A stretch of DNA of 64,000 nucleotides, from NCBI RefSeq assembly GCF_024347615.1, contig NZ_AP025509.1, positions 992,001 through 1,056,000 of the forward strand. Reading direction: 5' to 3'. Each line of letters opens with the position of its first letter. The first letter of the stretch is position 1. This stretch comes from Vibrio splendidus. GTDB lineage: Bacteria > Pseudomonadota > Gammaproteobacteria > Enterobacterales > Vibrionaceae. Shown here in pieces: positions 1-64,000 of the stretch. The translations under genes were made by a program, and so were the position numbers. Below the pieces are notes generated by a model, which was given only the letters and a program-made list of their open reading frames with translations, was not told the origin of the DNA and made no database searches.

Positions 1-223
1 TGATCGAAAAAGCTGTTGAAGAAACAATCACTAGCGCGCTTAATCCCAATATAGAGCAAGTAGACATAATAAAAAGTCCAGTCACATTACCCGCTGCGGT
101 AATAAGAGCACGTAGAGCCCCGAACTCTAGACTATGCGTTGATATTAGCAATATCGCAGGACCAGGAATTGCTGCTGCAATAAATGCAATTGAGCAAAAC
201 GCTAACCAATTTTCAAAATTCAT
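1..223 (-). CDS. LysE/RhtB family amino-acid exporter, N-terminal part (runs off window)
   Basis: Reading the minus strand from 223 to the window edge gives about 74 residues beginning MNFENWLAFCSIAF. The first hydrophobic helix ends in an IPGPAILL motif, which matches the TPGPD-type motif at the start of LysE/RhtB translocators. A second hydrophobic segment follows. This family exports amino acids or homoserine lactones across the inner membrane; the substrate cannot be told here. Two ATG codons lie in tandem (226 and 223); AGGA sits 6 nt before the second, so I chose 223. The C-terminal two thirds lie outside the window. Confidence 0.75.
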   Translation of the reverse strand, partial: MNFENWLAFCSIAFIAAAIPGPAILLISTHSLEFGALRALITAAGNVTGLFIMSTCSILGLSALVIVSSTAFSI

Positions 224-301
224 CATATTTCCTCATATAAAACTTATCTTCTATTAAGGGAAAAACAACGCCAAGCGTTACGAATCACTCTTAAATACTT
301 G

Positions 302-730
302 TTAGCTGAATTTCTTAAGGTTTTCTTCCAACTGCCCTCTTAAACCTTGATTCTCTTGCTGAATCCAATATTCCGCTATTTGGTTTTCACTGACTCGGTA
401 CACTGCGCTTCCTACTGTAGAAAGTTCTAAACCTGTAGGCTCATAACCATAAATGACTCCCTCATGGCGACCTTCTTGACGCCAACGTACGTAGACCTTC
501 GCTCCTTGAACTAAAAACTCTTCTACTTTGAGGTCAAAATTACCGTAAGCCTCTAGAAACTCTTCGACGTGTTCACGATAGTTTTCAGGAGTTCTTTCAA
601 TTGCTTGTGAGACTCCAGATACAATTTGATGAGCGACAACTACTTGGGCTAGATACTTGTTAACTAAGTCTAGCTGTTTCCCCGACCTTACTTCCTCAAT
701 AAAACCTCTAACCACTTCTTCAACTGACAT
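302..730 (-). CDS. SnoaL-like (NTF2-fold) protein
   Basis: A 142-residue soluble protein with no signal peptide. Its length and layout fit the SnoaL/ester-cyclase branch of the NTF2-like superfamily: an N-terminal helix (VEEVVRGFIEEVRSGK), a middle segment with VAHQIVSGV, then strands with KVYVRWRQEGRHEG and a C-terminal IAEYWIQQEN. These small cone-shaped folds bind or isomerise diverse small molecules, so no substrate can be assigned. The ATG at 730 has AAGGA 7 nt upstream, which is better than an in-frame TTG just before it. It follows the LysE-type gene's start by about 75 bp in the same orientation, so it would be transcribed first. Confidence 0.7.
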   Translation of the reverse strand: MSVEEVVRGFIEEVRSGKQLDLVNKYLAQVVVAHQIVSGVSQAIERTPENYREHVEEFLEAYGNFDLKVEEFLVQGAKVYVRWRQEGRHEGVIYGYEPTGLELSTVGSAVYRVSENQIAEYWIQQENQGLRGQLEENLKKFS

Positions 731-1287
731 CAAATATTCCTTCTCTCCTGCTAACAGCTTTATTAGACAAAAAATTCTGCATTTACATACAGAATTTTTC
801 TATCTAGTAATCTTATACAGGGAGAATACACACTGATATGCAATACGATCAATACCTTACTTTCGCTGATGATTGATCACTTCACAAAATACAGAATTTT
901 TCTACATAGTCCGACAGCTATGGTTCATCTAGGTAAGTACGCCCATTTACTAATAGAAAAAGATGTCTCTAAAATGATAAAACTGTGTAAATCATCACCA
1001 CAATTTAGTACCGTGGGCTTATCATTCCGATAAGTCTATGGTGTGATATAAGAGTAGTTTGCCCCGAATGTGGCCATTCCTTCGTAATGAACCTAGCCTT
1101 CACTCATACTCTTAGTCCATCGGACAAAACTACTTCTCAGTTAGTTTTTGAAATGATTAAAGCTCTTGCATCCGATCAGCGCCAAGAGCTAGTGAGATAG
1201 GCTCACTTCGCACCCACCCAACATGCTGTCCACACTATCAAAAACTTTCTTCCACCACTTTGTCGCGAATTAACGATTTCAAACAAA
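731..1287. other. Intergenic region with possible zinc-ribbon gene remnant and a repeated 15-mer
   Basis: No intact gene is visible. A 15-bp sequence, TACAGAATTTTTCTA, occurs at 788-802 and again at 890-904. On the plus strand an open frame from 1009 to the TAG at 1198-1200 encodes a VCPECGHSF stretch (a CxxC zinc-knuckle half) followed by about 40 plausible residues. It has no ATG, GTG or TTG start and is bounded upstream by an in-frame TAG at 1006, so it reads as a decayed or truncated gene. Confidence 0.4.
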
Positions 1288-1311
1288 AAGAGCCGCTAAA
1301 AAGCGGCTCTT
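1288..1311 (-). terminator. Rho-independent terminator of guaC
   Basis: A 10-bp stem, AAGAGCCGCT paired with AGCGGCTCTT, with a TTTT loop is followed on the minus strand by a T-rich run. It lies 30 nt after the guaC stop codon. Confidence 0.85.
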
Positions 1312-1340
1312 GATTTTCAAACTATTCGAACTCGTTCAGA

Positions 1341-2384
1341 TTACTCTTTACCGAATACGTTGTTCTCTTGCTCTTGTACACGGATGAAAGTCGTACGCTT
1401 AGTTAGCTCTTTAAGCTTTGCTGCACCTACGTATGTACAAGTTGAACGTACACCACCAAGGATGTCAGAAATTGTGTTGTGAACTGAACCACGGTATGGA
1501 AGTAAAACAGTTTTACCTTCCGCAGCACGGTACTTAGCAACACCACCTGAGTGCTTGTCCATAGCCGACTGTGAAGACATGCCGTAGAACTTCATGTATT
1601 GCTTACCATCTTGCTCTACAACTTCACCGCCTGACTCAGAGTGACCTGCTAGCATGCCGCCTAGCATTACGAAGTCAGCACCGCCGCCGAACGCTTTAGA
1701 TACGTCACCCGCACATGAACAGCCACCGTCACCGATGATCATGCCGCCAAGGCCGTGTGCCGCGTCGCCACACTCGATGATTGCAGATAGTTGAGGGTAA
1801 CCTACGCCTGTTTTAACACGTGTAGTACAAACAGAACCAGGGCCGATACCAACCTTAACAATGTCTGCGCCCGCTAGGATTAGCTCTTCAACCATGTCAC
1901 CCGTTACAACGTTACCAGCAGAGATAACTTTAGTCGGGAATTCAGCACGTACTTTCTGTACGAACTCAACAAGGTGCTCTGAGTAACCGTTAGCGATATC
2001 GATACAGATGAATACAAACTCTTCGCTAAGAGCCATGATCTTCTTAACTTTCTCGAACTCAGCTTCAGATGTACCTGTTGATACAAAAACGTTGTTCAGA
2101 GTTTTCTTGTCTGCTGTTTTAGCGAACTCAGCCCACTGCTCTACTGTGTAGTGCTTGTGTACTGCAGTCATAACACCGTGCTCTGCTAGAGCAGCTGCCA
2201 TTTCAAAGCTTGCTACCGAATCCATGTTCGCTGCAATTACTGGAGTACCAGACCATTGACGACCGCTATGCTTGAATGTAAAATCGCGGGTTAATTCAAC
2301 TTGAGAACGGCTTTTAAGGGTAGAACGCTTCGGACGGAAGAGTACATCTTTGAAACCTAACTTAAGTTCTTGTTCGATACGCAT
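1341..2384 (-). CDS. guaC: GMP reductase
   Basis: A 347-residue protein, the same length as E. coli GuaC. It converts GMP to IMP with NADPH and ammonia release, returning guanine nucleotides to the purine pool in the cytoplasm. The IMPDH/GMPR barrel is clear: [11 protein letters not shown] near residue 50, [12 protein letters not shown] near 155, the catalytic loop [11 protein letters not shown] near residue 186 carrying the active-site Cys, [11 protein letters not shown] near 220, and [15 protein letters not shown] near 235. It lacks the CBS-domain insertion expected of IMP dehydrogenase, which rules that enzyme out. The ATG at 2384 has AAGGA upstream. It is monocistronic: it has its own terminator and a leader of about 120 nt with unusual structure (see 2472-2539). 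Confidence 0.95.
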
Positions 2385-2471
2385 GGTGTTTTCCTTGATT
2401 CATAAAATTATGTGTCTCTCGCGAAATGCGTAGTAAAACCGTTGGCAGACGAGTTTACTTTTCTTCGGACA

Positions 2472-2539
2472 CAAAAAAACCGGAGCGTTGGCAGACGCTC
2501 CGGTTTTCAGCATTATAGGTCGTGATTTAGTAACAGCAA
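2472..2539 (-). promoter_or_regulatory. guaC promoter and structured 5' leader
   Basis: On the minus strand TATAAT (2512-2517) is spaced 16 bp from TTGCTG (2534-2539), a plausible sigma-70 promoter. The predicted start near 2506 would place a GC-rich hairpin at the very 5' end of the transcript. Its 8-bp stem CCGGAGCG/CGCTCCGG closes a TCTGCCAA loop and is followed by seven T residues, so it looks like an intrinsic terminator. The 12-mer CGTCTGCCAACG in this loop recurs further down the leader (plus-strand 2440-2451). The function is unknown; attenuation or mRNA protection are possible. Confidence 0.55.
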
Positions 2540-3154
2540 GTCTGATATTTCACTTTTTTTTATGCTATCCTCTCAAAGATTCCATATCCGCTAAAACTTC
2601 ATCAGTTACACTTTCCAACTAAATTCTTATTAATTAATAACTTAGTGAACCATTCGCGCAAACGCTGTTGGTTTATTGCGCAATCGTTTTCCTTCATATT
2701 TCACGCAATATCGCCCTCATAATGCAAATATGTGAAGAAAGCGCCTCAAAATCACATAAAAGCCACACTTTTCTCCAACAAAAAAATGCCTTTTTTCTTA
2801 AATAAATTCGATTATTTTCCAATTTTTATCTGTTTTTGACCAAATTGGCTAATCTCGTGACGTTTCTGTTTTGCAGTCACTTAGAAAAGTAGAGTGAAAA
2901 GGACTCAATCTAGAGACCAATATTCACTTGGGTTTGAGAGTCGAGCCCTCGCACTCCATTAAATGAAGCTTTCAAGCTTGTACTTTATAAATCCAATTTC
3001 TATTCACCCGTAGCATTACCGTTCCAAAAGCTAATTTCGTGGCTGCCCTTTCGTTCATTTAACCTGGAAGACTCTGCAAAGCGCTCAGAAAAAGAGGATT
3101 GGTTGACGTGAAAAACTGGGGGGAAAGACAAGATTTGAAGAATAGAAAGCAAAA
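2540..3154. other. Long AT-rich intergenic region
   Basis: About 600 bp lie between guaC and the PAS gene. Apart from the PurR-like pair I see no convincing gene on either strand. The 2700-2830 part is A/T-rich with runs of T and A. A plus-strand stretch at about 2905-2960 has a weak tRNA-like look but no consistent cloverleaf. An unannotated small RNA here cannot be excluded. Confidence 0.4.
2656..2693. promoter_or_regulatory. Two PurR-box-like sequences upstream of guaC
   Basis: GCGCAATCGTTTTCCT (2678-2693) matches the enterobacterial PurR consensus ACGCAAACGTTTTCGT at 13 of 16 positions. GCGCAAACGCTGTTGG (2656-2671) matches at 11 of 16. They are 22 bp apart, start to start, and about 140-180 bp upstream of the predicted guaC promoter. 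That is far for direct repression, so the assignment is tentative. Confidence 0.3.
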
Positions 3155-3183
3155 AATGGCTAAGGTGGTTAACCTTAGCCATT
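3155..3183 (-). terminator. Terminator after the PAS gene
   Basis: A 12-bp perfect stem, AATGGCTAAGGT with ACCTTAGCCATT, has a 5-nt loop and is followed on the minus strand by a T run. It lies about 65 nt past the PAS-gene stop. Confidence 0.85.
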
Positions 3184-3249
3184 TTTATTCGCTGATCAGA
3201 CTGATGCTAATGCGCGTATAGGAATGCGTTGTTTGGCGAATAGAGCGAT

Positions 3250-3687
3250 CTAGTTCTTTTGAGAGACTAACGCTTCAGCGGTCGCATCTTGAATAGACAA
3301 GAACAATGAGCTGACTTGTCCAGTTGGTGAGCGCATTGGGTTCAGCGTCACGTTCTGATACATGAAATCGGCTTGTTGAGTTACAGGGCGAACATTGCGG
3401 CACTTAAACAGATAAGGCCTTTGTTGCCATGTAATGAAGCTGCGACAGCCTAGGTCATAGACTGGCTTGGTTTTCAGCTTAAACCACTCTTCTGGGATCT
3501 CAGGGAACAGTTCAAAGATAGACTTACCGATCGCATCATGCGATTGCTTACCGCTATGGTGTGTCATGAAACCATTCCAGACTTGTACCTGAAAATCACG
3601 GTTAATAACCACCAGCCCCATATCGACGTTTTGAACCATATCCACCATCCAGTGAAACTGTTCAAATTCAGCAGGAAGATTCAGCAT
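3250..3687 (-). CDS. Single-PAS-domain signalling protein
   Basis: A 145-residue protein made of essentially one PAS fold. It opens with a helix, then MGLVVINRDFQVQVWNGFMTHHSG, the typical PAS start, and IGKSIFELFPEIPEEW. The last part, VTLNPMRSPTGQVSSLFLSIQDATAE, is the expected PAS beta-sheet end. There is no kinase, GGDEF or HTH domain, so it must act through partners. Its ATG lies one base after the stop of the upstream receiver-CheC gene, and its GGAGGAG ribosome-binding site overlaps that gene's last codons. The two proteins are therefore translationally coupled and probably work together as sensor and response component. Ligand unknown. Confidence 0.75.
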   Translation of the reverse strand: MLNLPAEFEQFHWMVDMVQNVDMGLVVINRDFQVQVWNGFMTHHSGKQSHDAIGKSIFELFPEIPEEWFKLKTKPVYDLGCRSFITWQQRPYLFKCRNVRPVTQQADFMYQNVTLNPMRSPTGQVSSLFLSIQDATAEALVSQKN

Positions 3688-3688
3688 A

Positions 3689-4693
3689 TTAAAACTCCTC
3701 CATTAGGTAGGCCAATTTGTTGTCTAGAAGTGGCAAAGACTCATCAACAAACATAAATAGAAGGTCACAACGGATGGACGTGCCGTCGATGTTGTAGCTG
3801 ACCTCGAATGTCATGGTCTTTTTAAATGAGCCGCTGGTATTTTCGATGACCGAGTCGATCGAGATATGTTGCCCTAGTAGAACAGGCGAACTCTGGAAGA
3901 AACGAACTTCTGATTGCTCCCCTAACCCATTCAAGAAAGAGCCGACTAAGATGTTCGATACATCCATCAGCAGCTCTAGTTCTTCTAGCTGCTCGCTTTC
4001 TGTTGGCACCTTCATGAGCTTCTTAAGGTCGCTCACACTGGAATCACTCAACAAAACTAGTGCTTCACCTGCAATGCCTTCTCCGCTGAAGCCTTGGCAA
4101 ACACCGGACACTTGGTCGTTGTCGGCTAGGTCGCGAAGTGCCATGTGCAATTCACTCACTTCGAAGATGTTAACGTTCGGCAGCGGTAGGTGAACAAACA
4201 CATTAAAGTGACGAGCCAGTGCATCAGCGGCACGGCCTATCGCTACGTTCGCGACTTCCATATAGATATCGCGTCTGCGAAGTATTGGCAGTTCTAAAGC
4301 GGTTGGGGTAATGATTTGAGGTTGTTTTGGCGGCTCAACATGCTCACGTAAAATGGCTTTTAGCGCTTCTTTATCGATCGGCTTTTGCAAAAATGCTTTG
4401 GCGCCAAGATCCAGCACCTTCTGTTGCGCTTTTGGTTGTATGTCACCAGAAACAACGACAACAGGCGTGGTATCGCCTAAACGTTGCATCTCTTCCAATG
4501 TGCCATAGCCGTCTAATTCGGGCATGGTGAGGTCGAGGAACATCAATTTGAATTGGTTTTGAGCGAGCTCTTCAAGTGCATTAAGCCCATGAACAGCAAA
4601 AGTTATATCTGCATTTAGAGAACTAGGCAGTGATCGAGCCATCTGCTTCCTTGCTAACGCAGAATCATCACATATAAGAACTGGGAACGACAT
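3689..4693 (-). CDS. Response regulator with CheC-like phosphatase domain
   Basis: A 334-residue protein. Residues 1-125 form a receiver domain: DD acidic pair in VLICDDSALARKQ, phospho-acceptor Asp in MFLDLTMPELDGYG, Thr/Ser in VVVVSGD, and the KPID lysine. Residues about 145-330 resemble CheC/CheX/FliY-type CheY-P phosphatases. The first catalytic helix reads MEVANVAIGRAADAL with the E-x2-N motif followed by a Pro about 22 residues later (PLPNV). The second helix (LLMDVSNILVGSFLNGL) has Asp in place of the Glu, so that site may be weaker. A receiver fused to a phosphatase suggests a self-resetting or partner-dephosphorylating switch in chemotaxis or two-component signalling. No kinase gene is adjacent. 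Confidence 0.85.
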   Translation of the reverse strand: MSFPVLICDDSALARKQMARSLPSSLNADITFAVHGLNALEELAQNQFKLMFLDLTMPELDGYGTLEEMQRLGDTTPVVVVSGDIQPKAQQKVLDLGAKAFLQKPIDKEALKAILREHVEPPKQPQIITPTALELPILRRRDIYMEVANVAIGRAADALARHFNVFVHLPLPNVNIFEVSELHMALRDLADNDQVSGVCQGFSGEGIAGEALVLLSDSSVSDLKKLMKVPTESEQLEELELLMDVSNILVGSFLNGLGEQSEVRFFQSSPVLLGQHISIDSVIENTSGSFKKTMTFEVSYNIDGTSIRCDLLFMFVDESLPLLDNKLAYLMEEF

Positions 4694-4762
4694 AAATGCA
4701 CCACTGACAAATTAAAGCTAATTCGAACGAGTGTAACAGAACATTATAGTATCAGGTACGGG

Positions 4763-4993
4763 GTGAATGAATTTATGTGTAGATTATTAGTAAGAATGAT
4801 GGAACAAGCAGGTGAGCTATTATCTGGCATTATTCTTCATGAAAAACAATATGCTACAAAGGTAATAACCGTTGATCATTATAGAGTAATAGCACTTTTT
4901 GATAGAGCAATAGAGCTAATTTATGAAATGGCAGCCTTAATAAGTGAGTTTATTAAGGCTCGGTTTGCTCATTCATTTATCGGCTTTATGTAG
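4763..4993 (+). CDS. Doubtful small ORF containing a perfect hairpin
   Basis: A 76-codon frame opening with GTG (an ATG follows four codons later) and preceded by a G-rich stretch. The product is mildly hydrophobic and I do not recognise it. Near its 3' end is a perfect 11-bp inverted repeat, AGCCTTAATAA at 4933-4943 pairing with 4950-4960. That would be odd inside a gene, but it fits a structured 3' end for the leftward gene at 5021-5266. I list the ORF because it fills a gap between genes; it may well be non-coding. Confidence 0.22.
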   Translation: MNEFMCRLLVRMMEQAGELLSGIILHEKQYATKVITVDHYRVIALFDRAIELIYEMAALISEFIKARFAHSFIGFM

Positions 4994-5020
4994 CCATGAT
5001 AAGAGACGTAATGTGAAGAA

Positions 5021-5266
5021 CTAGAACTGGTATGAAGGCCATAGGATCAGTAATGCGAAACGTATAACCACAGCAAACACCAATAAAGCGATACCCAAAC
5101 GATACCATTTGTATTCCGCGATATTCATTGGGATGCGCTTATAAAACATTGTAATCACGCCCTTCCAATCGCTACTGCGTCTTCCGTACTGCATCATGCT
5201 TGTCAAAACAAACAGTGCGCCAAGCACTAACATTCCTTTTTCAGCCCAGAACAATCCAACTTCCAT
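5021..5266 (-). CDS. Small hypothetical inner-membrane protein
   Basis: An 81-residue protein with two hydrophobic segments: MLVLGALFVLTSMM near residues 12-25 and LGIALLVFAVVIRFALLILW near the C-terminus. A basic loop (GRRSSDWKG, FYKRIPMN) between them suggests a cytoplasmic loop. I do not recognise the family. I chose the ATG at 5266 because AAGGA lies 8 nt upstream; a longer frame would need a TTG at 5296. It is a single gene. Confidence 0.65.
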   Translation of the reverse strand: MEVGLFWAEKGMLVLGALFVLTSMMQYGRRSSDWKGVITMFYKRIPMNIAEYKWYRLGIALLVFAVVIRFALLILWPSYQF

Positions 5267-5492
5267 TTGTGTATTCCTTGATAAAACGGTGAGCAACTCA
5301 AATCATTCTAGTCACCTTTGCCGTAGGTTTCTGTAAGACCAAGGTCTAACCCACTCTCTACTTACTTAAAGGTACTTATCTGAACGAATTTAAGTGAACG
5401 TAAATCGCTGAGCACACTTAACTGAACAGCGTGTTCATATCGAGTTCAGCTTCGCCATCTATACTCATGTTTCCACTAACAGGAGAAATTCA

Positions 5493-5930
5493 ATGAAATC
5501 ACTGAAAAAGTCGCTTTGTGTATTAACTGCTTCAGCTCTACTCGTTACCGCTCCGTTTGTGAGTGCTTCATCACCACAACAACCGCCACAACCCGCAGTG
5601 AGCCCACTGCAAATGGTTATTGCTTCTTTAAACCTAAGCGAAGAGCAACACGCGGAAGTCATCTCCCTTGTTGAAGGCTACCAATCTGATAGAACACAGA
5701 TTGACATGGATAGCGCGATCGAGCTCAAGAAGAAACAGATCAGCCTTGTGACTCAACCTGATTTCAATGAAGCCGAGATGGAAAAGATCATCGACACCGT
5801 TCAAGCAACCGAGAAGTCGATGGTGATGCAAGAGATGCGTCTCAAGAACAACATTTATAATGTGTTAACTGAAGAGCAGAAAGAGCAGTTCAAAACCATG
5901 ATGAAGTCTGCGCTCTCTGGTGGAAAGTAG
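5493..5930 (+). CDS. Spy/CpxP-like periplasmic protein (LTxxQ motif)
   Basis: A 145-residue protein with a clear signal peptide: basic MKSLKKS start, hydrophobic core, and a likely cut near VSASS at about residue 26. The mature part is all-helical. It has two LTxxQ-type motifs, LNLSEEQHAEV near residue 50 and VLTEEQKEQF near 125, which define the Spy/CpxP family of periplasmic chaperones and envelope-stress modulators. The ATG has a GGAG site 8 nt upstream. Whether Cpx controls it is not clear: only single GTAAA-like half-sites are visible upstream. The last codons (SGGK-stop) begin a 15-nt tandem repeat that runs on after the stop. Confidence 0.8.
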   Translation: MKSLKKSLCVLTASALLVTAPFVSASSPQQPPQPAVSPLQMVIASLNLSEEQHAEVISLVEGYQSDRTQIDMDSAIELKKKQISLVTQPDFNEAEMEKIIDTVQATEKSMVMQEMRLKNNIYNVLTEEQKEQFKTMMKSALSGGK

Positions 5931-6005
5931 TCTGGTGGAAAGTAGTCTGGTGGAAAATAGTCTGGTAGAAAGTAGTCTGGCAATAAATCGTCTGGTAGAA
6001 AATAG
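5916..6005 (+). repeat. 15-nt tandem repeat (6 copies) spanning the spy-like stop codon
   Basis: Six adjacent 15-nt units occupy 5916-6005 with no gaps. The first is TCTGGTGGAAAGTAG, which encodes SGGK and the TAG stop. Copy 2 is identical, copies 3, 4 and 6 differ at one or two positions, and copy 5 (TCTGGCAATAAATCG) has drifted most. Because 15 is a multiple of three, five of the six copies restate the same in-frame stop codon. Confidence 0.97.
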
Positions 6006-6072
6006 CTGCCCCTAATCCTGATATTGATTCACTCCCATCTCCCCCAGAAAAGGGAGAATCTGAATAGACAAC

Positions 6073-6109
6073 AAAAAGCCGCAGTCATTATGATAACTGC
6101 GGCTTTTTT
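6073..6109. terminator. Bidirectional terminator between spy-like gene and MATE gene
   Basis: The stem AGCCGCAGT/ACTGCGGCT has a loop of about 10 nt, with A and T runs on both sides. It can end transcripts of both convergent genes. Confidence 0.9.
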
Positions 6110-6132
6110 GTGTTCAGTACACCATTAGCAAA

Positions 6133-7485
6133 TCACGTATAAGCATGATTCGACAAATCCGGAGACTTGCTGTTCTTTTGAATGACACGCATCAATTGGA
6201 TAAGCAGCAGAATACCTGTCACGCCCAAACCAACGCCGATTCCACCCCAGATCCCTGCCAATTCAAATTTTGGCATCAAATACCAAGCGGCAGGTAAGCC
6301 AAATACCCAGTAACCGATAGCAGTCATCACGGTTGGCATAGAGACAATCTTCATGCCTCTTAGCAGGTTAATCGCCAGTAACTGCCAAGCATCAACAATA
6401 AAGCACAGAGCGACGACCCAGATAACAGAAGCCAACAGTGAAGTCATCGCACCCGTGCCATCGTCCAGCTTGAAGATAGACGCGATCATTTCGGGCCATA
6501 TGATGAACACGGCAGACAAAGCAACGCTCAACACCGACACCAAGATAAAGCTGAGAATCGAGGTTCTTTTGATACCTTCGTAGTTTCCCGCACCGAAATC
6601 ACGCCCCACCAAAATCGCCGCAGCTTGTGAGAAACCGAAATTGAAGTTCCAGGTGAAGCTTAAGCATTGCAGCAGGATTTGGTGTAAGGCTAACGAAGCA
6701 ATACTGATCGTGCCCGCCATCAAGGTGCCACCGTAAATAAGGCCATGTTCAAGTAATGCTGCTAATCCGATAGGTAAACCCATCATTAAAAGCGGACTCA
6801 TCAACTTAATTGAATACTCATCTGTGTTTAACCAAGGGGCGAACTGCTTGAATTCGTCACGTTTGAATACCCAAACCGTGTATCCAACCATCACGATAAA
6901 TGCCGCGATAGCCGTACCTAGCCCTAACCCCGTTAAGCCCATGTCTAATTGGAAGGTTAAGAAGTAGCTGACTGGCACATTCAGAATTACGGTGATAATA
7001 GACATCACAAGAATGGAGCGCACATTGCCAAACGCGCTGGTTAAGCCACGAAGCACCAATAAGATCAGCGAAGGTAACATCACCCACTTCAAAGCATGGA
7101 CATATTCCATGGCTAAAGTGATCACTTCTGGCGGCTGTTTGGCGGCTTCCAATACCAACGGAGCAAACCAGAAGCTGGCCATTAAGGTCACACTGAGCAC
7201 GAATGCCAACATAGTTGCGCCTTTCACAGCCAATCTAATTTGAGTGTTACCAAACTCAGGGCGAGCTACGCGCTGACCATAAGCAATCGCAATCAAGTTG
7301 GCGACACAACCCACAGTGCTGCTCGCAATAATGAAGATGAAAAAGTAGATAGAGGCGCCTAAGCCACCAGCCGCAAGGGCTGACACACTGATACGCGACA
7401 TCATCCAAACATCGGTAAGGACTAACGCCATAGAGATCAGCTGTGAAATGATCAAAGGGAATGCAAGAGTAAGTATTTTTTTCAT
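6133..7485 (-). CDS. MATE-family efflux transporter (NorM-like)
   Basis: A 450-residue integral membrane protein with about 12 hydrophobic segments in two homologous MatE halves. It starts directly in helix 1 (ILTLAFPLIISQLISMALVLTDVWMMSRI), the typical MATE opening. FGFSQAAAILVGRDFGAGNYEGIKR in the second half is the conserved MATE cytoplasmic-loop pattern. The family exports drugs and metabolites in exchange for Na+ or H+, and Na+ is likely in a marine Vibrio. It is divergent from a LysR regulator that starts about 100 bp away, so local regulation is plausible. The substrate is unknown. Confidence 0.88.
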   Translation of the reverse strand: MKKILTLAFPLIISQLISMALVLTDVWMMSRISVSALAAGGLGASIYFFIFIIASSTVGCVANLIAIAYGQRVARPEFGNTQIRLAVKGATMLAFVLSVTLMASFWFAPLVLEAAKQPPEVITLAMEYVHALKWVMLPSLILLVLRGLTSAFGNVRSILVMSIITVILNVPVSYFLTFQLDMGLTGLGLGTAIAAFIVMVGYTVWVFKRDEFKQFAPWLNTDEYSIKLMSPLLMMGLPIGLAALLEHGLIYGGTLMAGTISIASLALHQILLQCLSFTWNFNFGFSQAAAILVGRDFGAGNYEGIKRTSILSFILVSVLSVALSAVFIIWPEMIASIFKLDDGTGAMTSLLASVIWVVALCFIVDAWQLLAINLLRGMKIVSMPTVMTAIGYWVFGLPAAWYLMPKFELAGIWGGIGVGLGVTGILLLIQLMRVIQKNSKSPDLSNHAYT

Positions 7486-7585
7486 GAGCGCCTCAGTTAA
7501 TTCCGCCCAAAATACGATCGAAGAGGCTGGCGTTCAATTGATAAATTTGAGACTCTAGCATTCCATAAACTCATGCGAACGAATT

Positions 7586-8557
7586 ATGACCCCATATCCT
7601 AGCTTGCCATCCTCACATAATGGCTTAAAAGCGTTTGAAGCTGCTGCAAGGCTGATGAGCTTTACTCTGGCTGCCGAAGAGCTGCATGTGACACAAAGTG
7701 CAATCAGCCGACAGATCAAACAGCTTGAAGATGAGTTAAACGCATCACTGGTTATTCGTAAGCATCGAGCGATTGAATTAACGGTACAAGGTCATGATTT
7801 GTATGTGGCTTTGCGTGAAAGCTACGGCAATATCGAAGCTATCATTGCCTCTTGGAGTGAGCCCAAGCAGAAACGTATCGTGATCAAAGCGACCTTAAGT
7901 TTCGCGACGCGAGTATTGATCTCTAAAGTCAGGGAATTAAACGAGCGTTATCAAGATCATGAGATCGTCATAGTTCCTGTGATTGAGGAAGACGAATCGA
8001 TTAATAGTAGTGAGTATGATCTACTGATCTTCCACACGCGTTTCAAAAAACGCTATGACAAGGCACCTGACATCACCTTCTTGCGTGAAGAGTTTATGGC
8101 ACCGGTCTGCTCGACTAGCTTAACTAATTCGACCAACTTAACGAATAAAGACACCGACCTCGATTCGATCTTAACTTTACCAAGACTCCACCCAACCTTA
8201 GATCATCACGACTGGAAAGTGTGGTTGGCCGATGTTGAATTCCCACCAAAGAAACCCGTCAGAAATACCAGTTTCTTGTCTTTAGATATGGCACTCAGTG
8301 CTTGTTTATCCGGTGAAGGCGTTACGGTCACGGATCTATTGTTAGTACAACAAGATCTCCAACGAGGCTTCTTGTACTGCCCTAAGAATGCAAAGATCCA
8401 ACACAGTGCTTGGACTTACTTCATGCACCAACGTACTCACACGCCTATCATCAATGACCTTATTGAATGGCTTAGGGAAGAGACAGAAAAAGAGATCGAG
8501 TTGCTTAAATCACTATCCCATCAGAACCATTGGTTTGGTGTTATCCAAGATTATTAG
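7586..8557 (+). CDS. LysR-family regulator, GcvA-like
   Basis: A 323-residue protein. Its first 65 residues are a LysR winged HTH (LKAFEAAARLMSFTLAAEELHVTQSAISRQIKQLEDEL) with the SHNGLKAFEAAARL pattern seen in GcvA/AmpR-type members. Residues about 95-300 form the effector-binding domain. The divergent MATE pump is the most likely target. The two starts are about 100 bp apart, room for a T-N11-A box, but I could not pick one site with confidence. The ATG at 7586 gives the expected short leader before the HTH. Confidence 0.85.
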   Translation: MTPYPSLPSSHNGLKAFEAAARLMSFTLAAEELHVTQSAISRQIKQLEDELNASLVIRKHRAIELTVQGHDLYVALRESYGNIEAIIASWSEPKQKRIVIKATLSFATRVLISKVRELNERYQDHEIVIVPVIEEDESINSSEYDLLIFHTRFKKRYDKAPDITFLREEFMAPVCSTSLTNSTNLTNKDTDLDSILTLPRLHPTLDHHDWKVWLADVEFPPKKPVRNTSFLSLDMALSACLSGEGVTVTDLLLVQQDLQRGFLYCPKNAKIQHSAWTYFMHQRTHTPIINDLIEWLREETEKEIELLKSLSHQNHWFGVIQDY

Positions 8558-8690
8558 GGGATCGGTGCCTCATTTTTTAAAACTGCATTAACCTTATAAT
8601 TTATAACGTTTATTTATCGATTCGAATGACCTATCTTACGCCCTATGAACCAGTACACAGATATTGGCATCTTATTCTTAGGAGAAAGTC

Positions 8691-9812
8691 ATGGAACAAC
8701 AACGTCTAAAAGTCGCAATTATTGGTGCGGGGCTGAATGGTTTGGCACTTGCATTATCACTGCGTAAATTTGGTATTAGAGCTCGAATATACGAAAAAGC
8801 AGCACAACCACGTGCTGACGGTACTGGCATCATTATGTGGCCAGAAGGCATGCAAGTACTTGCGGCACTGGTTGGTGTCGATAAAGTCAAAGCTGCGTGT
8901 AACCAAGTCGATACCATCTCGACATTAACGGCGACAGGGTTGCCCATCAACACACTTAATATGAGTGACTCTCCGAGTAAAGCTAACGCGCCAATTGGTT
9001 TATTTCACCGCAGCCGTTTATACCAACTGCTATTAAATGAGCTAGGAGATGACTGCATCGTCACTAACCAAACCTGCACTGTTGTTCAAAACGACGATGA
9101 GCCGCAAATTCTGATCAACGGCGAACCCATTGATGCGGATATTATTGTGGGTGCCGACGGCGTGTTCTCTCAAGTGAGAAAGTTTGTCGCGCCTGATGTG
9201 TCACTAAGACAACCGAACGTTTATTGCTGCCGTGGTGAGATTGATTTCAAAGCATCAGAAATCAGCGATGATGAGTGTTATGTTTTTGCGGGTGATAAAT
9301 CTCGAATCGTAACCTACACCTACGATCGAGAAACCCAAGGCAAATACTGGTTTGCTGCGTGTGCCGCTCAAGAGGGTGAAACGCTGTCTAAACAAACCGT
9401 GTTAGAGCAATTCTCTCACTATCCGAGCTATTTACTGAATATGATTCGAGATACGCCTGAATCGAAGATCTTGCCTTCTCCACTCACCGATGTCGCCCCA
9501 TTTGATACTTGGTATCGCGGCAATGCTGTTCTACTAGGAGATTCTTGTTGCGCTGTGCTGCCGACCATGGGTATCGGGTTCAGCTTGGGCATTGAGAACG
9601 CTTACGTATTGGCACAAAGCATTGCCTCTAACTTTGAAGGTACAGAGCAAGCATTCAAACGCTATCAGCAGCGTGCTCAACAACGGTCGCATGAACTGCA
9701 AAACATCACACACCGACTCAGTGAGCTAACTTACAAAGATGAGTTCAACCCAGTCGAAGTGGCGGAGCTTTACCAACAGTTCGCCATTGCAAATAGCCGT
9801 TCGCCTTTCTAA
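8691..9812 (+). CDS. FAD-dependent aromatic-type monooxygenase
   Basis: A 373-residue flavoprotein of the UbiH/PHBH class A group. Visible motifs are the N-terminal dinucleotide fold (VAIIGAGLNGLALALSLRKFG), the DG motif (IIVGADGVFSQVRKF) near residue 155, and the GD motif (GNAVLLGDSCCAVLPTMGIGFSLGIENA) near residue 280, which binds the FAD ribityl chain. These enzymes hydroxylate aromatic or related small molecules using NAD(P)H and O2; the substrate cannot be read from sequence. GGAG lies 8 nt before the ATG. It follows the LysR gene with a gap of about 130 bp in the same orientation. Confidence 0.85.
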   Translation: MEQQRLKVAIIGAGLNGLALALSLRKFGIRARIYEKAAQPRADGTGIIMWPEGMQVLAALVGVDKVKAACNQVDTISTLTATGLPINTLNMSDSPSKANAPIGLFHRSRLYQLLLNELGDDCIVTNQTCTVVQNDDEPQILINGEPIDADIIVGADGVFSQVRKFVAPDVSLRQPNVYCCRGEIDFKASEISDDECYVFAGDKSRIVTYTYDRETQGKYWFAACAAQEGETLSKQTVLEQFSHYPSYLLNMIRDTPESKILPSPLTDVAPFDTWYRGNAVLLGDSCCAVLPTMGIGFSLGIENAYVLAQSIASNFEGTEQAFKRYQQRAQQRSHELQNITHRLSELTYKDEFNPVEVAELYQQFAIANSRSPF

Positions 9813-9864
9813 ACATTTGGCTCGTAAAAACGCGCCAGTTGCAAAACGACTCGTTTACACAACA

Positions 9865-9892
9865 ATAAGCCGCAGCAAATGCTGCGGCTTAT
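9865..9892. terminator. Terminator between the monooxygenase and amylase genes
   Basis: A 12-bp perfect stem ATAAGCCGCAGC/GCTGCGGCTTAT with a 4-nt loop lies between two convergent genes. T tracts are weak on both sides. Confidence 0.75.
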
Positions 9893-9930
9893 GCTTTCTA
9901 CCCGTTATGTTTCACTTTGTTGAGCAAACA

Positions 9931-11331
9931 TTAAAGCTTAAACATACGCGCACTGCGTGGTGGTAGATTGAATGTATGGTAGCGAGAAGAAATGGTTTCT
10001 GTCGCGCTGCTTAATACGTCTTTGTATTGAACATTCCAATTAAATTCATGTTGGTAGGTATCAACCGTCACGCCACGAGTTTCGCCACACTTGTTAATAC
10101 CAACAACGCCTTCTTTGCCACGTTTAAACAGCAAAGTACATTGGTCACTCGAAATCATCGTCATCGATTTACCTTGCATCGCGTTATGGAAGCTCAGCAT
10201 ATTCTTCATATTCGAGCTATTCCAAACATTGCCCCAACGACCGTTATCCTTGTCTTCAGAATCCGGTAGGTCATCGCTGTAGATCAACGGAGTACCGCCA
10301 TCTTTGCCAAGGATGTAAGCGTAAGCAAGCTGCTCGTCTTGTGGATCCATAATTTGGTAACGGAAACCGTCATTGGTTGGAATATCATGTGTGATCGCAA
10401 AAGTAATTGAGCGATTGTCATCCAATGCTTGGCCGTACGCTTTAGGATCATGCAGTTGATTCAAACCACCGCCCATTGAGAATGCCGAGCGAATCGACGC
10501 AAACAGCGGGAAATCGTACGCGGAGTGATTAGTATTATTCAGGTACGGCGCTAAGAATGACTCATAGCCGCTGTTCCCTGCTCCACCGCTGGTAATAACT
10601 TCACCGAACACATGCATGTTCGCAGTAATTTCAGACGTGAATACCTGATCGATTTGGTACTGGCTCATGTGTTTTACCGCATCAATACGGAACCCTTTGA
10701 TCCCCATATCTTTTAGCGCTTTCAGATATAAACGTTGCTGTGAAACCACCCAGTTATTTGGGTCGAGATCAGGTAAACCTACATCGCCATCGGCACCACA
10801 CAAACGCCAGTACTGAACGTGACCAGGATCGTTCCAATCTGAAATACAGCCAGCTGCATGGAAATCGTTAGCCGAGACAAAACCTTGTGCTAAGCTGCCA
10901 AACAGAGTCTGGTCAGCATAGTAACTTGAACGGCTCGCATAATCGTTTAGCACTTCAGTGCCTGGGTAATCCAAGTCACTTCGCTTCCAGCTTTCATTCG
11001 CCATATGGTTGAGTACCACATCGGCATACACATCGACGCCCACACCTTTGAGTGCGGCAATCATTGCAGCTAAATCTTGTTTGTTGCCTAAAGGTGAATC
11101 AATGGTACGCAGATCTTGAGGTTGGTAACGCGCCCACCATTGGCTGCCGCTAGACTTCATCGCAGGTGCAACAAGCACCTTCTTATAGCCAGCTTGTGCA
11201 ATTTGATCGGCGTTGGCCGTTACGTCCGAATACTTCCAATTGAAAGCATGCAAAATAGTGTCAGCATAAGTGGCTGAGCTAAAAGAACAAACTGCAAGTG
11301 CGGATATGAGTAGGGTATTGATTGGTTTCAT
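9931..11331 (-). CDS. Secreted alpha-amylase (GH13)
   Basis: A 466-residue enzyme with a signal peptide (cut near ATYA-D at about residue 23). It hydrolyses internal alpha-1,4 bonds of starch or glycogen outside the cytoplasm. The four GH13 signatures are present in order: region I DVYADVVLNH near residue 105, region II GFRIDAVKH near 220 with the nucleophile Asp, region III HVFGEV near 247 with the acid/base Glu, and region IV FAITHD near 313. A C-terminal beta domain follows (VVGINKCGETRGVTVDTY to PPRSARMFKL). It is a single gene flanked by divergent and convergent neighbours. Confidence 0.93.
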   Translation of the reverse strand: MKPINTLLISALAVCSFSSATYADTILHAFNWKYSDVTANADQIAQAGYKKVLVAPAMKSSGSQWWARYQPQDLRTIDSPLGNKQDLAAMIAALKGVGVDVYADVVLNHMANESWKRSDLDYPGTEVLNDYASRSSYYADQTLFGSLAQGFVSANDFHAAGCISDWNDPGHVQYWRLCGADGDVGLPDLDPNNWVVSQQRLYLKALKDMGIKGFRIDAVKHMSQYQIDQVFTSEITANMHVFGEVITSGGAGNSGYESFLAPYLNNTNHSAYDFPLFASIRSAFSMGGGLNQLHDPKAYGQALDDNRSITFAITHDIPTNDGFRYQIMDPQDEQLAYAYILGKDGGTPLIYSDDLPDSEDKDNGRWGNVWNSSNMKNMLSFHNAMQGKSMTMISSDQCTLLFKRGKEGVVGINKCGETRGVTVDTYQHEFNWNVQYKDVLSSATETISSRYHTFNLPPRSARMFKL

Positions 11332-11600
11332 AGAACATATCTCTCATTATAAATTCACAAGAATGATATGAATAAGAACGACAATTAAAACGACGGATAA
11401 ATCAGAGTTGAATTAGCGTCACCTTCTGTTGATGGTGATTTTATAAAACTGAGCTATCGCCGATGTTATGCGGGATGAGTTTTGAACAGAACTGAAATGA
11501 GAATTAATTGAATCAAGTTGACCAGAACAGGACAAAGACTTTGGTCGGCTCTTCTAAACTACGTTATGATTCCTTTTCCCCTCAACCAATTGATATTTTT

Positions 11601-12500
11601 ATGCCTTCTTTCTCTTTTTCACTGATCCCTGTAGGGGTTCGGTTCATGATCCTTTCTGCTTTTGGATTCGCACTGATGTCAGCTTGTGTGAAATACGTTA
11701 GCAATTACGGCATACCTGTATTTGAAATTGTTGCAGCAAGGGCTTTGGTGTCGTTGATCATCAGCTACATCGATGTGAAGCGCAAACGTATTTCTATCTG
11801 GGGCAATAACAAGCCTCTGTTGTTTGTTCGTGGCGCGGTAGGCACCGCAGCCTTGATGTGTGTTTACTACGCTGTGACCACTTTGCCATTAGCAGAAGCG
11901 ACCATTCTACAATACGTTCATCCCGTATTTACTGCGTTACTTGGCGTACTGTTCCTGAAAGAACGCGTCCAAAAGTCGACCATGATATGCATTGTATTCT
12001 GCCTAGCGGGATTATCGGTAATGGTACAGCCAAGCATGAACAGCAGCGCGAGCAGCGAGTTGCCGCTATTCAGTATTATGCTGGCGTTGTGTGGCGCGTT
12101 TGGTAGCTCAATTGCTTATGTGATTGTAAGAAAGCTTAGCCAAACTGAAGACAGCTCAGTGATCATCTTTTACTTCCCACTGGTCGCTCTGCCAATATCG
12201 ACCGCCCTGATCTGGAACGACTTTGTGTGGCCTAGCCTTTTCTTAACCATGATGCTGGTTCTGGTCGGGATTTTCACTCAGATCGGCCAATATGGTTTGA
12301 CCAAAGCAATGCAAACTCAAGCGGCTGGTAAAGCTTCAGCTTACTCATACGTTCAGATCGTATTCTCAGCACTATTAGGTGTTTGGGTGTTCAATGAGAT
12401 TCCATCAGTTTGGACCTACCTAGGTGGTGGCCTTATTGTGACGGGTGCTCTTATCAATGTGTTTGGCAAACAACTGTTGGTGCCGTTTAGAGCTAAGTAG
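11601..12500 (+). CDS. EamA/DMT-superfamily transporter
   Basis: About 299 residues with ten hydrophobic helices in two EamA repeats. The first repeat includes FEIVAARALVSLIISY and AEATILQYVHPVFTALLGVLFLKERV, a typical EamA helix 3-4 pattern. The second includes AAGKASAYSYVQIVFSALLGVWVFNEIP. Family members export amino acids or other metabolites, or import small compounds. The start is uncertain: the frame is open to a TTG at 11508, ATG 11601 is the first good candidate, and ATG 11646 just before helix 1 has a G-rich stretch upstream. A further 32 residues in the TTG form look non-membrane and unconserved. Confidence 0.8.
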   Translation: MPSFSFSLIPVGVRFMILSAFGFALMSACVKYVSNYGIPVFEIVAARALVSLIISYIDVKRKRISIWGNNKPLLFVRGAVGTAALMCVYYAVTTLPLAEATILQYVHPVFTALLGVLFLKERVQKSTMICIVFCLAGLSVMVQPSMNSSASSELPLFSIMLALCGAFGSSIAYVIVRKLSQTEDSSVIIFYFPLVALPISTALIWNDFVWPSLFLTMMLVLVGIFTQIGQYGLTKAMQTQAAGKASAYSYVQIVFSALLGVWVFNEIPSVWTYLGGGLIVTGALINVFGKQLLVPFRAK

Positions 12501-12556
12501 ATAGCCAAATAACAGAGCTGAATACCATTTAGCTAATCAGCGATTAAATAGATCTA

Positions 12557-12592
12557 AAAAGGGCATTGCGGATTATTCCACAATGCCCTTTT
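12557..12592. terminator. Bidirectional terminator
   Basis: GGGCATTG pairs with CAATGCCC around a 12-nt loop, with an A run before and a T run after. It sits between the convergent EamA and glyoxalase-fold genes. Confidence 0.85.
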
Positions 12593-12654
12593 CTATAAAT
12601 GCTCTAGCGCGTTTTCATTCAGCTAACCAACTTTAATAAAGCGGCGTATTACGG

Positions 12655-13074
12655 CTAGCTTGTAGCGTTACGTAGTTTTGGATCGTCACTCAAATACTCA
12701 ACAAACTCGATTTCAAAGCCCGCCGGATCCACAAAGTAGACGTTTTTACGATAAGGTTCTTCGGCACCGGGTTTGGCAATTGGGAAGCCCGCATCAACAA
12801 GCCGCTTGGTTACGCTTTCGATATTATTGGTCACATAAGCGAAGTGTGCGAGGCCAACCGAATGCCCTGCCAAATCTCTATTTTCACCTTCACCGTGATC
12901 GCTCAACGCGATGTATTGGTACTCGTCACCAAAATGCAGCCAGTTACGTGGCTTGCCTGACCACTCCCCTTGTCCCTCATCACGGACATACCAATGAGGG
13001 AACGCCGCTTTATAGAAAACCAGCATTTCTGGGATGTCTTTTACCACTAAATTCACATGTTCAAGTTGGATCAT
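12655..13074 (-). CDS. VOC-superfamily (glyoxalase/bleomycin-resistance fold) protein
   Basis: A 139-residue protein with the two beta-alpha-beta-beta-beta modules of the VOC fold. MIQLEHVNLVVKDIPEMLVFYKAAF starts module 1 with the metal-ligand His in LEHVNL. GLAHFAYVTNNIESVTKRLVDAGFPI starts module 2 with its HFAY His. The closing KNVYFVDPAGFEIEFVEY holds the usual Glu. Members act as metal-dependent lyases, isomerases or dioxygenases; the function here is open. I prefer ATG 13074, with AAGGAG 6 nt upstream, over an upstream in-frame start at 13113. Confidence 0.8.
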   Translation of the reverse strand: MIQLEHVNLVVKDIPEMLVFYKAAFPHWYVRDEGQGEWSGKPRNWLHFGDEYQYIALSDHGEGENRDLAGHSVGLAHFAYVTNNIESVTKRLVDAGFPIAKPGAEEPYRKNVYFVDPAGFEIEFVEYLSDDPKLRNATS

Positions 13075-13303
13075 TCTTCTCTCCTTAAAGTATTCTCGTA
13101 AGCAACGTTGCATATCCTAATACCTCAAGTTAAGTTGAGGTAAAGGGTTAATTTACGTTTATTTTCGAGAACGTTTTTAGAGCCCAAATTGTTCTGCTTT
13201 GACTACATACAAACTTTAAGTTTAGACGACTTAATCTAATGTGGCTTCCTTGCCTGTGTTCTGTTCTTTGTGCCTTGGTGATCTCGTTGTTCAGAACAGA
13301 TAA

Positions 13304-14068
13304 CTAAATCGCGACACACATTGGCGTATTTGAAATAGGATCACGAAACACGCTCGCTTTAAGATCAAACACCTTACTGAGCATAGTTTCGGTCATCACC
13401 TCATCAGGCGAACCTTCTGCTATTAAGCACCCTTTTTCCAAAACCACTAGATGGTCGCAGTAACGACTGGCTTGGTTAAGATCATGCAACACAACAACCA
13501 CCGTTTTTCCTTTGGCATTCATCTGTTGCATCAGGTTCATTAATTCCACCTGGTGAGACATATCAAGGTATGTGGTCGGTTCATCCAACATCACTACGTC
13601 CGTATCTTGTGCAATTACCATCGCAATCCATGCTCTTTGACGCTGGCCACCAGACAGTGACTCAACAGGCTTATCAGCAAACTCAAGCACACCTGTATCA
13701 CGCATAGCTTGTTCGACAATCCTTTGATCGTCCTGTCCTAACCTCCCCCAATGAGAGACATAAGGCGAACGGCCATATTCGACCAACTTTCTTACCGTGA
13801 TCCCCTCAGGGCTGACCAAGATTTGCGGAAGAAGTGACAACGAACGAGCGAGCGTTTTATCGCCATAGCTTGATAGCGGTTTGTCTTCAAACAACACCTC
13901 TCCAGCCACTGGCTTGTTAATTCTGACTAACGTCTTTAACAAGGTAGATTTACCGCACCCGTTAGGTCCTATCAATGCGGTAATTTTTCCCTTAGGGATA
14001 GAAACAGACAGGTTCGGTATGATCGTTTGTTTGCCGTACGCGACGGAAAGATTCTGCGTTTTAAGCAT
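13304..14068 (-). CDS. pvuE: Ferric-vibrioferrin ABC transporter ATPase
   Basis: About 254 residues, FecE/FhuC-type ATPase that powers siderophore import through PvuCD. Walker A GPNGCGKST near residue 35, Q-loop LLPQILVSP, signature LSGGQRQRAWIAM near 138, Walker B VVMLDEPTTYLD near 160 and switch HD in VVVLHDLNQ are all intact. It is the last gene of the leftward psuA-pvuABCDE operon. ATG 14068 follows the pvuD stop by 2 nt, with GAGG upstream; a TTG at 14077 would overlap pvuD. Identification rests on operon order matching the V. parahaemolyticus locus. Confidence 0.92.
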   Translation of the reverse strand: MLKTQNLSVAYGKQTIIPNLSVSIPKGKITALIGPNGCGKSTLLKTLVRINKPVAGEVLFEDKPLSSYGDKTLARSLSLLPQILVSPEGITVRKLVEYGRSPYVSHWGRLGQDDQRIVEQAMRDTGVLEFADKPVESLSGGQRQRAWIAMVIAQDTDVVMLDEPTTYLDMSHQVELMNLMQQMNAKGKTVVVVLHDLNQASRYCDHLVVLEKGCLIAEGSPDEVMTETMLSKVFDLKASVFRDPISNTPMCVAI

Positions 14069-14070
14069 GG

Positions 14071-15042
14071 TTACCAACCTCGATAACGATAGAGAAGAAA
14101 GATGAAATATGGCGCGCCAATCACAGACGTGAGAACGCCTGCTGGCAATTCAATAGGTGGTTGTAGACCTCTGGCCAACCCATCAGCGCTGGTAACCAGA
14201 ATTGCCCCTACCAGTGCAGATGCTGGGATTAACAACTTATGATTATGCCCAAACAACAAGCGTGCTACGTGAGGCGCCAATAAACCCACAAAACTGATCG
14301 TTCCAGCAACAGAAACGCTAACACTGGCAAGCAATACAGCGGCCAATAACGCGAGAGCCTGTATCTGTTTTGGCTTAGTACCCAATGTGGTCGCACTTTC
14401 CTCGCCAAGCCCCATCACATCCAATCGCCACGCCAACCATAATGCCATGGGTAACAACAAGAGCAGTGCACTCCAAATAAACGGGACTTGCTGCCAATTT
14501 CTGCCCCAAAGACTGCCAGTTAGCCACACCATGGCCGTGTTGATCTCGATCGGGTTGGTAACCAGCAAGAAGTCGATACAACTGGCCAGAAACGCACTCA
14601 CCGCAATACCAATCAGCGCCAATTTGGCGGGTGTTGGCCTTGACCACCATGCCAATACAGCAATCAGCCCAGCAGCCAATACCCCACCGAACATCGCCAC
14701 AACCGGAAGCACACTGACTGGTGCATTGGGGAACCAAACTAAACTCGCTGTCGCAGCAAGGCCTGCCCCGGCGCTAATACCCATAAGATCAGGCGATGCT
14801 AACGGATTACGTATCACGCCTTGCACTAATACCCCTGAAAGCCCTAACCCTGCGCCCACGCTTATCGCGAGCAACATACGTGGTAGCCGATACTGATGGA
14901 TAACAAAGTCGTCGCTGGAAAACGCGACCAAATGTTCGATGACTTGAGAAACAGAAAGCGAAGCTGCGCCGACAAACAAACCTGCGGATGCCACTAATAT
15001 GAGAATCCCTGATAACAAAATTATCTTAGTGTGATGGTGCAT
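14071..15042 (-). CDS. pvuD: Ferric-vibrioferrin ABC permease
   Basis: A FecCD/BtuC-type permease of about 323 residues with around nine to ten membrane helices. Family patterns are RLPRMLLAISVGAGLGLSGVLVQGVIRNPLASPDLMGISAGAG and SFVGLLAPHVARLLFGHNHKLLIP, the last being the cytoplasmic loop that contacts the ATPase. It pairs with PvuC to form the import channel. ATG 15042 shares one base with the pvuC stop (TAATG) and has GAGGAG 6 nt upstream, so it is translationally coupled; the longer frame to 15075 is unlikely. Confidence 0.92.
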   Translation of the reverse strand: MHHHTKIILLSGILILVASAGLFVGAASLSVSQVIEHLVAFSSDDFVIHQYRLPRMLLAISVGAGLGLSGVLVQGVIRNPLASPDLMGISAGAGLAATASLVWFPNAPVSVLPVVAMFGGVLAAGLIAVLAWWSRPTPAKLALIGIAVSAFLASCIDFLLVTNPIEINTAMVWLTGSLWGRNWQQVPFIWSALLLLLPMALWLAWRLDVMGLGEESATTLGTKPKQIQALALLAAVLLASVSVSVAGTISFVGLLAPHVARLLFGHNHKLLIPASALVGAILVTSADGLARGLQPPIELPAGVLTSVIGAPYFIFLLYRYRGW

Positions 15043-16076
15043 TAAGATCTCCTCGTCGCAATCAAAATAAAACAAGGTGTTCCGAGCAAAGCAGTAATAA
15101 CACCAACGGGTGTTTCAGTCGGGAAAGCAATCGCTCGCGACAGTGCATCTGACCAAGACACCAATGCTGCGCCGGCCAATGCTGAAATAGGAATCAGTAA
15201 ATGGTAATTGTGCCCGACCATAGGTCGAACCAAATGAGGCACTAACAATCCAACAAAGCCAATTGGCCCTGCGATAGCGACACTTGCTCCGGCAAGCAAC
15301 ACGATCGTCAGTCCACTCACGAGGCGAGTAAACCTGATGTTACTGCCCAACCCCACTGCAACCTCTTCACCAAGTGCCAGTAAGTTGAGGTTGCGAGCAA
15401 GACTCATTGCCAACACCAAACCAATCACTACAGGCGGCCAAAGCTGTTGCCATTGCTCATCATCGACACTAGACAGTGAGCCAGTAAGCCAATGCAAGAC
15501 GCTATAAGCCATGTCGTCAGCAAGAATCAGCGCCGCTCGTGTCAGTCCGAGCAATAACGCTGTAATGGCGATACCCGCGAGAACCAAACGTAACGGATGA
15601 GAACGTTCGGAGAAAAAACCACCGAGGAGCATCACGGCACCGCCGCTTAGCAATGCACCAAGAACAGCATTAAGGATTGGGTTTAAATCACTAACCACAG
15701 GTATGCCTATTGCAGCTAACGCCATAAAACAGGCCGCGCCAGCGTTAATGCCAAGAATCGACGGAGACGCGAGTGGATTGCGCGTCAAACCTTGCATTAA
15801 TACCCCAGCGACGGCCAAACTCGCACCAATAAACAACCCTACGTAAGCTCTTGGCGCTCTTAGCGTCGCCAATATTTGATGAGTCATATTGTTTTCATCA
15901 AACGCAAACCAGTAATGAATCAAGTCACTCAATGTTAAAGAGAAATTAGACCATCCGGTCATAGAGGCTGCGTAACCAGATAGTGCCAAACACGACACTA
16001 GTGCAGTAAATAATATGACTCGCCACGACAGTATTGGCCAGAATCGCTTACTTTTAGAGAACAACATCGTACTCAT
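15042..16076 (-). CDS. pvuC: Ferric-vibrioferrin ABC permease
   Basis: A 344-residue FecCD-family permease. Its N-terminal cytoplasmic tail is basic ([13 protein letters not shown]), followed by the first helix. [45 protein letters not shown] is the family hallmark, and [24 protein letters not shown] is the ATPase-contact region. It forms the heterodimeric inner-membrane channel with PvuD. The ATG overlaps the pvuB stop by four bases (ATGA), showing tight coupling. Confidence 0.92.
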
Positions 16077-17050
16077 GATGGATCCAAGATCTGCTCAAGA
16101 TTTTTCGCCATTTGTTCTGCCGCTAACATGCCTCGGTTCAATGACCAAAGTGCTGGTGACACTTCTACAACTTGCTGTTTTTTTGCAGAGGTTAGTACAT
16201 TGAATAACGGATTTTTCTGCCAATCATCAACAATATTTGGATGAGAGTAAGCGCCAAGGAGCAACCAATCCGGATTGGTTTTCAACAACAACTCAAAGCT
16301 GGTTGGTAAATATGCCTTCTCTGTTGGTTTCACAATAGGGCTCGCAATGCCTAATTCGGTCAACACGCCACCTGCGTAAGATGCAGGGCTATGTAACCAC
16401 ATACCTTTATCCGACACGACAGCGAATTGGACGGTTTGTTTGAGCGAGAAATGACTTTTGAATTCAGCCATGGCGTGTTGATGTTGTTGAATTCGTTGTT
16501 CCATTGACGATTGCTTGTCGAGAGCGATGCCAATCTTGAGCGCAGACTCCAAATTTTCTTGATACGTCTCGCCGCGGCTTTTAAGCAGCAGCGTTGGTGC
16601 GATGCGTTGTAGATCTTGATATACAGTACGATGACGCTCTGCATCTGCGATGATCAGGTCAGGCTTTAATACCGCAATGGCTTCTAGGCTAGGCTGAGAA
16701 CGCATGCCAACCGATTCCCATGGTTGAACCAATTCACGCACCGCCGGAATCACTCGTGAAGCATCATTGTCATCAGCAACTCCAACGGGAGAAACACCTA
16801 CCGCAGCTAACGCATCTACAAATGAGAACTCCAGTACCACGATGCGTTGTGGCGTAGTGGCGATCTCAAACTGACCTTGCTCATCTTGTATGACCCTAGT
16901 TTGTGCTGAACTGGAGAATGAGAACAAGCTTAAAATCAGCAAAGTTAAGGTTATCGCTATCTTGCTGAATAAACACTGCTTATTGAATGACAGCAGTCCG
17001 TTCGACAGCAGCAATGGATTCGAAAACAAAAGGCGAGAGCTGTTTTCCAT
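16073..17050 (-). CDS. pvuB: Periplasmic ferric-vibrioferrin-binding protein
   Basis: A 325-residue FecB/FhuD-type binding protein that hands ferric vibrioferrin from the outer-membrane receptor to PvuCD. It has an unusually long N-terminal region before a hydrophobic segment ([15 protein letters not shown]) and a likely cut near SSAQ at about residue 49. The mature part has [31 protein letters not shown], the usual start of a class III binding protein, and ends with [27 protein letters not shown] lies 9 nt before the ATG. It is separated from pvuA by 87 nt that contain a hairpin. Confidence 0.92.
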
Positions 17051-17080
17051 ATTTAATTTTCCTTAAACGCTAGAACCGTG

Positions 17081-17107
17081 AAAGTCGCCAAGAGTATTGG
17101 CGACTTT
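17081..17107. promoter_or_regulatory. Intercistronic hairpin between pvuA and pvuB
   Basis: A 9-bp perfect stem, AAAGTCGCC/GGCGACTTT, with a 9-nt loop. In the direction of the operon (minus) no T run follows, so it is probably an mRNA-stabilising or partial-termination structure that lowers pvuB-E relative to the receptors. Confidence 0.6.
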
Positions 17108-17137
17108 TATTCGTTATTACTTTCAATAAATTACGTA

Positions 17138-19267
17138 TTAGAACTGATAATTCAGATCCAAAGTGTAAGAACGTCCTGGGGCTGGATAACGACCAACCGG
17201 GCTGGTATCAATACCGCGGAAGTAATAGTCCTCATCAAACAAGTTGTTCACCGCAAGGTTCATTCGCAGCTTACTGTTTTCATCCTTGTACAAATCCGAA
17301 CCTAGGTTAAAGTTCCAGACCATGTAGGCAGGCACTTTACCTGTCGCGCCCGTTGCATCTTCGGCACTTGTATTCGCATTGTCAGAGTAAGACTCGCTGA
17401 AGTAGTAACCAGACAAAGTCGTATCTACCTTGCTAAAGGCGTAAGTCGCATCCCAGCTAAATTGGTGTTTGGACGTGTAAGGGAGTTGATTACCTTTGTT
17501 TGCACCCTCTTCCTCTAACGTTGCATCTAAGTAGTTATAGCCAGCGCCCAAACTCAAAGCTTGCATCGCTTGAGGAATATAACGACCAGAGAGCTCAACA
17601 CCTTGGTGAAGGGTTTTACCAATGTTATCGAAAGTTTGGGTAGCACTTTGCCATTGCAGCTGATCTTCAAAATCAATGCGGTAAAGTGCAATGTTAAAGC
17701 TGGTTGAATCTTGGTTGTAGCGAGCACCCAACTCGTAGTTCCATGCGAGCTCACTGCCCTCTTCACCCTTGCCTCGAATGTAAGCAATTTGTGGTGCACG
17801 CAGAGATTTCTGTGCATTAGTGTAACCAACCCATTGCTCTGTCAGGTGGTATGCCACGGTTAAGCCCGGCAACCACTCCGTCACTTTGTTGTCTGTGCTC
17901 TGTGCTGTACCCAGATCATCAAACGTCATATCAATCGATTCGTAACGAATACCCGGCGTGACTTTCAGTACGTCATTGAACAGGCCGATTTCATTGCTGA
18001 TGTAACCAGCAAAAGCGTCAGTATCTAAGTGCCAATCACGTGGGGTTGTTGTAGCACCACCAGCAATTGGCGTTTGAGTCAGCTTGTAATCGATATCTTC
18101 GTTGACGTAGCGTGCCCCAACAATCACATTTTGCGTTACGGTATTTCCGTCAAAGTACATCGCGAGTTTAGGTTCAACACCATAAACAGCAAATTCACGT
18201 GGTGACGTACGAATATCGGTTGATGGTAATGCCGGGTCCGCCCAGTGACCGCCAGCGCTGTTAAAGCCCCATTGGAAGAAACGCTCAGAACGGTGGCCAA
18301 ACGTCAGTATTTCTAATTCGGCGCTATCTGCAATATTCAAGTCATGTAAATATTTCAGACTCCAACGCGTTGAAGTGCCTTGATATTCATCGTATGGACG
18401 CTTCGACTGAGTACGATCTTTGTCATAATCATCTGGCGATAAAGCACCGGGCATTTGGGTGTCGGCATCATAGCGTTGAACGAAAGCTTGTAGCTCTTGA
18501 GTATCACTCAGTAACCATTGCAGTTTCGCTTGGAAGTTTTTGACATCTGTGTCGGAGTGTTCACGGAAGCTTTCACCTTTTAAGAAATTCCCCTCGACTT
18601 GAAGTGCCAGCGTATCGGTTAACCAACCACCCGTTCGCAGGTAAAAGTCGTTGAGCGGCGTATCGCCATCCTCGAATACAGTAAAGCGATTACTGATTTC
18701 CGTTTGCCACTCATGTGGAATAGGCTTGGTCACCAAATTGATCACACCACCGACGTTGTTTGGTCCATACTGAACCGCAGCACCGCCTCGCACAATATCA
18801 ATACGATCAAGCATCGACAGCGTTGCAGGGAAAATTGATTGTCCTGTGTGACCATACGGCGCCAGTGTCAGAGGAACACCATCCATTAGGAATTGAGCGT
18901 GCCCACTGCGACTCGCTTTCAAACCACGCACTGAGATGTTAGGTAAAACACCGGTGCCCGTTTCGTCTTGAACCTTAATGCCCGGCACACTTTGGAAGGC
19001 AGAGTCAATCGAGAGTGCGCCAGTCTTTTTAATTTGTTCATTAGTCAGAACAGTACGAGCTCCCGGATACTCTTTCACATCCTCAAGTTCTGAATTACCG
19101 ATCAAGCTGCCCGTCACGACAACCGTTTCCATGGTCGTCGTTTGTGGATCTGACGCGGCAAATGCGCCCATGGAAGTCACTGAAGCGATGGCCATTGCAA
19201 GGGCACTTAGACGCAACTTTTGATGTGATTGAGTACAGGGTTTACCATCCAAATTCTGGTAAGGCAT
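17138..19267 (-). CDS. pvuA: TonB-dependent ferric-vibrioferrin receptor
   Basis: A 709-residue outer-membrane receptor. It has a long n-region then a signal sequence (LSALAMAIASVTSMGAFA). A TonB-box-like METVVVTGS is near residue 46. The plug domain has NISVRGLKASRSGHAQFLMDGVPLTLAPYG and IDIVRGGAAVQYGPNNVGGVINLVTKPI. The beta-barrel ends in a C-terminal aromatic residue (YTLDLNYQF), as outer-membrane proteins require. It resembles FecA-type receptors. It is second in the leftward operon. GGAG lies 6 nt before the ATG. Its identity as PvuA rather than PsuA is inferred from gene order. Confidence 0.9.
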   Translation of the reverse strand: MPYQNLDGKPCTQSHQKLRLSALAMAIASVTSMGAFAASDPQTTTMETVVVTGSLIGNSELEDVKEYPGARTVLTNEQIKKTGALSIDSAFQSVPGIKVQDETGTGVLPNISVRGLKASRSGHAQFLMDGVPLTLAPYGHTGQSIFPATLSMLDRIDIVRGGAAVQYGPNNVGGVINLVTKPIPHEWQTEISNRFTVFEDGDTPLNDFYLRTGGWLTDTLALQVEGNFLKGESFREHSDTDVKNFQAKLQWLLSDTQELQAFVQRYDADTQMPGALSPDDYDKDRTQSKRPYDEYQGTSTRWSLKYLHDLNIADSAELEILTFGHRSERFFQWGFNSAGGHWADPALPSTDIRTSPREFAVYGVEPKLAMYFDGNTVTQNVIVGARYVNEDIDYKLTQTPIAGGATTTPRDWHLDTDAFAGYISNEIGLFNDVLKVTPGIRYESIDMTFDDLGTAQSTDNKVTEWLPGLTVAYHLTEQWVGYTNAQKSLRAPQIAYIRGKGEEGSELAWNYELGARYNQDSTSFNIALYRIDFEDQLQWQSATQTFDNIGKTLHQGVELSGRYIPQAMQALSLGAGYNYLDATLEEEGANKGNQLPYTSKHQFSWDATYAFSKVDTTLSGYYFSESYSDNANTSAEDATGATGKVPAYMVWNFNLGSDLYKDENSKLRMNLAVNNLFDEDYYFRGIDTSPVGRYPAPGRSYTLDLNYQF

Positions 19268-19291
19268 GAAAATCTCCTAAATAGGCAAGTT

Positions 19292-19384
19292 AGGATCAAA
19301 GGCCATGTTTACGATTCGGCGCTTTGATCCTATGGGCTAAACGGCCTCAAAATGAAGCCAACTGTTCACTCACTCGTAGTGAAC
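19292..19384 (-). promoter_or_regulatory. Two hairpins between psuA and pvuA
   Basis: AGGATCAAAG (19292-19301) pairs with CTTTGATCCT (19322-19331). GTTCACT (19364-19370) pairs with AGTGAAC (19378-19384). Neither is followed by a T tract on the minus strand, so they look like mRNA processing or stability elements inside the operon. Confidence 0.6.
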
Positions 19385-19388
19385 AAAT

Positions 19389-19460
19389 CAATCGTTTTTA
19401 GGGTCGAACTAGCTCTTAGAAATGAACGAACTCTTAGAACTGAATTAGCTTTTAAAACTG
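19389..19460 (-). repeat. 18-nt tandem repeat spanning the psuA stop codon
   Basis: Four contiguous 18-nt units lie at 19443-19460, 19425-19442, 19407-19424 and a more drifted 19389-19406. On the minus strand the first begins CAGTTTTAA, encoding the terminal Gln-Phe and the stop. The second restates CAGTTCTAA, and the third CATTTCTAA, in the same frame. Confidence 0.92.
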
Positions 19461-21488
19461 ATAGCCGTAGCTGAGCATAAATTCGGCTGGTGCTCCGTAA
19501 CCAATCTGATTAGTACCAGACGTGCCGTTGGTTGCGCCCAGAATGTATTTCTCATTAAGCACGTTGTAAGCATTCGCTTGAACTTTGTGACGACCCGTGG
19601 TGTACGCTGCCATCAAGTCAACCGTGGTGTAGTCACCCAGAGCTACCGCTTCATCATTACCCGCGTAACGGTCGCCTACGTATTTCACGCCACCACCTAA
19701 ACGCCAGTTGTCATCTAACTGATAAGTGCTCCAAAGAGAGAACAAATGATCAGACACATCGTTTGGCTTTTTGCCTGTCTCTTTGTTCTCCGCGTCTAAA
19801 TAGCTGTAGCCTACAGAAATGTCCCACTGCTCGGTAAACTGACCGCGAGCTTCTAATTCAATACCTTGGTGACGAGCTTCGATCTTGTTAACAACGTCGC
19901 CGTCTATATTCGTTTCTGGTTGCTCTTGATCAATTTGGAAGACCGCAGCATTCAGCATCAAAGCGTTATCTAATAGGTAAGCTTTTGCGCCAATTTCTTT
20001 TAGATCGGTGTGGAAGAATTCTGCTAATTTAGGGTTGATGTAGATACCTGAGTAAGGCAATTGCCATGAACGAGCTAAGCTTGCGTACACTGACATATCG
20101 TTGTTGATTCGGTAGACCAAACCACCGCGGTAGCTCACTTTGTCATCGTCTAGATTCTCTTTTGCTGAGCCCGCTTTTTGCTGTTCAAGCTCCATCGAGT
20201 CGTAACGCACATTGCCGATCACTGAAAGATCACCAAAGGTGTAAACGTCTTGAATGTAGACACCTGTCGTCGTTGTCGTGTTATCACGGAAAGGTTTGAA
20301 ACCCGGATCAGGTGTTGGGCCTGCTACAGGGTTGTAGATATCTTTTGGAGGTAAGGTTTTATCACTTGCGAGCGTTAAGTCGATATTGATCTGATTATAA
20401 TCCGCACCGATCATCATTTGGTTCGAATCGGTTTCCCAAACTAGCTCAGATTGAAGAGTCGTCGTGGTACGAGGATCGTAACCGAAGTTATTTACAGTCT
20501 GAGATACTTCATTCCCAGTTACCGTCCCTTGGCGTGTACCCTTTTGCTCAAGCTCGATATGGTTGTATGCTGCGCGGTTTGTCCATGCCCATTCACTGTT
20601 CAAAAGCCATTCATAATTAACGCCAACACGGATGCTGTCTGACTCTTGATAGTCATTCGTGCCACCGTAAAATGTGCTTTCAGAGACATCGACAGGCTTA
20701 CCATTTTTAGATGGAACACCACGATATGGCACTAGCTCTTGGTGCGCATATTCTACATCGAGATCAATGGTATGCCCCTCAGCAGGCAATACACGAATGG
20801 TGGGTGCGATAAAGAAATCATTAGAGTCGACGTGATCTACATAGGAATCAGACTGTCGACTTTCCACGTTGATACGACCACTAACCTTGTCACTAAGCGC
20901 CATCGAGCTGTCAACCTGACCAACAAAAAGATTATTGCTGCCAACACTGCCATTGACGTGTGTGAAATTATCACCGTTAGCGCGCTTGGTGACCAAGTTG
21001 ATGATACCGCCCGCAGAACCTCGGCCGTAAAGTGCGCCTGCAGGGCCCTTTACCACTTCGACACGTTCGATATTCGCTAGGCTTCGGTACGATTGCAGAG
21101 TCCCGTCATCACGCATACCATCACGGTACATGTCGTTGAGCGCATCAAAACCACGAATCACAAATTGGTCTCGGCTTCCCTCACCCAAGGTATTGTTAAC
21201 CCCTGCAACACCATCAAGTGCATCCACCAAACGTACAGCACCGCGGTCTTCCATTTCCGTCTTTGTGACCACCGATACTGCCTGCGGTACATCCAACCAT
21301 TCGACATCCGTTTTGGTACCCGACTGCGGCATGTGCTCCGCGTAACCTTCGTACTGATGACCAATAACTTGTAGAGTTTCATCCACCGTTACTTCTTCTG
21401 CAGCCATTACATTCGACACGGTAGCCACTACGGTTAATGCACCTCCAATAGCCAAAGCGAGAGGGGACAAGGCCAATCTAATGTTCAT
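19452..21488 (-). CDS. psuA: TonB-dependent siderophore receptor of the vibrioferrin locus
   Basis: A 678-residue outer-membrane receptor. Signal peptide to about residue 29 (VSNVMAAEE), then VDETLQVIGHQY near the TonB-box position. The plug has VPQAVSVVTKTEMEDRGAVRLVDALDGVAGV and FVIRGFDALNDMYRDGMRDDG, then IERVEVVKGPAGALYGRGSAGGIINLVTKRA, typical of the catecholate/ferrichrome-type receptors. The barrel ends MLSYGYQF. In V. parahaemolyticus psuA sits first in the pvu operon next to pvuA, as here. It is divergent from pvsA across about 240 bp holding Fur-like boxes. Its stop codon lies inside a tandem repeat. Confidence 0.9.
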   Translation of the reverse strand: MNIRLALSPLALAIGGALTVVATVSNVMAAEEVTVDETLQVIGHQYEGYAEHMPQSGTKTDVEWLDVPQAVSVVTKTEMEDRGAVRLVDALDGVAGVNNTLGEGSRDQFVIRGFDALNDMYRDGMRDDGTLQSYRSLANIERVEVVKGPAGALYGRGSAGGIINLVTKRANGDNFTHVNGSVGSNNLFVGQVDSSMALSDKVSGRINVESRQSDSYVDHVDSNDFFIAPTIRVLPAEGHTIDLDVEYAHQELVPYRGVPSKNGKPVDVSESTFYGGTNDYQESDSIRVGVNYEWLLNSEWAWTNRAAYNHIELEQKGTRQGTVTGNEVSQTVNNFGYDPRTTTTLQSELVWETDSNQMMIGADYNQINIDLTLASDKTLPPKDIYNPVAGPTPDPGFKPFRDNTTTTTGVYIQDVYTFGDLSVIGNVRYDSMELEQQKAGSAKENLDDDKVSYRGGLVYRINNDMSVYASLARSWQLPYSGIYINPKLAEFFHTDLKEIGAKAYLLDNALMLNAAVFQIDQEQPETNIDGDVVNKIEARHQGIELEARGQFTEQWDISVGYSYLDAENKETGKKPNDVSDHLFSLWSTYQLDDNWRLGGGVKYVGDRYAGNDEAVALGDYTTVDLMAAYTTGRHKVQANAYNVLNEKYILGATNGTSGTNQIGYGAPAEFMLSYGYQF

Positions 21489-21528
21489 TTTCTAATTCCG
21501 TTTTAGTTTATAAAATAACAATATTGCG

Positions 21529-21547
21529 AATAAGAACAAATATCATT
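21529..21547. promoter_or_regulatory. Fur-box-like site, psuA side
   Basis: AATAAGAACAAATATCATT matches the consensus AATGATAATNATTATCATT at 15 of 18 defined positions. It is about 40 bp upstream of the psuA start, where Fur-iron would block that promoter. Confidence 0.65.
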
Positions 21548-21604
21548 TATATTTGCAATATATATTTTTTGATCTATATTTACTTTGCAATATGCAACAC
21601 CACT

Positions 21605-21622
21605 AATGATATAAGAATCAAT
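21605..21622. promoter_or_regulatory. Fur-box-like site, pvsA side
   Basis: AATGATATAAGAATCAAT is an imperfect inverted repeat resembling a Fur box with one base deleted from the spacing. It is about 110 bp upstream of pvsA, suited to controlling the rightward operon. Confidence 0.45.
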
Positions 21623-21729
21623 AAAAACAATAAGATAGAAAAATTCTCTTTCTTTTAACCCCGAAAGAGAGCACTTGAAAGCGAGTTGTGAGCAGGCGAC
21701 AACAACGTTTTGGAAATTAGGAAAGCCCC

Positions 21730-22941
21730 ATGAAATCTACGATAATCATCGTGAGTCACGTCGTGAATGATGCGATCACTCACGGCTTCGTGCCGACAGC
21801 AAAAGCGATGGGTCTCCACGTCATTTTGATCACAGACCACAAACTCAACCACTTAAAACTGGCAAATGAAGATGACCGCTTTAATCCCGATGAAATTTTG
21901 GAATGCGATGTCTTCAACCCTCTTGAACTCATCGAAATCATCACAGAGCAAGAGCTAGAACCTCATGCTGTTTTCAGTAACAGCGACCACCTACAAACTT
22001 CCACCGCAATCTGTGCACAGTTCTTTGGCGTGCCGACTAAAGATTGGAATGTGACTCTTAAGGCGAAAAACAAATACTTAACTCGTCAGGTTCTCAACGA
22101 AAAATCGTTACCTAATACTCAAAGTGTTTTGTTAAGTCGAGAGAGCGCTCCTGTATTCGATTTCGATTTTCCTGTCGTTGCGAAGCCCAAGGAAGGCGTG
22201 GCTAGTTTAGACGTGCAGCGCTGCGAGTCTGCAGCTGAGCTGGATAACTATTGCGATACGTTTTGGCAAAAGCACCCTACGGCTCCCATTTTGGTTGAGG
22301 CGTTTTTACAAGGTCCGCTTATCACTGTCGAAACCATTGGCGACGGGGAAAATTTAGTCGCACTTGGTGGGTTCGATGTAGAACTCTCTGCGCCACCTTA
22401 CTTCATCGAAACAGCGGCGAGTTGGAATGGTATTAACAGCGTGCACTACCGAGAAGAATGTATACGTCAGCTTCAAACATTTGGGGTGGGGTTTGGTGTC
22501 TGTCATAGCGAATTCATCATCACAGATTCGGGGCCGGTACTGGTCGAGATCAACTATCGAAGTATTGGTGATGGCCGGGAATTTTTGCTTGATAACCTCA
22601 GTGGCGGGAATTGGTTCAATACCATCTTAAATCTTCACTTGGGTCACAAGCTTGACCCTATATTTCGTATTGATGGCAGTGCCCATGTGCACTATGTAGT
22701 GGCGCAACAAAGCGGTTTGATTGAAGGGTCATCAACCTCTTTCATTCACCAAGAGGGCGATATTGTCACTCAACAGCAAGTGCTTAAGAAGGTTGGTGAG
22801 ACGTTCCAACAAAGTTTCTCCAACAAGGATTACCTAGCGAGAATTTCGGTCGTTTCTCCTTCTGGTCGAACACTAGAACCCGCGCTACAACAGGCAATCT
22901 CTCGCTTCAATCTAACAGCAACAAACGAGGTAACAGCATGA
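21730..22941 (+). CDS. pvsA: Vibrioferrin biosynthesis ATP-grasp ligase
   Basis: A 403-residue ATP-grasp-superfamily enzyme. An N-terminal Rossmann-like part (STIIIVSHVVNDAITHGFVPTAKAMG) is followed by an ATP-grasp core: KNKYLTRQVLNEKSLP near residue 118, FPVVAKPKEGVASLDV near 150 with the ATP-binding Lys, ILVEAFLQGPLITVETIG near 195, and GPVLVEINYRSIGDG near 275 with the metal-binding Glu/Asn. It would form an amide bond while assembling vibrioferrin from citrate, alanine, ethanolamine (from serine) and 2-oxoglutarate; the exact step is inferred. AGGAAAG precedes the ATG. It opens the rightward operon and its stop overlaps pvsB by 4 nt. Confidence 0.92.
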   Translation: MKSTIIIVSHVVNDAITHGFVPTAKAMGLHVILITDHKLNHLKLANEDDRFNPDEILECDVFNPLELIEIITEQELEPHAVFSNSDHLQTSTAICAQFFGVPTKDWNVTLKAKNKYLTRQVLNEKSLPNTQSVLLSRESAPVFDFDFPVVAKPKEGVASLDVQRCESAAELDNYCDTFWQKHPTAPILVEAFLQGPLITVETIGDGENLVALGGFDVELSAPPYFIETAASWNGINSVHYREECIRQLQTFGVGFGVCHSEFIITDSGPVLVEINYRSIGDGREFLLDNLSGGNWFNTILNLHLGHKLDPIFRIDGSAHVHYVVAQQSGLIEGSSTSFIHQEGDIVTQQQVLKKVGETFQQSFSNKDYLARISVVSPSGRTLEPALQQAISRFNLTATNEVTA

Positions 22942-24749
22942 ATGAAAACGCGTTATACCTCACTCAACGCTTAGTCGATACTTGCTTGCGTGAAGATTTA
23001 TTCGGATTAGTTTCTCAAAGCCGATTTGAATCTCAGCTCCCGAGTACACTCAAGTTATCTTCTTATCCTCGTAATCAAATTTGGGCTGTTTTTGAGGGTT
23101 CAGACTTTACACTCTACTTGCCCGTTACTCCGAGCTATTACATGCAGCGTTGGGTATACGGCCAAACAGATGGTTCGAAAGGTGATGGTTGGCTCATCGA
23201 GAGAAATGGTGTCGTTGAAGCACAGCAGCACTATCAAGATTGGATCGAATTACTGAAAGTGAGTGCTCACGAAAGCTCGCATTCGTTATTAGATGGTTAT
23301 TTGCAAGAACTCGAATGCGCAGAAAAACACAAAGGATTGTGTGATAGCGCATTCAGCCAGCACTCGGAAGCACTCATGCTGCCGATTTCTCAACTAGAAC
23401 GTTGGGAGAAAAAGCTATTACGTGCCGATCAAATCGCATCCTATCTTGACCATCCTTACTACCCGACAGCACGTGCTAAGTTCGGTTTAAGCGATCACGA
23501 CCTAGAGCAATTCGCGCCAGAATTTGCACAAAGCTTTGAACTTCGTTGGCTCGCAATCGAAAAGTCACTCGTTACATTGACCAGTCCACAACCAGAATGT
23601 TGGCCAACGATGGAGCAAGTGGGTCTGCCCGCCGATTTTGCTCTTAGCCATGAGTTATTCCCCGCACACCCATTAACACTAAGAAGTCTTGATCGACTTC
23701 CTGACGGTGTCATTGAAGCGCCGGTTGCGTGTCTTGAGGTGACTCCTACCCTGTCAGTGCGCACTGTGGTCGTGAATCAAGCACCACAGACCCACATCAA
23801 AGTACCGCTGATCATGCGATCTTTAGGTACTAAAAACATTCGCCTAATCAAACCATCGACGCTCTATGATGGGCATTGGTTTGAACGTTTATTGACGCAC
23901 TTAGAGCAAACAGATCAAGACTTACGTGGCACGCTTTTCCATTGTAATGAGAAACATGGCGGCCATGTTGGAGACGATAAAACCTTTGCTTACATTGTGC
24001 GTGAATACCCGCTGAGTTACTTCCAAGACAAAGCACTAGTACCTGTGGCTGCGCTTGCCAGTCCAATGCCTGATGAACGTTTGTTCTTGGAACACCTCGC
24101 CGAGCAGTATTATCAGCAAGATACGCTGACTTGGTTTAAAGATTACGTTGATCTGCTTTGCAAAGTGCACCTTACATTGTGGATTCGTTACGGTATCGCT
24201 TTGGAGTCCAACCAACAAAACGCCATCATTGCATTCGATGAGCAAGGCAAGATGACCTTAACCATGAAAGACAACGATGCAGCGCGTATCTGGCCAGAAC
24301 GTTTCCAAACGTTTGAACAACAATCGCCTGTAAAATGTGAGCAGCTTTTAGATCAACGCATCACTGTAGACAACGAACTTGCTCTTGGTCAGATGTTTAC
24401 CACGATTACTTTGCAGTTAGACATTGCCGCGATTGTCGAAGCAATGGCGACGAAAGGAATCGCCACGTCAGCTTATCTGTATGAAGTGGTTGCCAATAGC
24501 CTTTCCCAACAGCTTAGCCAGTTGGACAAACAAGGACACAACACCAAGCTCGCAAACGAGATGTTGTTTGAGTCACCCAACCTATACGCTAAATATCTAT
24601 TGAGCTCAGGTAGCTTGTTGTCTAAAGAGTCATCCGGTGCAAGCGATATCAATAAATTTTATGGCTTGTCAGCACCGAACTTTTTATTGCTAACCAGCGA
24701 AGAAGCACAACACGCTTACCTTGAAAACATCAAGCAGAGTGTGAGTTAA
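22938..24749 (+). CDS. pvsB: NRPS-independent siderophore synthetase
   Basis: A 603-residue IucA/IucC-family enzyme. These synthetases adenylate a carboxylate such as citrate and join it to an amine or alcohol. The family patterns are HPLTLRSLDRLPDG near residue 235 in place of the HPxHPxxK region, KVPLIMRSLGTKNIRLIKPSTLYDG near 295, and the C-terminal FhuF-like half with LLCKVHLTLWIRYGIALESNQQNAIIAF near 415 and MKDNDAARIWPERF near 450. It couples with PvsD in building vibrioferrin. The overlapping ATGA start shows translational coupling to pvsA. Confidence 0.92.
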   Translation: MNENALYLTQRLVDTCLREDLFGLVSQSRFESQLPSTLKLSSYPRNQIWAVFEGSDFTLYLPVTPSYYMQRWVYGQTDGSKGDGWLIERNGVVEAQQHYQDWIELLKVSAHESSHSLLDGYLQELECAEKHKGLCDSAFSQHSEALMLPISQLERWEKKLLRADQIASYLDHPYYPTARAKFGLSDHDLEQFAPEFAQSFELRWLAIEKSLVTLTSPQPECWPTMEQVGLPADFALSHELFPAHPLTLRSLDRLPDGVIEAPVACLEVTPTLSVRTVVVNQAPQTHIKVPLIMRSLGTKNIRLIKPSTLYDGHWFERLLTHLEQTDQDLRGTLFHCNEKHGGHVGDDKTFAYIVREYPLSYFQDKALVPVAALASPMPDERLFLEHLAEQYYQQDTLTWFKDYVDLLCKVHLTLWIRYGIALESNQQNAIIAFDEQGKMTLTMKDNDAARIWPERFQTFEQQSPVKCEQLLDQRITVDNELALGQMFTTITLQLDIAAIVEAMATKGIATSAYLYEVVANSLSQQLSQLDKQGHNTKLANEMLFESPNLYAKYLLSSGSLLSKESSGASDINKFYGLSAPNFLLLTSEEAQHAYLENIKQSVS

Positions 24750-24755
24750 CGCATC

Positions 24756-25973
24756 ATGACCAAACTCATCTATTGTGTACTTTTAAGCCACTTTATCGCC
24801 GCGTTTGCAGCCTTAGGAATGCCGCTGTTTTTGCCAATGGTATTGCCAACACTGGATGCAAACATTACTTCGGACTGGGCGGGGGTACTGTTCATTTTGC
24901 CGACCTTTTGCACTGCCGTTGCGGCACGCTTTTGGGGGCAGTTTGCTGATAAATATGGCAGACGTCGCTCTCTATTACGTGCTCAACTCGGGCTTGCAGC
25001 AGGCTTCGCGCTGTGTGGCTTAGCCGATAATCTCTCAATGTTTGTGTTTGGTCTTATCATTCAAGGAACCTTTGGTGGCACCATGGCCGCCTCAAACAGC
25101 TACTTATCCAGCCAAATCAACGATGCGAAATCACTCGGTAAGTCACTCAATAAAACTCAGCTTTCTGCTCGTCTGGCGCTAATTATTGCTCCGATAGGGC
25201 TTGGTTGGAGCTTATCAGAAACAAACCCGCTGAACGCGTATCTGTGGTTGTCCGCTTTGCCGCTATTCGCGCTATTGATCACCTTAACATTACCCATCGA
25301 TGACTTAGCGAAATCTAAGGGGATTGTAAAAGATCAGGCATCGAATAAAGCTCAAAGCAGCCAAACCAACTCGTTAAATACGCTTTATTGGGTGTTTGGC
25401 GCGCAGTTCAGCTTTGCTTTCGCCATGGTCGTCACGTTCCCCTATTTCTCGCCTTATGTGCAGCAATATGGCGTGACAAGCCAAGCGTGGATTGGGTTTT
25501 TATATGCCCTCCCACATGGTGTTTATCTGCTCTTTGCAGGAAAAGTCCATCTGTTCTCAGAATGGGTTGATCGCCACCAGGTTGAACGCAATCAAGCGCA
25601 GCGTACTTTATGGCTAGGCTTTGGTTTGCTTTCACTCAGTGCAGCAATGCATCTCACTCCTTATCAAGAAGTGTTGATTATTGCTCGTATTGTTTTCGGA
25701 CTTGGCATGGTTTGCTGTTATCACGGCTTGCATCAAGCGTTAGCAAACCAAATTGATCGACGACAAAGCGGCAAAGTATTTTCGCGCTTTGACGCTATGT
25801 CTAAATGGGGTGGCGTTGCGGCTGGGTTGACCGCGTCTTTTATATCAAGCTTGGGCTGGCTTGAGGTTCCTTTCATACTTTCTATGTTGGTCAGTGGCAT
25901 TGCGGCTATCGCGCTGATCATCCATTCAAAATTTGGACATCAACATGTTACAGACTCAATTATCTCCAAGTGA
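24756..25973 (+). CDS. pvsC: MFS exporter of vibrioferrin
   Basis: A 405-residue major-facilitator protein with about 12 helices. The loop 2-3 signature reads GQFADKYGRRRSLLRAQLGLAAGFALCG near residue 68, and a cytosolic loop at about residues 185-215 divides the halves. In V. parahaemolyticus PvsC exports vibrioferrin across the inner membrane, and the position here is the same. It starts 6 nt after pvsB. Its last 29 nt overlap the start of pvsD. Confidence 0.92.
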   Translation: MTKLIYCVLLSHFIAAFAALGMPLFLPMVLPTLDANITSDWAGVLFILPTFCTAVAARFWGQFADKYGRRRSLLRAQLGLAAGFALCGLADNLSMFVFGLIIQGTFGGTMAASNSYLSSQINDAKSLGKSLNKTQLSARLALIIAPIGLGWSLSETNPLNAYLWLSALPLFALLITLTLPIDDLAKSKGIVKDQASNKAQSSQTNSLNTLYWVFGAQFSFAFAMVVTFPYFSPYVQQYGVTSQAWIGFLYALPHGVYLLFAGKVHLFSEWVDRHQVERNQAQRTLWLGFGLLSLSAAMHLTPYQEVLIIARIVFGLGMVCCYHGLHQALANQIDRRQSGKVFSRFDAMSKWGGVAAGLTASFISSLGWLEVPFILSMLVSGIAAIALIIHSKFGHQHVTDSIISK

Positions 25974-27810
25974 GTATTACGCTGAAGACCAAGTTCTTCA
26001 AAATCGTAAAAAAGTACTGCTAAACCGAGAAAAAGCCCAACTCAATACCATCATGGGCGTGGTGAACTGTTACTTACGTGAATACGCGATACCAAAGAAA
26101 CAGGTTAATTGGCGCTACAGTTCTGCCTCTCTGCCTCAAACTTTGAAAAGAAACTACAACGCTCACCAACGCGTGGCCATTCACCTACCTCACCAAGATC
26201 AACCTCAGAAAAATGGTCTGATGGTTTTACCCGTTGAGTACATCAGTAAACTGGGGAAAGTGAAGCTCAGTGATACACCTTGGGCTAAAATGCCCGGCGC
26301 AGCTTGGTGCAAATTGGACGCAACGCAAACCCTGACGCTTCTACTCAGTTACCTAAAACAAGTGCTGACGATTCCATTCAATCACGAACTGATCGAGCAA
26401 ATGGAAAACAGTTTGTTGATCACCGAACAGTTCCTAAACTCAGACAGCTCACCTCAGCATCACAACGCGTTTATCGCATCAGAGCAATCGTTACTTTGGG
26501 GACATACTTTTCATCCAACGCCAAAGAGTCGTTCAGGGGTCAGTATCGATGATCTGCTAGCGTGTTCCCCTGAGGTTGGCGCTAAAGTTCCTCTCTATTG
26601 GTTTAAGGTCGACACCACGTTGCTTGATGTCTTGAGTTCAGATGACCGAACCTCACCAACGACCATGCTTGAACAACTTGCACCTGATGAAAACAATTCA
26701 GCAGGTACCATGCTTTACCCTTGTCACCCTTGGGAAAGTTACACACTTTTGCAAAACCCAGTGGTCAAAACGGCCATTGAACAAGGCAAAATCATCCCGC
26801 TTGGATTAGGTGGTGAAAAACTCTTACCCACTTCATCCGTGCGCACTCTGTACCACCCAGATATGGATTGGTTTGCTAAGTTCTCTATCAATGTACGTTT
26901 AACCAACTGCGTACGTAAAAACGCATGGTATGAGCTCGATAGTGCCGTTCAATTAACCTCGATTCTGCATCCCATCAAAGAGAGTGAACAGTTACGTAAT
27001 CCTGTATTCAAGGTAATGACTGAACCTTACGCGACCACATTGGATCTAGAGTCGGTTGCCGAGCAGGAACAAACTGATGTTATTAAAGCTCGCGAGTCGT
27101 TTGGTATTTTGTATCGAGAGAATTTCACCTTAAGCGAAACCGATATTTTGCAACCAACGTTAGCGGGTGCCCTCTTTGCTTACGATACAGACGGGAACAG
27201 CTGCATCGCCACTCAACTCAAACAAAAAGCGCAAACAACACAAAGCCAATATGACAATGTCGCCACGCTGTGGTTTGAGCGCTATCTGCATTGTTTGATT
27301 CCGGGCGTCTTTAACTACTACTTCAAACATGGGGTTGCGTTTGAACCGCACTTACAAAATACGTTGATTGGATTTGAAAAAGGCATGCCTTGCTGTGTAT
27401 GGATTCGAGACTTAGAAGGTACCAAGCTACTACGCGAGTTTTGGCCATCAGAAACACTTCAGCAACTTTCAGAGCGTGCTCGTCAATCGGTGTACTACAG
27501 CCGTGAGCAAGGTTGGAACCGTATTGGCTATTGCACCTTCATTAACAATATCAGCGAGGCCATTTTCTTTATCGCTGAGGGTAACTCGGCACTTGAGAAT
27601 ACGTTATGGGGAACTTTAAAAGACGCTATCGTCCGCTGGCAGTCTATCAATGGCCAGCAACCCGAACTAATGGCATTGCTTAACGATGGTCATTTCCCAA
27701 GCAAAAATAACTTCACAACACGTTTGATGCAAAATGCCGATAAAGAGTCCGGTTACACCCAAGTTGCAGCACCGTGGCCAACTCATTCAAAAGGAGTTCA
27801 CCATGCTTAA
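25945..27810 (+). CDS. pvsD: NRPS-independent siderophore synthetase
   Basis: A 621-residue IucA/IucC enzyme, the second synthetase in the locus. Motifs include LLWGHTFHPTPKSRSGVS near residue 185, holding the HPTPKSR ATP-binding signature, GTMLYPCHPWES near 255, and LPTSSVRTLYHP near 295. ECHP-like FNYYFKHGVAFEPHLQNTLIGFEKGMPCCVWIRDLEG lies in the C-terminal half. Known PvsD homologues join citrate and serine to make O-citryl-serine. ATG 25945 is preferred over an in-frame TTG at 25933; GGAC lies upstream. It overlaps pvsC by 29 bp in another frame. Confidence 0.92.
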   Translation: MLQTQLSPSEYYAEDQVLQNRKKVLLNREKAQLNTIMGVVNCYLREYAIPKKQVNWRYSSASLPQTLKRNYNAHQRVAIHLPHQDQPQKNGLMVLPVEYISKLGKVKLSDTPWAKMPGAAWCKLDATQTLTLLLSYLKQVLTIPFNHELIEQMENSLLITEQFLNSDSSPQHHNAFIASEQSLLWGHTFHPTPKSRSGVSIDDLLACSPEVGAKVPLYWFKVDTTLLDVLSSDDRTSPTTMLEQLAPDENNSAGTMLYPCHPWESYTLLQNPVVKTAIEQGKIIPLGLGGEKLLPTSSVRTLYHPDMDWFAKFSINVRLTNCVRKNAWYELDSAVQLTSILHPIKESEQLRNPVFKVMTEPYATTLDLESVAEQEQTDVIKARESFGILYRENFTLSETDILQPTLAGALFAYDTDGNSCIATQLKQKAQTTQSQYDNVATLWFERYLHCLIPGVFNYYFKHGVAFEPHLQNTLIGFEKGMPCCVWIRDLEGTKLLREFWPSETLQQLSERARQSVYYSREQGWNRIGYCTFINNISEAIFFIAEGNSALENTLWGTLKDAIVRWQSINGQQPELMALLNDGHFPSKNNFTTRLMQNADKESGYTQVAAPWPTHSKGVHHA

Positions 27811-29005
27811 TTCTCCTCAACTTTCAGCCTCTATCCATCAAGAAATCCAGCAATTGGCCAAGCAACAAACGCAACCATTATGTGCTTATCTTTATGATCT
27901 CGATGCATTGGAGCAGCACATTAAACAGATGCGCCATGTATTGCCAAAAAACGTAGAGCTATTTTACGCTGCGAAAGCGAATCCTTCAGAGCCGATACTG
28001 CGCACTTTAGCCCCTTATGTTGATGGTTTTGAAGCGGCATCAGGCGGAGAGCTTACACACCTCCACCAGCAACAACTCGACAAACCACTGATCTTTGGTG
28101 GCCCGGGGAAAATGCTAAGTGAACTGGAGCAAGCAATTGAACTCGATGTTGATGCGATTCATGTAGAGAGCCTCACTGAGTTACAACGCATTGGTTCTTT
28201 AACACAAAAGTTGAATCGACCTGCTTCGATCTTCCTGCGTATGAACATAGACATTGGTGACATCACACTTAGCAAATTAGCCATGGGAGGAAAGCCCACC
28301 CCGTTTGGTCTCGATGAGAGTGAGTTAAGTAATGCCTTGATGTACCTACGCGATTTCCCCTTAATAAAGCTGAAAGGCTTTCACTTCCATTTGATGTCAC
28401 ATCAACTCGACGTTGATCGCCACCTCGCCTTGATGCAACGCTATTTCCAAGTGGTCAAAGAGTGGAAAAAAACGTTCTCACTCGATGAGTTGATCATCAA
28501 CCTCGGTGGAGGTATGGGGATCAATTACCAAAACCCTAAACAACATTTTCCTTGGATGGAGTTCTGCGACAAATTGGAGTTCCTGATTTCCAAGGAACAT
28601 TTACAAGATTGGAAGCTGCGTTTTGAATGTGGCCGCTACATCTCTGCACCTTGTGGCTATTACGTAATGGAGGTCTTGGATATTAAACAAAATCTTGGCG
28701 AGCATTTTGTGATTGCCCGTGGTGGCACGCATCATTTCCGTACTCCGGCAGCGCAAAGCCATGACCACCCTTTTGCAATCGTGAAAAGTAATCAGCAACC
28801 CACGATTTCACATCCGATAAACCATGCCACAGCCACGTTGGTTGGACAGCTTTGTACACCAAAAGATGTTCTGGCACGAAATCAACATATCGAGCAAGTC
28901 GATATCGGTGACTATGTGGTGTTCACTCTAGCAGGCGCTTATGCTTGGAACATCTCGCATCAAAACTTCTTAATGCATGAACCTCCAGTGTTTCATTATT
29001 TCTAA
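27803..29005 (+). CDS. pvsE: PLP-dependent decarboxylase of vibrioferrin synthesis
   Basis: A 400-residue fold-III decarboxylase related to DAP/ornithine decarboxylases. The PLP lysine is in ELFYAAKANPSEPILR near residue 52. GFHFHLMSHQLDVD near 195 provides the ring-stacking His, and ELIINLGGGMGINY near 235 is the phosphate-binding glycine loop. FECGRYISAPCGYYV near 275 and the late CTPKDVLARN cysteine region complete the site. It probably decarboxylates the seryl unit to the ethanolamine moiety. ATG 27803 has a perfect AAGGAG and overlaps pvsD by 8 nt. Last gene of the operon. Confidence 0.93.
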   Translation: MLNSPQLSASIHQEIQQLAKQQTQPLCAYLYDLDALEQHIKQMRHVLPKNVELFYAAKANPSEPILRTLAPYVDGFEAASGGELTHLHQQQLDKPLIFGGPGKMLSELEQAIELDVDAIHVESLTELQRIGSLTQKLNRPASIFLRMNIDIGDITLSKLAMGGKPTPFGLDESELSNALMYLRDFPLIKLKGFHFHLMSHQLDVDRHLALMQRYFQVVKEWKKTFSLDELIINLGGGMGINYQNPKQHFPWMEFCDKLEFLISKEHLQDWKLRFECGRYISAPCGYYVMEVLDIKQNLGEHFVIARGGTHHFRTPAAQSHDHPFAIVKSNQQPTISHPINHATATLVGQLCTPKDVLARNQHIEQVDIGDYVVFTLAGAYAWNISHQNFLMHEPPVFHYF

Positions 29006-29099
29006 GCGTCCCGCTGTGCTCGATGATTCCTAACTGATAGTTAGAGTTGAAACTCCATAGAGCCAGCTAAAGACACTAAATATAAAAGGCACTCAATAA

Positions 29100-29135
29100 A
29101 AAGGCGTTGGCAAACTCAGGTCTGCTAACGCCTTT
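29100..29135 (+). terminator. Terminator of the pvsABCDE operon
   Basis: AAAGGCGTT-GCA pairs with TGC-AACGCCTTT around a 10-nt loop, about 95 nt after pvsE, followed by a pyrimidine-rich tail. Confidence 0.8.
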
Positions 29136-29280
29136 CTTCTGTTTATCGTAGCCCTTTTGCCAAACAGCTAAGGTGATTGAACACTCGACTCCCCACTGTG
29201 ATCGTAATGCAGAACCAAACCGTAGTTAATTGAAATACAAATACTTAGCATTTTTATCGACTACTCAGCGGGATCAAAAC

Positions 29281-29547
29281 ATGGACAACAGAATCACCAT
29301 TTTAGAGTTTCTCAGAGTGTTCGATAGCATTCGCTCCTCGGGCAAGCAATTGGATAGCAAATATCAATTGGGAGAGATGGTAGCGTGGCACGATTACGAT
29401 GGTTACACCTGTTGGTTGAGCTACAGAGACGTTACGGTAACCCTGATGTTCCACGGCTCATTGAAGATCGAATACGACAAGGCGTCGAACTATGAAGACT
29501 TCATCAATCGTTGTTTAGCTATGCTTGAAACTGAGCCTTCACCGTAA
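29281..29547 (+). CDS. DUF3081-like small protein
   Basis: An 88-residue soluble protein. Its pattern fits a family of short gammaproteobacterial proteins known as DUF3081, of unknown function: an N-terminal helix ILEFLRVFDSIRSSGKQLDSKYQL, then MVAWHDYDGYTCWLSYRDVTVTLMFHG, rich in aromatic residues. I chose ATG 29281; the frame is open further to 29230 but that part reads unlike the family. It precedes the CIA30 gene by about 60 bp and may share its transcript. Confidence 0.6.
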   Translation: MDNRITILEFLRVFDSIRSSGKQLDSKYQLGEMVAWHDYDGYTCWLSYRDVTVTLMFHGSLKIEYDKASNYEDFINRCLAMLETEPSP

Positions 29548-29605
29548 ACTACCCATAACTAGCGAGTAAATAACGCATCGCTATGGAGAAGCAGTGGAGA
29601 AAATC

Positions 29606-30229
29606 ATGAACAGAACCAAATGTAAAACGCTGTTACCCCTTAGGTTAACCACACCTTTACTCCTTCTACTCAGCCTACATTCGTTAAGTCTTAAGGCTGA
29701 AGCAATAGGGACAAACATGATCGACTTTACACAAGCTAGTGAGCATCAAAACTGGACAGTAACCAACGACGATGTAATGGGTGGCATCTCAACAGGCGAG
29801 CTCATTTATCTTGATAATATGAGTCGATTTAGGGGCGAGCTATCGTTAGAAAACAATGGGGGGTTCAGTTCTGTAAAGCGCTCCATTGAATCACCTACCC
29901 ATGAAATAGATAGCGTAGAACTAGTATTCGTTGGTGATGGTCGCACCTACCAACTGAGGTTCACAACATCGAAGGATGGCAATCGAGTTCAATACAAACA
30001 CGATTTCGATACGATGAAGGGAAAGCAGTTTAACAAGGCGTTCCACTTCGATGATTTTCAAGCGGTGTTCAGAGGTCGGCTACTGAGCGATGCGCCGGAA
30101 CTTAAGGCACAAGACATCAAACAAATCGGCTTTTTGATTGCAGACAAACAGCCCTCGTTTTTTGAGCTAGACCTAATACAGCTTCACTTCAAAACATCGA
30201 AATCTATCACATCACCAGAAGCTGACTAA
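29606..30229 (+). CDS. CIA30/NDUFAF1-like exported protein
   Basis: About 207 residues with a signal peptide (hydrophobic run LTTPLLLLLSLHSLSL, cut near AEA at about residue 33). The mature part shows the CIA30 jelly-roll-like pattern: IDFTQASEHQNWTVTNDDVMGGISTG, RGELSLENNGGFSSVKR, and YQLRFTTSKDGNRVQYKHDF. Eukaryotic CIA30 assists complex I assembly, but the bacterial homologues have no settled role. ATG 29606 has GGAG 6 nt upstream; a GTG 12 nt earlier is the alternative. Confidence 0.75.
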   Translation: MNRTKCKTLLPLRLTTPLLLLLSLHSLSLKAEAIGTNMIDFTQASEHQNWTVTNDDVMGGISTGELIYLDNMSRFRGELSLENNGGFSSVKRSIESPTHEIDSVELVFVGDGRTYQLRFTTSKDGNRVQYKHDFDTMKGKQFNKAFHFDDFQAVFRGRLLSDAPELKAQDIKQIGFLIADKQPSFFELDLIQLHFKTSKSITSPEAD

Positions 30230-30243
30230 ACTGAAAACAAACA

Positions 30244-30288
30244 AAAGCCCCTGATACCTTTTGACTAGCAATCAGATATCAGGGGCTT
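30244..30288. terminator. Bidirectional terminator
   Basis: AAGCCCCTGATA pairs with TATCAGGGGCTT, 12 bp, around a loop of about 20 nt, between convergent genes. Confidence 0.8.
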
Positions 30289-30298
30289 CTTCTATTTA

Positions 30299-30348
30299 AA
30301 CCGTCAACAATTCAAAACAACGGCGGATTAAAACATCAGCAATTAGTA
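30299..30348 (-). repeat. Degenerate 16-17-nt repeat spanning the oxidoreductase stop codon
   Basis: Three adjacent units on the plus strand start at 30299 (AACCGTCAACAATTCAA), 30316 (AACAACGGCGGATTAA) and 30332 (AACATCAGCAATTAGTA). The last holds the gene's stop (TTA at 30343-30345). They are more diverged than the other repeats of this kind in the window. Confidence 0.5.
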
Positions 30349-31368
30349 TTTGATAGCTGTTTTACCAATCGAGGCACTGCTTTCAATACGTTGGTGTGCA
30401 TCTTTGATTGTATCCACACTAAAGCCATTTAGGGTCGTGGTTAGCGTCGTTTTAATACGTCCCGCATCAATCAGGTTCGCAGCTTGGAATAAGATGTCTT
30501 GCTGCTTCTGGATATCTTCAGTGTTAAACAGTGAACGTGTAAACATCAGTTCCCAAACAAAGCCTGCTGATTTACCTTGCAGCGCTGATAAGTCAATGCC
30601 ACCGTCAAACTCTACGATCGAACTGATCATGCCTTGCGGTGCAATCAGCTCAACCATCGCATCCCAGTGCCCTTTGGTATCCGCAACATTGAAAATGTAG
30701 TCGACATGTTGAATGCCTTGCTCTCGCACAGACTCGACAAGGTTACGGTGGTTCACCACATGATCCGCCCCCATATCCCTTACCCACTGCTCCGTTGCAG
30801 GCCTTGAAGCTGTTGCGATAACATTTAAGTTGGTCAGTTGCTTAGCCAGTTGAATCGTAATTGAACCTACACCGCCTGCTCCACCAATGATCAGGATAGA
30901 CTTTTTCTCTTCAGGACGAACACGCAGGCGGTCAAACAACGCTTCCCATGCCGTAAGCGTTGCTAGAGGCATAACGGCTGCAGCTTCATCAGAAAGGCTC
31001 TTCGGCGCTTTAGCGGTAATACGGTAGTCCACAGCTTGGTATTCGGCATTAGCGCCCATACGAGTTACGTCACCTGCATAGTAGACACGGTCACCGACTT
31101 CGAAGCCTTCAACGTCAGCACCTTTGCCAACAACTTCACCGACTGCGTCATAACCCAAGACTTTTGGTTGTTCGAGTGTTTTGTCTTTGGCACTACGAAT
31201 ACGAATTTTTGCGTCAGCAGGGTTAATCGAAGTCGCGCTTACTTTTACCAGCAAGTCATTATTTTTTAGTGCTGGCAGACTCGTTTCAAACTCAAATAAA
31301 CTGTCTTGCTCTGTAATCGCAAGTGATTGAGTAAATCCGATAGCTTTCATTTTTGATGGTACTGACAT
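30343..31368 (-). CDS. Zinc-type alcohol dehydrogenase-like / quinone oxidoreductase (MDR)
   Basis: A 341-residue medium-chain reductase. The GroES-like N-terminus has NNDLLVKVSATSINPADAKIR and VLGYDAVGEVVGKG. The Rossmann domain has ILIIGGAGGVGSITIQLAKQL near residue 155 with the AxxGxxG NADPH fingerprint. There is no structural-zinc Cys cluster, so it belongs to the zinc-free quinone/enone-reductase group (ZADH family). The substrate is unknown; reduction of quinones or enones is typical. AAGGAG lies 8 nt before the ATG. It is alone between a convergent and a co-directional gene. Confidence 0.88.
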   Translation of the reverse strand: MSVPSKMKAIGFTQSLAITEQDSLFEFETSLPALKNNDLLVKVSATSINPADAKIRIRSAKDKTLEQPKVLGYDAVGEVVGKGADVEGFEVGDRVYYAGDVTRMGANAEYQAVDYRITAKAPKSLSDEAAAVMPLATLTAWEALFDRLRVRPEEKKSILIIGGAGGVGSITIQLAKQLTNLNVIATASRPATEQWVRDMGADHVVNHRNLVESVREQGIQHVDYIFNVADTKGHWDAMVELIAPQGMISSIVEFDGGIDLSALQGKSAGFVWELMFTRSLFNTEDIQKQQDILFQAANLIDAGRIKTTLTTTLNGFSVDTIKDAHQRIESSASIGKTAIKY

Positions 31369-31524
31369 TGTGCTTTCTCCTTGAATTAGACGAGTTAATC
31401 TTAGTCAATTCTCACTCTAGATAAACCGCCTAATATTTGAATAATTCTCAAATAATTTTTGATAATGGTGTTACCGCTATCTGGGTAATGCAGACATCTA
31501 ACTACATTGCCAACGGCTTAGAGG

Positions 31525-32310
31525 TTAAATAAGGCCGTTCTCAATCAACCAATCATGTGTCACTTGATCTTGTGGTTTACCTTCACGGCAAACTTTGTAA
31601 TCCAGATCTGCGATGATGTCGTTCGAGAAGCGTAGGGAGTCCAACTTCTGAATCTGTTGTTCGCTGAACAGATGCTTCTTGTCGTCTCTTAAAAGAAGCA
31701 CTGCTCTGTCCACAATTCCAAGTAGGCCTTTTGGTTCTTTGAGTTCACGAATATCGTAACGATAGTGCAAAAACTGAGGTTTCCACAGTGGCACTACCAC
31801 CCACTCTTTGTTTGCGACCGCACTTTCAAAGGCACTGAAACAATCGTCTTCACTGCCAGGAAAGAACTGGTAGCCGGCATCGCTCAGGCCATAGTCTTTC
31901 ATCACCTGGATAGAGAAGCGTGTGATGCCAGCGCCGGGGTTGATACCTTGGATGGTCGAGTTCATTTTCTCGACCACTTCGGCTTTTAATAAATCAGAGA
32001 CTTCAGAAACCGCCGCTTCAGGCACATAGTCTGGTAAACCCCACAAGGCATAAGGTTCATAATGAAGCCCAAGCTCGATAAGCGGCTCAACTTCTTCAAC
32101 GCCAGCTTTGTAGATACCGTGACTTGATGGCAACCACGCAGAAGAAAGCATATCCACTTGGCCTGTTTTCAGCTTTTCAAAGTTCTCCTGATGTGGAGAG
32201 AAAATGCGCTCTACCTCAAAGCCCATGGCTTTCAATACATTGGCAGCCAATGATGCAGTCGTACGGTGGAACGACAAATCCGTTACACCCATTATGATTT
32301 TCTTAGTCAT
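31525..32310 (-). CDS. OpuAC-like glycine-betaine-type binding protein without signal peptide
   Basis: A 261-residue protein matching the substrate-binding OpuAC fold: KIIMGVTDLSFHRTTASLAANVLKAMGFEVE opens lobe 1, VDMLSSAWLPSSHGIYK holds the SxWLP motif, and NPGAGITRFSIQVMKDYGL plus KEWVVVPLWKPQFLHYRYDIREL belong to the hinge and lobe 2. Normally such proteins are exported and bind betaine or choline through aromatic residues. Here the frame begins at MTKKIIMGV with no hydrophobic leader or lipobox, so it should stay in the cytoplasm. No ABC permease or ATPase gene adjoins. It diverges from the LysR gene at 32560. Confidence 0.8.
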   Translation of the reverse strand: MTKKIIMGVTDLSFHRTTASLAANVLKAMGFEVERIFSPHQENFEKLKTGQVDMLSSAWLPSSHGIYKAGVEEVEPLIELGLHYEPYALWGLPDYVPEAAVSEVSDLLKAEVVEKMNSTIQGINPGAGITRFSIQVMKDYGLSDAGYQFFPGSEDDCFSAFESAVANKEWVVVPLWKPQFLHYRYDIRELKEPKGLLGIVDRAVLLLRDDKKHLFSEQQIQKLDSLRFSNDIIADLDYKVCREGKPQDQVTHDWLIENGLI

Positions 32311-32559
32311 CTTGTCCCCCTAGATCGTAGGCTTCGTTCATACAGTGTGTACTGAGCTACGTTGTCGATAGGGGAAATGATAGTGAGAAAATTACTAATG
32401 AAAAACAGCCTCATATTTGAATTATTATCAAATTAGTTTTGACAATTAAGTGTTTGAAGCTAACTTAGAAGCGATAATTAGAGATAACCCATCTGCAGAT
32501 TGTGATGGGGAAATATTCCAACACCATGTTTAGAACATAATTCAATACAGGTAGATAAC

Positions 32560-33492
32560 ATGCTTCTTGAAGACTTACAGGTCATTTTGAAAGTGGCGGA
32601 ATTTCGCAGTATTACTGCAGCAGCCACCAACCTAGACATGCGTACGGCTACCGCAAGCGCTGCCGTCAAACGTGTTGAAGCGGCACTGGGGGCGGAGTTG
32701 TTTGTAAGAACCACGCGCCACCTAAGGCTCTCTTCAGCAGGTGAACGCTATTTACCTGAGTGTGAACAAGCCTTAAAAATGTTGGAGCAAGCGAAGCTCA
32801 ACATGCGCGAAGAGCTCGGTATTGTTGATGGTGAAATTCGAATTGCGCTTTCATCGGATCTAGGACGCAACCTAATCACGCCTTGGCTTGATGAGTTCTT
32901 GCTTGAATACCCAAAGGCGACGCTTCGTACTAGCATCAGCGATAGTAATATCGACTTCTACCGAGATTCCGTCGATATGGCACTGCGTTACGGTTCCCCT
33001 ACCGATGCGAACATGTATGGTTTCAAGATATGCGATGTGCCGAGGATATTGTGTGCGGCTCCTGAATACTTGGCTGAAATGGGCACACCAAAACACCCGA
33101 GTGACTTAGCTCAGCACAATGGTTTGCTTTACCAACTTCATGACATATTGCAAGACGAGTGGGTGTTTAACGACGGTACTCAAGATCATAAAGTGAAACT
33201 AAAAGGAAATCGCGCTTCGAACGACGCAGACCTTGTAAGACGTTGGTGTATCGCAAGTAAAGGAGTGGCAATAAAATCTTGCCTAGACATGTCACGTCAT
33301 CTGCTTTCAGGCGAAGTGGTTAAAGTCATGCCTGAGTTTAAGCCCACCCCTACCGAGCTGTGGTTAGTGTGTCCAAGTCGTCAATCCATCACCCCTACGG
33401 TGCGACTACTGAGAGATCTGTTCCGCGATAAAACTGCGGAGATCCTTTCGCAACTTAGTGAGCAAGGCATTATAGAAAGTAAAATATCATAG
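32560..33492 (+). CDS. LysR-family transcriptional regulator
   Basis: A 310-residue protein. HTH at residues 1-60: LEDLQVILKVAEFRSITAAATNLDMRTATASAAVKRVEAAL. The effector domain starts near residue 90 (GEIRIALSSDLGRNLITPWLDEFL) and resembles the CrgA/DsdC-type group. It is divergent from the OpuAC-like gene with about 250 bp between starts and may regulate it. The next plus-strand feature is a terminator, so it is monocistronic. Confidence 0.85.
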   Translation: MLLEDLQVILKVAEFRSITAAATNLDMRTATASAAVKRVEAALGAELFVRTTRHLRLSSAGERYLPECEQALKMLEQAKLNMREELGIVDGEIRIALSSDLGRNLITPWLDEFLLEYPKATLRTSISDSNIDFYRDSVDMALRYGSPTDANMYGFKICDVPRILCAAPEYLAEMGTPKHPSDLAQHNGLLYQLHDILQDEWVFNDGTQDHKVKLKGNRASNDADLVRRWCIASKGVAIKSCLDMSRHLLSGEVVKVMPEFKPTPTELWLVCPSRQSITPTVRLLRDLFRDKTAEILSQLSEQGIIESKIS

Positions 33493-33531
33493 GATCTAAT
33501 GCAGCTTAGAGATAAGAAATAGAGATACAAA

Positions 33532-33566
33532 AAAGCGTTAGCGAACTTCAATTCGCTAACGCCTTT
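33532..33566 (+). terminator. Terminator after the LysR gene
   Basis: GCGTTAGCGAA pairs with TTCGCTAACGC, 11 bp, with a short loop and an A run before. The run after it (CTTTAAT) is modest. Confidence 0.8.
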
Positions 33567-33647
33567 AATCATTTGAACATCATATGGGTATGATGAACAT
33601 ACTAACTTTATTGCAAGTACTTGGTTTAATAACCTTAATACAAGAGT

Positions 33648-34037
33648 TTAGTTTGACTCGTCTTCAACAACGTCACAACCTGCACAGCACTGAAGAGCAA
33701 TTTCATGTTCGAAGGTGATGGTGTCTTCGCCTTCTTCTAGTAGCTCTGCGATTTCATCCGCGACTTCTTTCTCATCATCCGCTTCAATTTCGCTTACTAG
33801 CTCTTCTTCTGAATAACCGAAGAAGTTAAGCAATAGGTACTCACGAGCTTCCTCTTTAGTACATACCACATTTGCTGAAAGATCAGGTGTAATCTCACCT
33901 TGCGCAAGCGTCGCTGTCAGTTGAGCTATCACGTCTTCTTTCATCGCAGGCGTTAACCAACCAAGATCAGTACTTACCGTCGTTTTTTTACAGTCGAAGC
34001 AAGGCAGTTGATGAAAATAGTATTGAAAGGTAGTCAT
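33648..34037 (-). CDS. Acidic hypothetical protein with CxxC and CCxxC motifs
   Basis: A 129-residue protein I cannot name. An N-terminal LPCFDCKKT and C-terminal LQCCAGCDVVEDE offer four to five cysteines that could hold one zinc ion or an Fe-S cluster between the two ends. The middle is very acidic: EEELVSEIEADDEKEVADEIAELLEEGED. There is no signal peptide or membrane segment. I chose ATG 34037 because the residues before it look unstructured and the ribosome-binding sequence, though weak, fits. It is divergent from nothing nearby and follows the BenE gene on the same strand. Confidence 0.65.
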   Translation of the reverse strand: MTTFQYYFHQLPCFDCKKTTVSTDLGWLTPAMKEDVIAQLTATLAQGEITPDLSANVVCTKEEAREYLLLNFFGYSEEELVSEIEADDEKEVADEIAELLEEGEDTITFEHEIALQCCAGCDVVEDESN

Positions 34038-34207
34038 AAGTAATTTCTTCTTTAAATGTTGTATAGCGAGATTATGCGCGTTTTGTAGCAAAATACTATC
34101 TCAATCACAACCTAAGGCTGGTTCGAACTGAATATTTGTACCAAGCACAAAGCACCATGATGACTACTGATAAATTTAAGGCCTCGTTCACTAGGGACAT
34201 CATCTCA

Positions 34208-35401
34208 TTACGACGAAGTTTGCGAAGTCTTGCTTGCTCCACGCGACTTAGCTTTATAATTGTGTAACCAGCAACAAAACAACCCGATGCACAGACCCCA
34301 AAATGCACTGCCGATCCCCAGTAAATTGGTGCCAGAAGCAGTGAATAAAAAAGTAAGCAGTGCGGGTTCTCGGTAATGACTGTCTGCCATTGATACCGCA
34401 AGGCAATTCATCAAGGTCGGCATCACCGCTAAGCCAGCAACCGCAATGACAATCTCGGAGGGCACAGCGCTAAACAGCGACACAAATGACATCCCCATCA
34501 CACCAGCTAACAAGTAAAACCCGCCCATACAGATCCCCGCCATGTAACGTGTCTTTGGATTGCCATCCGCATTCGGCCCCATGCAAATAGCGCCCGTAAT
34601 CGCTGCAAGGTTATACGCAAAGCCACCAAACGGTGCGAAGATCAAACCTGTCACCCCGGTGGTGGTAATGATCTTCGATGAATCGACTTGGTATCCGTTC
34701 GCTTTTAGAACCGCAAATCCCGGTAAGTTCTGTGAAGCCATCGTCACTATAAACAATGGAATTCCTACACTGAACAACGAAAAGAACTCAAAATCGGGCG
34801 TAATGAACACTGGGGTCGTTAATCCCATAGTCACCTGACTAACATCGAGTTTGCCAAACCCCACACACATGACCAATGCGATGATGAAAATGCTTGGGAT
34901 CAGTAAATTTCCTAACCGCGCTTTCGCCAGAATAAATACGGCGAGCATGACCGCTACGACTTGTGCCTCTTCCATTAACGACGTGAATAAACCCAAGCCG
35001 AATTGCAATAGAATCCCCGCGAGCATCGCAGAGGCAATCGAGGTTGGGATCTGCTTTAGGACTTTCTCAAATATCCCCGCTAATCCAACTAACGTGATCA
35101 ACATCGAACTGCACAAAAACACGGCCACTGCCTGATTCATTGTCAGCCCTTCCAGAGACGTGATTAGCAACGCTGCTCCAGGCGTCGACCACGCTGTAAC
35201 CACTGGCTTCTTGTAGTAAAACGAGAGCAGTATTGTGGTTGTCCCCATGCCAATACCCAACGCCCAAAACCATGACGCCACTTGTTCTTCAGTTGCTCCA
35301 GCACTCATTGCCGCTTGGAAAATAATCGCCGCGGCGCTCGCATAACCAATGAAAACAGCGATAAAGCCGGTACTGACGTGAGAAAATTTTAGCTTAGTCA
35401 T
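34208..35401 (-). CDS. BenE/YdcO-family benzoate-type transporter
   Basis: A 397-residue protein with about 12 hydrophobic segments. GFIAVFIGYASAAAIIFQAAMSAGATEEQVASWFWALGIGMG at the start and VVTAWSTPGAALLITSLEGLTMNQAVAVFL near residue 70 are the family hallmarks. FIVTMASQNLPGFAVLKANGYQVDSSKIITTTGVTGLIFAPFGGFAYNLAAITGAICMG is the second conserved stretch. BenE imports benzoate with protons in some bacteria, but YdcO-type members have no proven substrate. It is divergent from an XRE-cupin regulator, the same arrangement as E. coli ydcO-ydcN. A pair of operator-like repeats lies between them. Confidence 0.88.
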   Translation of the reverse strand: MTKLKFSHVSTGFIAVFIGYASAAAIIFQAAMSAGATEEQVASWFWALGIGMGTTTILLSFYYKKPVVTAWSTPGAALLITSLEGLTMNQAVAVFLCSSMLITLVGLAGIFEKVLKQIPTSIASAMLAGILLQFGLGLFTSLMEEAQVVAVMLAVFILAKARLGNLLIPSIFIIALVMCVGFGKLDVSQVTMGLTTPVFITPDFEFFSLFSVGIPLFIVTMASQNLPGFAVLKANGYQVDSSKIITTTGVTGLIFAPFGGFAYNLAAITGAICMGPNADGNPKTRYMAGICMGGFYLLAGVMGMSFVSLFSAVPSEIVIAVAGLAVMPTLMNCLAVSMADSHYREPALLTFLFTASGTNLLGIGSAFWGLCIGLFCCWLHNYKAKSRGASKTSQTSS

Positions 35402-35417
35402 GTTAATCTCTTCCTGC

Positions 35418-35469
35418 GTGCGTTATAACGTCCATAGACTGAACTTAGCACCCGTGCGCTATAACGCAC
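35418..35469. promoter_or_regulatory. Paired operator-like repeats between BenE and XRE-cupin genes
   Basis: GTGCGTTATAACGT (35418-35431) and the near-perfect palindrome GTGCGCTATAACGCAC (35454-35469) share the core GTGCGYTATAACG and are 36 bp apart start to start. They fill the divergent promoter region and are probably bound by the adjacent regulator. Confidence 0.65.
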
Positions 35470-35500
35470 AACTAATTTTTGAAAAACTTGTAGAGAAAAT

Positions 35501-36067
35501 ATGCAAACAGAAATTAAAGTCGGCGTTAACTTGAAACGCCTTCGCCAAGAAAAAGGCTGGAGCTTAGACAAAACAGCGAAAGCAACAGGCGTGAGTAAAG
35601 CAATGTTAGGACAAATTGAACGTGGAGAATCAAGCCCGACAGTAGCTAAGCTCTGGCAGATAGCTTCTGGGTTCGAGGTGTCACTTTCAAGCTTTATCGC
35701 GGCTAGCCCAAACAGTGAACTGACGAGTTTATTCAGAGATGCAAACGAACTAAGGCATGAGGAATACAACATTGGTTTTTTCGTCAGTTTGTTGTTTCCT
35801 TTTGAAGAAGCACTAGGGTTTGAAATATTCGAACTCACCCTAGTCCCCGATTACCAACATGAATCCGCCCCACATAACGCAGGCGTCACTGAGCACATCT
35901 TATGTATTTCAGGAGAGATGGCCGTGATGTTTGATGGTGGGTGGCATACGTTACGAGCAGGGCAAGCCGTTCGCTTCAATGCTAACCAAAACCATGGCTA
36001 CAAAAATATCGGTGAAGGAAATGCCGTATTTCATAATGTGATTCACTACCCTAATAACAAGCAATAG
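35501..36067 (+). CDS. XRE-family regulator with cupin sensor domain
   Basis: A 188-residue protein. Residues 5-62 are an XRE HTH: KVGVNLKRLRQEKGWSLDKTAKATGVSKAMLGQIERGESSPTVAKLWQIASGF. Residues about 100-185 are a cupin barrel (HNAGVTEHILCISGEMAVMFDGGWHTLRAGQAVRFNANQNHGYKNIG) with a His-rich metal or ligand site. E. coli YdcN and PuuR share this design. The divergent BenE-type transporter is the likely target. AGAG lies just before the ATG. Confidence 0.87.
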   Translation: MQTEIKVGVNLKRLRQEKGWSLDKTAKATGVSKAMLGQIERGESSPTVAKLWQIASGFEVSLSSFIAASPNSELTSLFRDANELRHEEYNIGFFVSLLFPFEEALGFEIFELTLVPDYQHESAPHNAGVTEHILCISGEMAVMFDGGWHTLRAGQAVRFNANQNHGYKNIGEGNAVFHNVIHYPNNKQ

Positions 36068-36171
36068 TGCCGGATTTGGTGATAACGGCTATAACCGGAT
36101 GTTTAGCGCTAACGGATGTCCATCACTAACGAAAGAGCAGGCATCCCACTGGCAGTATTCACTTAGAACAG

Positions 36172-37221
36172 CTATACGTTGACGACCATGCTGCCATCTT
36201 CTGCTTGATAACGAGCCCATAGTTGAGAAAGGTTTTCTTTATTAAGCTGTATCTCTTTTTCTTTCAGAAACGCTTCGTTGTGCAGCTTCGAATACGAGCG
36301 CTCAGCAAGGTCACAGCTAAATGTAACGATGGTTTTCCCTTTCCCCATTCTAGCTGCAGCGTATAGTGCACCTGCTACGTTTAACGACGAACTGCTTCCT
36401 AGAAGAATACCGTCATGTTCCGCAACAAGGCGGGATATCGTCACCAAATCCTGATCGGGCAGCGTGATTGCACGATTGATGTTTGCCTGCCTGAAATTTT
36501 CAACCGTCCGCATGATCCCTATGCCTTCCGTGAACGAACTTCCCGTTGATTGATAGTGTCCATTACGTAGAAACGAATAAATGCCGGACCCATTTGGGTC
36601 AACTAACCAAGTTTCGAGGTTGGGTTGCTGCTCAGATAGATAGTGGGAGTTTCCGGCAATGGTTCCACCAGTCCCCACCACTGAAACTAGAGCATCAATA
36701 TTTCCCTGTGTTTGATGCCAGATCTCAGGTCCAGTATTTAAATAGTGCGCTCGATAATTACTAAGATTTTCGAACTGATCTGCCCACCAATAATCTTCAT
36801 TTTCGACACCGATCCGTTTAGCCGTGTGGTAAAAGTGTTCAGGGTTTGCAAAAGGACAAGGGTCGACCAATAACAGTTCAGCGTTATAAAGCGAGATCAT
36901 GCGCTCTTTCTCTTGTGCCTGCCCTTTTGGCATCACCACCAACATTTTGTAACCAAGGGATTTAGCGACTAGAGCAAGGCCGATCCCCGTATTTCCTGCG
37001 GTACCTTCAACGATTGTCATTCCCGGCTTAAGCTTACCGGCTTCTACTGCATCCATAACCAACTGAAGTGCCGCTCTATCTTTAATCGAACCACCCGGGT
37101 TCTGGTGTTCGCACTTAATAAGAATCTCACAACCTGATATCTCTGAAAGGCTGTTGATTCTAACAAGATCGGTATCGCCGATGAGTTCACTAAGATTGTT
37201 TGCAATGTGGGCAGATGACAT
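36172..37221 (-). CDS. PLP-dependent cysteine synthase/cystathionine synthase-like enzyme
   Basis: A 349-residue fold-II PLP enzyme. The Schiff-base lysine is in CEHQNPGGSIKDRAALQLV near residue 45, the substrate loop in IVEGTAGNTGIGLALVAKSLGY near 75 (T-A-G-N-T in place of T-S-G-N-T), and the phosphate loop in ALVSVVGTGGTIAG near 185. The length and EGTAGNTG variant fit a CysK-like subgroup distinct from canonical O-acetylserine sulfhydrylases, so cysteine synthesis, desulfhydration or another beta-replacement are all possible. GGAG lies 5-6 nt before the ATG. No sulfur-metabolism neighbour is present. Confidence 0.8.
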   Translation of the reverse strand: MSSAHIANNLSELIGDTDLVRINSLSEISGCEILIKCEHQNPGGSIKDRAALQLVMDAVEAGKLKPGMTIVEGTAGNTGIGLALVAKSLGYKMLVVMPKGQAQEKERMISLYNAELLLVDPCPFANPEHFYHTAKRIGVENEDYWWADQFENLSNYRAHYLNTGPEIWHQTQGNIDALVSVVGTGGTIAGNSHYLSEQQPNLETWLVDPNGSGIYSFLRNGHYQSTGSSFTEGIGIMRTVENFRQANINRAITLPDQDLVTISRLVAEHDGILLGSSSSLNVAGALYAAARMGKGKTIVTFSCDLAERSYSKLHNEAFLKEKEIQLNKENLSQLWARYQAEDGSMVVNV

Positions 37222-37391
37222 CGCGACTCCATTTATTTATTGAGGATGAGTTTGTTGATCGATTGATCTGTCGATGATCATAAGCGTAGCTCTGAGGTCT
37301 GCTTAGTCAAGGAGTGGCGGAATTGAAAAGACTCTCATTTTCCAAATAACAATTATAATTAGGGGTGATCGAATAGACTGAGGGTAAAAAA

Positions 37392-37607
37392 ATGTTTCTA
37401 AAAGAGAAAAAGAGCGGTGACCTCGTAGATGTAACTGAAATGACCAAATTAACCAACTTATTTCAGGACAGTATCGAAGGTCGGTTTCAAGCTGGCGAAG
37501 AACAGCAAGACCCTGAGATGTTTAAAAAGTCCGAACTGGTGTTTATGTCAGGTGAAGAGTTACCTCGATGCTGGACAGATCCAAACTACCGCTCAGAGGT
37601 TAAATAA
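37392..37607 (+). CDS. Small conserved-looking hypothetical protein
   Basis: A 71-residue soluble protein: MFLKEKKSGDLVDVTEMTKL at the start, then GRFQAGEEQQDPEMFKKSELVFMSGEELPRCWTDPNYR. The closing LVFxSGExLPRCWxDxNY pattern resembles short marine-gammaproteobacterial proteins that are sometimes labelled acetyltransferases, though nothing here looks catalytic. A GAGGG site lies just before the ATG. It is a single gene. Confidence 0.65.
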   Translation: MFLKEKKSGDLVDVTEMTKLTNLFQDSIEGRFQAGEEQQDPEMFKKSELVFMSGEELPRCWTDPNYRSEVK

Positions 37608-37723
37608 CCTTAACTCTTCCAGAGTACCAAGTGAGTTGTAATTGAAACTCTGTTCTAAAAGCGTTTGACCATGTGGGCTATTCCCTCTGTTAAAGCGTTC
37701 AGATGCATCTTTACTAAACACAA

Positions 37724-37750
37724 AAAAGCGAGCCACTTAGGCTCGCTTTT
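37724..37750. terminator. Bidirectional terminator next to ackA
   Basis: AAAAGCGAGCC pairs with GGCTCGCTTTT around a 5-nt loop. It serves ackA leftward and possibly the small gene rightward. Confidence 0.88.
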
Positions 37751-37777
37751 CAATTGTTTCTTAAGCAGTTGCTTCGA

Positions 37778-38971
37778 TTACAGAAGTTCTACCGACTGTT
37801 GAGCAATAACGAACTCTTCGTTAGTTGGGATAACCATTGCTACAGCGTCTAGCATTTCTGATTTAGCGATGATGCCTTCAGCGCCAAAACGAGCGGCTTC
37901 ATTGCCTGCTACGTCTTCAACAAAACCAAGAATCTTAAGGTTGTTTAGGATTTCACGACGAATTGGTAGAGAGTTCTCACCGATACCACCAGTGAAGATG
38001 ATGCCGTCTAAAGAATCTAGCGTTGCAAGGTAAGAAGCAACGTATTTAGCTACGCGGTAAGTAAACACCTCAAAAGCCAGTTTCGCGCCTTCGTGGCCCT
38101 CTTCCATTGCTTCTAAAATGCCACGAGCATCGCTCGTAAGACCAGACACGCCTAGGAAGCCAGACTCCTTGTTTAGAGAGTTGAATACTTGCTCTTGTGA
38201 CCAACCTTTCTTAAGTAGGTACTCGATGATACCTGGGTCTAAGTCACCACAACGTGTGCCCATCATAAGGCCAGAAAGCGGTGTGAAGCCCATTGATGTA
38301 TCAACACTGTTACCATCTTTGATAGCACATACTGAAGCGCCGTTACCTAGGTGAACAGAGATGAAGCTAGATTCTTCAACTGGCTTGTTGACCATCTTCG
38401 CTGCTTCACGGCTAACGAAGTAGTGGCTAGTACCGTGGAAACCGTAACGACGAACGCCAAAGTCTGTGTATAGCTCTTTTGCGATTGCACCCGTAAATGC
38501 ACGTTGTGGCATTGTTTGGTGGAAAGCAGTATCAAACACAGCGAACTGAGGTAGAGAAGGGAAAGCTTCAATCGCAGCACGGATACCAATAGCACCTGCT
38601 GGGTTATGAAGTGGAGCTAGATCAGACAGGCTTTCAATTTCATTCGTTACTTCTTCTGTAATACGAACAGTCTGAGTGAACTTTTCACCACCATGAACGA
38701 TACGGTGACCGATAGCTACGATATCTGCAGTAAAGCCTAGGTCTTCCATCAAGCCTACCAACTTGCCAATGGCAATTTTGTGGTGGTTACCCTCACCTTG
38801 AATAGCAATTTCTGTTTTCTGACCTTGATACTTCCAGCTCATGCGAGCATCTTCAAGACCAAAACACTCCCCTAAGCCACTTAATACTGCGTCGCCAGAA
38901 ACAGAATCGATGACAGCAAATTTAAGGGAAGAACTACCCGAGTTAATAACCAGAACAAACGAATTAGACAT
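37778..38971 (-). CDS. ackA: Acetate kinase, second copy type
   Basis: A 397-residue enzyme that interconverts acetate + ATP and acetyl phosphate + ADP. The ASKHA-fold patterns are VLVINSGSSSLKFAV at the start, IGHRIVHGGEKF near 85, FAVFDTAFHQTMP near 145 with the catalytic Asp, RRYGFHGTSH near 175, LGNGASVCAI near 205, and IIFTGGIGENSLPIR near 325. Normally ackA is followed by pta, but here no pta adjoins. Vibrios often hold such a lone ackA on chromosome II, in addition to ackA-pta on chromosome I. It ends at its own terminator. Confidence 0.95.
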   Translation of the reverse strand: MSNSFVLVINSGSSSLKFAVIDSVSGDAVLSGLGECFGLEDARMSWKYQGQKTEIAIQGEGNHHKIAIGKLVGLMEDLGFTADIVAIGHRIVHGGEKFTQTVRITEEVTNEIESLSDLAPLHNPAGAIGIRAAIEAFPSLPQFAVFDTAFHQTMPQRAFTGAIAKELYTDFGVRRYGFHGTSHYFVSREAAKMVNKPVEESSFISVHLGNGASVCAIKDGNSVDTSMGFTPLSGLMMGTRCGDLDPGIIEYLLKKGWSQEQVFNSLNKESGFLGVSGLTSDARGILEAMEEGHEGAKLAFEVFTYRVAKYVASYLATLDSLDGIIFTGGIGENSLPIRREILNNLKILGFVEDVAGNEAARFGAEGIIAKSEMLDAVAMVIPTNEEFVIAQQSVELL

Positions 38972-39633
38972 TGGATATGGATCCTGTTTCAGTACGAATT
39001 TAGTGAAGTTTGCGCTTCAATTTTAGTTAAGTCTATTATTCAATAATTTTTGAATCTTTCAACTTTTGTTTTGCAAAAACCACCAAATGAACACAATTAA
39101 GTTGATCTTAGTCATCAGTTTATTTCTTTCGAGAACAAAAATTAAAAAATAGTTGAATTAGATGACGTAAATGCACTTATGAAACTGATAGATTCATACA
39201 AACCACATTGAGAGCAAAGTCATCTTGGATTGAAATCTTATCCAAGAGACCAATTCATAAATTAAGTCCATAAAGCCAAAAAACAAGCTAGCGTTCTACA
39301 CTGCGACTTAAAAAATACAGCACGACACTTTAATATAGAGCTGTTGATTGCCAATACCCGCTAATAGACTTTAAGGCGTTTAACTTCATCTCAGCATTTC
39401 AAGAGCTCACTTATTCGGATCGAACGGTTGAGCAGTTCTTACTTCAAAGTCTGTTTTCATTTTCATTATAGCTGTGCACTTCTTTTATACATCGCTCGAC
39501 TCCCATACCTCCAGACTAAACACGCTACACGGCGCTTTACGCACATCTCACTGTTGCAGCCTTATGATGCGAGGCACTATCTTAATCAGGGCTTAGAACG
39601 TGCTACAGGCGTGAAGAATAAAATAGCGGGCAC
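38972..39633. other. Long intergenic region between ackA and the deaD terminator
   Basis: About 660 bp, AT-rich near ackA and more mixed towards 39500. A plus-strand frame of 78 codons (39428-39664) runs into the terminator and lacks a ribosome-binding site, so I do not call it. I see no RNA gene that I can support, though a small RNA ending at the 39634 hairpin on the plus strand is possible. Confidence 0.4.
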
Positions 39634-39662
39634 AAAAAAGCCGAGCATTATGCTCGGCTTTT
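39634..39662. terminator. Terminator of deaD
   Basis: AAAAGCCGAGC pairs with GCTCGGCTTTT around a 5-nt loop, with A and T runs on both sides, about 70 nt beyond the deaD stop. Confidence 0.88.
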
Positions 39663-39731
39663 AAATTCACTGTTTAAGCTATTCGTCTATAAGCACTTGG
39701 CTTGTAAATTTCAACTTAAACCAAAGGTTGA

Positions 39732-41741
39732 TTAACCTTCGCTGCGCTCTGGACGACGACCGCGGTTGCCGCCATTGCCAGCTGCTGCGTTGCCATGGCC
39801 ACGTTCGCCACGGTGGTTACCACGGTGATCACCACCACGGTTACGGTCAAAGCGACGTTCGCCATCACGACCACCAGCAGAGTTACCATCACGTGCGCCG
39901 TCACGGTTACCACGGTAGCCACCACGACCGCCATTGCCACCTTCACGGTTACCACCTTCGCGATTACCGCCTTCACGGTTACCACGGTAGCCGCCGCCAT
40001 CACGACCGCCACGGTTGCCATCACGACCGCCACGGTTGCCATCACGACCGCCGCCGCCACGACGAGGCTCACGGAAGTCGTTGAAATCAACAACTACAGC
40101 GCCAGCTTCTTTTTGACGAATGCGAAGTTTGCTTAGCTTACCAGCAGTTTCAGAGTTCATTGCTTTTGGCAGTTGAACGTAAGTAGAACCTTGGTCTAGC
40201 TTGATAGCACCGATAGAACCTTTAGTTAGGCCTAGTTCGTTTGCTAGTGCGCCAACGATGTCTTTAACCTGAACGCCTTGCTCACGGCCAACTTGTAATT
40301 GGTACGTATCCCAATCTTGAGTATTGAAGTTACGACCACCACCGTCACGGCCATTGTCACGATCTTCACGACGCTCTTTGCGACGGTTCTTATCACGCTC
40401 AATAGCAGCGATCATTGGGTCTTCGCCAACGTAGAATAGTGGGCTCTTACCTTGCTGACGCTTAAGAAGCATTGCAGCTAGAGTAGCAGCATCAACTTCT
40501 AGAGATTCTTGTAGTGTAGAGATTAAACCTGCGAAGTTTTCTAGAGCTTTGCTCTCTTTCTCAGTTTCAAGCTCAGCACCAAGCTTAGCAACACGTGCAG
40601 CAGCAACTTCGTCACGTTGTGGAAGTTGGATTTCTTCCATTTGAGACTTAGTTACACGCTCGATTGTGCGAAGCATACGGATTTGGTTAGTGCGAACTAG
40701 TAGGATCGCTTTACCTTTACGTCCAGCACGGCCAGTACGGCCAATACGGTGGATGTAAGATTCAACATCGAATGGGATGTCGTAGTTAAATACGTGAGTG
40801 ATACGTGGAACATCAAGACCACGTGCTACAACGTCAGTTGCAACTAGGATATCGATAACACCTTGTTTGATGTGATCAACAGTGCGCTCACGTAGAGACT
40901 GAGGAATATCACCGTGCAATGCAGCAGCTTTAAAGCCACGTGCAGATAGCCAATCAGCTAGACGCTCAGTGTCTTGACGAGTACGTACGAATACGATTGA
41001 CGCGTCAGTTTCTTCAGTTTCAAGAAGACGAGACATTGCTTCGTCTTTCTCTACGCCTTTAACAACCCAGTAATTTTGAGCTACTTTGTCAACTGTGTGG
41101 TTAGTACCAGCAACGTCAACTCTAGCCGGGTTACGTAGGTAACGGTCAACAATAGTCTTAACCATTGGAGGCATAGTTGCAGAGAAAAGTACGCGTTGTG
41201 CAGTTTCTGGAGCTTGCTCAAGAATCCAAGTAACGTCATCTACAAAGCCCATTTTCAGCATTTCATCTGCTTCATCAAGAACAAATGTATGCGCTTCATC
41301 TAGGTGTAGACGGTCACGAGTTAGTAAGTCTTTAACACGACCTGGAGTACCAACAACAATGTGAGCACCGCGGCTTAGAGCACGCATTTGGTCAACAATT
41401 GAAGCACCACCGTAGATTTCAAGAACTTTAAGACCGTTGATGTCACGACCTAAGTTTTTGATTTCCGCAGCAACTTGAATCGCTAGCTCACGAGTAGGAG
41501 CCATGATGATTGCTTGTGGTTTGTGTTGGTTCAGGTTGATTTTGTTAAGTAAAGGCAGAGAGAATGCTGCTGTTTTACCAGTACCAGTCTGTGCTTTACC
41601 TAGTGCGTCACGGCCTTCAAGAAGAAGAGGAATAGCTGCTGCTTGGATTGGAGTCGGAGAAACGAAACCCATGCTATCAAGAGCTGAAAGAATGTTATCG
41701 TTAAGGGCTAATTCATTAAATTGAATTACAGATTCGGACAT
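39732..41741 (-). CDS. deaD: DEAD-box RNA helicase DeaD/CsdA-type with RG-rich tail
   Basis: About 669 residues. The helicase core holds the Q motif near residue 8 (FNELALNDNILSALDSMGF), motif I AQTGTGKTAAF, motif Ia PTRELAIQ, motif II DEAD, motif III SAT, and motif VI HRIGRTGRAGRKG. A DbpA/CsdA-like RNA-binding domain follows (about residues 475-550, VQVKDIVGALANELGLTKGSIGAIKL). The last about 110 residues are an Arg-Gly-rich tail with NREGG and DGNRGG repeats. It unwinds structured RNA in ribosome assembly and mRNA decay, notably in the cold. I prefer ATG 41741 (MSESVIQF) over 41825. It is divergent from rnb across about 390 bp. Confidence 0.92.
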   Translation of the reverse strand: MSESVIQFNELALNDNILSALDSMGFVSPTPIQAAAIPLLLEGRDALGKAQTGTGKTAAFSLPLLNKINLNQHKPQAIIMAPTRELAIQVAAEIKNLGRDINGLKVLEIYGGASIVDQMRALSRGAHIVVGTPGRVKDLLTRDRLHLDEAHTFVLDEADEMLKMGFVDDVTWILEQAPETAQRVLFSATMPPMVKTIVDRYLRNPARVDVAGTNHTVDKVAQNYWVVKGVEKDEAMSRLLETEETDASIVFVRTRQDTERLADWLSARGFKAAALHGDIPQSLRERTVDHIKQGVIDILVATDVVARGLDVPRITHVFNYDIPFDVESYIHRIGRTGRAGRKGKAILLVRTNQIRMLRTIERVTKSQMEEIQLPQRDEVAAARVAKLGAELETEKESKALENFAGLISTLQESLEVDAATLAAMLLKRQQGKSPLFYVGEDPMIAAIERDKNRRKERREDRDNGRDGGGRNFNTQDWDTYQLQVGREQGVQVKDIVGALANELGLTKGSIGAIKLDQGSTYVQLPKAMNSETAGKLSKLRIRQKEAGAVVVDFNDFREPRRGGGGRDGNRGGRDGNRGGRDGGGYRGNREGGNREGGNREGGNGGRGGYRGNRDGARDGNSAGGRDGERRFDRNRGGDHRGNHRGERGHGNAAAGNGGNRGRRPERSEG

Positions 41742-42134
41742 TGGGATCCCACTATATATAAGTAAACAAAAGGTCCCGGGAGCTCTATCAATTCCAATAC
41801 TGATCCAATCAGATACTGATTCCATTCAGAGTTACGAAGCAGTAATAAAACACTTCAAGCCATTAGGGACGTCTAAGGGAGGCGGATTATTCCCTAAATG
41901 CATAAAAAAATCCAGAAAAAATTGAAATACATCACATATTTTTCGCTTTTACATCAATACTGGTTATCATATCGTCAAAACTTGATGAATATCTCGTCAC
42001 AGCACCCATCTTCTAGCAAATTGACCTAGTTATATAAGAGGGCAATTAATTAACGCTCACTTCGCCTTTAAGTAGTAATCAAGCCTCGCAATGATTATAG
42101 TGTGCTCAATTGTCCTCGATAGATAAAAGTCAAA
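41742..42134. promoter_or_regulatory. Shared divergent deaD/rnb upstream region
   Basis: About 390 bp separates the divergent deaD and rnb starts. A TTGACC followed by TATATAAG-type bases near 42020-42040 could serve rnb. The region is AT-rich and long enough for a cold-shock-type leader on deaD, as in other bacteria, but no defined cold box was identified. Confidence 0.4.
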
Positions 42135-44141
42135 ATGTTTCAAGATAATCCTCTACTCGCTCAACTCAAACAGCAAATCCAAGAAACCCTCCCTAAAAAG
42201 GAAGGTACAATCAAAGCCACTGAAAAAGGGTTTGGTTTTCTCGAAGTCGATAACAAGACCAGTTTCTTTATCCCACCGCCATACATGAAGAAATGTGTGC
42301 ACGGTGACAAAGTTATTGCCATCATTCGCACCGAGAAAGATCGCGAAGTAGCAGAGCCTGAGGAATTGATCGAACAGGGTCTTACTCGTTTTATTGCTCG
42401 AGTGAAGTTGTTTAAAGGTCGTTTGAACGTAGTTCCTGATCACCCGCAACTGAAAAAGCTGCAACTTAAAGCGAAAGCAAAGAAGGGTCTAAACCCTGAA
42501 ACGCTAAAAGAAGGTGACTGGGTTGTTGCTCATATCGTTCAACACCCGTTAAAAGGTGACAACGGATTCTTGGCTCAAATCTCTGAAAAAATCACAGATG
42601 CTGACGACAAGATCGCACCTTGGTGGGTAACGCTGGCACAAAACGACCTACCAAACAGCGAACCTGAAGGCATTGACGACTGGCAGATCAAAGACGACGC
42701 TGATCTTGAACGTATCGACATGACACACGTCCCTTTTGTGACCATTGATGGTGAAAGCACAAAAGATATGGATGATGCGCTTTACGCGAAGAAGAAAGAG
42801 AACGGTGATTTTGAACTGACTATCGCGATTGCAGATCCTACCGCTTACATCTCTCCAGATGATGTGATGGATAAAGTGGCTCGTGAGCGCGGTTTCACTA
42901 TTTACCTGCCTGGCCGTAACATTCCTATGTTACCTCGTGATCTAGCTGACAACTTATGTTCACTAATAGAGAACGAAGTTCGCCCGGCACTTTGCTGCAC
43001 AGTAACAGTATCTAAAGAAGGTGTTATCGGTGATGACATTAACTTCTTCGCTGCGAACATCAAATCTCACGCTCGTCTTGCTTACGACCACGTATCAGAC
43101 TGGCTAGAAACCGGTGCATCAGACAAATGGCAACCATCAGAAGAGATCGCTGCGATTGTTTCTGACCTTCACCAATTTGCACAAGCACGTTCAGCATGGC
43201 GCTCAACAAACGCTGTAGTGTTCCCAGATCGCCCTGACTACCGCTTTGAACTAAGCGAAGACAACGATGTTGTCGCTATCCACGCAGACATGCGTCGCAC
43301 TGCAAACAAGTTGGTTGAAGAGTCTATGATCAGCGCGAACATCTGTGCAGGTCGAGTATTAAAAGAGAGCTTCAACCAAGGTGTCTTTAACTGTCACTCT
43401 GGTTTTAAAGCTGAGAAATTAACAGACGTTCTAGAGCTGGTTAACCCAGAAGCAGAAACACCATTTACAGAAGAGCAGATCGTTTCTCTGGAAGGTTTTG
43501 CTACTCTGCGTCGTTGGTTAGGCTCTCTAGACAACAGCTACTACGACAACCGTATTCGTAAATTCCAAGCGTACAGCGAGATCAGCAATGAACCTGCGCC
43601 ACACTACGCGATGGGGTTAGACATTTACGCAACGTGGACTTCTCCAATTCGTAAATACGGCGACATGATTAACCACCGTATGCTTAAAGCACACATCTTA
43701 GGTAAAGCGCCAATTCAAACACCAGACGAAACTATTGGTGATGAACTTGCCCTGCACCGCCGTCACCACGGTATGGCTGAGCGCAATGTTGGCGATTGGT
43801 TGTACGCTCGTACTCTAGCAAACGCTCCTGTAGAAGAGACTCGCTTCCAAGCAGAGATCTTCGACATTAACCGTGCTGGTATGCGTGTGCGTCTGCTTGA
43901 GAATGGTGCAGCTGCATTTATCCCTGGTTCTCTCATTATTGATAATAAAGAGAGAATAGAGTGCAACGGTGATATGGGTACTGTATCTATCGATAAAGAA
44001 ATGGTATACAAACTGGGAGACGTTTTAGAAGTAGTTCTCTTCGAAGTTAATCAGGAAAACCGTAACTTAGTAGCAAAACCTACTCAAGTATTTGCGGACT
44101 TGCCTAGCGAGCCTGAAACGACAAACGAAACCGAAGCTTAA
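42135..44141 (+). CDS. rnb: Exoribonuclease II
   Basis: A 668-residue 3'-5' exoribonuclease. An N-terminal cold-shock OB domain ([37 protein letters not shown]) is followed by a second OB domain. The RNB catalytic domain begins near residue 190 ([20 protein letters not shown]), whose Asp cluster binds Mg2+. [20 protein letters not shown] near 500 is the conserved RNB C-terminal motif. An S1 domain closes the protein. It degrades unstructured RNA hydrolytically to short oligomers. It matches RNase II rather than RNase R in length. The ribosome-binding site is weak. Degenerate repeats begin at its stop codon. Confidence 0.95.
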
Positions 44142-44226
44142 GAACTTTAACGGGTACGGCTTTCAAGGTCAAAGCTTGCAAGGTTAGAGCTTTCAAGGTC
44201 AAAAGCTTCAAAGGTTCACTTCTAAA
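44136..44226 (+). repeat. Degenerate 15-nt repeat after the rnb stop codon
   Basis: Adjacent units of 14-16 nt run from the stop to the terminator: GCTTAAGAACTTTAA (44136-44150), CGGGTACGGCTTTCAA (to 44166), GGTCAAAGCTTGCAA (to 44181), GGTTAGAGCTTTCAA (to 44196), GGTCAAAAGCTTCAAA (to 44212) and a last partial one. The consensus is GGTYARAGCTTTCAA. The first unit contains the TAA stop (44139-44141). Confidence 0.85.
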
Positions 44227-44252
44227 GGCGCTAATTATTAGCGCCTTTTTTG
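44225..44252 (+). terminator. Terminator of rnb
   Basis: AAAGGCGCTAAT pairs with ATTAGCGCCTTT, followed by T residues. It overlaps the end of the repeat tract by two bases. Confidence 0.9.
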
Positions 44253-44329
44253 TAAATGTCTCATGCTTAAACAATACTTAAAAAAAATAATCAATAAGCA
44301 ATCAGTTTACAACGTCAAAGAAGCGCACT

Positions 44330-45133
44330 ATGTCATCAATCACAGTTACTCAATTCAGAAATTTCATTCCCAGGAAACGGGAACGTTACCCCGCCTCTAA
44401 AAACGGTATTTTCATCGTTTCTAAAGGCAGTATTTCTTTCGTGCTACCTGATGGGACTGAAGCCTCATTGCAAGCCGGAGATTTTACTCTTTACAATTCT
44501 GGTCAGATTAAAGACATCACCGTTGACACTGAGAATGGCGAATTCAGCGCAACCTGTGTAGATTTTGATTTGGCTATTTTTCAGAAATTCATTAATCAGT
44601 TTAGCGACCTAGAACCCACTCGAGTCCCAGATAAATACATTAAGTTTAATCAAACTGATACCGAAATCTGCCAATTGAAAGAACTCATCATGTCGCTCGT
44701 TCATTCATCGACTCAGAATGACTACGCACTCACTCAATTGGGTTTAGGTTTGCTCTCTCTAATGGTCGAGCAGCACCCTGCTCTGTTAGTTATTATTGCC
44801 CGAGCGTCAAGGTTAACCGTGACGCAAAAGGTCATTCATTACATTGAACAGAACATTGAAAATAATATCTCACTCGATACCCTAGCCAGCTATATGGGGA
44901 TGTCACCAGCCACACTTAAGCGCCGTTTATCAGCCGAAGACCTTTCCTTTTCAAATCTATTAAAGATAAAGCGAATTGCCCACGCAGCGACACAGCTCAG
45001 AACATCGAATAAATCTATTACTCAAATCGCTTATGAATCTGGATTTAAAAGCGCGGCACACTTCAGTACAGCCTTTAAAACCTATCATGGCAAGACTCCA
45101 AAAGACTTCCGCTCTTTGGTTGCACAGTCTTAG
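44330..45133 (+). CDS. AraC-family transcriptional regulator
   Basis: A 267-residue protein. The N-terminal half is a small cupin-like sensor (NGIFIVSKGSISFVLPDGTEASLQAGDFTLYNSG). The C-terminal 100 residues form the double HTH: VIHYIEQNIENNISLDTLASYMGMSPATLKRRLSAEDLSFSNLLKIKRIAHAATQL and IAYESGFKSAAHFSTAFKTYHGKTPKDFR. The design resembles GadX/UreR-type regulators. The effector and targets are unknown. The ribosome-binding site is weak. No gene lies divergent, so local targets are not evident. Confidence 0.87.
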   Translation: MSSITVTQFRNFIPRKRERYPASKNGIFIVSKGSISFVLPDGTEASLQAGDFTLYNSGQIKDITVDTENGEFSATCVDFDLAIFQKFINQFSDLEPTRVPDKYIKFNQTDTEICQLKELIMSLVHSSTQNDYALTQLGLGLLSLMVEQHPALLVIIARASRLTVTQKVIHYIEQNIENNISLDTLASYMGMSPATLKRRLSAEDLSFSNLLKIKRIAHAATQLRTSNKSITQIAYESGFKSAAHFSTAFKTYHGKTPKDFRSLVAQS

Positions 45134-45240
45134 AAAGTACAGGTGCAGGTAAAAGTATAAATCTGAAATGTGTTGGTGGGAATGTACGAAGGTCGTTCGT
45201 TTTTGGTATCAAACCACCAGCGAACGCCTAAGTAAAATGG

Positions 45241-45603
45241 TCACGACCAGAAGTAAGATTTAGGGTCTTTTTCTATTTCAGCCAAAATAGCATCAAGATC
45301 CTTGGATTGAGGAAGGTAAGGGTAAGGTCCCCAATTTACAGAGTCGGTTTCCGCATTATCTTCAAGTGGCACCATCACCAACCAGCAAGATAACGACTCA
45401 TCAAAGGTAACGCAGGCGATCTCGTTGGTATAATCACTATGAGATGAGTCGAGTAGATAATGCGCCTGAGAAAACAGCACACCACCTTCACACTCTTCAT
45501 AAAGGGATTTGCCTAGCTCTACAGGTAAACTACGATTTCGTGAAGTACAGAGCCTCTCAGCTCCAATTAAAAGACGATTCAGTTCTATATGAATAACGGA
45601 CAT
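45241..45603 (-). CDS. Hypothetical soluble protein
   Basis: A 120-residue protein with no recognised domain, signal peptide or membrane segment. The middle (EIACVTFDESLSCWLVMVPLEDN) and the end (LDAILAEIEKDPKSYFWS) look like a folded alpha/beta protein. AAGGGG lies 4 nt before the ATG. The leader contains an 8-bp inverted repeat at 45632-45656. Confidence 0.65.
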   Translation of the reverse strand: MSVIHIELNRLLIGAERLCTSRNRSLPVELGKSLYEECEGGVLFSQAHYLLDSSHSDYTNEIACVTFDESLSCWLVMVPLEDNAETDSVNWGPYPYLPQSKDLDAILAEIEKDPKSYFWS

Positions 45604-45631
45604 AACACCCCTTGTAACTTCATAGAAACTT

Positions 45632-45656
45632 CTAAGTAGTGAATTCCTCTACTTAG
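45632..45656 (-). promoter_or_regulatory. Inverted repeat in the leader of the 45241-45603 gene
   Basis: CTAAGTAG (45632-45639) pairs with CTACTTAG (45649-45656) around a 9-nt loop, about 30 bp upstream of the start codon. It could be an operator or an mRNA hairpin. Confidence 0.45.
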
Positions 45657-45912
45657 CTTAGGACTCAACGATCATTTTAGCGAACAAGTGCAAACAAAAT
45701 ACCCGCCCTGCTCCCAGAAACGAATCCTTCTTCAGTAAACACATTCTAAAAGGGTAAAGCCGTCTAAATTTCATTAACCAGTGCCATTTTGGCAGCCAGA
45801 CTGTCTTTCACTCACCAGATTAACTGCTATAACGTATCCGTATAGAATTTCACAAAAGTGTCATATAACCGACCTATCATAGCCAACAAATGTTATTAAC
45901 TAGGAGTTGTTT

Positions 45913-46728
45913 ATGTTACGAGTCGCGCTTGCCTCTCTTTTATCCTTAGCCCTGTCTTCTCAAGCTGCTTTAGCACAAGAAACCACTATTTCGGGCTCCA
46001 CTTCAGTATCACGAGTGATGGATGTATTAGCTGAGGAGTACAACAAGACTCACCCTGATAACTATATTGCGGTTCAGGGCATCGGTTCTACAGCGGGTAT
46101 TACCATGGTTAACAAAGGTGTCTCTGATATCGGTATGAGCTCGCGTTATTTAACCGACCGCGAACAGGACGAGAAGTTGAAGGTGTTTCCAATTGCCTTT
46201 GACGGCCTAGCTGTCGTAACTAACCGCTCGAACGCTGTAAGCAACGTTACACGTGAGCAGCTGTTCGATATCTACAAAGGCAAAATTACGAACTGGAAAG
46301 CCGTGGGTGGTGCGGATCAGCCTATCGCAGTTGTAACTCGCGAAGCGTCTTCTGGTTCACGCTATAGCTTCGAAAGCTTGCTTGGTTTAACGAAAATCAT
46401 TAATGACCGTCTAGTGTCTGACATCAACCCAAATAACCTGGTTGTAAGCAGCAACAGCATGGTTAAAACGATTGTTAACCATAACCCACACGCGATTGGA
46501 TTTATCTCTGTTGGTTCTATCGACCGTTCGATTAAGGCCATTACCTTTGAAGGCGTAGAGCCAACATCTAAGAACATTGCTAACCACAGCTATGAATTGG
46601 CTCGCCCATTCTTGTTGCTACACAAAACTGAATCAGTTTCTGACGAGAGCAAAGATTTCATCAAGTTCGTGAAGTCAAAGCAAGGGCAAGATCTTATCGA
46701 AGAGTACGGCTACACACGTATTAAGTAG
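45913..46728 (+). CDS. PstS-like periplasmic phosphate-binding protein
   Basis: A 271-residue protein with a signal peptide (LASLLSLALSSQAALAQE, cut after LA at about residue 21). The PBP-like fold has TTISGSTSVSRVMDVLAEEYNKTHP near the start, with the SGSTSV phosphate loop, then VSDIGMSSRYLTDRE, FDGLAVVTNRSN, IVGKITNW-like IYKGKITNWKAVGG, and VTREASSGSRYSFESLLG with the RxxSSGSR loop. It binds phosphate for uptake or sensing. No pstCAB genes adjoin, so it is an orphan. TAGGAG lies 7 nt before the ATG. A weak TGTCAT-type Pho-box half-site is near 45858. Its stop lies in a 19-nt tandem repeat. Confidence 0.88.
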   Translation: MLRVALASLLSLALSSQAALAQETTISGSTSVSRVMDVLAEEYNKTHPDNYIAVQGIGSTAGITMVNKGVSDIGMSSRYLTDREQDEKLKVFPIAFDGLAVVTNRSNAVSNVTREQLFDIYKGKITNWKAVGGADQPIAVVTREASSGSRYSFESLLGLTKIINDRLVSDINPNNLVVSSNSMVKTIVNHNPHAIGFISVGSIDRSIKAITFEGVEPTSKNIANHSYELARPFLLLHKTESVSDESKDFIKFVKSKQGQDLIEEYGYTRIK

Positions 46729-46825
46729 CTTACTGCGTCTAAACTAACTAACCGCGTATTAATTAGCAAAACACGCATTAAGTAATTACACACGTACTAA
46801 ATAGCGACATACACATTAAGTCAGC
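46712..46825 (+). repeat. 19-nt tandem repeat (6 copies) spanning the pstS-like stop codon
   Basis: Six units exactly 19 nt apart start at 46712, 46731, 46750, 46769, 46788 and 46807. Unit 1 is ACACACGTATTAAGTAGCT and includes the last codons and the TAG. Others include AACCGCGTATTAATTAGCA, AAACACGCATTAAGTAATT and ACACACGTACTAAATAGCG. Units differ at several positions but the register never slips. 19 is not a multiple of three. Confidence 0.93.
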
Positions 46826-46885
46826 AAAATGCTTTTCGTGATGTTGTTACCAACGCTAGAGATGTCGATTTGATATGGCACAAAC

Positions 46886-46919
46886 AAAAAGAGAGAGCCT
46901 TAAGCTCTCTCTTTTTTTG
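46886..46919 (+). terminator. Terminator of the pstS-like gene
   Basis: AAAAAGAGAGAGCTTAAG-type stem, AGAGAGAGCTT with AAGCTCTCTCT, is followed by seven T residues. It may serve the convergent MaoC gene too. Confidence 0.85.
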
Positions 46920-46963
46920 AATCTATAATCTTCGCTTAAAAGCAGTTCCACTTATAAAAAGCT

Positions 46964-47650
46964 CTAGAAGTGAAGTTGGATCACTGAAACGATCACAGCG
47001 CCAGGACGACGAATACCTTCGATTTCTACGCGAATTTCGCGTTCAATCTCTAGGCCTTTCTTAATTGGCGTTACTTTTGTTAGCGTACTTTTAGCACGAA
47101 CGTTACTGCCCGATTTGACAGGATATGGGAAACGTACTTGGTTAAGACCAATGTTTACAACCATCTTCGCTGTTGGGAATTGAGACTTATCAGGATCAAC
47201 ACTGTCAGTCAGTCTAGGAAGCAGAGACAAAGTCAAAAAGCCATGTGCGATGGTTGTTTTGAACGGAGAATCTGTTTCAGCCTTAGAAGGTTCAGTATGG
47301 ATCCATTGCATATCTTCAGTAACAAGGCCGAACTGGTTAATACGATCTTGACTAACATTGATCCAGTCGCCAGTATGAATAACTTCACCGATCTGCTGAT
47401 TAAGCTCATCAAACACAAGCTGTGCTTCTCGCGTTAATACGAGCGGCTGTTCTATTGGCATCTCTGGTGCATCTTCATTTACAGCTGGTTTGTGGTGATC
47501 ACGAACCCAAGCAAAGAAATGGCTATTTTGCGTACGATTCAGAAAGTCACCCCAGTAATCTCTAAGAGCTGGAGACATCCATTGCATAAACTCTGAGTGT
47601 TGCGAAGACACGCTATCGCCTCGGTGTTTAAATAAATCAATGACTTTCAT
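46964..47650 (-). CDS. MaoC-like (R)-specific enoyl-CoA hydratase
   Basis: A 228-residue protein. An N-terminal 75 residues (MKVIDLFKHRGDSVSSQH and on) have no clear domain. The C-terminal 150 are a hot-dog MaoC domain: GEVIHTGDWINVSQDRINQFGLVTEDMQWIHTEPSKAETDSPFKTTIAHGFLTLSLL. The Asp and His of the hydratase-2 motif are present (EDMQWIH), so it should hydrate trans-2-enoyl-CoA to (R)-3-hydroxyacyl-CoA. PhaJ homologues supply PHA synthesis. GAGG lies 5 nt before ATG 47650; an upstream in-frame start at 47668 is less likely. No PHA genes are seen nearby. Confidence 0.85.
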   Translation of the reverse strand: MKVIDLFKHRGDSVSSQHSEFMQWMSPALRDYWGDFLNRTQNSHFFAWVRDHHKPAVNEDAPEMPIEQPLVLTREAQLVFDELNQQIGEVIHTGDWINVSQDRINQFGLVTEDMQWIHTEPSKAETDSPFKTTIAHGFLTLSLLPRLTDSVDPDKSQFPTAKMVVNIGLNQVRFPYPVKSGSNVRAKSTLTKVTPIKKGLEIEREIRVEIEGIRRPGAVIVSVIQLHF

Positions 47651-47887
47651 AAGAACCTCAATGCACAAAAAATTTCAATATAACTAGGTAATTTTGAAAC
47701 ACTTCACACTATTGTGCAAATGTTTTCGAGCATACACTCGTTAGCTGAACACTGTTATTTCTATATTAAACAGACACTTAATAATAAAACATCATTTTAT
47801 TACAAAACCCAAATTAGAGTGTTAGCTCCATCACAAAACGAACATTTGATTATATAAATAGCGTTTTTATTCACAAGCGGAATAAAA

Positions 47888-47912
47888 AAGGCTTAGCGTA
47901 ATGCTAAGCCTT
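47888..47912 (-). terminator. Terminator of the RND operon
   Basis: AAGGCTTAGC pairs with GCTAAGCCTT around a 5-nt loop, followed on the minus strand by six T residues. It is about 70 nt beyond the pump stop, after the repeat tract. Confidence 0.88.
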
Positions 47913-47920
47913 AGTTTTTA

Positions 47921-47984
47921 CAAGGATTTAAACCTGCAAGGGATTAGCCTTGCAAGGCGTTAATCTGACCGGAGTTAAGTCTCC
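47921..47984 (-). repeat. 16-nt tandem repeat after the RND pump stop codon
   Basis: Four exact-length units on the plus strand: CAAGGATTTAAACCTG (47921), CAAGGGATTAGCCTTG (47937), CAAGGCGTTAATCTGA (47953) and CCGGAGTTAAGTCTCC (47969). The tract touches the stop codon (47984-47986). Every unit keeps a central TTA. Confidence 0.8.
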
Positions 47985-50900
47985 TATTCGTCATCAAGTG
48001 GAATCAACTTAGTCGTGCCACCGTGTGCCTTCTCACGCTTACGTTGCACGAATGCATAGAAGCCTGGGATTAGGAACGTACCCGCTAACAACACACATAG
48101 CAGACCGCCGATCAGTGAAATACCCAACGAGTTCTGGCTCACGTGACCTGCGCCCGCTGCAAAGATAAGCGGGAAGATACCTAAGATGAACGACCAAGAG
48201 GTCATGTTCACAGCACGGAAACGCAGCGTACCGCCCTTCACTGCCGCATCTTCAATTGATGCGTCTTTCTCTTCACGCTCCACTTTTGCGAACTCTACAA
48301 TCAAGATTGCGTTCTTCGCGGCCAAGGCTATCAAGAGAACCAAACCAATTTGCGCATAGAGGTTCAACGGTGTGCCTGTTAGATTCAACGCTAAGAAGGA
48401 GCCTAAGGTTGCAACCGGTACCACTAAGATAATCGCTATCGGTATTGTCCAACTCTCGTATTGAGCCACCATAAACAGGTAGATGAAGATCAGAGCCAGT
48501 GCAAAAGCAAAGATCGCTTGGTTGCCTGCCAATACTTCTTGGTAGGCCATGCCTGTCCATTCGTACTGATAACCCTGAGGTAAGACTTCAGCGGCTACAC
48601 GTTCCATTGCAGCAATCGCATCACCACTTGAGTAACCCGGCGCTGGTTGGCCTTGAATCACTGCACTGCGGTACATGTTGTAACGCCATGCGACATCTGG
48701 TTCGAAGATCTGGTCGTAAGTCACCAATGTACTGAGCGGGATCATCTCGCCATTAGACGAGCGCACGTGGAATCGTTGGAGATCATCCATGCTGCTACGG
48801 TGTTCACTGTCAGCTTGCATGGTCACGCGGAAGTTCTTACCAAACATGGTGAAATCGTTCACGTACAGAGAACCTAGGTTACCTTGTAGTGTTTGGAAGA
48901 TTTCCGACAACGGAATACCAAGTTGCTGCGCTTTCTCACGGTCGATATCGACATAGTAGTGAGGAACGTTGGCACGGAAAGTACTGAACGTATGTGAAAT
49001 CTCAGGCTGTTTGTTCGCCTCAGCAATCACGTCATTCATTACCATCGCCAGATCAGTACGACTACGACCTAATGTATCTTCTAGAACAAATTCGAAACCA
49101 GAAGCAGCACCCATACCCGGAACTGCTGGAGGTCCCATTGCAAACACAATAGCTTGAGGCAGTTCTGTGGCCGCTCGACCATTAATACGTTGTGAGATAG
49201 CTTGTGCGGAATGTTGACCATCCAGTGCGTTACGCATATCCCAATCATGCAGTTTGATAAATAGCGACGCGCCATTCGAAGCAGAAGCGCCTGTCATGAA
49301 TGCGTAGCCGTTTACCAGTGTCACACCATCAACACCCGGCTCTTGCTCAACCATCTCTAGCAACTGCTCAGTCACATCTTCTGTACGAGACAGTGATGCC
49401 GCATCAGGAAGCTGGACGTTAACCAACAAAATACCTTTATCTTCTTGAGGTACAAACGCCGTTGACGTCGTTTTCGCGAAGTAAGTAACCGCTGCTAGTG
49501 CCACAACAAAGAAGGTAAACAGCAGAACACCTTTTTTCACAAGGAAGCCCGCGATTTGGCCGTATTTGTTAGTAACAGACTCTAAGCCACGGTTGAACGC
49601 TTGGTACCAACGAGCTGTGTTGCCACCGCCCTGCTTTAGAACCAGTGAACACAATGCTGGTGACAGCGTTAGAGCATTAATAGAAGAGATAACAACAGCG
49701 ATACAAATAGTCAGAGCAAACTGACGATACATGATGCCAGTAATACCCGGCAACATCGCCACAGGGATAAACACGGCAAGAAGTACCAGTGTTGATGTAA
49801 CGATAGGACCCGTTACTTCTTTCATCGCGATCAGTGTTGCTTTACGCGGTGAAATCGTTGGGTCTTTGGCCATCGTCGTATCGACGTTTTCGATAACCAA
49901 GATCGCATCATCTACCACGATACCAATCGCCAATATCAAACCAAACAGGGTTACCGTGTTGATGGTAAATCCTGTCATCTGCATGACGGCAAAGGTACCA
50001 ATCAACGACACCGGAATCGCAACCACAGGAATCAAGGTTGCACGCGCACTACCTAAGAACAGGTACGTCACCGCAATAACCAGCAAGATAGCTTCGATTA
50101 GCGTTTTCACTACGCCCTTAATCGACTCTGCAACAAAGACTGTGGTGTCATAACTCGCCTCGTAAGCAACACCTTCAGGGAAGTTAGTACTTAGATTGTC
50201 GAGCATCGCCATGACCGCTTTACCACTTTCCAACGCGTTTGCGTCTGACTGAAGTGACAGCGTTACGATTGAAGCGTCTTGTCCTCGGTATTTACCATTG
50301 CCATCGTAGAATTTTTTACCTAACTCAACGCGTGCAATGTCTTTTAAGTAAACGGTGGAACCATCTTGATTTGCACGAAGTACAACATTTTCAAACTCAT
50401 CAGCCGTTTCTAAGCGGCCTTTTGTCACCAAGTTGAACTGTACTTCTTGTGGATTGGCGTATGGTGCGGCACCAATACGACCGGCAGCGACTTGAACATT
50501 TTGTTCAGCCAATGCGCCATACACATCAGATGTTGTTAAGTTCAGGTTAGCCATTTTCTCTGGGTCTAACCAAACGCGCATCGAATACTCACCGCCGCCC
50601 AACACGTTTACTTCACTAATACCCGACACACGTGCCAGTTGGTCTTTAATGTTTAAGTTTACGTAGTTGATCAGGAACTGGTCGTCATACTCACCATTTG
50701 GAGAGTAAAAGTTCAATACCATCAAAAGGTCAGGTGAACGTTTCTTAACCGTTACGCCAACCATTCTAACTTCTTGTGGAAGCTTCGATTCGATTTGGGC
50801 GACTCGGTTCTGAACGTTGACCTGAGCCATATCAGCATCAGTACCGACATCAAAGGTCACATTAAGGCTGTATGAACCGTCGTTAGCACTTTTAGAAGAC

Positions 50901-51136
50901 ATGTAGATCATATCTTCTACGCCATTCACCGACGTCTCTATGGGGTCAGCTATCGCCTGTTCCACCACTTCAGCACTGGCACCCGTGTAGAATGCCGATA
51001 CACTGACCGATGGTGGGCTAATTTTTGGATATTCTGCCACTGGTAAGATAGCGAGAGAGATCGCACCCGCCAGCGTTAATATTATGGATATGACAAGGGC
51101 AAACTTAGGCCTTTGAATAAAGAAACGACTTAACAT
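47984..51136 (-). CDS. RND efflux pump inner-membrane transporter (AcrB/HAE1 type)
   Basis: A 1050-residue proton-driven pump. It starts in helix 1 ([42 protein letters not shown]). The proton-relay acids are in [20 protein letters not shown] near residue 408, and the matching Lys is in [17 protein letters not shown] near 945. Two large periplasmic porter domains lie between helices 1-2 and 7-8. It is the last gene of a two-gene operon, following its membrane-fusion protein by 11 nt. It should export drugs, bile salts or similar amphiphiles through a TolC-type channel encoded elsewhere. No TetR repressor gene adjoins, so local control is not evident. Confidence 0.95.
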
Positions 51137-51147
51137 AAATAGCCCCC

Positions 51148-52284
51148 TTACTCAGCTTGTTCAGCAGAAGCTTGAATACGAACGGACATACCATTACGTA
51201 CACGCTGTAGGCCTTGAGTGATCACCGCGTCGTCTTTCTCTAATCCAGATTGAACAATCACGCCACCTTCAACTTGTCGCCCCATCTCAATATTTCTACG
51301 CTCAGCGACTGGTGCAGCTTCGCCTTCAACCAGTACCATTACAAAGTCACCTTCTAGGTCGGTTTGAACTGCACGGCGCGGAATAGTCACAACATCAATA
51401 GGTTGTTTCTCACGCAGATCAACACGAACGTGTTGACCAGGAAGCAGTTGCTGATTCGGGTTATCGGCAATCGCACGCATCGCGATCGTACCTGTATTGA
51501 GGTTGATACGGTTGCCCAAGAAATCAAGCTGACCTAGATGTTCAAACGCTTCACCATTCTCAAGTATGATCTGAACTTCAACCCCAGCAGAGTCGCTGCT
51601 GCCGTCGCCTTCAATGCGATCCATCCCTAACTCAATACGCTCACGCTCACTGATGCTGAACGACGCATGGATTGGGTCTAGGCTAACCAACGTAGTTAAT
51701 ACACCTGAAGACGGCGAAACCAGATCACCAGTACTCACTTTGGTGTCGCTGATTCTTCCAGAAAAAGGCGCGGTAATTTGGGTATGAGAAAGCTGAACAT
51801 TGGCTGCGTTTAACTGAGCATGGCTAGCTTCAAGTTGCGCTTGAGAGCCTAATAAGTTTGCCGTCAACGCATCGAATTCCGATTGAGAAATGCTGCCCTT
51901 CGGGAGAAGGTTTTTACCACGGTTAAAATCAAGTTCGGCTTTTTTAAGGTTCGCATTCGCTTGAGCAACAGAGGCTTTTGCACTTGCAACTTCAGCTTCA
52001 AACGAAGATGGCTCGATTGAGTAAAGCAATTGACCCTTTTCGACCATTTGACCTTCATTGAAATGACGGCTTTGTAGATAGCCTGAAACCTGCGCGGTGA
52101 TAGCCGTGTCTTCAACGGCTTCAATACGACCGATGTACGACTTACTTTGCTGGTGAGAAACAACGCTAACATCCTGTACAGCTACGAGAGGTAGAGGCGC
52201 TTGCTTGGCATTTTGAGCATCTTGCCCACACCCAGCAAGAATAAGAGAGCTTGCAAGAGCCGTAAGGATCAACTTTTTACGCAT
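51148..52284 (-). CDS. RND efflux periplasmic adaptor (membrane-fusion) lipoprotein
   Basis: A 378-residue AcrA-like adaptor. The lipobox LILAGC puts the lipidated Cys at about residue 19. The barrel-sandwich half-motif reads [36 protein letters not shown] near residue 60; a coiled-coil hairpin spans about 95-155 ([27 protein letters not shown]). The second lipoyl half is [22 protein letters not shown] near 165. It bridges the pump and the outer-membrane channel. I chose ATG 52284 because it directly precedes the signal peptide; the frame continues to 52347 with non-signal residues. Confidence 0.93.
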
Positions 52285-52543
52285 GGTTATACCGTCACTT
52301 ATTAGTATTTGAACAGCATAAAATTTACGTAACACACTCGTCACCATTGTCCGAGGAATATCAATTATAACTAGCCAAAGTGTATCAATATGTTAATTGA
52401 AACCAAGTGCTTATAAAGTATTTACAAACGCGTTACAATTCCTAAGTAAATCAACCTCTCAGCTTTTGTTCTCTATGGATATTGTCTAACATAATGTATG
52501 GTCAGACAGATAAGCATTCACATTTAATTGTTAAGGAATTCTC

Positions 52544-52987
52544 ATGATTTCAAAATGGGCTAAGCGTTTCTATCAAATGGCGGAATTGGTCGGTTCTTGG
52601 AGTAAAGATCCTTCAACTCAAGTCGGCGCCGTAATCACTAAGCACAACCGTATTGTTTCCGTTGGTTTTAATGGCTACCCACATGGCGTGTCTGATAGTG
52701 CGGATACTGATGACAGAGAAATGAAGTACCTCAAGACGCTTCACGCTGAAGAAAATGCAATCTTGTTTGCTAAACGTGATTTAGACAGTTGTGAAGTTTG
52801 GGTAACTCACTTCCCTTGTCCGAACTGTGCAGCAAAAATCATCCAAACTGGGATTTCAGCGGTACATTGCCCAGAGCAAAGTGAAGACTTCCTTTCTCGT
52901 TGGGGAGATAAGATCAAGATAAGCCAAGATATGTTTGAGCAAGCAGGTGTGGAAGTAGACTGGTTACCACTCGCTGACCTGAACTAA
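52544..52987 (+). CDS. dCMP/cytidine deaminase family zinc enzyme
   Basis: A 147-residue member of the dCMP-deaminase group (ComEB/T4 type). Zinc ligands are in LKTLHAEENAILFA (His and catalytic Glu, near residue 67) and HFPCPNCAAKII (two Cys, near 88). GAVITKHNRIVSVGFNGYPHGVSD is the preceding substrate-binding strand. It should convert dCMP to dUMP for thymidylate synthesis. In proteobacteria that use dCTP deaminase this would be an additional route. An AAGGA site lies 6-7 nt before the ATG. Confidence 0.88.
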   Translation: MISKWAKRFYQMAELVGSWSKDPSTQVGAVITKHNRIVSVGFNGYPHGVSDSADTDDREMKYLKTLHAEENAILFAKRDLDSCEVWVTHFPCPNCAAKIIQTGISAVHCPEQSEDFLSRWGDKIKISQDMFEQAGVEVDWLPLADLN

Positions 52988-53012
52988 TATCGAAGCCGAA
53001 TTTCAGATTTAG

Positions 53013-53048
53013 AAAAGCCGAGAGTCGATCTTATCGCTCTCGGCTTTC
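53013..53048 (+). terminator. Terminator of the dCMP deaminase gene
   Basis: AAAGCCGAGAG pairs with CTCTCGGCTTT around a loop of about 12 nt, followed by CTTTTA. Confidence 0.85.
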
Positions 53049-53099
53049 TTTTACTTTCAGAGCCTTACGTTTCGTAACATGAAATGCGTAAACAACATA

Positions 53100-53150
53100 A
53101 AGCGTTAGTTAGGATTAAGCGTTAATTGGGGTCAAACGCTAGTTGGAAAG
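53100..53150 (-). repeat. 17-nt tandem repeat spanning the MscS-type stop codon
   Basis: Three units, each exactly 17 nt, on the plus strand: AAGCGTTAGTTAGGATT (53100), AAGCGTTAATTGGGGTC (53117) and AAACGCTAGTTGGAAAG (53134). The gene's TGA (53132-53134) lies across the junction of units two and three. A fourth, very diverged unit may precede 53100. Confidence 0.82.
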
Positions 53151-53974
53151 GCCTCTGCGTACGCTTCCATAAAGTCTTTACGAATATCTTGCTCAAGATG
53201 AATCGCTTTTTCGGTCGGACAGAAGATCATAAAGTGCACTTCTTGCTCACCCGTCGAACTGCTCGTGATATGGATATGAGGCTCAGATCCCGGAAGGTCA
53301 ACGCCAGCGTGTTTTTCGATCACACCGTTATAACGGCGCGCAACATCGATAAACTCTTCACAGTGCTCTTCAATTTTAACGATAAGGCCCGGCACCATTG
53401 GATATAGGTTAACGAAGTCTTTGACCGTCACAAAAAAGTTATGATAAACGTAGCGCTTCATGAAATTAAGGTTCTTGACCGGGTAGGTGAAGAACATGCT
53501 ATTGGGCAGCGTAGCGGTCTTACCTGTGAAATGGTATTGCCCGTGATATAGGTCGATTTCCTGAATCACAGTCGCCATCAAGTTGTGCTCAATCACCTCG
53601 CCGCTGATTTTACCCACTTCGATCCAGTCACCGATTCTAAATGAGCGAGAACTCGCACGCTGAATAGAACCGGTGAAACACAAAATGATCTCTTTAGATG
53701 CGACGACTATAGCAACAGCAATGGCGGTGACTGACAGCGCAAACTCGCTGATTTCAGATTTCCACAGCACAAATAAAGTGACCATAATAATGGCAAACGT
53801 ACCGTTTTTGGTACGTGACATCCAGTTACGTTGGTCTTCACTGAGAAAAGCGACATCACCACGGATTCGAGACAGAGTGATTCGTCGGATAATTAATATA
53901 ATGCAGATGATCAGCACACTAAAAATAAACTTATTAGCGAGTAAGAAATCGATCACTTGCCACAACTTTTCCAT
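53132..53974 (-). CDS. MscS-family mechanosensitive channel protein
   Basis: A 280-residue membrane protein. Helices lie near residues 17-33 (FIFSVLIICIILIIRR) and 58-75, and the pore-like third helix near 80-108 is ALSVTAIAVAIVVASKEIILCFTGSI. RIGDWIEVGKISGEVIEHNLMATVIQEIDLYHG is the MscS beta domain. The C-terminal vestibule-like part is longer than usual. It would open on membrane tension to release solutes during osmotic downshock. AAGGA lies 7-8 nt before the ATG. The stop codon lies in a 17-nt repeat. Confidence 0.85.
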   Translation of the reverse strand: MEKLWQVIDFLLANKFIFSVLIICIILIIRRITLSRIRGDVAFLSEDQRNWMSRTKNGTFAIIMVTLFVLWKSEISEFALSVTAIAVAIVVASKEIILCFTGSIQRASSRSFRIGDWIEVGKISGEVIEHNLMATVIQEIDLYHGQYHFTGKTATLPNSMFFTYPVKNLNFMKRYVYHNFFVTVKDFVNLYPMVPGLIVKIEEHCEEFIDVARRYNGVIEKHAGVDLPGSEPHIHITSSSTGEQEVHFMIFCPTEKAIHLEQDIRKDFMEAYAEAFPTSV

Positions 53975-54056
53975 TACGTATTCCTTTGTATTACAACAAT
54001 TAAGCTTTATAACGACGAGCTTTACAGCGACTGACTCAACCCAAAAAACGCATTAT

Positions 54057-54084
54057 AAAAAAGCGCTCAAAAATAGAGCGCTCC
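54057..54084 (-). terminator. Leftward terminator, now separated from the DM13 gene by an insertion
   Basis: GAGCGCT/AGCGCTC with a 7-nt loop is followed by six T residues on the minus strand. It faces the DM13 gene, whose stop is about 300 nt away across the MITE-like element. It therefore probably ended that gene's transcript before the insertion. Confidence 0.65.
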
Positions 54085-54106
54085 TTTTCATGATTAATTC
54101 AGCTAT

Positions 54107-54374
54107 TAGGGCGTGTTGACCTTTCGCGGTTAAATTTTGTTCGAAATAAAAGCGTTTTAATCGCGGCGAGGGGGAAGTAGCCTAGTCATTCTAAGCAAAT
54201 CCCCCTCAACAAAGAGTAAAACGCTTTTAGCCGAACCCTTAGGGCAGCGTTTGCTGGTCATTCCTACTACGTTATCGGCTTCTCATGTAGGCTAGCTACA
54301 CATCGAAGTCTCTGCCTTGTATAAATACCCAGCAACTCGCTGCAAAAATCAGCTCGAAAGATCAACACGCCCTA
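54107..54374. mobile_element. 268-bp MITE-like element with 20-bp terminal inverted repeats
   Basis: The left end TAGGGCGTGTTGACCTTTCG (54107-54126) and the inverted right end (54355-54374) match at 19 of 20 positions. TA flanks both ends, fitting the target duplication of IS630/Tc1-mariner-type transposition. There is no transposase frame. Inside is a large hairpin: AAAAGCGTTTTA (54148-54159) pairs with 54217-54228, and GAGGGGGA (54168-54175) pairs with 54200-54207. The element lies 10 nt from the DM13 stop codon, between that gene and its likely terminator. Confidence 0.8.
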
Positions 54375-54383
54375 GTAAGGCTA

Positions 54384-54851
54384 TCATTTTATCTTGGCAG
54401 AAGTAATAAATTGACCAAAAGTTTCACACCAAATCACAACCGTATTAAATCGATTAAGATCAGTACCTTCAGGCAGCTCAACCATAAATCGGTCGAATGT
54501 TTTCACATCTCCGACTCTCAGTAACTCGCTCTTGCTGTCATTGAATGCCTGTTCGGTTTCAATAAACTTAGGTGATAGGTAAACCTTATAATCCGGCCCC
54601 GGCGCCAACTCACCTTCAAAAGCTATCGCACTTTCAGAGACAGAGACGATGCCCTCTCCCCAATGCAAAAAGTCACTGTCTTGTCGGTCTTTGGTGAACT
54701 CACCTGTATAGATCGCCTGCTGACTGATCGCTTCAACAGAACTTGAGGAAGGAGAATCAGGCTCAATCAAGATAGGTAGTGCATAAACACCAAGCCCAAA
54801 ACCAAAAGCACCCACGGCTAAGTGGGTGCAAAGTAAAACTAACTTTTTCAT
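54384..54851 (-). CDS. DM13-domain membrane-anchored protein
   Basis: A 155-residue protein with an N-terminal hydrophobic segment (LVLLCTHLAVGAFGFGLGVYALPIL) that may be a signal anchor. Residues about 45-155 form a DM13 domain: YTGEFTKDRQDSDFLHWGEGIVSVSESAIAFEGELAPGPDYKVYLSP and RFNTVVIWCETFGQFITSAKIK. The single Cys in the WCETFGQF motif is the conserved residue proposed for redox or electron-transfer roles in DM13 proteins. AGGGAG lies 6 nt before the ATG. The gene body is intact; its 3' flank carries the MITE-like insertion. Confidence 0.82.
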   Translation of the reverse strand: MKKLVLLCTHLAVGAFGFGLGVYALPILIEPDSPSSSSVEAISQQAIYTGEFTKDRQDSDFLHWGEGIVSVSESAIAFEGELAPGPDYKVYLSPKFIETEQAFNDSKSELLRVGDVKTFDRFMVELPEGTDLNRFNTVVIWCETFGQFITSAKIK

Positions 54852-54873
54852 CGCGTACTCCCTTATGCTTAAA

Positions 54874-54895
54874 GAGAGTATTAATGAATACTCTC
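54874..54895 (-). terminator. Hairpin after pepT
   Basis: GAGAGTATT pairs with AATACTCTC around a 4-nt loop, 33 nt after the pepT stop. The T run that follows is short (TTTAAG), so termination may be partial, leaving some read-through into the DM13 gene. Confidence 0.6.
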
Positions 54896-54927
54896 AAAAA
54901 TACAAAGAGATATCGCGTTTTAGGCGG

Positions 54928-56160
54928 CTATTTTTGATAGTGAATAGCGGTACGTTGAGACAGTTCCACTATCACTTTTACCGCTTGTTCCATGCCTTGA
55001 ATAGTAATGAACTCATGAATACCGTGGAAGTTATAGCCACCAGTAAAGATATTCGGACACGGTAGCCCCATGAAAGATAAGCGAGCACCATCTGTGCCGC
55101 CTCGGATAGGCTTGATCATAGGCTCAACATCGCACTCGATCATTGCTTGCTTGGCTAACTCGATAATGTGCTGATGTGGTTCAACCATCTCCTTCATGTT
55201 GAAATAGCTATCAGTGAGCACCAACTCAACACGACCTTTCTCTAGGCGCTCGTTCAGCTCATCCACTTTCTGTTGCATGAATGCCTTACGCGCTTCTACA
55301 CCTTCACGTTCAAAATCACGGATGATGTATCCCAGTTCAGAGCGAGCCACACCCATTTCAGCCGATTTCAGGTGGTAAAAGCCTTCATACCCTTCTGTGC
55401 ACTCAGGTGTATCTTGCGCTGGCATCATCAATTGGAATTGAGCCGCGATATTCATCGCGTTGACCATTTTGCCTTTTGCGGTACCCGGATGAACATTCAC
55501 GCCATGACAGATAACATCGGCGCTCGTGGCATTAAAGTTCTCAAATTCCAACTCCCCTACCGGGCCACCATCAATGGTATACGCCCATTCGGCACCAAAC
55601 TTCTTAACATCAAACAAGTTAGCACCACGGCCGATCTCTTCGTCTGGCGTGAAGCCAATACAAATATCGCCATGTTTAACGTCTGGGTTCGCTTTGAGGT
55701 AAGCAATTGCACTGATGATTTCAGCGATGCCCGCCTTATTATCAGCCCCAAGCAGAGTCGTGCCATCGGTAGTGATGAGGTCATGGCCATGCAAGGCATC
55801 AAGATCTGGGTATTGGCTTGGATTCAGGCATTCGCTGCTTGCACCTAATTCTATCGTTCCACCTTGATAATCTTTAATCAGCTGTGGTTTCACGTTCGCA
55901 CCGGAAGCATCAGGAGCGGTATCCATATGTGCGACAAAGCCAATGGCAGGCACATCGTAATCGACATTCGACGGCAGTTTCGCCATCAAATAGCCATTTT
56001 CGTCTAAAGAGACATCAGCTAACTCTAATGCGATCAATTCTGATTTTAAGGCTTCAGCAAATGTTATTTGACCCGGTGAACTTGGGCACTGCTGATTAGA
56101 AGGATCGGATTTAGTATCAAAAGTAACGTAATTCAGAAAACGTTCTACAAGCTTTTCCAT
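54928..56160 (-). CDS. pepT: Peptidase T (tripeptide aminopeptidase)
   Basis: A 410-residue M20-family zinc peptidase that removes the N-terminal residue from tripeptides in the cytoplasm. Metal and catalytic residues are in [17 protein letters not shown] near residue 75, [16 protein letters not shown] near 137, [14 protein letters not shown] near 170, and the late [33 protein letters not shown] near 355-385. Length equals that of E. coli PepT. It is first in a possible two-gene unit with the DM13 gene. In enterobacteria pepT is induced without oxygen by FNR; I did not find a clear FNR site here. Confidence 0.95.
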
Positions 56161-56508
56161 AATTCATCTCACCATGGATTAAGTAATTGATTTACTGACC
56201 TAATTATTATGTCGATAAGCGATGCATCGTTAAATAAAGACGAACACAGAGTCAGTAGCGAGGTTTTTCATCTTACGCCCCTGACCATCTATGTAATTGC
56301 TCTACATCATTATTGTGCGAAATTAGACGAGCTTCCTATACTTGAAATCAGAGGGTTTCGTCAGTTCAACATTGCATACGGATGATAAGAGATCGCTTTG
56401 TACGCATTCTACGCCCTCCACTCTCAGCCTATAAAAAGTACAAAGTGGATGATGATCACCCTTTATCCTTGATGCAGAATCTGTCATACGTTACACGGAG
56501 ACACAGTT
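56161..56508. other. Intergenic region between pepT and the 48-aa gene
   Basis: About 350 bp with no ORF I can support. A TATAAA near 56430 could be a -10 box for the small gene downstream. Confidence 0.35.
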
Positions 56509-56655
56509 ATGACGATTAATAAATATTTCATTTTATCTCCTCAAGCCTCTGAGGAAACGCTTCAGCCAGCATTAACTGAGAAAGAAGTTCAAAGGCAGGA
56601 AGCTCTAAGACAGGCGCAATCTCAAGGTGGGTTTGACACCAACGCGACCTCGTAA
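56509..56655 (+). CDS. 48-residue small protein with strong ribosome-binding site
   Basis: ATG at 56509 is preceded by GGAG with an 8-nt spacing, and the frame closes with TAA at 56653-56655. The product, MTINKYFILSPQASEETL to DTNATS, is hydrophilic, rich in Gln and Glu, with a predicted helix in LTEKEVQRQEALRQAQSQ. It lacks a signal peptide or membrane segment. A clear terminator follows 40 nt later, so it is a complete monocistronic unit. I do not recognise a family and its function is unknown. Confidence 0.7.
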   Translation: MTINKYFILSPQASEETLQPALTEKEVQRQEALRQAQSQGGFDTNATS

Positions 56656-56694
56656 CTTAATCAATACTCAGAACTTGTTTATAGAACCCCTAAA

Positions 56695-56730
56695 AAAGAG
56701 CTCTACTTCACTTTGATGTAGAGCTCTTTT
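56695..56730 (+). terminator. Terminator of the 48-aa gene
   Basis: AAAAGAGCTCTAC pairs with GTAGAGCTCTTTT, 13 bp, around a loop of about 10 nt. Confidence 0.9.
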
Positions 56731-57004
56731 GTCTTTGACTCTTCTTCTCTCTTTCTATGATGTCCTATTTCGGCGTCGAACCCATTCACGTTTTGTGACT
56801 CCCCTGCTTTATATTTATAGCTCCACGACTATGCAGCTAGCTCATTCGCTACGTTGAGAAATGACTCATTAAACTTACCTCAGCCATACCTTGTCATGTC
56901 ATTTTGTGCTAATAATTTATATTCGTTTTCATTCCTCACTCGCTCTCTTTTCAAAAACTCTAATGCGAGTACCAGAGAACTTAACCACAGGAATCCCGAA
57001 TTCA

Positions 57005-58057
57005 ATGGAATATTCAAAACTAGGAAGTAGTCAAATTCCCGTTTCCCGCATCTGTCTTGGCAGCATGACTTGGGGGCTGCAAAATACACAACAGCAAGCC
57101 GACCAACAGATCGAATACGCACTAAGCCAAGGTATTAACTTCATAGATACTGCAGAAATGTACGCGGTTCCGCCTTCTCCAGAGACCTACGGCAAAACAG
57201 AAGCGATCATTGGTAACTGGCTATCGCGCCACCCGCAGCGCCGCCAAGAACTGATCATAGCGAGTAAGATTGCAGGCCCAGGCCTTCCTTGGGTTCGAGA
57301 TGGTGGTCCTATAACGGGTGAAGCCGTAATCGAAGCGGTTGATGCGTCATTAAAGCGTCTACAGACTGATTATATCGACCTATATCAACTGCATTGGCCA
57401 AATCGAAATACACCTCACTTTGGAAAACAGTTCCCAAATCAAATTCGCTTCAGTGATATCGACCGGAAGCAGCATGAAGGGGAAATGTTGGAGATCCTTC
57501 AAGCCCTAGCGAGCTGCGTTAAAGCAGGAAAAATCCGTCATGTTGGTTTGTCTGATGACACTACTTGGGGTATCAACACCTATCTCAAGCTGAGCGACAA
57601 ACACGATTTGCCACGCATGGTCTCGATTCAGAATGAATTCAGCCTACTTCACGCAAAAGACTGGCCGTATCTGATTGAGAACTGTGTGCATGAAGATGTC
57701 GCTTACCTGCCTTGGTCACCGTTATCTGGAGGAATGCTCAGTGGAAAATACATTGATGGTGCAAGACCGGAAGGCAGCCGCTGGACATACATGCAGCGTA
57801 AGGGCATTTTCCGCGACACCGAATCTGCCAATGAAGCGGTAAAAGGATATGCAGAAGTCGCGAACACTCATGGATTTACGCCGAGCCAGCTTGCATTAGC
57901 ATGGTGTAATCAAGTCGATGGTGTTACCTCATCCATCATTGGGGCGACCACGATGGAGCAGCTTAAAGAGAACGTGGCTGCTTTCAGTAAACCATTATCA
58001 GAAGAGATTCTTACCGATATCAACACAGTGTTTAAGCGCTATCCTGTTCCATATTAA
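57005..58057 (+). CDS. tas: Tas-like aldo/keto reductase
   Basis: A 350-residue NADPH-dependent reductase, close in length to E. coli Tas. GINFIDTAEMYAVPPSPETYGKTEAIIGNW near residue 45 holds the catalytic Asp and Tyr, together with the Tas-type VPP-P-ET insert. ELIIASKIAGPG holds the Lys and IDLYQLHWPNRNTP the His. CVHEDVAYLPWSPLSGGMLSGKYIDG and the late SSIIGATTMEQLKEN complete the cofactor site. Its physiological substrate is not settled. I prefer ATG 57005 to the frame's earlier start at 56891, because the family begins with MEYxKLGxS. Confidence 0.88.
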   Translation: MEYSKLGSSQIPVSRICLGSMTWGLQNTQQQADQQIEYALSQGINFIDTAEMYAVPPSPETYGKTEAIIGNWLSRHPQRRQELIIASKIAGPGLPWVRDGGPITGEAVIEAVDASLKRLQTDYIDLYQLHWPNRNTPHFGKQFPNQIRFSDIDRKQHEGEMLEILQALASCVKAGKIRHVGLSDDTTWGINTYLKLSDKHDLPRMVSIQNEFSLLHAKDWPYLIENCVHEDVAYLPWSPLSGGMLSGKYIDGARPEGSRWTYMQRKGIFRDTESANEAVKGYAEVANTHGFTPSQLALAWCNQVDGVTSSIIGATTMEQLKENVAAFSKPLSEEILTDINTVFKRYPVPY

Positions 58058-58099
58058 GCTGTCAGTTCAGCTTAACTTAGGCAAGTAAATCCCATAAGG

Positions 58100-58127
58100 G
58101 CGCGCTATTTAGTGCGCTTTTCTTTTT
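58100..58127 (+). terminator. Terminator of tas
   Basis: GCGCGCT/AGTGCGC stem with a 4-nt loop and one mismatch, followed by TTTTCTTTTTT. Confidence 0.8.
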
Positions 58128-58232
58128 TAAGTGAGTTGCTTTTGCTTTTTATGTGGATCGCATTGAGCTATCACGCTTTTGGTTCTCCAACCTTTGCTCT
58201 ATAATGCGCGGGCTTATATCTAGGATAAAAAC

Positions 58233-58967
58233 ATGATTTCAAAAAACCAATTAAAACTCCTTCGTGCTTTGGGCCAAAAGAAACAACGTAAAGCCCACGG
58301 CTTGTTTCTAGTTCAAGGTGAAAAGAACGTTCTTGAGCTGTTCAATAGTGACTTAGTCGTGAAGAACGTCTTTGCTACCGCTGATTTCTTATCTGAAAAT
58401 CACGCTTCACTGTTTGAGTTTGATTGTGTTGAAGCCTCGCTAGATGACCTAACCAAAGCAAGTACTTTGGTCAGCAACAATGCAGCGATTGCTGTCGTTG
58501 AGATCCCAACATTTGAACTGCCAAAAGCAACAGGGCTGATGATTGCACTAGATGGCGTTTCAGACCCGGGCAACCTAGGTACGATTATTCGTGTAGCAGA
58601 CTGGTATGGCGTTAAGCATATCGTTGCGAGCAGCGATTGTGCAGACCCATACAACCCTAAGACCATCAGTGCAACTATGGGTAGCTTTGGCCGAGTACAC
58701 GTAAGCCAAACATACTTACCGGCTTATTTAGAACAAGCGAACCTACCGGTTTACGGCGCGTTCTTAGAAGGCGAAAGTGTTCATAAGACAGAATTTACTG
58801 CCAATGGCATTTTGCTAATGGGCAGCGAGTCTCACGGCATTCGTGAACATGCGGCTAAATACGTAACGGATAAGATTACGATTCCTGCATTCGGTGGCGC
58901 AGAGTCTCTGAACGTAGCAATGGCGACCGGTATTATTCTCGACAACATGCGTCGTCAGCATAGCTAG
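58233..58967 (+). CDS. SpoU/TrmH-family RNA methyltransferase
   Basis: A 244-residue SPOUT methyltransferase that should 2'-O-methylate rRNA or tRNA with S-adenosylmethionine. The N-terminal substrate-binding domain has QKKQRKAHGLFLVQGEKNVLEL. The knotted catalytic domain has motif 1 ALDGVSDPGNLGTIIRVADWYGVKHIV near residue 105 (Asn and catalytic Arg), motif 2 ILLMGSESHGI near 195, and motif 3 IPAFGGAESLNVAMATGIIL near 215. The exact site modified is unknown. AGGA lies 8 nt before the ATG. Confidence 0.9.
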   Translation: MISKNQLKLLRALGQKKQRKAHGLFLVQGEKNVLELFNSDLVVKNVFATADFLSENHASLFEFDCVEASLDDLTKASTLVSNNAAIAVVEIPTFELPKATGLMIALDGVSDPGNLGTIIRVADWYGVKHIVASSDCADPYNPKTISATMGSFGRVHVSQTYLPAYLEQANLPVYGAFLEGESVHKTEFTANGILLMGSESHGIREHAAKYVTDKITIPAFGGAESLNVAMATGIILDNMRRQHS

Positions 58968-59009
58968 ATTTCATAAGCTAACGATCCAATCGACAGTGTT
59001 CAGGTATTA

Positions 59010-59045
59010 AAAAAGGCGTATTGATTAAATCAGTACGCCTTTTTA
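59010..59045. terminator. Bidirectional terminator between the methyltransferase and ferredoxin genes
   Basis: AAAAAGGCGTA-TGAT pairs with ATCA-TACGCCTTTTT; both flanks carry A or T runs, between convergent genes. Confidence 0.88.
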
Positions 59046-59064
59046 TTTGAGTTCTTTTCAACAA

Positions 59065-59388
59065 CTACTTTTCTAACATTGCCAACTTATCAGACACACC
59101 ATTCCACTTTTCAGCTTCATCCATCGGTGCTTTTACTTCAGTTTGCACAGGCCAAATCTCGGCAAGCTCGGCATTCACTTCAATAAAGATCTTTTGATTT
59201 TCTGGCAGTTCATCTTCTTGGAAGATCGCTTGAGCATCACATTCAGGTACACATAAACCACAATCAATGCATTCGATTGGGTTGATTACCATGAAATTCG
59301 GGCCTTCATGGAACGCATCTGCGGGGCATACCGCCACACAGTCTGTGTATTTACATTGAATACAGTTATCGCCTACGACAAATGCCAT
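59065..59388 (-). CDS. fdxA: Seven-iron ferredoxin
   Basis: A 107-residue electron carrier. The first cluster region, [25 protein letters not shown], has the Cys spacing of a 3Fe-4S centre; the second, [20 protein letters not shown], holds the CxxCxxCxxxC of a 4Fe-4S centre. The C-terminal extension of about 45 residues is typical of FdxA-type 7Fe ferredoxins. It transfers electrons in the cytoplasm; its partner enzyme is unknown. It is divergent from the FAD oxidoreductase gene at 59643, which could be a partner, but that is only a guess. Confidence 0.92.
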
Positions 59389-59642
59389 GATGCTCTGCTC
59401 TATAAGTTAGTCAAAATTGAAGAATGGAGGATAATACTCATCCCAAGGCAAAATTCAACATCATACGGCTCTAATATCGTGTCTATTTGCTCCATGTTTC
59501 CAAATTAGTATGACAGATAAATCAATTTCTCGTAAAATGCGCGCCATTGTGAGCTTATCGCTTCTTTCAACATCAGCGTTTTCATCAAATTCTGTATTAA
59601 GAAACGATCTAGCTAAGACACCTATAAAAACGAGACATCAAA

Positions 59643-61274
59643 ATGATACGTTTAACCGAAATTAAACTCCCACTAGACCATGAAGAGTCAGCCATTCAAG
59701 ACGCTATTGAAGCAAAGCTTGGCATTAACGCTGATCAGGTACTTTCTTTTAATATCTTTAAACGTGGCTACGATGCTCGTAAGAAATCAAAAATCTTACT
59801 TATCTACACGCTTGATGTTCTCGTTGAAAACGAAGCTGAGTTGTTAGAACAATTCATCAGCGATCCACACGTAAAAGTGACTCCTGACATGGAGTACAAA
59901 TTCGTGGCTAAAGCGGTTGAGAACCAAACTGAGCGCCCTGTCGTTATCGGCTTTGGCCCTTGTGGTCTGTTCGCTGGTCTAGTGCTTGCTCAAATGGGTT
60001 TCAACCCGATCATTGTTGAGCGCGGTAAAGAAGTTCGTGAACGTACGAAAGATACCTTTGGTTTCTGGCGTAAGCGCACACTGAACACTGAATCAAACGT
60101 ACAGTTCGGTGAAGGTGGCGCAGGTACATTCTCTGACGGTAAGCTATACAGCCAAGTTAAAGATCCAAAGCACTACGGCCGTAAAGTAATCGAAGAATTC
60201 GTAGCTGCTGGCGCACCAGAAGAAATTCTATACGTAAGTAAGCCACACATCGGTACCTTTAAACTGGTTACCATGATCGAGAAGATGCGTGCTTCTATCA
60301 TTGAGCTAGGTGGCGAAATCCGTTTCAGCACTCGCGTAGACGACGTTCATATGGAAGACGGTCAAATCACTGGCCTAACGCTTTCTAACGGTGAAGAGAT
60401 TAAAACTCGTCACGTAGTACTGGCTGTTGGCCACAGTGCCCGTGATACGTTTGAAATGCTGCACGAACGTGGTGTTTACATGGAAGCTAAGCCTTTCTCT
60501 GTTGGTTTCCGTATCGAACACAAACAGGCGATGATCGATGAAGCTCGCTTCGGCAAGAACGCAGGCAACCCTATCCTAGGTGCTGCGGACTACAAACTAG
60601 TACACCACTGTAAGAATGGCCGCACTGTATACAGCTTCTGTATGTGCCCGGGTGGTACTGTGGTTGCAGCGACTTCTGAAGAAGGCCGCGTAGTAACCAA
60701 CGGCATGAGCCAATACTCTCGTGCAGAACGTAACGCAAACAGTGCCATCGTTGTGGGTATCGACCCAGAGCGTGATTACCCAGGTGACGCACTAGCAGGT
60801 ATCCGTTTACAGCGTGAATTAGAAAGTGCCGCTTATGTTCTAGGTGGCGAGAACTACGACGCCCCTGCACAGAAAATCGGTGACTTCCTGAAAGGTCGCG
60901 ATCCAAGTGAAATCGGTGAAGTAAAACCATCATTCACACCGGGTATCCATCTAACGGACATTTCAAAAGCACTGCCTGATTTTGCTATCGAAGCAATTCG
61001 TGAAGCAATTCCAGCGTTCGAGAAGAAGATCAAAGGCTTCTCTACGCCAGACGGTCTATTAACAGGCGTTGAGACGCGTACGTCTTCTCCTGTATGTATC
61101 AAACGTGGCAAAGACTTCCAAAGCATCAACTTAAAGGGCTTCTTCCCTGCAGGTGAAGGTGCAGGCTATGCTGGCGGCATCTTGTCTGCTGGTATCGATG
61201 GTATTAAGGCTGCAGAAGCACTAGCGATATCAATGGCAGAACAGAACCAAGCTGAGAAAATTGAGATCGCTTAG
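59643..61274 (+). CDS. FAD-dependent oxidoreductase of unknown substrate
   Basis: A 543-residue flavoprotein of a widely conserved uncharacterised type. The first about 90 residues form a small alpha/beta domain. Then comes a dinucleotide fold at residue about 100, RPVVIGFGPCGLFAGLVLAQMGFNPIIVERG, followed by VQFGEGGAGTFSDGKLYSQV near 155. ETRTSSPVCIKRGKDFQSINLKGFFPAGEGAGYAGGILSAGIDGIKAAEAL closes the FAD site near the end. The substrate is unknown. No shared operon is seen; the divergent ferredoxin gene starts about 250 bp away. Confidence 0.85.
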   Translation: MIRLTEIKLPLDHEESAIQDAIEAKLGINADQVLSFNIFKRGYDARKKSKILLIYTLDVLVENEAELLEQFISDPHVKVTPDMEYKFVAKAVENQTERPVVIGFGPCGLFAGLVLAQMGFNPIIVERGKEVRERTKDTFGFWRKRTLNTESNVQFGEGGAGTFSDGKLYSQVKDPKHYGRKVIEEFVAAGAPEEILYVSKPHIGTFKLVTMIEKMRASIIELGGEIRFSTRVDDVHMEDGQITGLTLSNGEEIKTRHVVLAVGHSARDTFEMLHERGVYMEAKPFSVGFRIEHKQAMIDEARFGKNAGNPILGAADYKLVHHCKNGRTVYSFCMCPGGTVVAATSEEGRVVTNGMSQYSRAERNANSAIVVGIDPERDYPGDALAGIRLQRELESAAYVLGGENYDAPAQKIGDFLKGRDPSEIGEVKPSFTPGIHLTDISKALPDFAIEAIREAIPAFEKKIKGFSTPDGLLTGVETRTSSPVCIKRGKDFQSINLKGFFPAGEGAGYAGGILSAGIDGIKAAEALAISMAEQNQAEKIEIA

Positions 61275-61317
61275 GCGCTTTTAATAAAGTAAAGCTACAT
61301 AACGGTCAACCAAAACT

Positions 61318-61352
61318 AAAAATCCAGTGTCTTGTAGACACTGGATTTTTTT
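61318..61352 (+). terminator. Terminator of the FAD oxidoreductase gene
   Basis: AAATCCAGTGTCT pairs with AGACACTGGATTT around a 3-nt loop, followed by T residues. Confidence 0.9.
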
Positions 61353-61398
61353 ATTGCATAAAGGTATCTAAAATTATTTATTCACGACTTCGTCAGTG

Positions 61399-62862
61399 TT
61401 ACTTACAAGTCTCTTTTGACCAGTTCACACCATCATCTGAACACTCAAATCGACTTGTTCCATTTTGGTAATAATAACCTTTAGTCCAGTTACCTTGAGA
61501 ATATCTAGACGTTATCGTTTGAGTATAATCAAACGGCGTATTTTCAATGTGCGCATACTTGTGTCTGTTCCAGTTATCGGAGCCATATGAACTATTGTCA
61601 TTAAAATCTACCGATAGATAGTTGAGCGCATCAAAGTCGCTGCGAGAAACATTATCTAACGAATCACCAAGATTAACCCACTCAGGATGTGGTACGTTAT
61701 TCTCAAAATTAAATTTGGCTTGTACCTGGGTAAACTGATCCTTGTAGTCACCGACAACATCTGCCGTCAAGGTTTGCATAAAGCCCGCACCAACGTCTTG
61801 ACGAGAACAACTTCCCCAATCAAGTTGTTGAGACCCGCCACGGTTCATCACACCAAAGGTAGTCAATGAGTTAGGCAGGATCTGCTGCTTGATGGTCTCT
61901 TGCACTGAACATGAATATTCTGTTCCATCACTACTCAATGAGAACAAAGCTGCTTTGTCATACTCTAAGCCATCTTTCTTCTGACCATTGCGCTCAAAAT
62001 GTTCACTTAACGCCAGTTCTGTCTGCAAGTCGGCTGAAACTTCATGTTCGATCACAATCAGCTTGTTCGCAGTCATCACTGTTTTAACTTTATACCACTT
62101 ATTAATTTCGTTTTTCTTGGAGTAATCCCAATGCTGCCAGTAATAGTCAACATAAGCTTGCTGGGCTGTAGGGTTCTCTTTTTGAATCTCTTTGGTCTCT
62201 TGATACGACTTTTTAATGGCAGGCATCATCTTCTGCGCTAAATCGTAGAGCTCAGTGTTTTGATCTTTAACGAAATCACCATACAAGTCCTCTACTGCGA
62301 TGTTGTATCGGTTCGCAATTCGGAAGTCATGCTCTTTCACATTTTGGATAATGCTATTTTGGGTGTTCACAGCTTGCTTCAAAGCAGAACAACTATTTAA
62401 ACCACCTTTATACAAGTCGGCTTGGATCTGATTCCATAAAACAGTTGTCAGTGGCGTAGTCGACTTAATTTTTTGCTCAGAACTCACCGTCATGACTGGC
62501 GGAAAGATTAACTGATAAGGTTCAGTAATCGGTGTGTTTGGGCTATCCGCATCAATAGCGCCTACTGGCACGTTCACTACGATTGGAGCGTAGTCCATAC
62601 AGTCTGAGTTAGAGCCCGTCAAAGATAGCTCATAGCTGCCCTCATGGTCGGTGATGCTGCTTGGCTCACCTTCATCTAACACACCATTGTAATTGATGTC
62701 CAAAAACGCGGTCGCCCCTGAAATATAACCATCGATAGCCACACCTTGTAAGGTTTTTGTTTGAGGAGCGGGAGCACTTGTACTGCTACCACCGCCTCCT
62801 CCTCCGCCACAAGCAGTAAGGCCACCAGCGATAAGTGCGATAGAAATAAGCTTAAGTTTCAT
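61399..62862 (-). CDS. Hypothetical lipoprotein
   Basis: A 487-residue surface or periplasmic lipoprotein. The lipobox LTAC places the lipidated Cys at residue 18, followed by seven glycines and an STSAPAP linker. Residues about 38-80 resemble a calcium-binding-like carboxypeptidase-regulatory repeat: GVAIDGYISGATAFLDINYNGVLDEGEPSSITDHEGSYELSLTG, with a D-x-N-x-N-G-x-x-D-x-G-E loop. The remainder is unrecognised; the C-terminal 30 residues contain two Cys (RFECSDDGVNWSKETCK) that may pair. A cell-surface adhesion or matrix role is possible but unproven. Its upstream region has an AGTCAT-type palindrome. Confidence 0.75.
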   Translation of the reverse strand: MKLKLISIALIAGGLTACGGGGGGGSSTSAPAPQTKTLQGVAIDGYISGATAFLDINYNGVLDEGEPSSITDHEGSYELSLTGSNSDCMDYAPIVVNVPVGAIDADSPNTPITEPYQLIFPPVMTVSSEQKIKSTTPLTTVLWNQIQADLYKGGLNSCSALKQAVNTQNSIIQNVKEHDFRIANRYNIAVEDLYGDFVKDQNTELYDLAQKMMPAIKKSYQETKEIQKENPTAQQAYVDYYWQHWDYSKKNEINKWYKVKTVMTANKLIVIEHEVSADLQTELALSEHFERNGQKKDGLEYDKAALFSLSSDGTEYSCSVQETIKQQILPNSLTTFGVMNRGGSQQLDWGSCSRQDVGAGFMQTLTADVVGDYKDQFTQVQAKFNFENNVPHPEWVNLGDSLDNVSRSDFDALNYLSVDFNDNSSYGSDNWNRHKYAHIENTPFDYTQTITSRYSQGNWTKGYYYQNGTSRFECSDDGVNWSKETCK

Positions 62863-62923
62863 TCGATGAGATCCTAATGAAATACATTAATAAGTAGGGT
62901 TGTCATTGGGGGGATGACCGAGA

Positions 62924-62950
62924 ATGACTGTGATAGTCATGGCCAGTCAT
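62924..62950. promoter_or_regulatory. AGTCAT palindrome upstream of the lipoprotein gene
   Basis: ATGACTGTGATAGTCAT (62924-62940) has 6-bp perfect arms, and a third AGTCAT copy lies at 62945-62950. It is about 60-90 bp upstream of the lipoprotein start and may be an operator. Confidence 0.45.
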
Positions 62951-63038
62951 AATAGCGATTGGTATTCAAAAGAAACATGAAAGGGTGCTAGGCAGTTTAT
63001 GCATGTTTTGTTCTAACGAAGGGTCTTAAATGGACTAA

Positions 63039-64000
63039 TTACATATCGCTTGAAGATATCCAGAGTTTATAGAAATCACTGTAGCCAGTTTGATTGATCT
63101 CTACGCCTTGAACCTCAATACTATTAGAAACCTTCTCTTTACCATGAAATAACGGACAAAGGAGCTTCTGTTGATACAGTGATTGTTCAATCTTTTTCAA
63201 CTCGCCGACTGGATTATCACAACTAACGGCTAAGTGAACTCTCTCACAATGCTCTCTCATCTCAGAACTGTCATAAATGAACCTGAGTCCAGACGAAGCA
63301 AGTAACCAATCATACAGGCCATAATCTTTAGGCTGTTCAATAATTTCTTCGATAAATAACAGGTCTGCCGATTCGCTCATAGAGCTAGGATCACTAATAT
63401 TGGGAAGTTCAACGACTTCAATAGCGACACCCGTTTTTGCAATCGTTTGTTGTAGCCAGTCAGCCATATCTTGAAGTAAAGGAATCGTCATTTTAGGTCG
63501 AGTTAGGACAACAGTGCCCGTCAAAATAGGGACAGAATCACTGCACATTAATTCGCTCGACGAGAAAGACAAATCATCCACCACCATATCGATGTCAAAG
63601 TCTTTACTACTGGTTTTAATAAACGATACCAAGCAGGCTAGGTTTTCGGGGGTAATATATGAATTTTTTCTGTGATTCACGGCAAGGTACGACAGGGCAT
63701 TAATGGTGGTTTCTTCCGCTACACCAGACTTATTGAAACTGAGAGTATGATCATTTAAGCCATCAATATCCGTCAGAGTGATCTGCTCTAACAGTGAGTG
63801 TTGAGCAAAGTAACCACGGTGACGTTTTAGAATAAGGCGCTCTTCGCTCCAATCATCTAAAGAGAAAGGTCCCGTTCCAATATACGCGCTGCGTCCACTA
63901 GCAAAATAGCTACGCTTGCAACGGTAGATAGACGCGTGTGCACTACACAGCGCATAGATAAACATTGGGTTTGCGCGCGCTAACTCGATAGTTAGTTTTT
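63039..64000 (-). CDS. SgrR-family regulator, C-terminal part (runs off window)
   Basis: About 320 residues, open to the window edge with no start needed: the minus-strand frame reads LTIELARANPMFIYALCSAHASIYR at the edge. That matches the solute-binding (SBP_bac_5-like) half of SgrR-type regulators, which sense sugar-phosphate stress in enterobacteria. GTGPFSLDDWSEERLILKRHRGYF is the usual substrate-pocket strand. The N-terminal winged helix-turn-helix would lie beyond 64000. There is no sign of a signal peptide in the visible part. I infer SgrR-like rather than a transport binding protein from the pattern; the DNA-binding part is needed to be sure. Confidence 0.75.
   Translation of the reverse strand, partial: KLTIELARANPMFIYALCSAHASIYRCKRSYFASGRSAYIGTGPFSLDDWSEERLILKRHRGYFAQHSLLEQITLTDIDGLNDHTLSFNKSGVAEETTINALSYLAVNHRKNSYITPENLACLVSFIKTSSKDFDIDMVVDDLSFSSSELMCSDSVPILTGTVVLTRPKMTIPLLQDMADWLQQTIAKTGVAIEVVELPNISDPSSMSESADLLFIEEIIEQPKDYGLYDWLLASSGLRFIYDSSEMREHCERVHLAVSCDNPVGELKKIEQSLYQQKLLCPLFHGKEKVSNSIEVQGVEINQTGYSDFYKLWISSSDM

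Follow-up and report, generated by a model that had tools for sequence, protein, structure and literature searches.

Degenerate short tandem repeats are enriched at gene ends and differ between genomes of the Vibrio splendidus clade

Several unrelated genes in a 64,000-nt stretch of Vibrio splendidus DNA (the window) end in adjacent, degenerate copies of a short unit, which raises the question of what process leaves repeats of different sequence at the ends of different genes. The original prediction described such arrays at six genes and a weaker seventh, all with units of 15–19 nt that begin at the stop codon and run to the terminator, and proposed a common process rather than one dispersed repeat. 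The six arrays are present, although that of the RND pump is weak; they are given here with one weaker repeat.

5916..6005, plus strand: array of spy (Spy/LTXXQ family; CDS 5493-5930), 15 nt in six copies over the last codons and the stop; TRF; score 51
19406..19461, minus strand: array of a TonB-dependent receptor gene (CDS 19452-21488), 18 nt in about three copies over the stop; TRF; score 22
36096..36131, no strand assigned: weak 17-nt repeat in the convergent spacer between 35501-36067 (plus) and 36172-37221 (minus); score 11, under threshold
44145..44216, plus strand: array of rnb (RNB-domain gene; CDS 42135-44141), 15 nt, after the stop and ending just before the terminator; TRF; score 22
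46717..46819, plus strand: array of a PBP/pstS-like gene (CDS 45907-46728), 19 nt in six copies over the stop; score 26
47921..47962, minus strand: array of an RND pump gene (AcrB-type; CDS 47984-51136), degenerate 16 nt between stop and terminator, starting 21 nt past the stop; score 12, weak alone
53097..53146, minus strand: array of an MscS-type gene (CDS 53132-53974), 17 nt in about three copies over the stop; score 17

The TonB-dependent receptor gene is taken to be the psuA of the original prediction. The proposed seventh array, at an MDR oxidoreductase gene (30343-31368), scores 7, which is chance level. The shared geometry is looser than described: the rnb and RND arrays start at +3 and +21 rather than at the stop, and the spy, pstS-like and MscS arrays end 74, 72 and 52 nt short of the called terminator. 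A weak repeat related to that at 36096..36131 occurs in two relatives (G011 and G006).

The repeats are genuine and lie far above chance. With an array defined by a score of at least 14, every region counted once and genes called as the longest open frames of 80 codons or more (‘intergenic’ DNA may therefore include small genes and RNA genes), arrays occur in 56/189 convergent, 64/518 tandem and 11/177 divergent intergenic regions of 1.66 Mb of the source genome, a 5.88-Mb member of the Vibrio splendidus clade. Dinucleotide shuffles of the same regions almost never reach the threshold (0/945, 4/2590 and 3/885). Other Vibrio, represented by one genome per species and treated in the same way, bear few arrays (10/167 convergent, 10/393 tandem and 4/215 divergent regions), so that the rise is 4.9-, 4.9- and 3.3-fold; E. 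coli K-12 has none in 84 regions. The predicted excess of gene ends over shuffles and 5′ flanks is also borne out by a 464-kb count at the same threshold, in which one convergent-region array may count for both genes: 31/243 3′ flanks, 0/486 shuffled 3′ flanks, 4/235 5′ flanks and 3/381 coding segments. Density in the source genome falls from convergent through tandem and divergent to coding DNA. Coding DNA is not clearly raised in arrays (0.046/kb, against 0.009 and 0.051/kb in two sets of other Vibrio and 0.076/kb in other gammaproteobacteria), and this makes a purely global mutation rate a weaker explanation; where coding arrays do occur, the frame is preserved in 45 of 46 cases.

Unit lengths in the 1.66 Mb range from 6 to 24 nt, well beyond 15–19 nt, and are bimodal, with classes of 6–8 and 14–20 nt. 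They show no preference for frame (periods modulo 3 of 44/43/51). Each unit copies local sequence, which can take in the end of the CDS, and the units are specific to their genes: among 8128 pairs the mean similarity between genes is 5.19, compared with 5.28 for shuffled units. A similarity of at least 14 is reached by 19 pairs versus 7 shuffled ones, mostly pairs with a doubled 7–8 nt unit. A dispersed family of the REP or ERIC type is rejected on the grounds that similarity between genes does not on average exceed that of shuffled units. Together with the local origin of the units and their change between sister genomes, this supports the common process of the original prediction. In the unit columns before the stop of 34 stop-covering arrays, downstream copies are ~0.79 identical to the first copy, and the identity of later copies tends to a minimum at the third codon positions of the CDS end.

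Arrays turn over between sister genomes. Copy number differs between relatives at the spy, TonB receptor, rnb, pstS-like and RND genes, although orthologs were not present in every fetched genome, and array-free and low-copy states are visible at the same gene. The spy array has ~5 copies in G011, 2 in G005 and none in G017, the only relatives giving an ortholog in the fetched stretches. The TonB receptor unit is common to G006, G045 and G017, with arrays of different length. Compared with the source genome, the rnb array is extended in V. splendidus L074 (score 32) and reduced in G017 and G006, and it is missing from G011, G026 and G023; it also occurs in G045, and its length varies across G017, G006, G045 and V. 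splendidus. Among seven relatives, the pstS-like gene lacks an array in G006, G045, G005, G017, G026 and G023 and carries an 8-nt array in G011; V. lentus L023 and Vibrio sp. Isolate32 L026 have other arrays there. At the site of the weak RND repeat, V. lentus and G011 have 17-nt arrays (scores 25 and 14). The MscS-type gene has no array at a score of at least 14 in G006, G045, G005, G017, G011 or G026, and a different, 7-nt-type array lies further on in G023. G026 has no array at this score in any of 36 3′ flanks, a sister-genome count in which a convergent-region array may likewise count twice.

The clade set, as assigned within this analysis, comprised six named loci (98% RND identity) and G005, G006, G011, G017, G026 and G045 (93–97% identity at the pstS-like protein); the other Vibrio included G009 and G030 (87 and 86%) as well as L029, which is uncultured (95% RND), and G023 (88%) was placed in neither group for region counts. 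Spacers differ by at least 20 nt in 41% of 264 clade ortholog pairs at 94–97% identity and 40% of 419 pairs at 97–100%, compared with 1/39 other-Vibrio pairs at 94% or more; changes of at least 6 nt are about equally frequent (0.67–0.80 in the clade at 90–100% identity, 0.60–0.71 in other Vibrio at 90–97%), so that mainly the large differences set the clade apart, with the proviso that pairs are not independent. Only two genes had at least three orthologs in both groups for a gene-matched comparison of turnover, and the clade was higher in one. Six sister genomes reverse the order seen in the source genome: their window-orthologous stretches hold more arrays in tandem than in convergent regions (23/100 versus 4/60). 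Clade genome sets may overlap and these stretches are orthologous, so the counts are not independent. Loss of RecJ, ExoI (Exonuc_X-T_C), SbcD or MutS was rejected as a cause, as all four are present in 13/13 Vibrio genomes searched.

These observations are best read, and probably correctly so, as short tandem duplications that arise at a high rate, or are retained, throughout the clade and become visible where selection tolerates them; the coding rates and the reversed order in sister genomes count against this reading and temper confidence in it. Units of ~6–24 nt would be duplicated locally in tandem, with strand slippage in DNA synthesis as the simplest route, and the Splendidus clade would gain or keep the resulting arrays several times more often than other vibrios. 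A duplication running from the last codons into the 3′ UTR would leave the first copy, the protein and the stop intact and would escape purging, and one that breaks a promoter, reading frame or terminator would be removed; arrays would therefore pile up after stops. Most arrays would thus be neutral, with selection acting as a filter; they would accumulate, gain and lose copies and decay through point mutation, and 3′ spacers would lengthen. The median distance from stop to terminator, with terminators called by a simple hairpin-plus-T rule that found one for 395/757 ends in the source genome, is raised (46 versus 27 nt), also at ends without an array (44 versus 26 nt); for the RND pump it is 73 nt in 13 Splendidus-clade genomes and 27 nt in 33 other Vibrio.

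Alternatively, duplication could be targeted to transcribed, ribosome-free 3′ ends, through R-loops that form behind the last ribosome, a polymerase pausing at the terminator or fork collisions there. This is unlikely, yet several gradients point that way. In the source genome, arrays are densest in the part of convergent regions that precedes the terminator (2.31/kb) and sparsest in the part of tandem regions that follows it (0.43/kb). Relative to other Vibrio, spacers are raised 8.5-fold and DNA beyond the terminator 4.2-fold, with no clear rise in coding DNA. However, sister genomes have no higher density before the terminator than after it (0.98 versus 1.13/kb), divergent regions, which lack any 3′ end, are raised as well, and a tolerance filter alone yields the same gradient. 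Replication-strand bias was also rejected: with strands assigned from GC skew in 200-kb blocks, there is no clear effect in convergent (22/163 leading, 34/163 lagging) or tandem regions (19/275 leading, 13/156 lagging).

Somewhat less likely still is an inherited change of the clade by which gene ends, including the stop, are copied into the 3′ UTR at a high rate, coupled to the ends of transcription, with copied stops partly kept by selection; were this true, 3′ UTRs would grow by duplicating the coding end. Counting against the main reading, arrays in tandem regions start within 12 nt of the stop in 21/57 cases, with 8.7 expected from a uniform placement that disregards promoters and terminators. 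Among spacer arrays 13/28 cover the stop; a model of free placement between stop and terminator, devised within this analysis, gives 9.7 ± 2.1. Since free placement fits and all three non-coding classes are raised, no special role of the stop codon is needed. Of the processes suggested in the original prediction, the repeated copying of gene ends by slippage fits best.

A further and slightly weaker candidate is selection for back-up stops, by which a duplicated gene end would supply further stops, in all three frames for unit lengths not divisible by three. Fail-safe 3′ stops such as the tandem stops of yeast (PMC1088959, in its excerpted text) likewise lie downstream of the real stop. Of the downstream triplets aligned with the stop, 61/82 are stops, where divergence elsewhere in the unit predicts 48.2 ± 4.2 or 46.7; a bootstrap over arrays places the excess between 1.7 and 27.1. 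In a like-for-like comparison the stop class is kept in 58/82 triplets (43.0 expected) and control T-N-purine triplets in 108/186 (100.0 expected), and the pstS-like array alternates TAA and TAG. This retention is only suggestive. The stop T and A (0.86 and 0.82) are no more conserved than several upstream CDS positions (up to 0.91); in downstream copies the T column alone is prominent (0.87, versus 0.75 for A, 0.70 for the third position and 0.72 for other columns); and 15/28 spacer arrays leave the stop uncovered. Here the extra stops arrive with whole duplicated units, and periods divisible by three are not preferred, overall or among stop-covering arrays (12/5/17), which agrees with the original view that reserve stops alone do not suffice, even if stop triplets are kept somewhat above expectation. 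The title of PMC6764699 states that selected fail-safe 3′ stops are without evidence in eubacteria.

That the arrays are functional 3′ UTR elements selected for repetition, acting in RNA stability, sRNA or protein binding or terminator spacing, is very improbable. The TonB receptor and rnb arrays keep their unit across several sister genomes, but no motif shared among units was found, no Rfam match reaches the gathering score in the window, and the arrays vary freely in copy number, unit and presence across genomes with 87–98% identical proteins. Chance or low complexity in AT-rich DNA, to which single weak cases such as the MDR oxidoreductase and, by itself, the RND repeat come close, is already refuted by the shuffle and taxon controls and has a negligible probability.

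With short head-to-tail units above chance and copy number that varies between relatives, the arrays fit slippage-type minisatellites or VNTRs. Bacterial VNTRs and long simple sequence repeats share these properties, including a heptamer-type class and slippage as the usual explanation (summarised in the excerpted text of PMC4679880), and VNTR-type loci serve to type V. cholerae isolates (PMC4482140, likewise excerpted). Unlike known VNTRs, those described here reach more than a quarter of the convergent regions of one genome, consist largely of degenerate 14–20 nt units and often lie at gene ends. TAACTGA, a single fixed heptamer according to the same excerpt of PMC4679880, likewise forms direct repeats between genes, and some of these overlap a stop codon; in the genome mainly studied there, most lie immediately upstream of start codons. 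The 1.66 Mb contain no exact tandem dimer of this heptamer. The tandem repeats of Borgs, archaeal extrachromosomal elements, are perfect, A-enriched and about half in ORFs according to excerpts of PMC9879509, whereas the arrays here are degenerate, chromosomal and mainly intergenic with a slight A excess (0.326, against 0.301 in non-array flanks); Borg-type identity is rejected because the copies are not perfect and A enrichment is not strong. Titles and abstract openings among the matches listed in the open-licence literature hold nothing on such gene-end arrays.

The Splendidus clade offers a natural setting in which a single kind of mutation lengthens bacterial 3′ UTRs and turns them over among sister species, and in which one gene can be seen array-free, at low copy and at high copy. 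It makes testable what determines how often a lineage produces short tandem duplications and whether the stop-to-terminator distance can drift freely, and it cautions against assuming that a species-specific 3′ UTR must be regulatory.

The window was scanned with Tandem Repeats Finder and scored for ungapped self-matches (simple +1/-1 scheme) at periods 12-22, with the following results at gene ends.

Arrays at gene 3' ends in the window
Spy/LTXXQ (spy-like) gene: unit 15 nt, score 51
TonB-receptor gene, taken as psuA: unit 18 nt, score 22
RNB-domain gene (rnb): unit 15 nt, score 22, starting at +3 from the stop
PBP/pstS-like gene: unit 19 nt, score 26
MscS-type gene: unit 17 nt, score 17
RND pump: score 12, starting at +21 from the stop
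MDR oxidoreductase: score 7

Five of the six arrays in the original prediction were thus recovered with scores of 17-51; that of the RND pump reached only 12, and the MDR oxidoreductase, with only 7, drops out as a seventh. The arrays cover the stop codon in four of the six genes, and the claim that all begin there fails for rnb and RND. Repeats of 15 and 21 nt also lie at 39929-40052 within a 697-aa ORF (39732-41825, minus strand). Segments 264-304 and 752-813 have 78-94% matches at several further places on both chromosomes and are probably a dispersed intergenic repeat.

Scanning 464 kb (period 12-24, threshold 14) confirmed the expected excess: 31/243 3' flanks scored at least 14 versus 0/486 dinucleotide shuffles of the same flanks, 4/235 5' flanks and 3/381 coding segments. 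A 1.664-Mb scan of the window's genome (5.88 Mb, two contigs) counted every 60-1500-nt intergenic region a single time, at periods 5-26; five shuffles per region gave arrays in 0/945 convergent, 4/2590 tandem and 3/885 divergent cases. Periods were bimodal, so that the proposed 15-19 nt range captures one class (14-20, peak 17) and misses a second (6-8); modulo 3 they fell into classes of 44, 43 and 51 arrays.

The window spans C2:992001-1056000 of genome G000, whose RND pump shares 98% protein identity with its V. lentus, V. tasmaniensis, V. crassostreae and V. splendidus counterparts; we assign the genome to the Splendidus clade on this basis. The three classes of intergenic region were counted across taxa.

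Intergenic regions with an array (convergent, tandem, divergent)
Window's genome, 1.664 Mb: 56/189, 64/518, 11/177
Splendidus relatives, window-orthologous stretches of six genomes: 4/60, 23/100, 1/55
Splendidus relatives, six named loci: 4/21, 8/30, 0/25
Splendidus relatives, additional set: 6/11, 1/20, 0/11
Other Vibrio, 37 named loci: 6/93, 2/198, 2/130
Other Vibrio, 5 genomes: 1/42, 4/109, 1/50
Other Vibrio, 14 further genomes: 3/32, 4/86, 1/35
Photobacterium: 3/46, 3/50, 2/44
Grimontia/Enterovibrio: 2/16, 2/35, 0/17
Aliivibrio: 0/15, 0/35, 0/9
E. coli K-12: 0/14, 0/46, 0/24
Other gammaproteobacteria: 0/22, 0/63, 1/35

The window's genome exceeds other Vibrio about 4.9-fold in convergent, 4.9-fold in tandem and 3.3-fold in divergent regions. 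Arrays are more frequent in tandem than in convergent regions of the relatives' window-orthologous stretches, the opposite of the order in the window's genome, and one of the six relatives, G026, has no score of at least 14 in 36 3' flanks. At L099, 20107-21136, Enterovibrio calviensis has a strong array of 15-nt units within a convergent spacer, which indicates that such arrays are present elsewhere in Vibrionaceae; locus L022 carries a near-perfect 7-nt array at ~18350-18480 (C1:398350-398480), in a convergent spacer and scored from both genes. Rates in coding DNA give no clear answer on a clade excess (0.046 arrays per kb in the window's genome, 0.009 and 0.051 in two other-Vibrio sets, 0.076 in other gammaproteobacteria); 45/46 coding arrays of the window's genome keep the reading frame.

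Comparison of orthologous 3' ends revealed the anticipated copy-number change. The array of the spy-like gene has six copies in the window's genome; among sister genomes of the clade, G011 has about five, G005 two and G017 none. The rnb spacer, from stop to terminator, is short and array-free in sisters G011 and G026 and in the more distant G023; arrays of varying length occur in G017 and G006 (both below the score threshold), G045 and V. splendidus L074, and that of G005 is broken. At the pstS-like gene, the window's genome carries six copies of its 19-nt unit and 6/7 relatives carry no array; 8-nt arrays occur in G011 and, separately, V. lentus, and an 18-nt array in Vibrio sp. Isolate32.

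Spacers tend to be long in the clade. Across all gene ends with a called terminator, the median is 46 nt in the window's genome and 45 nt in its clade relatives; the corresponding values are 36 nt for Photobacterium, 30 for Aliivibrio, 27 for other Vibrio and 21 for E. coli. For RND, 13 clade genomes have a median of 73 nt (minimum 26), versus 27 nt in 33 other Vibrio. Ends lacking a detected array also differ (44 versus 26 nt, window's genome versus other Vibrio), as expected if old arrays decay. Among clade ortholog pairs, spacer length differed by at least 20 nt in 41% of the 264 with 94-97% protein identity and in 40% of the 419 with 97-100%; for other-Vibrio pairs the figures were 1/39 at 94-100%, 14% of 138 at 90-94% and 9% of 485 at 80-90%, the pairs being non-independent. 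For differences of at least 6 nt the two groups had similar frequencies, apart from pairs of the highest identity. Gene matching left two usable genes, with mean differences of 14.7 (clade) and 8.5 (other Vibrio) for RND and 20.1 and 26.2 for gene 52544-52987.

A mobile or dispersed repeat family is rejected, in line with the original argument against one dispersed repeat, because units of different genes are on average no more alike than shuffled units. The simplest event we can infer behind the arrays is slippage with later changes in copy number: slippage would create a tandem duplication, copy number would then change, the first copy would stay under coding constraint, and old arrays would decay. 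Within the CDS end, later copies tend to agree least with the first copy at third codon positions, matching such constraint. Replication strand had no clear effect on arrays. RecJ, ExoI, SbcD and MutS were found in 13/13 genomes tested, so that losing one of these four does not account for the high rate. SbcD (G000 C1:1807775-1808557) scores ~231-239 bits in seven Splendidus genomes, G023 and G036, and 183-202 bits in G007, G033, G039 and G050, a split that may reflect two lineages of the protein within Vibrio; its type does not track array load, the higher-scoring kind occurring in array-free G036 (0/37 3' flanks) and G026 (0/36). The MutS match at G017:C1:522652-524862 spans only model positions 1-729 of 840, in an open frame of 783 aa.

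Among arrays of period at least 9 between stop and called terminator, 13/28 cover the stop; free placement, with duplication anywhere that spares CDS and terminator, predicts 9.7 +- 2.1. In tandem regions 21/57 arrays have their start no more than 12 nt from the stop, versus 8.7 expected under uniform placement, an expectation that takes no account of promoters or terminators. Array density before and after the terminator is 1.71 and 0.93 per kb in the window's genome and 0.98 and 1.13 per kb in clade relatives. On this evidence the apparent anchoring at the stop seems largely to reflect which sites tolerate a duplication. Stop-aligned downstream triplets are stops in 61/82 cases, where two estimates from divergence across the unit's other positions predict 48.2 or 46.7 (excess 1.7 to 27.1, bootstrap over arrays); control triplets elsewhere in the unit gave 108/186 versus 100.0 expected, and column identities do not distinguish the stop from the codons preceding it.

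Among the matches listed from open-licence literature, none concerns such arrays, judged by title and start of abstract. Of the known systems compared, Borg repeats (PMC9879509) come closest in behaviour, and TAACTGA repeats (PMC4679880) are a fixed-unit counterpart. The Splendidus-clade arrays belong to the bacterial VNTRs; what is unusual is their scale within one clade and their location.
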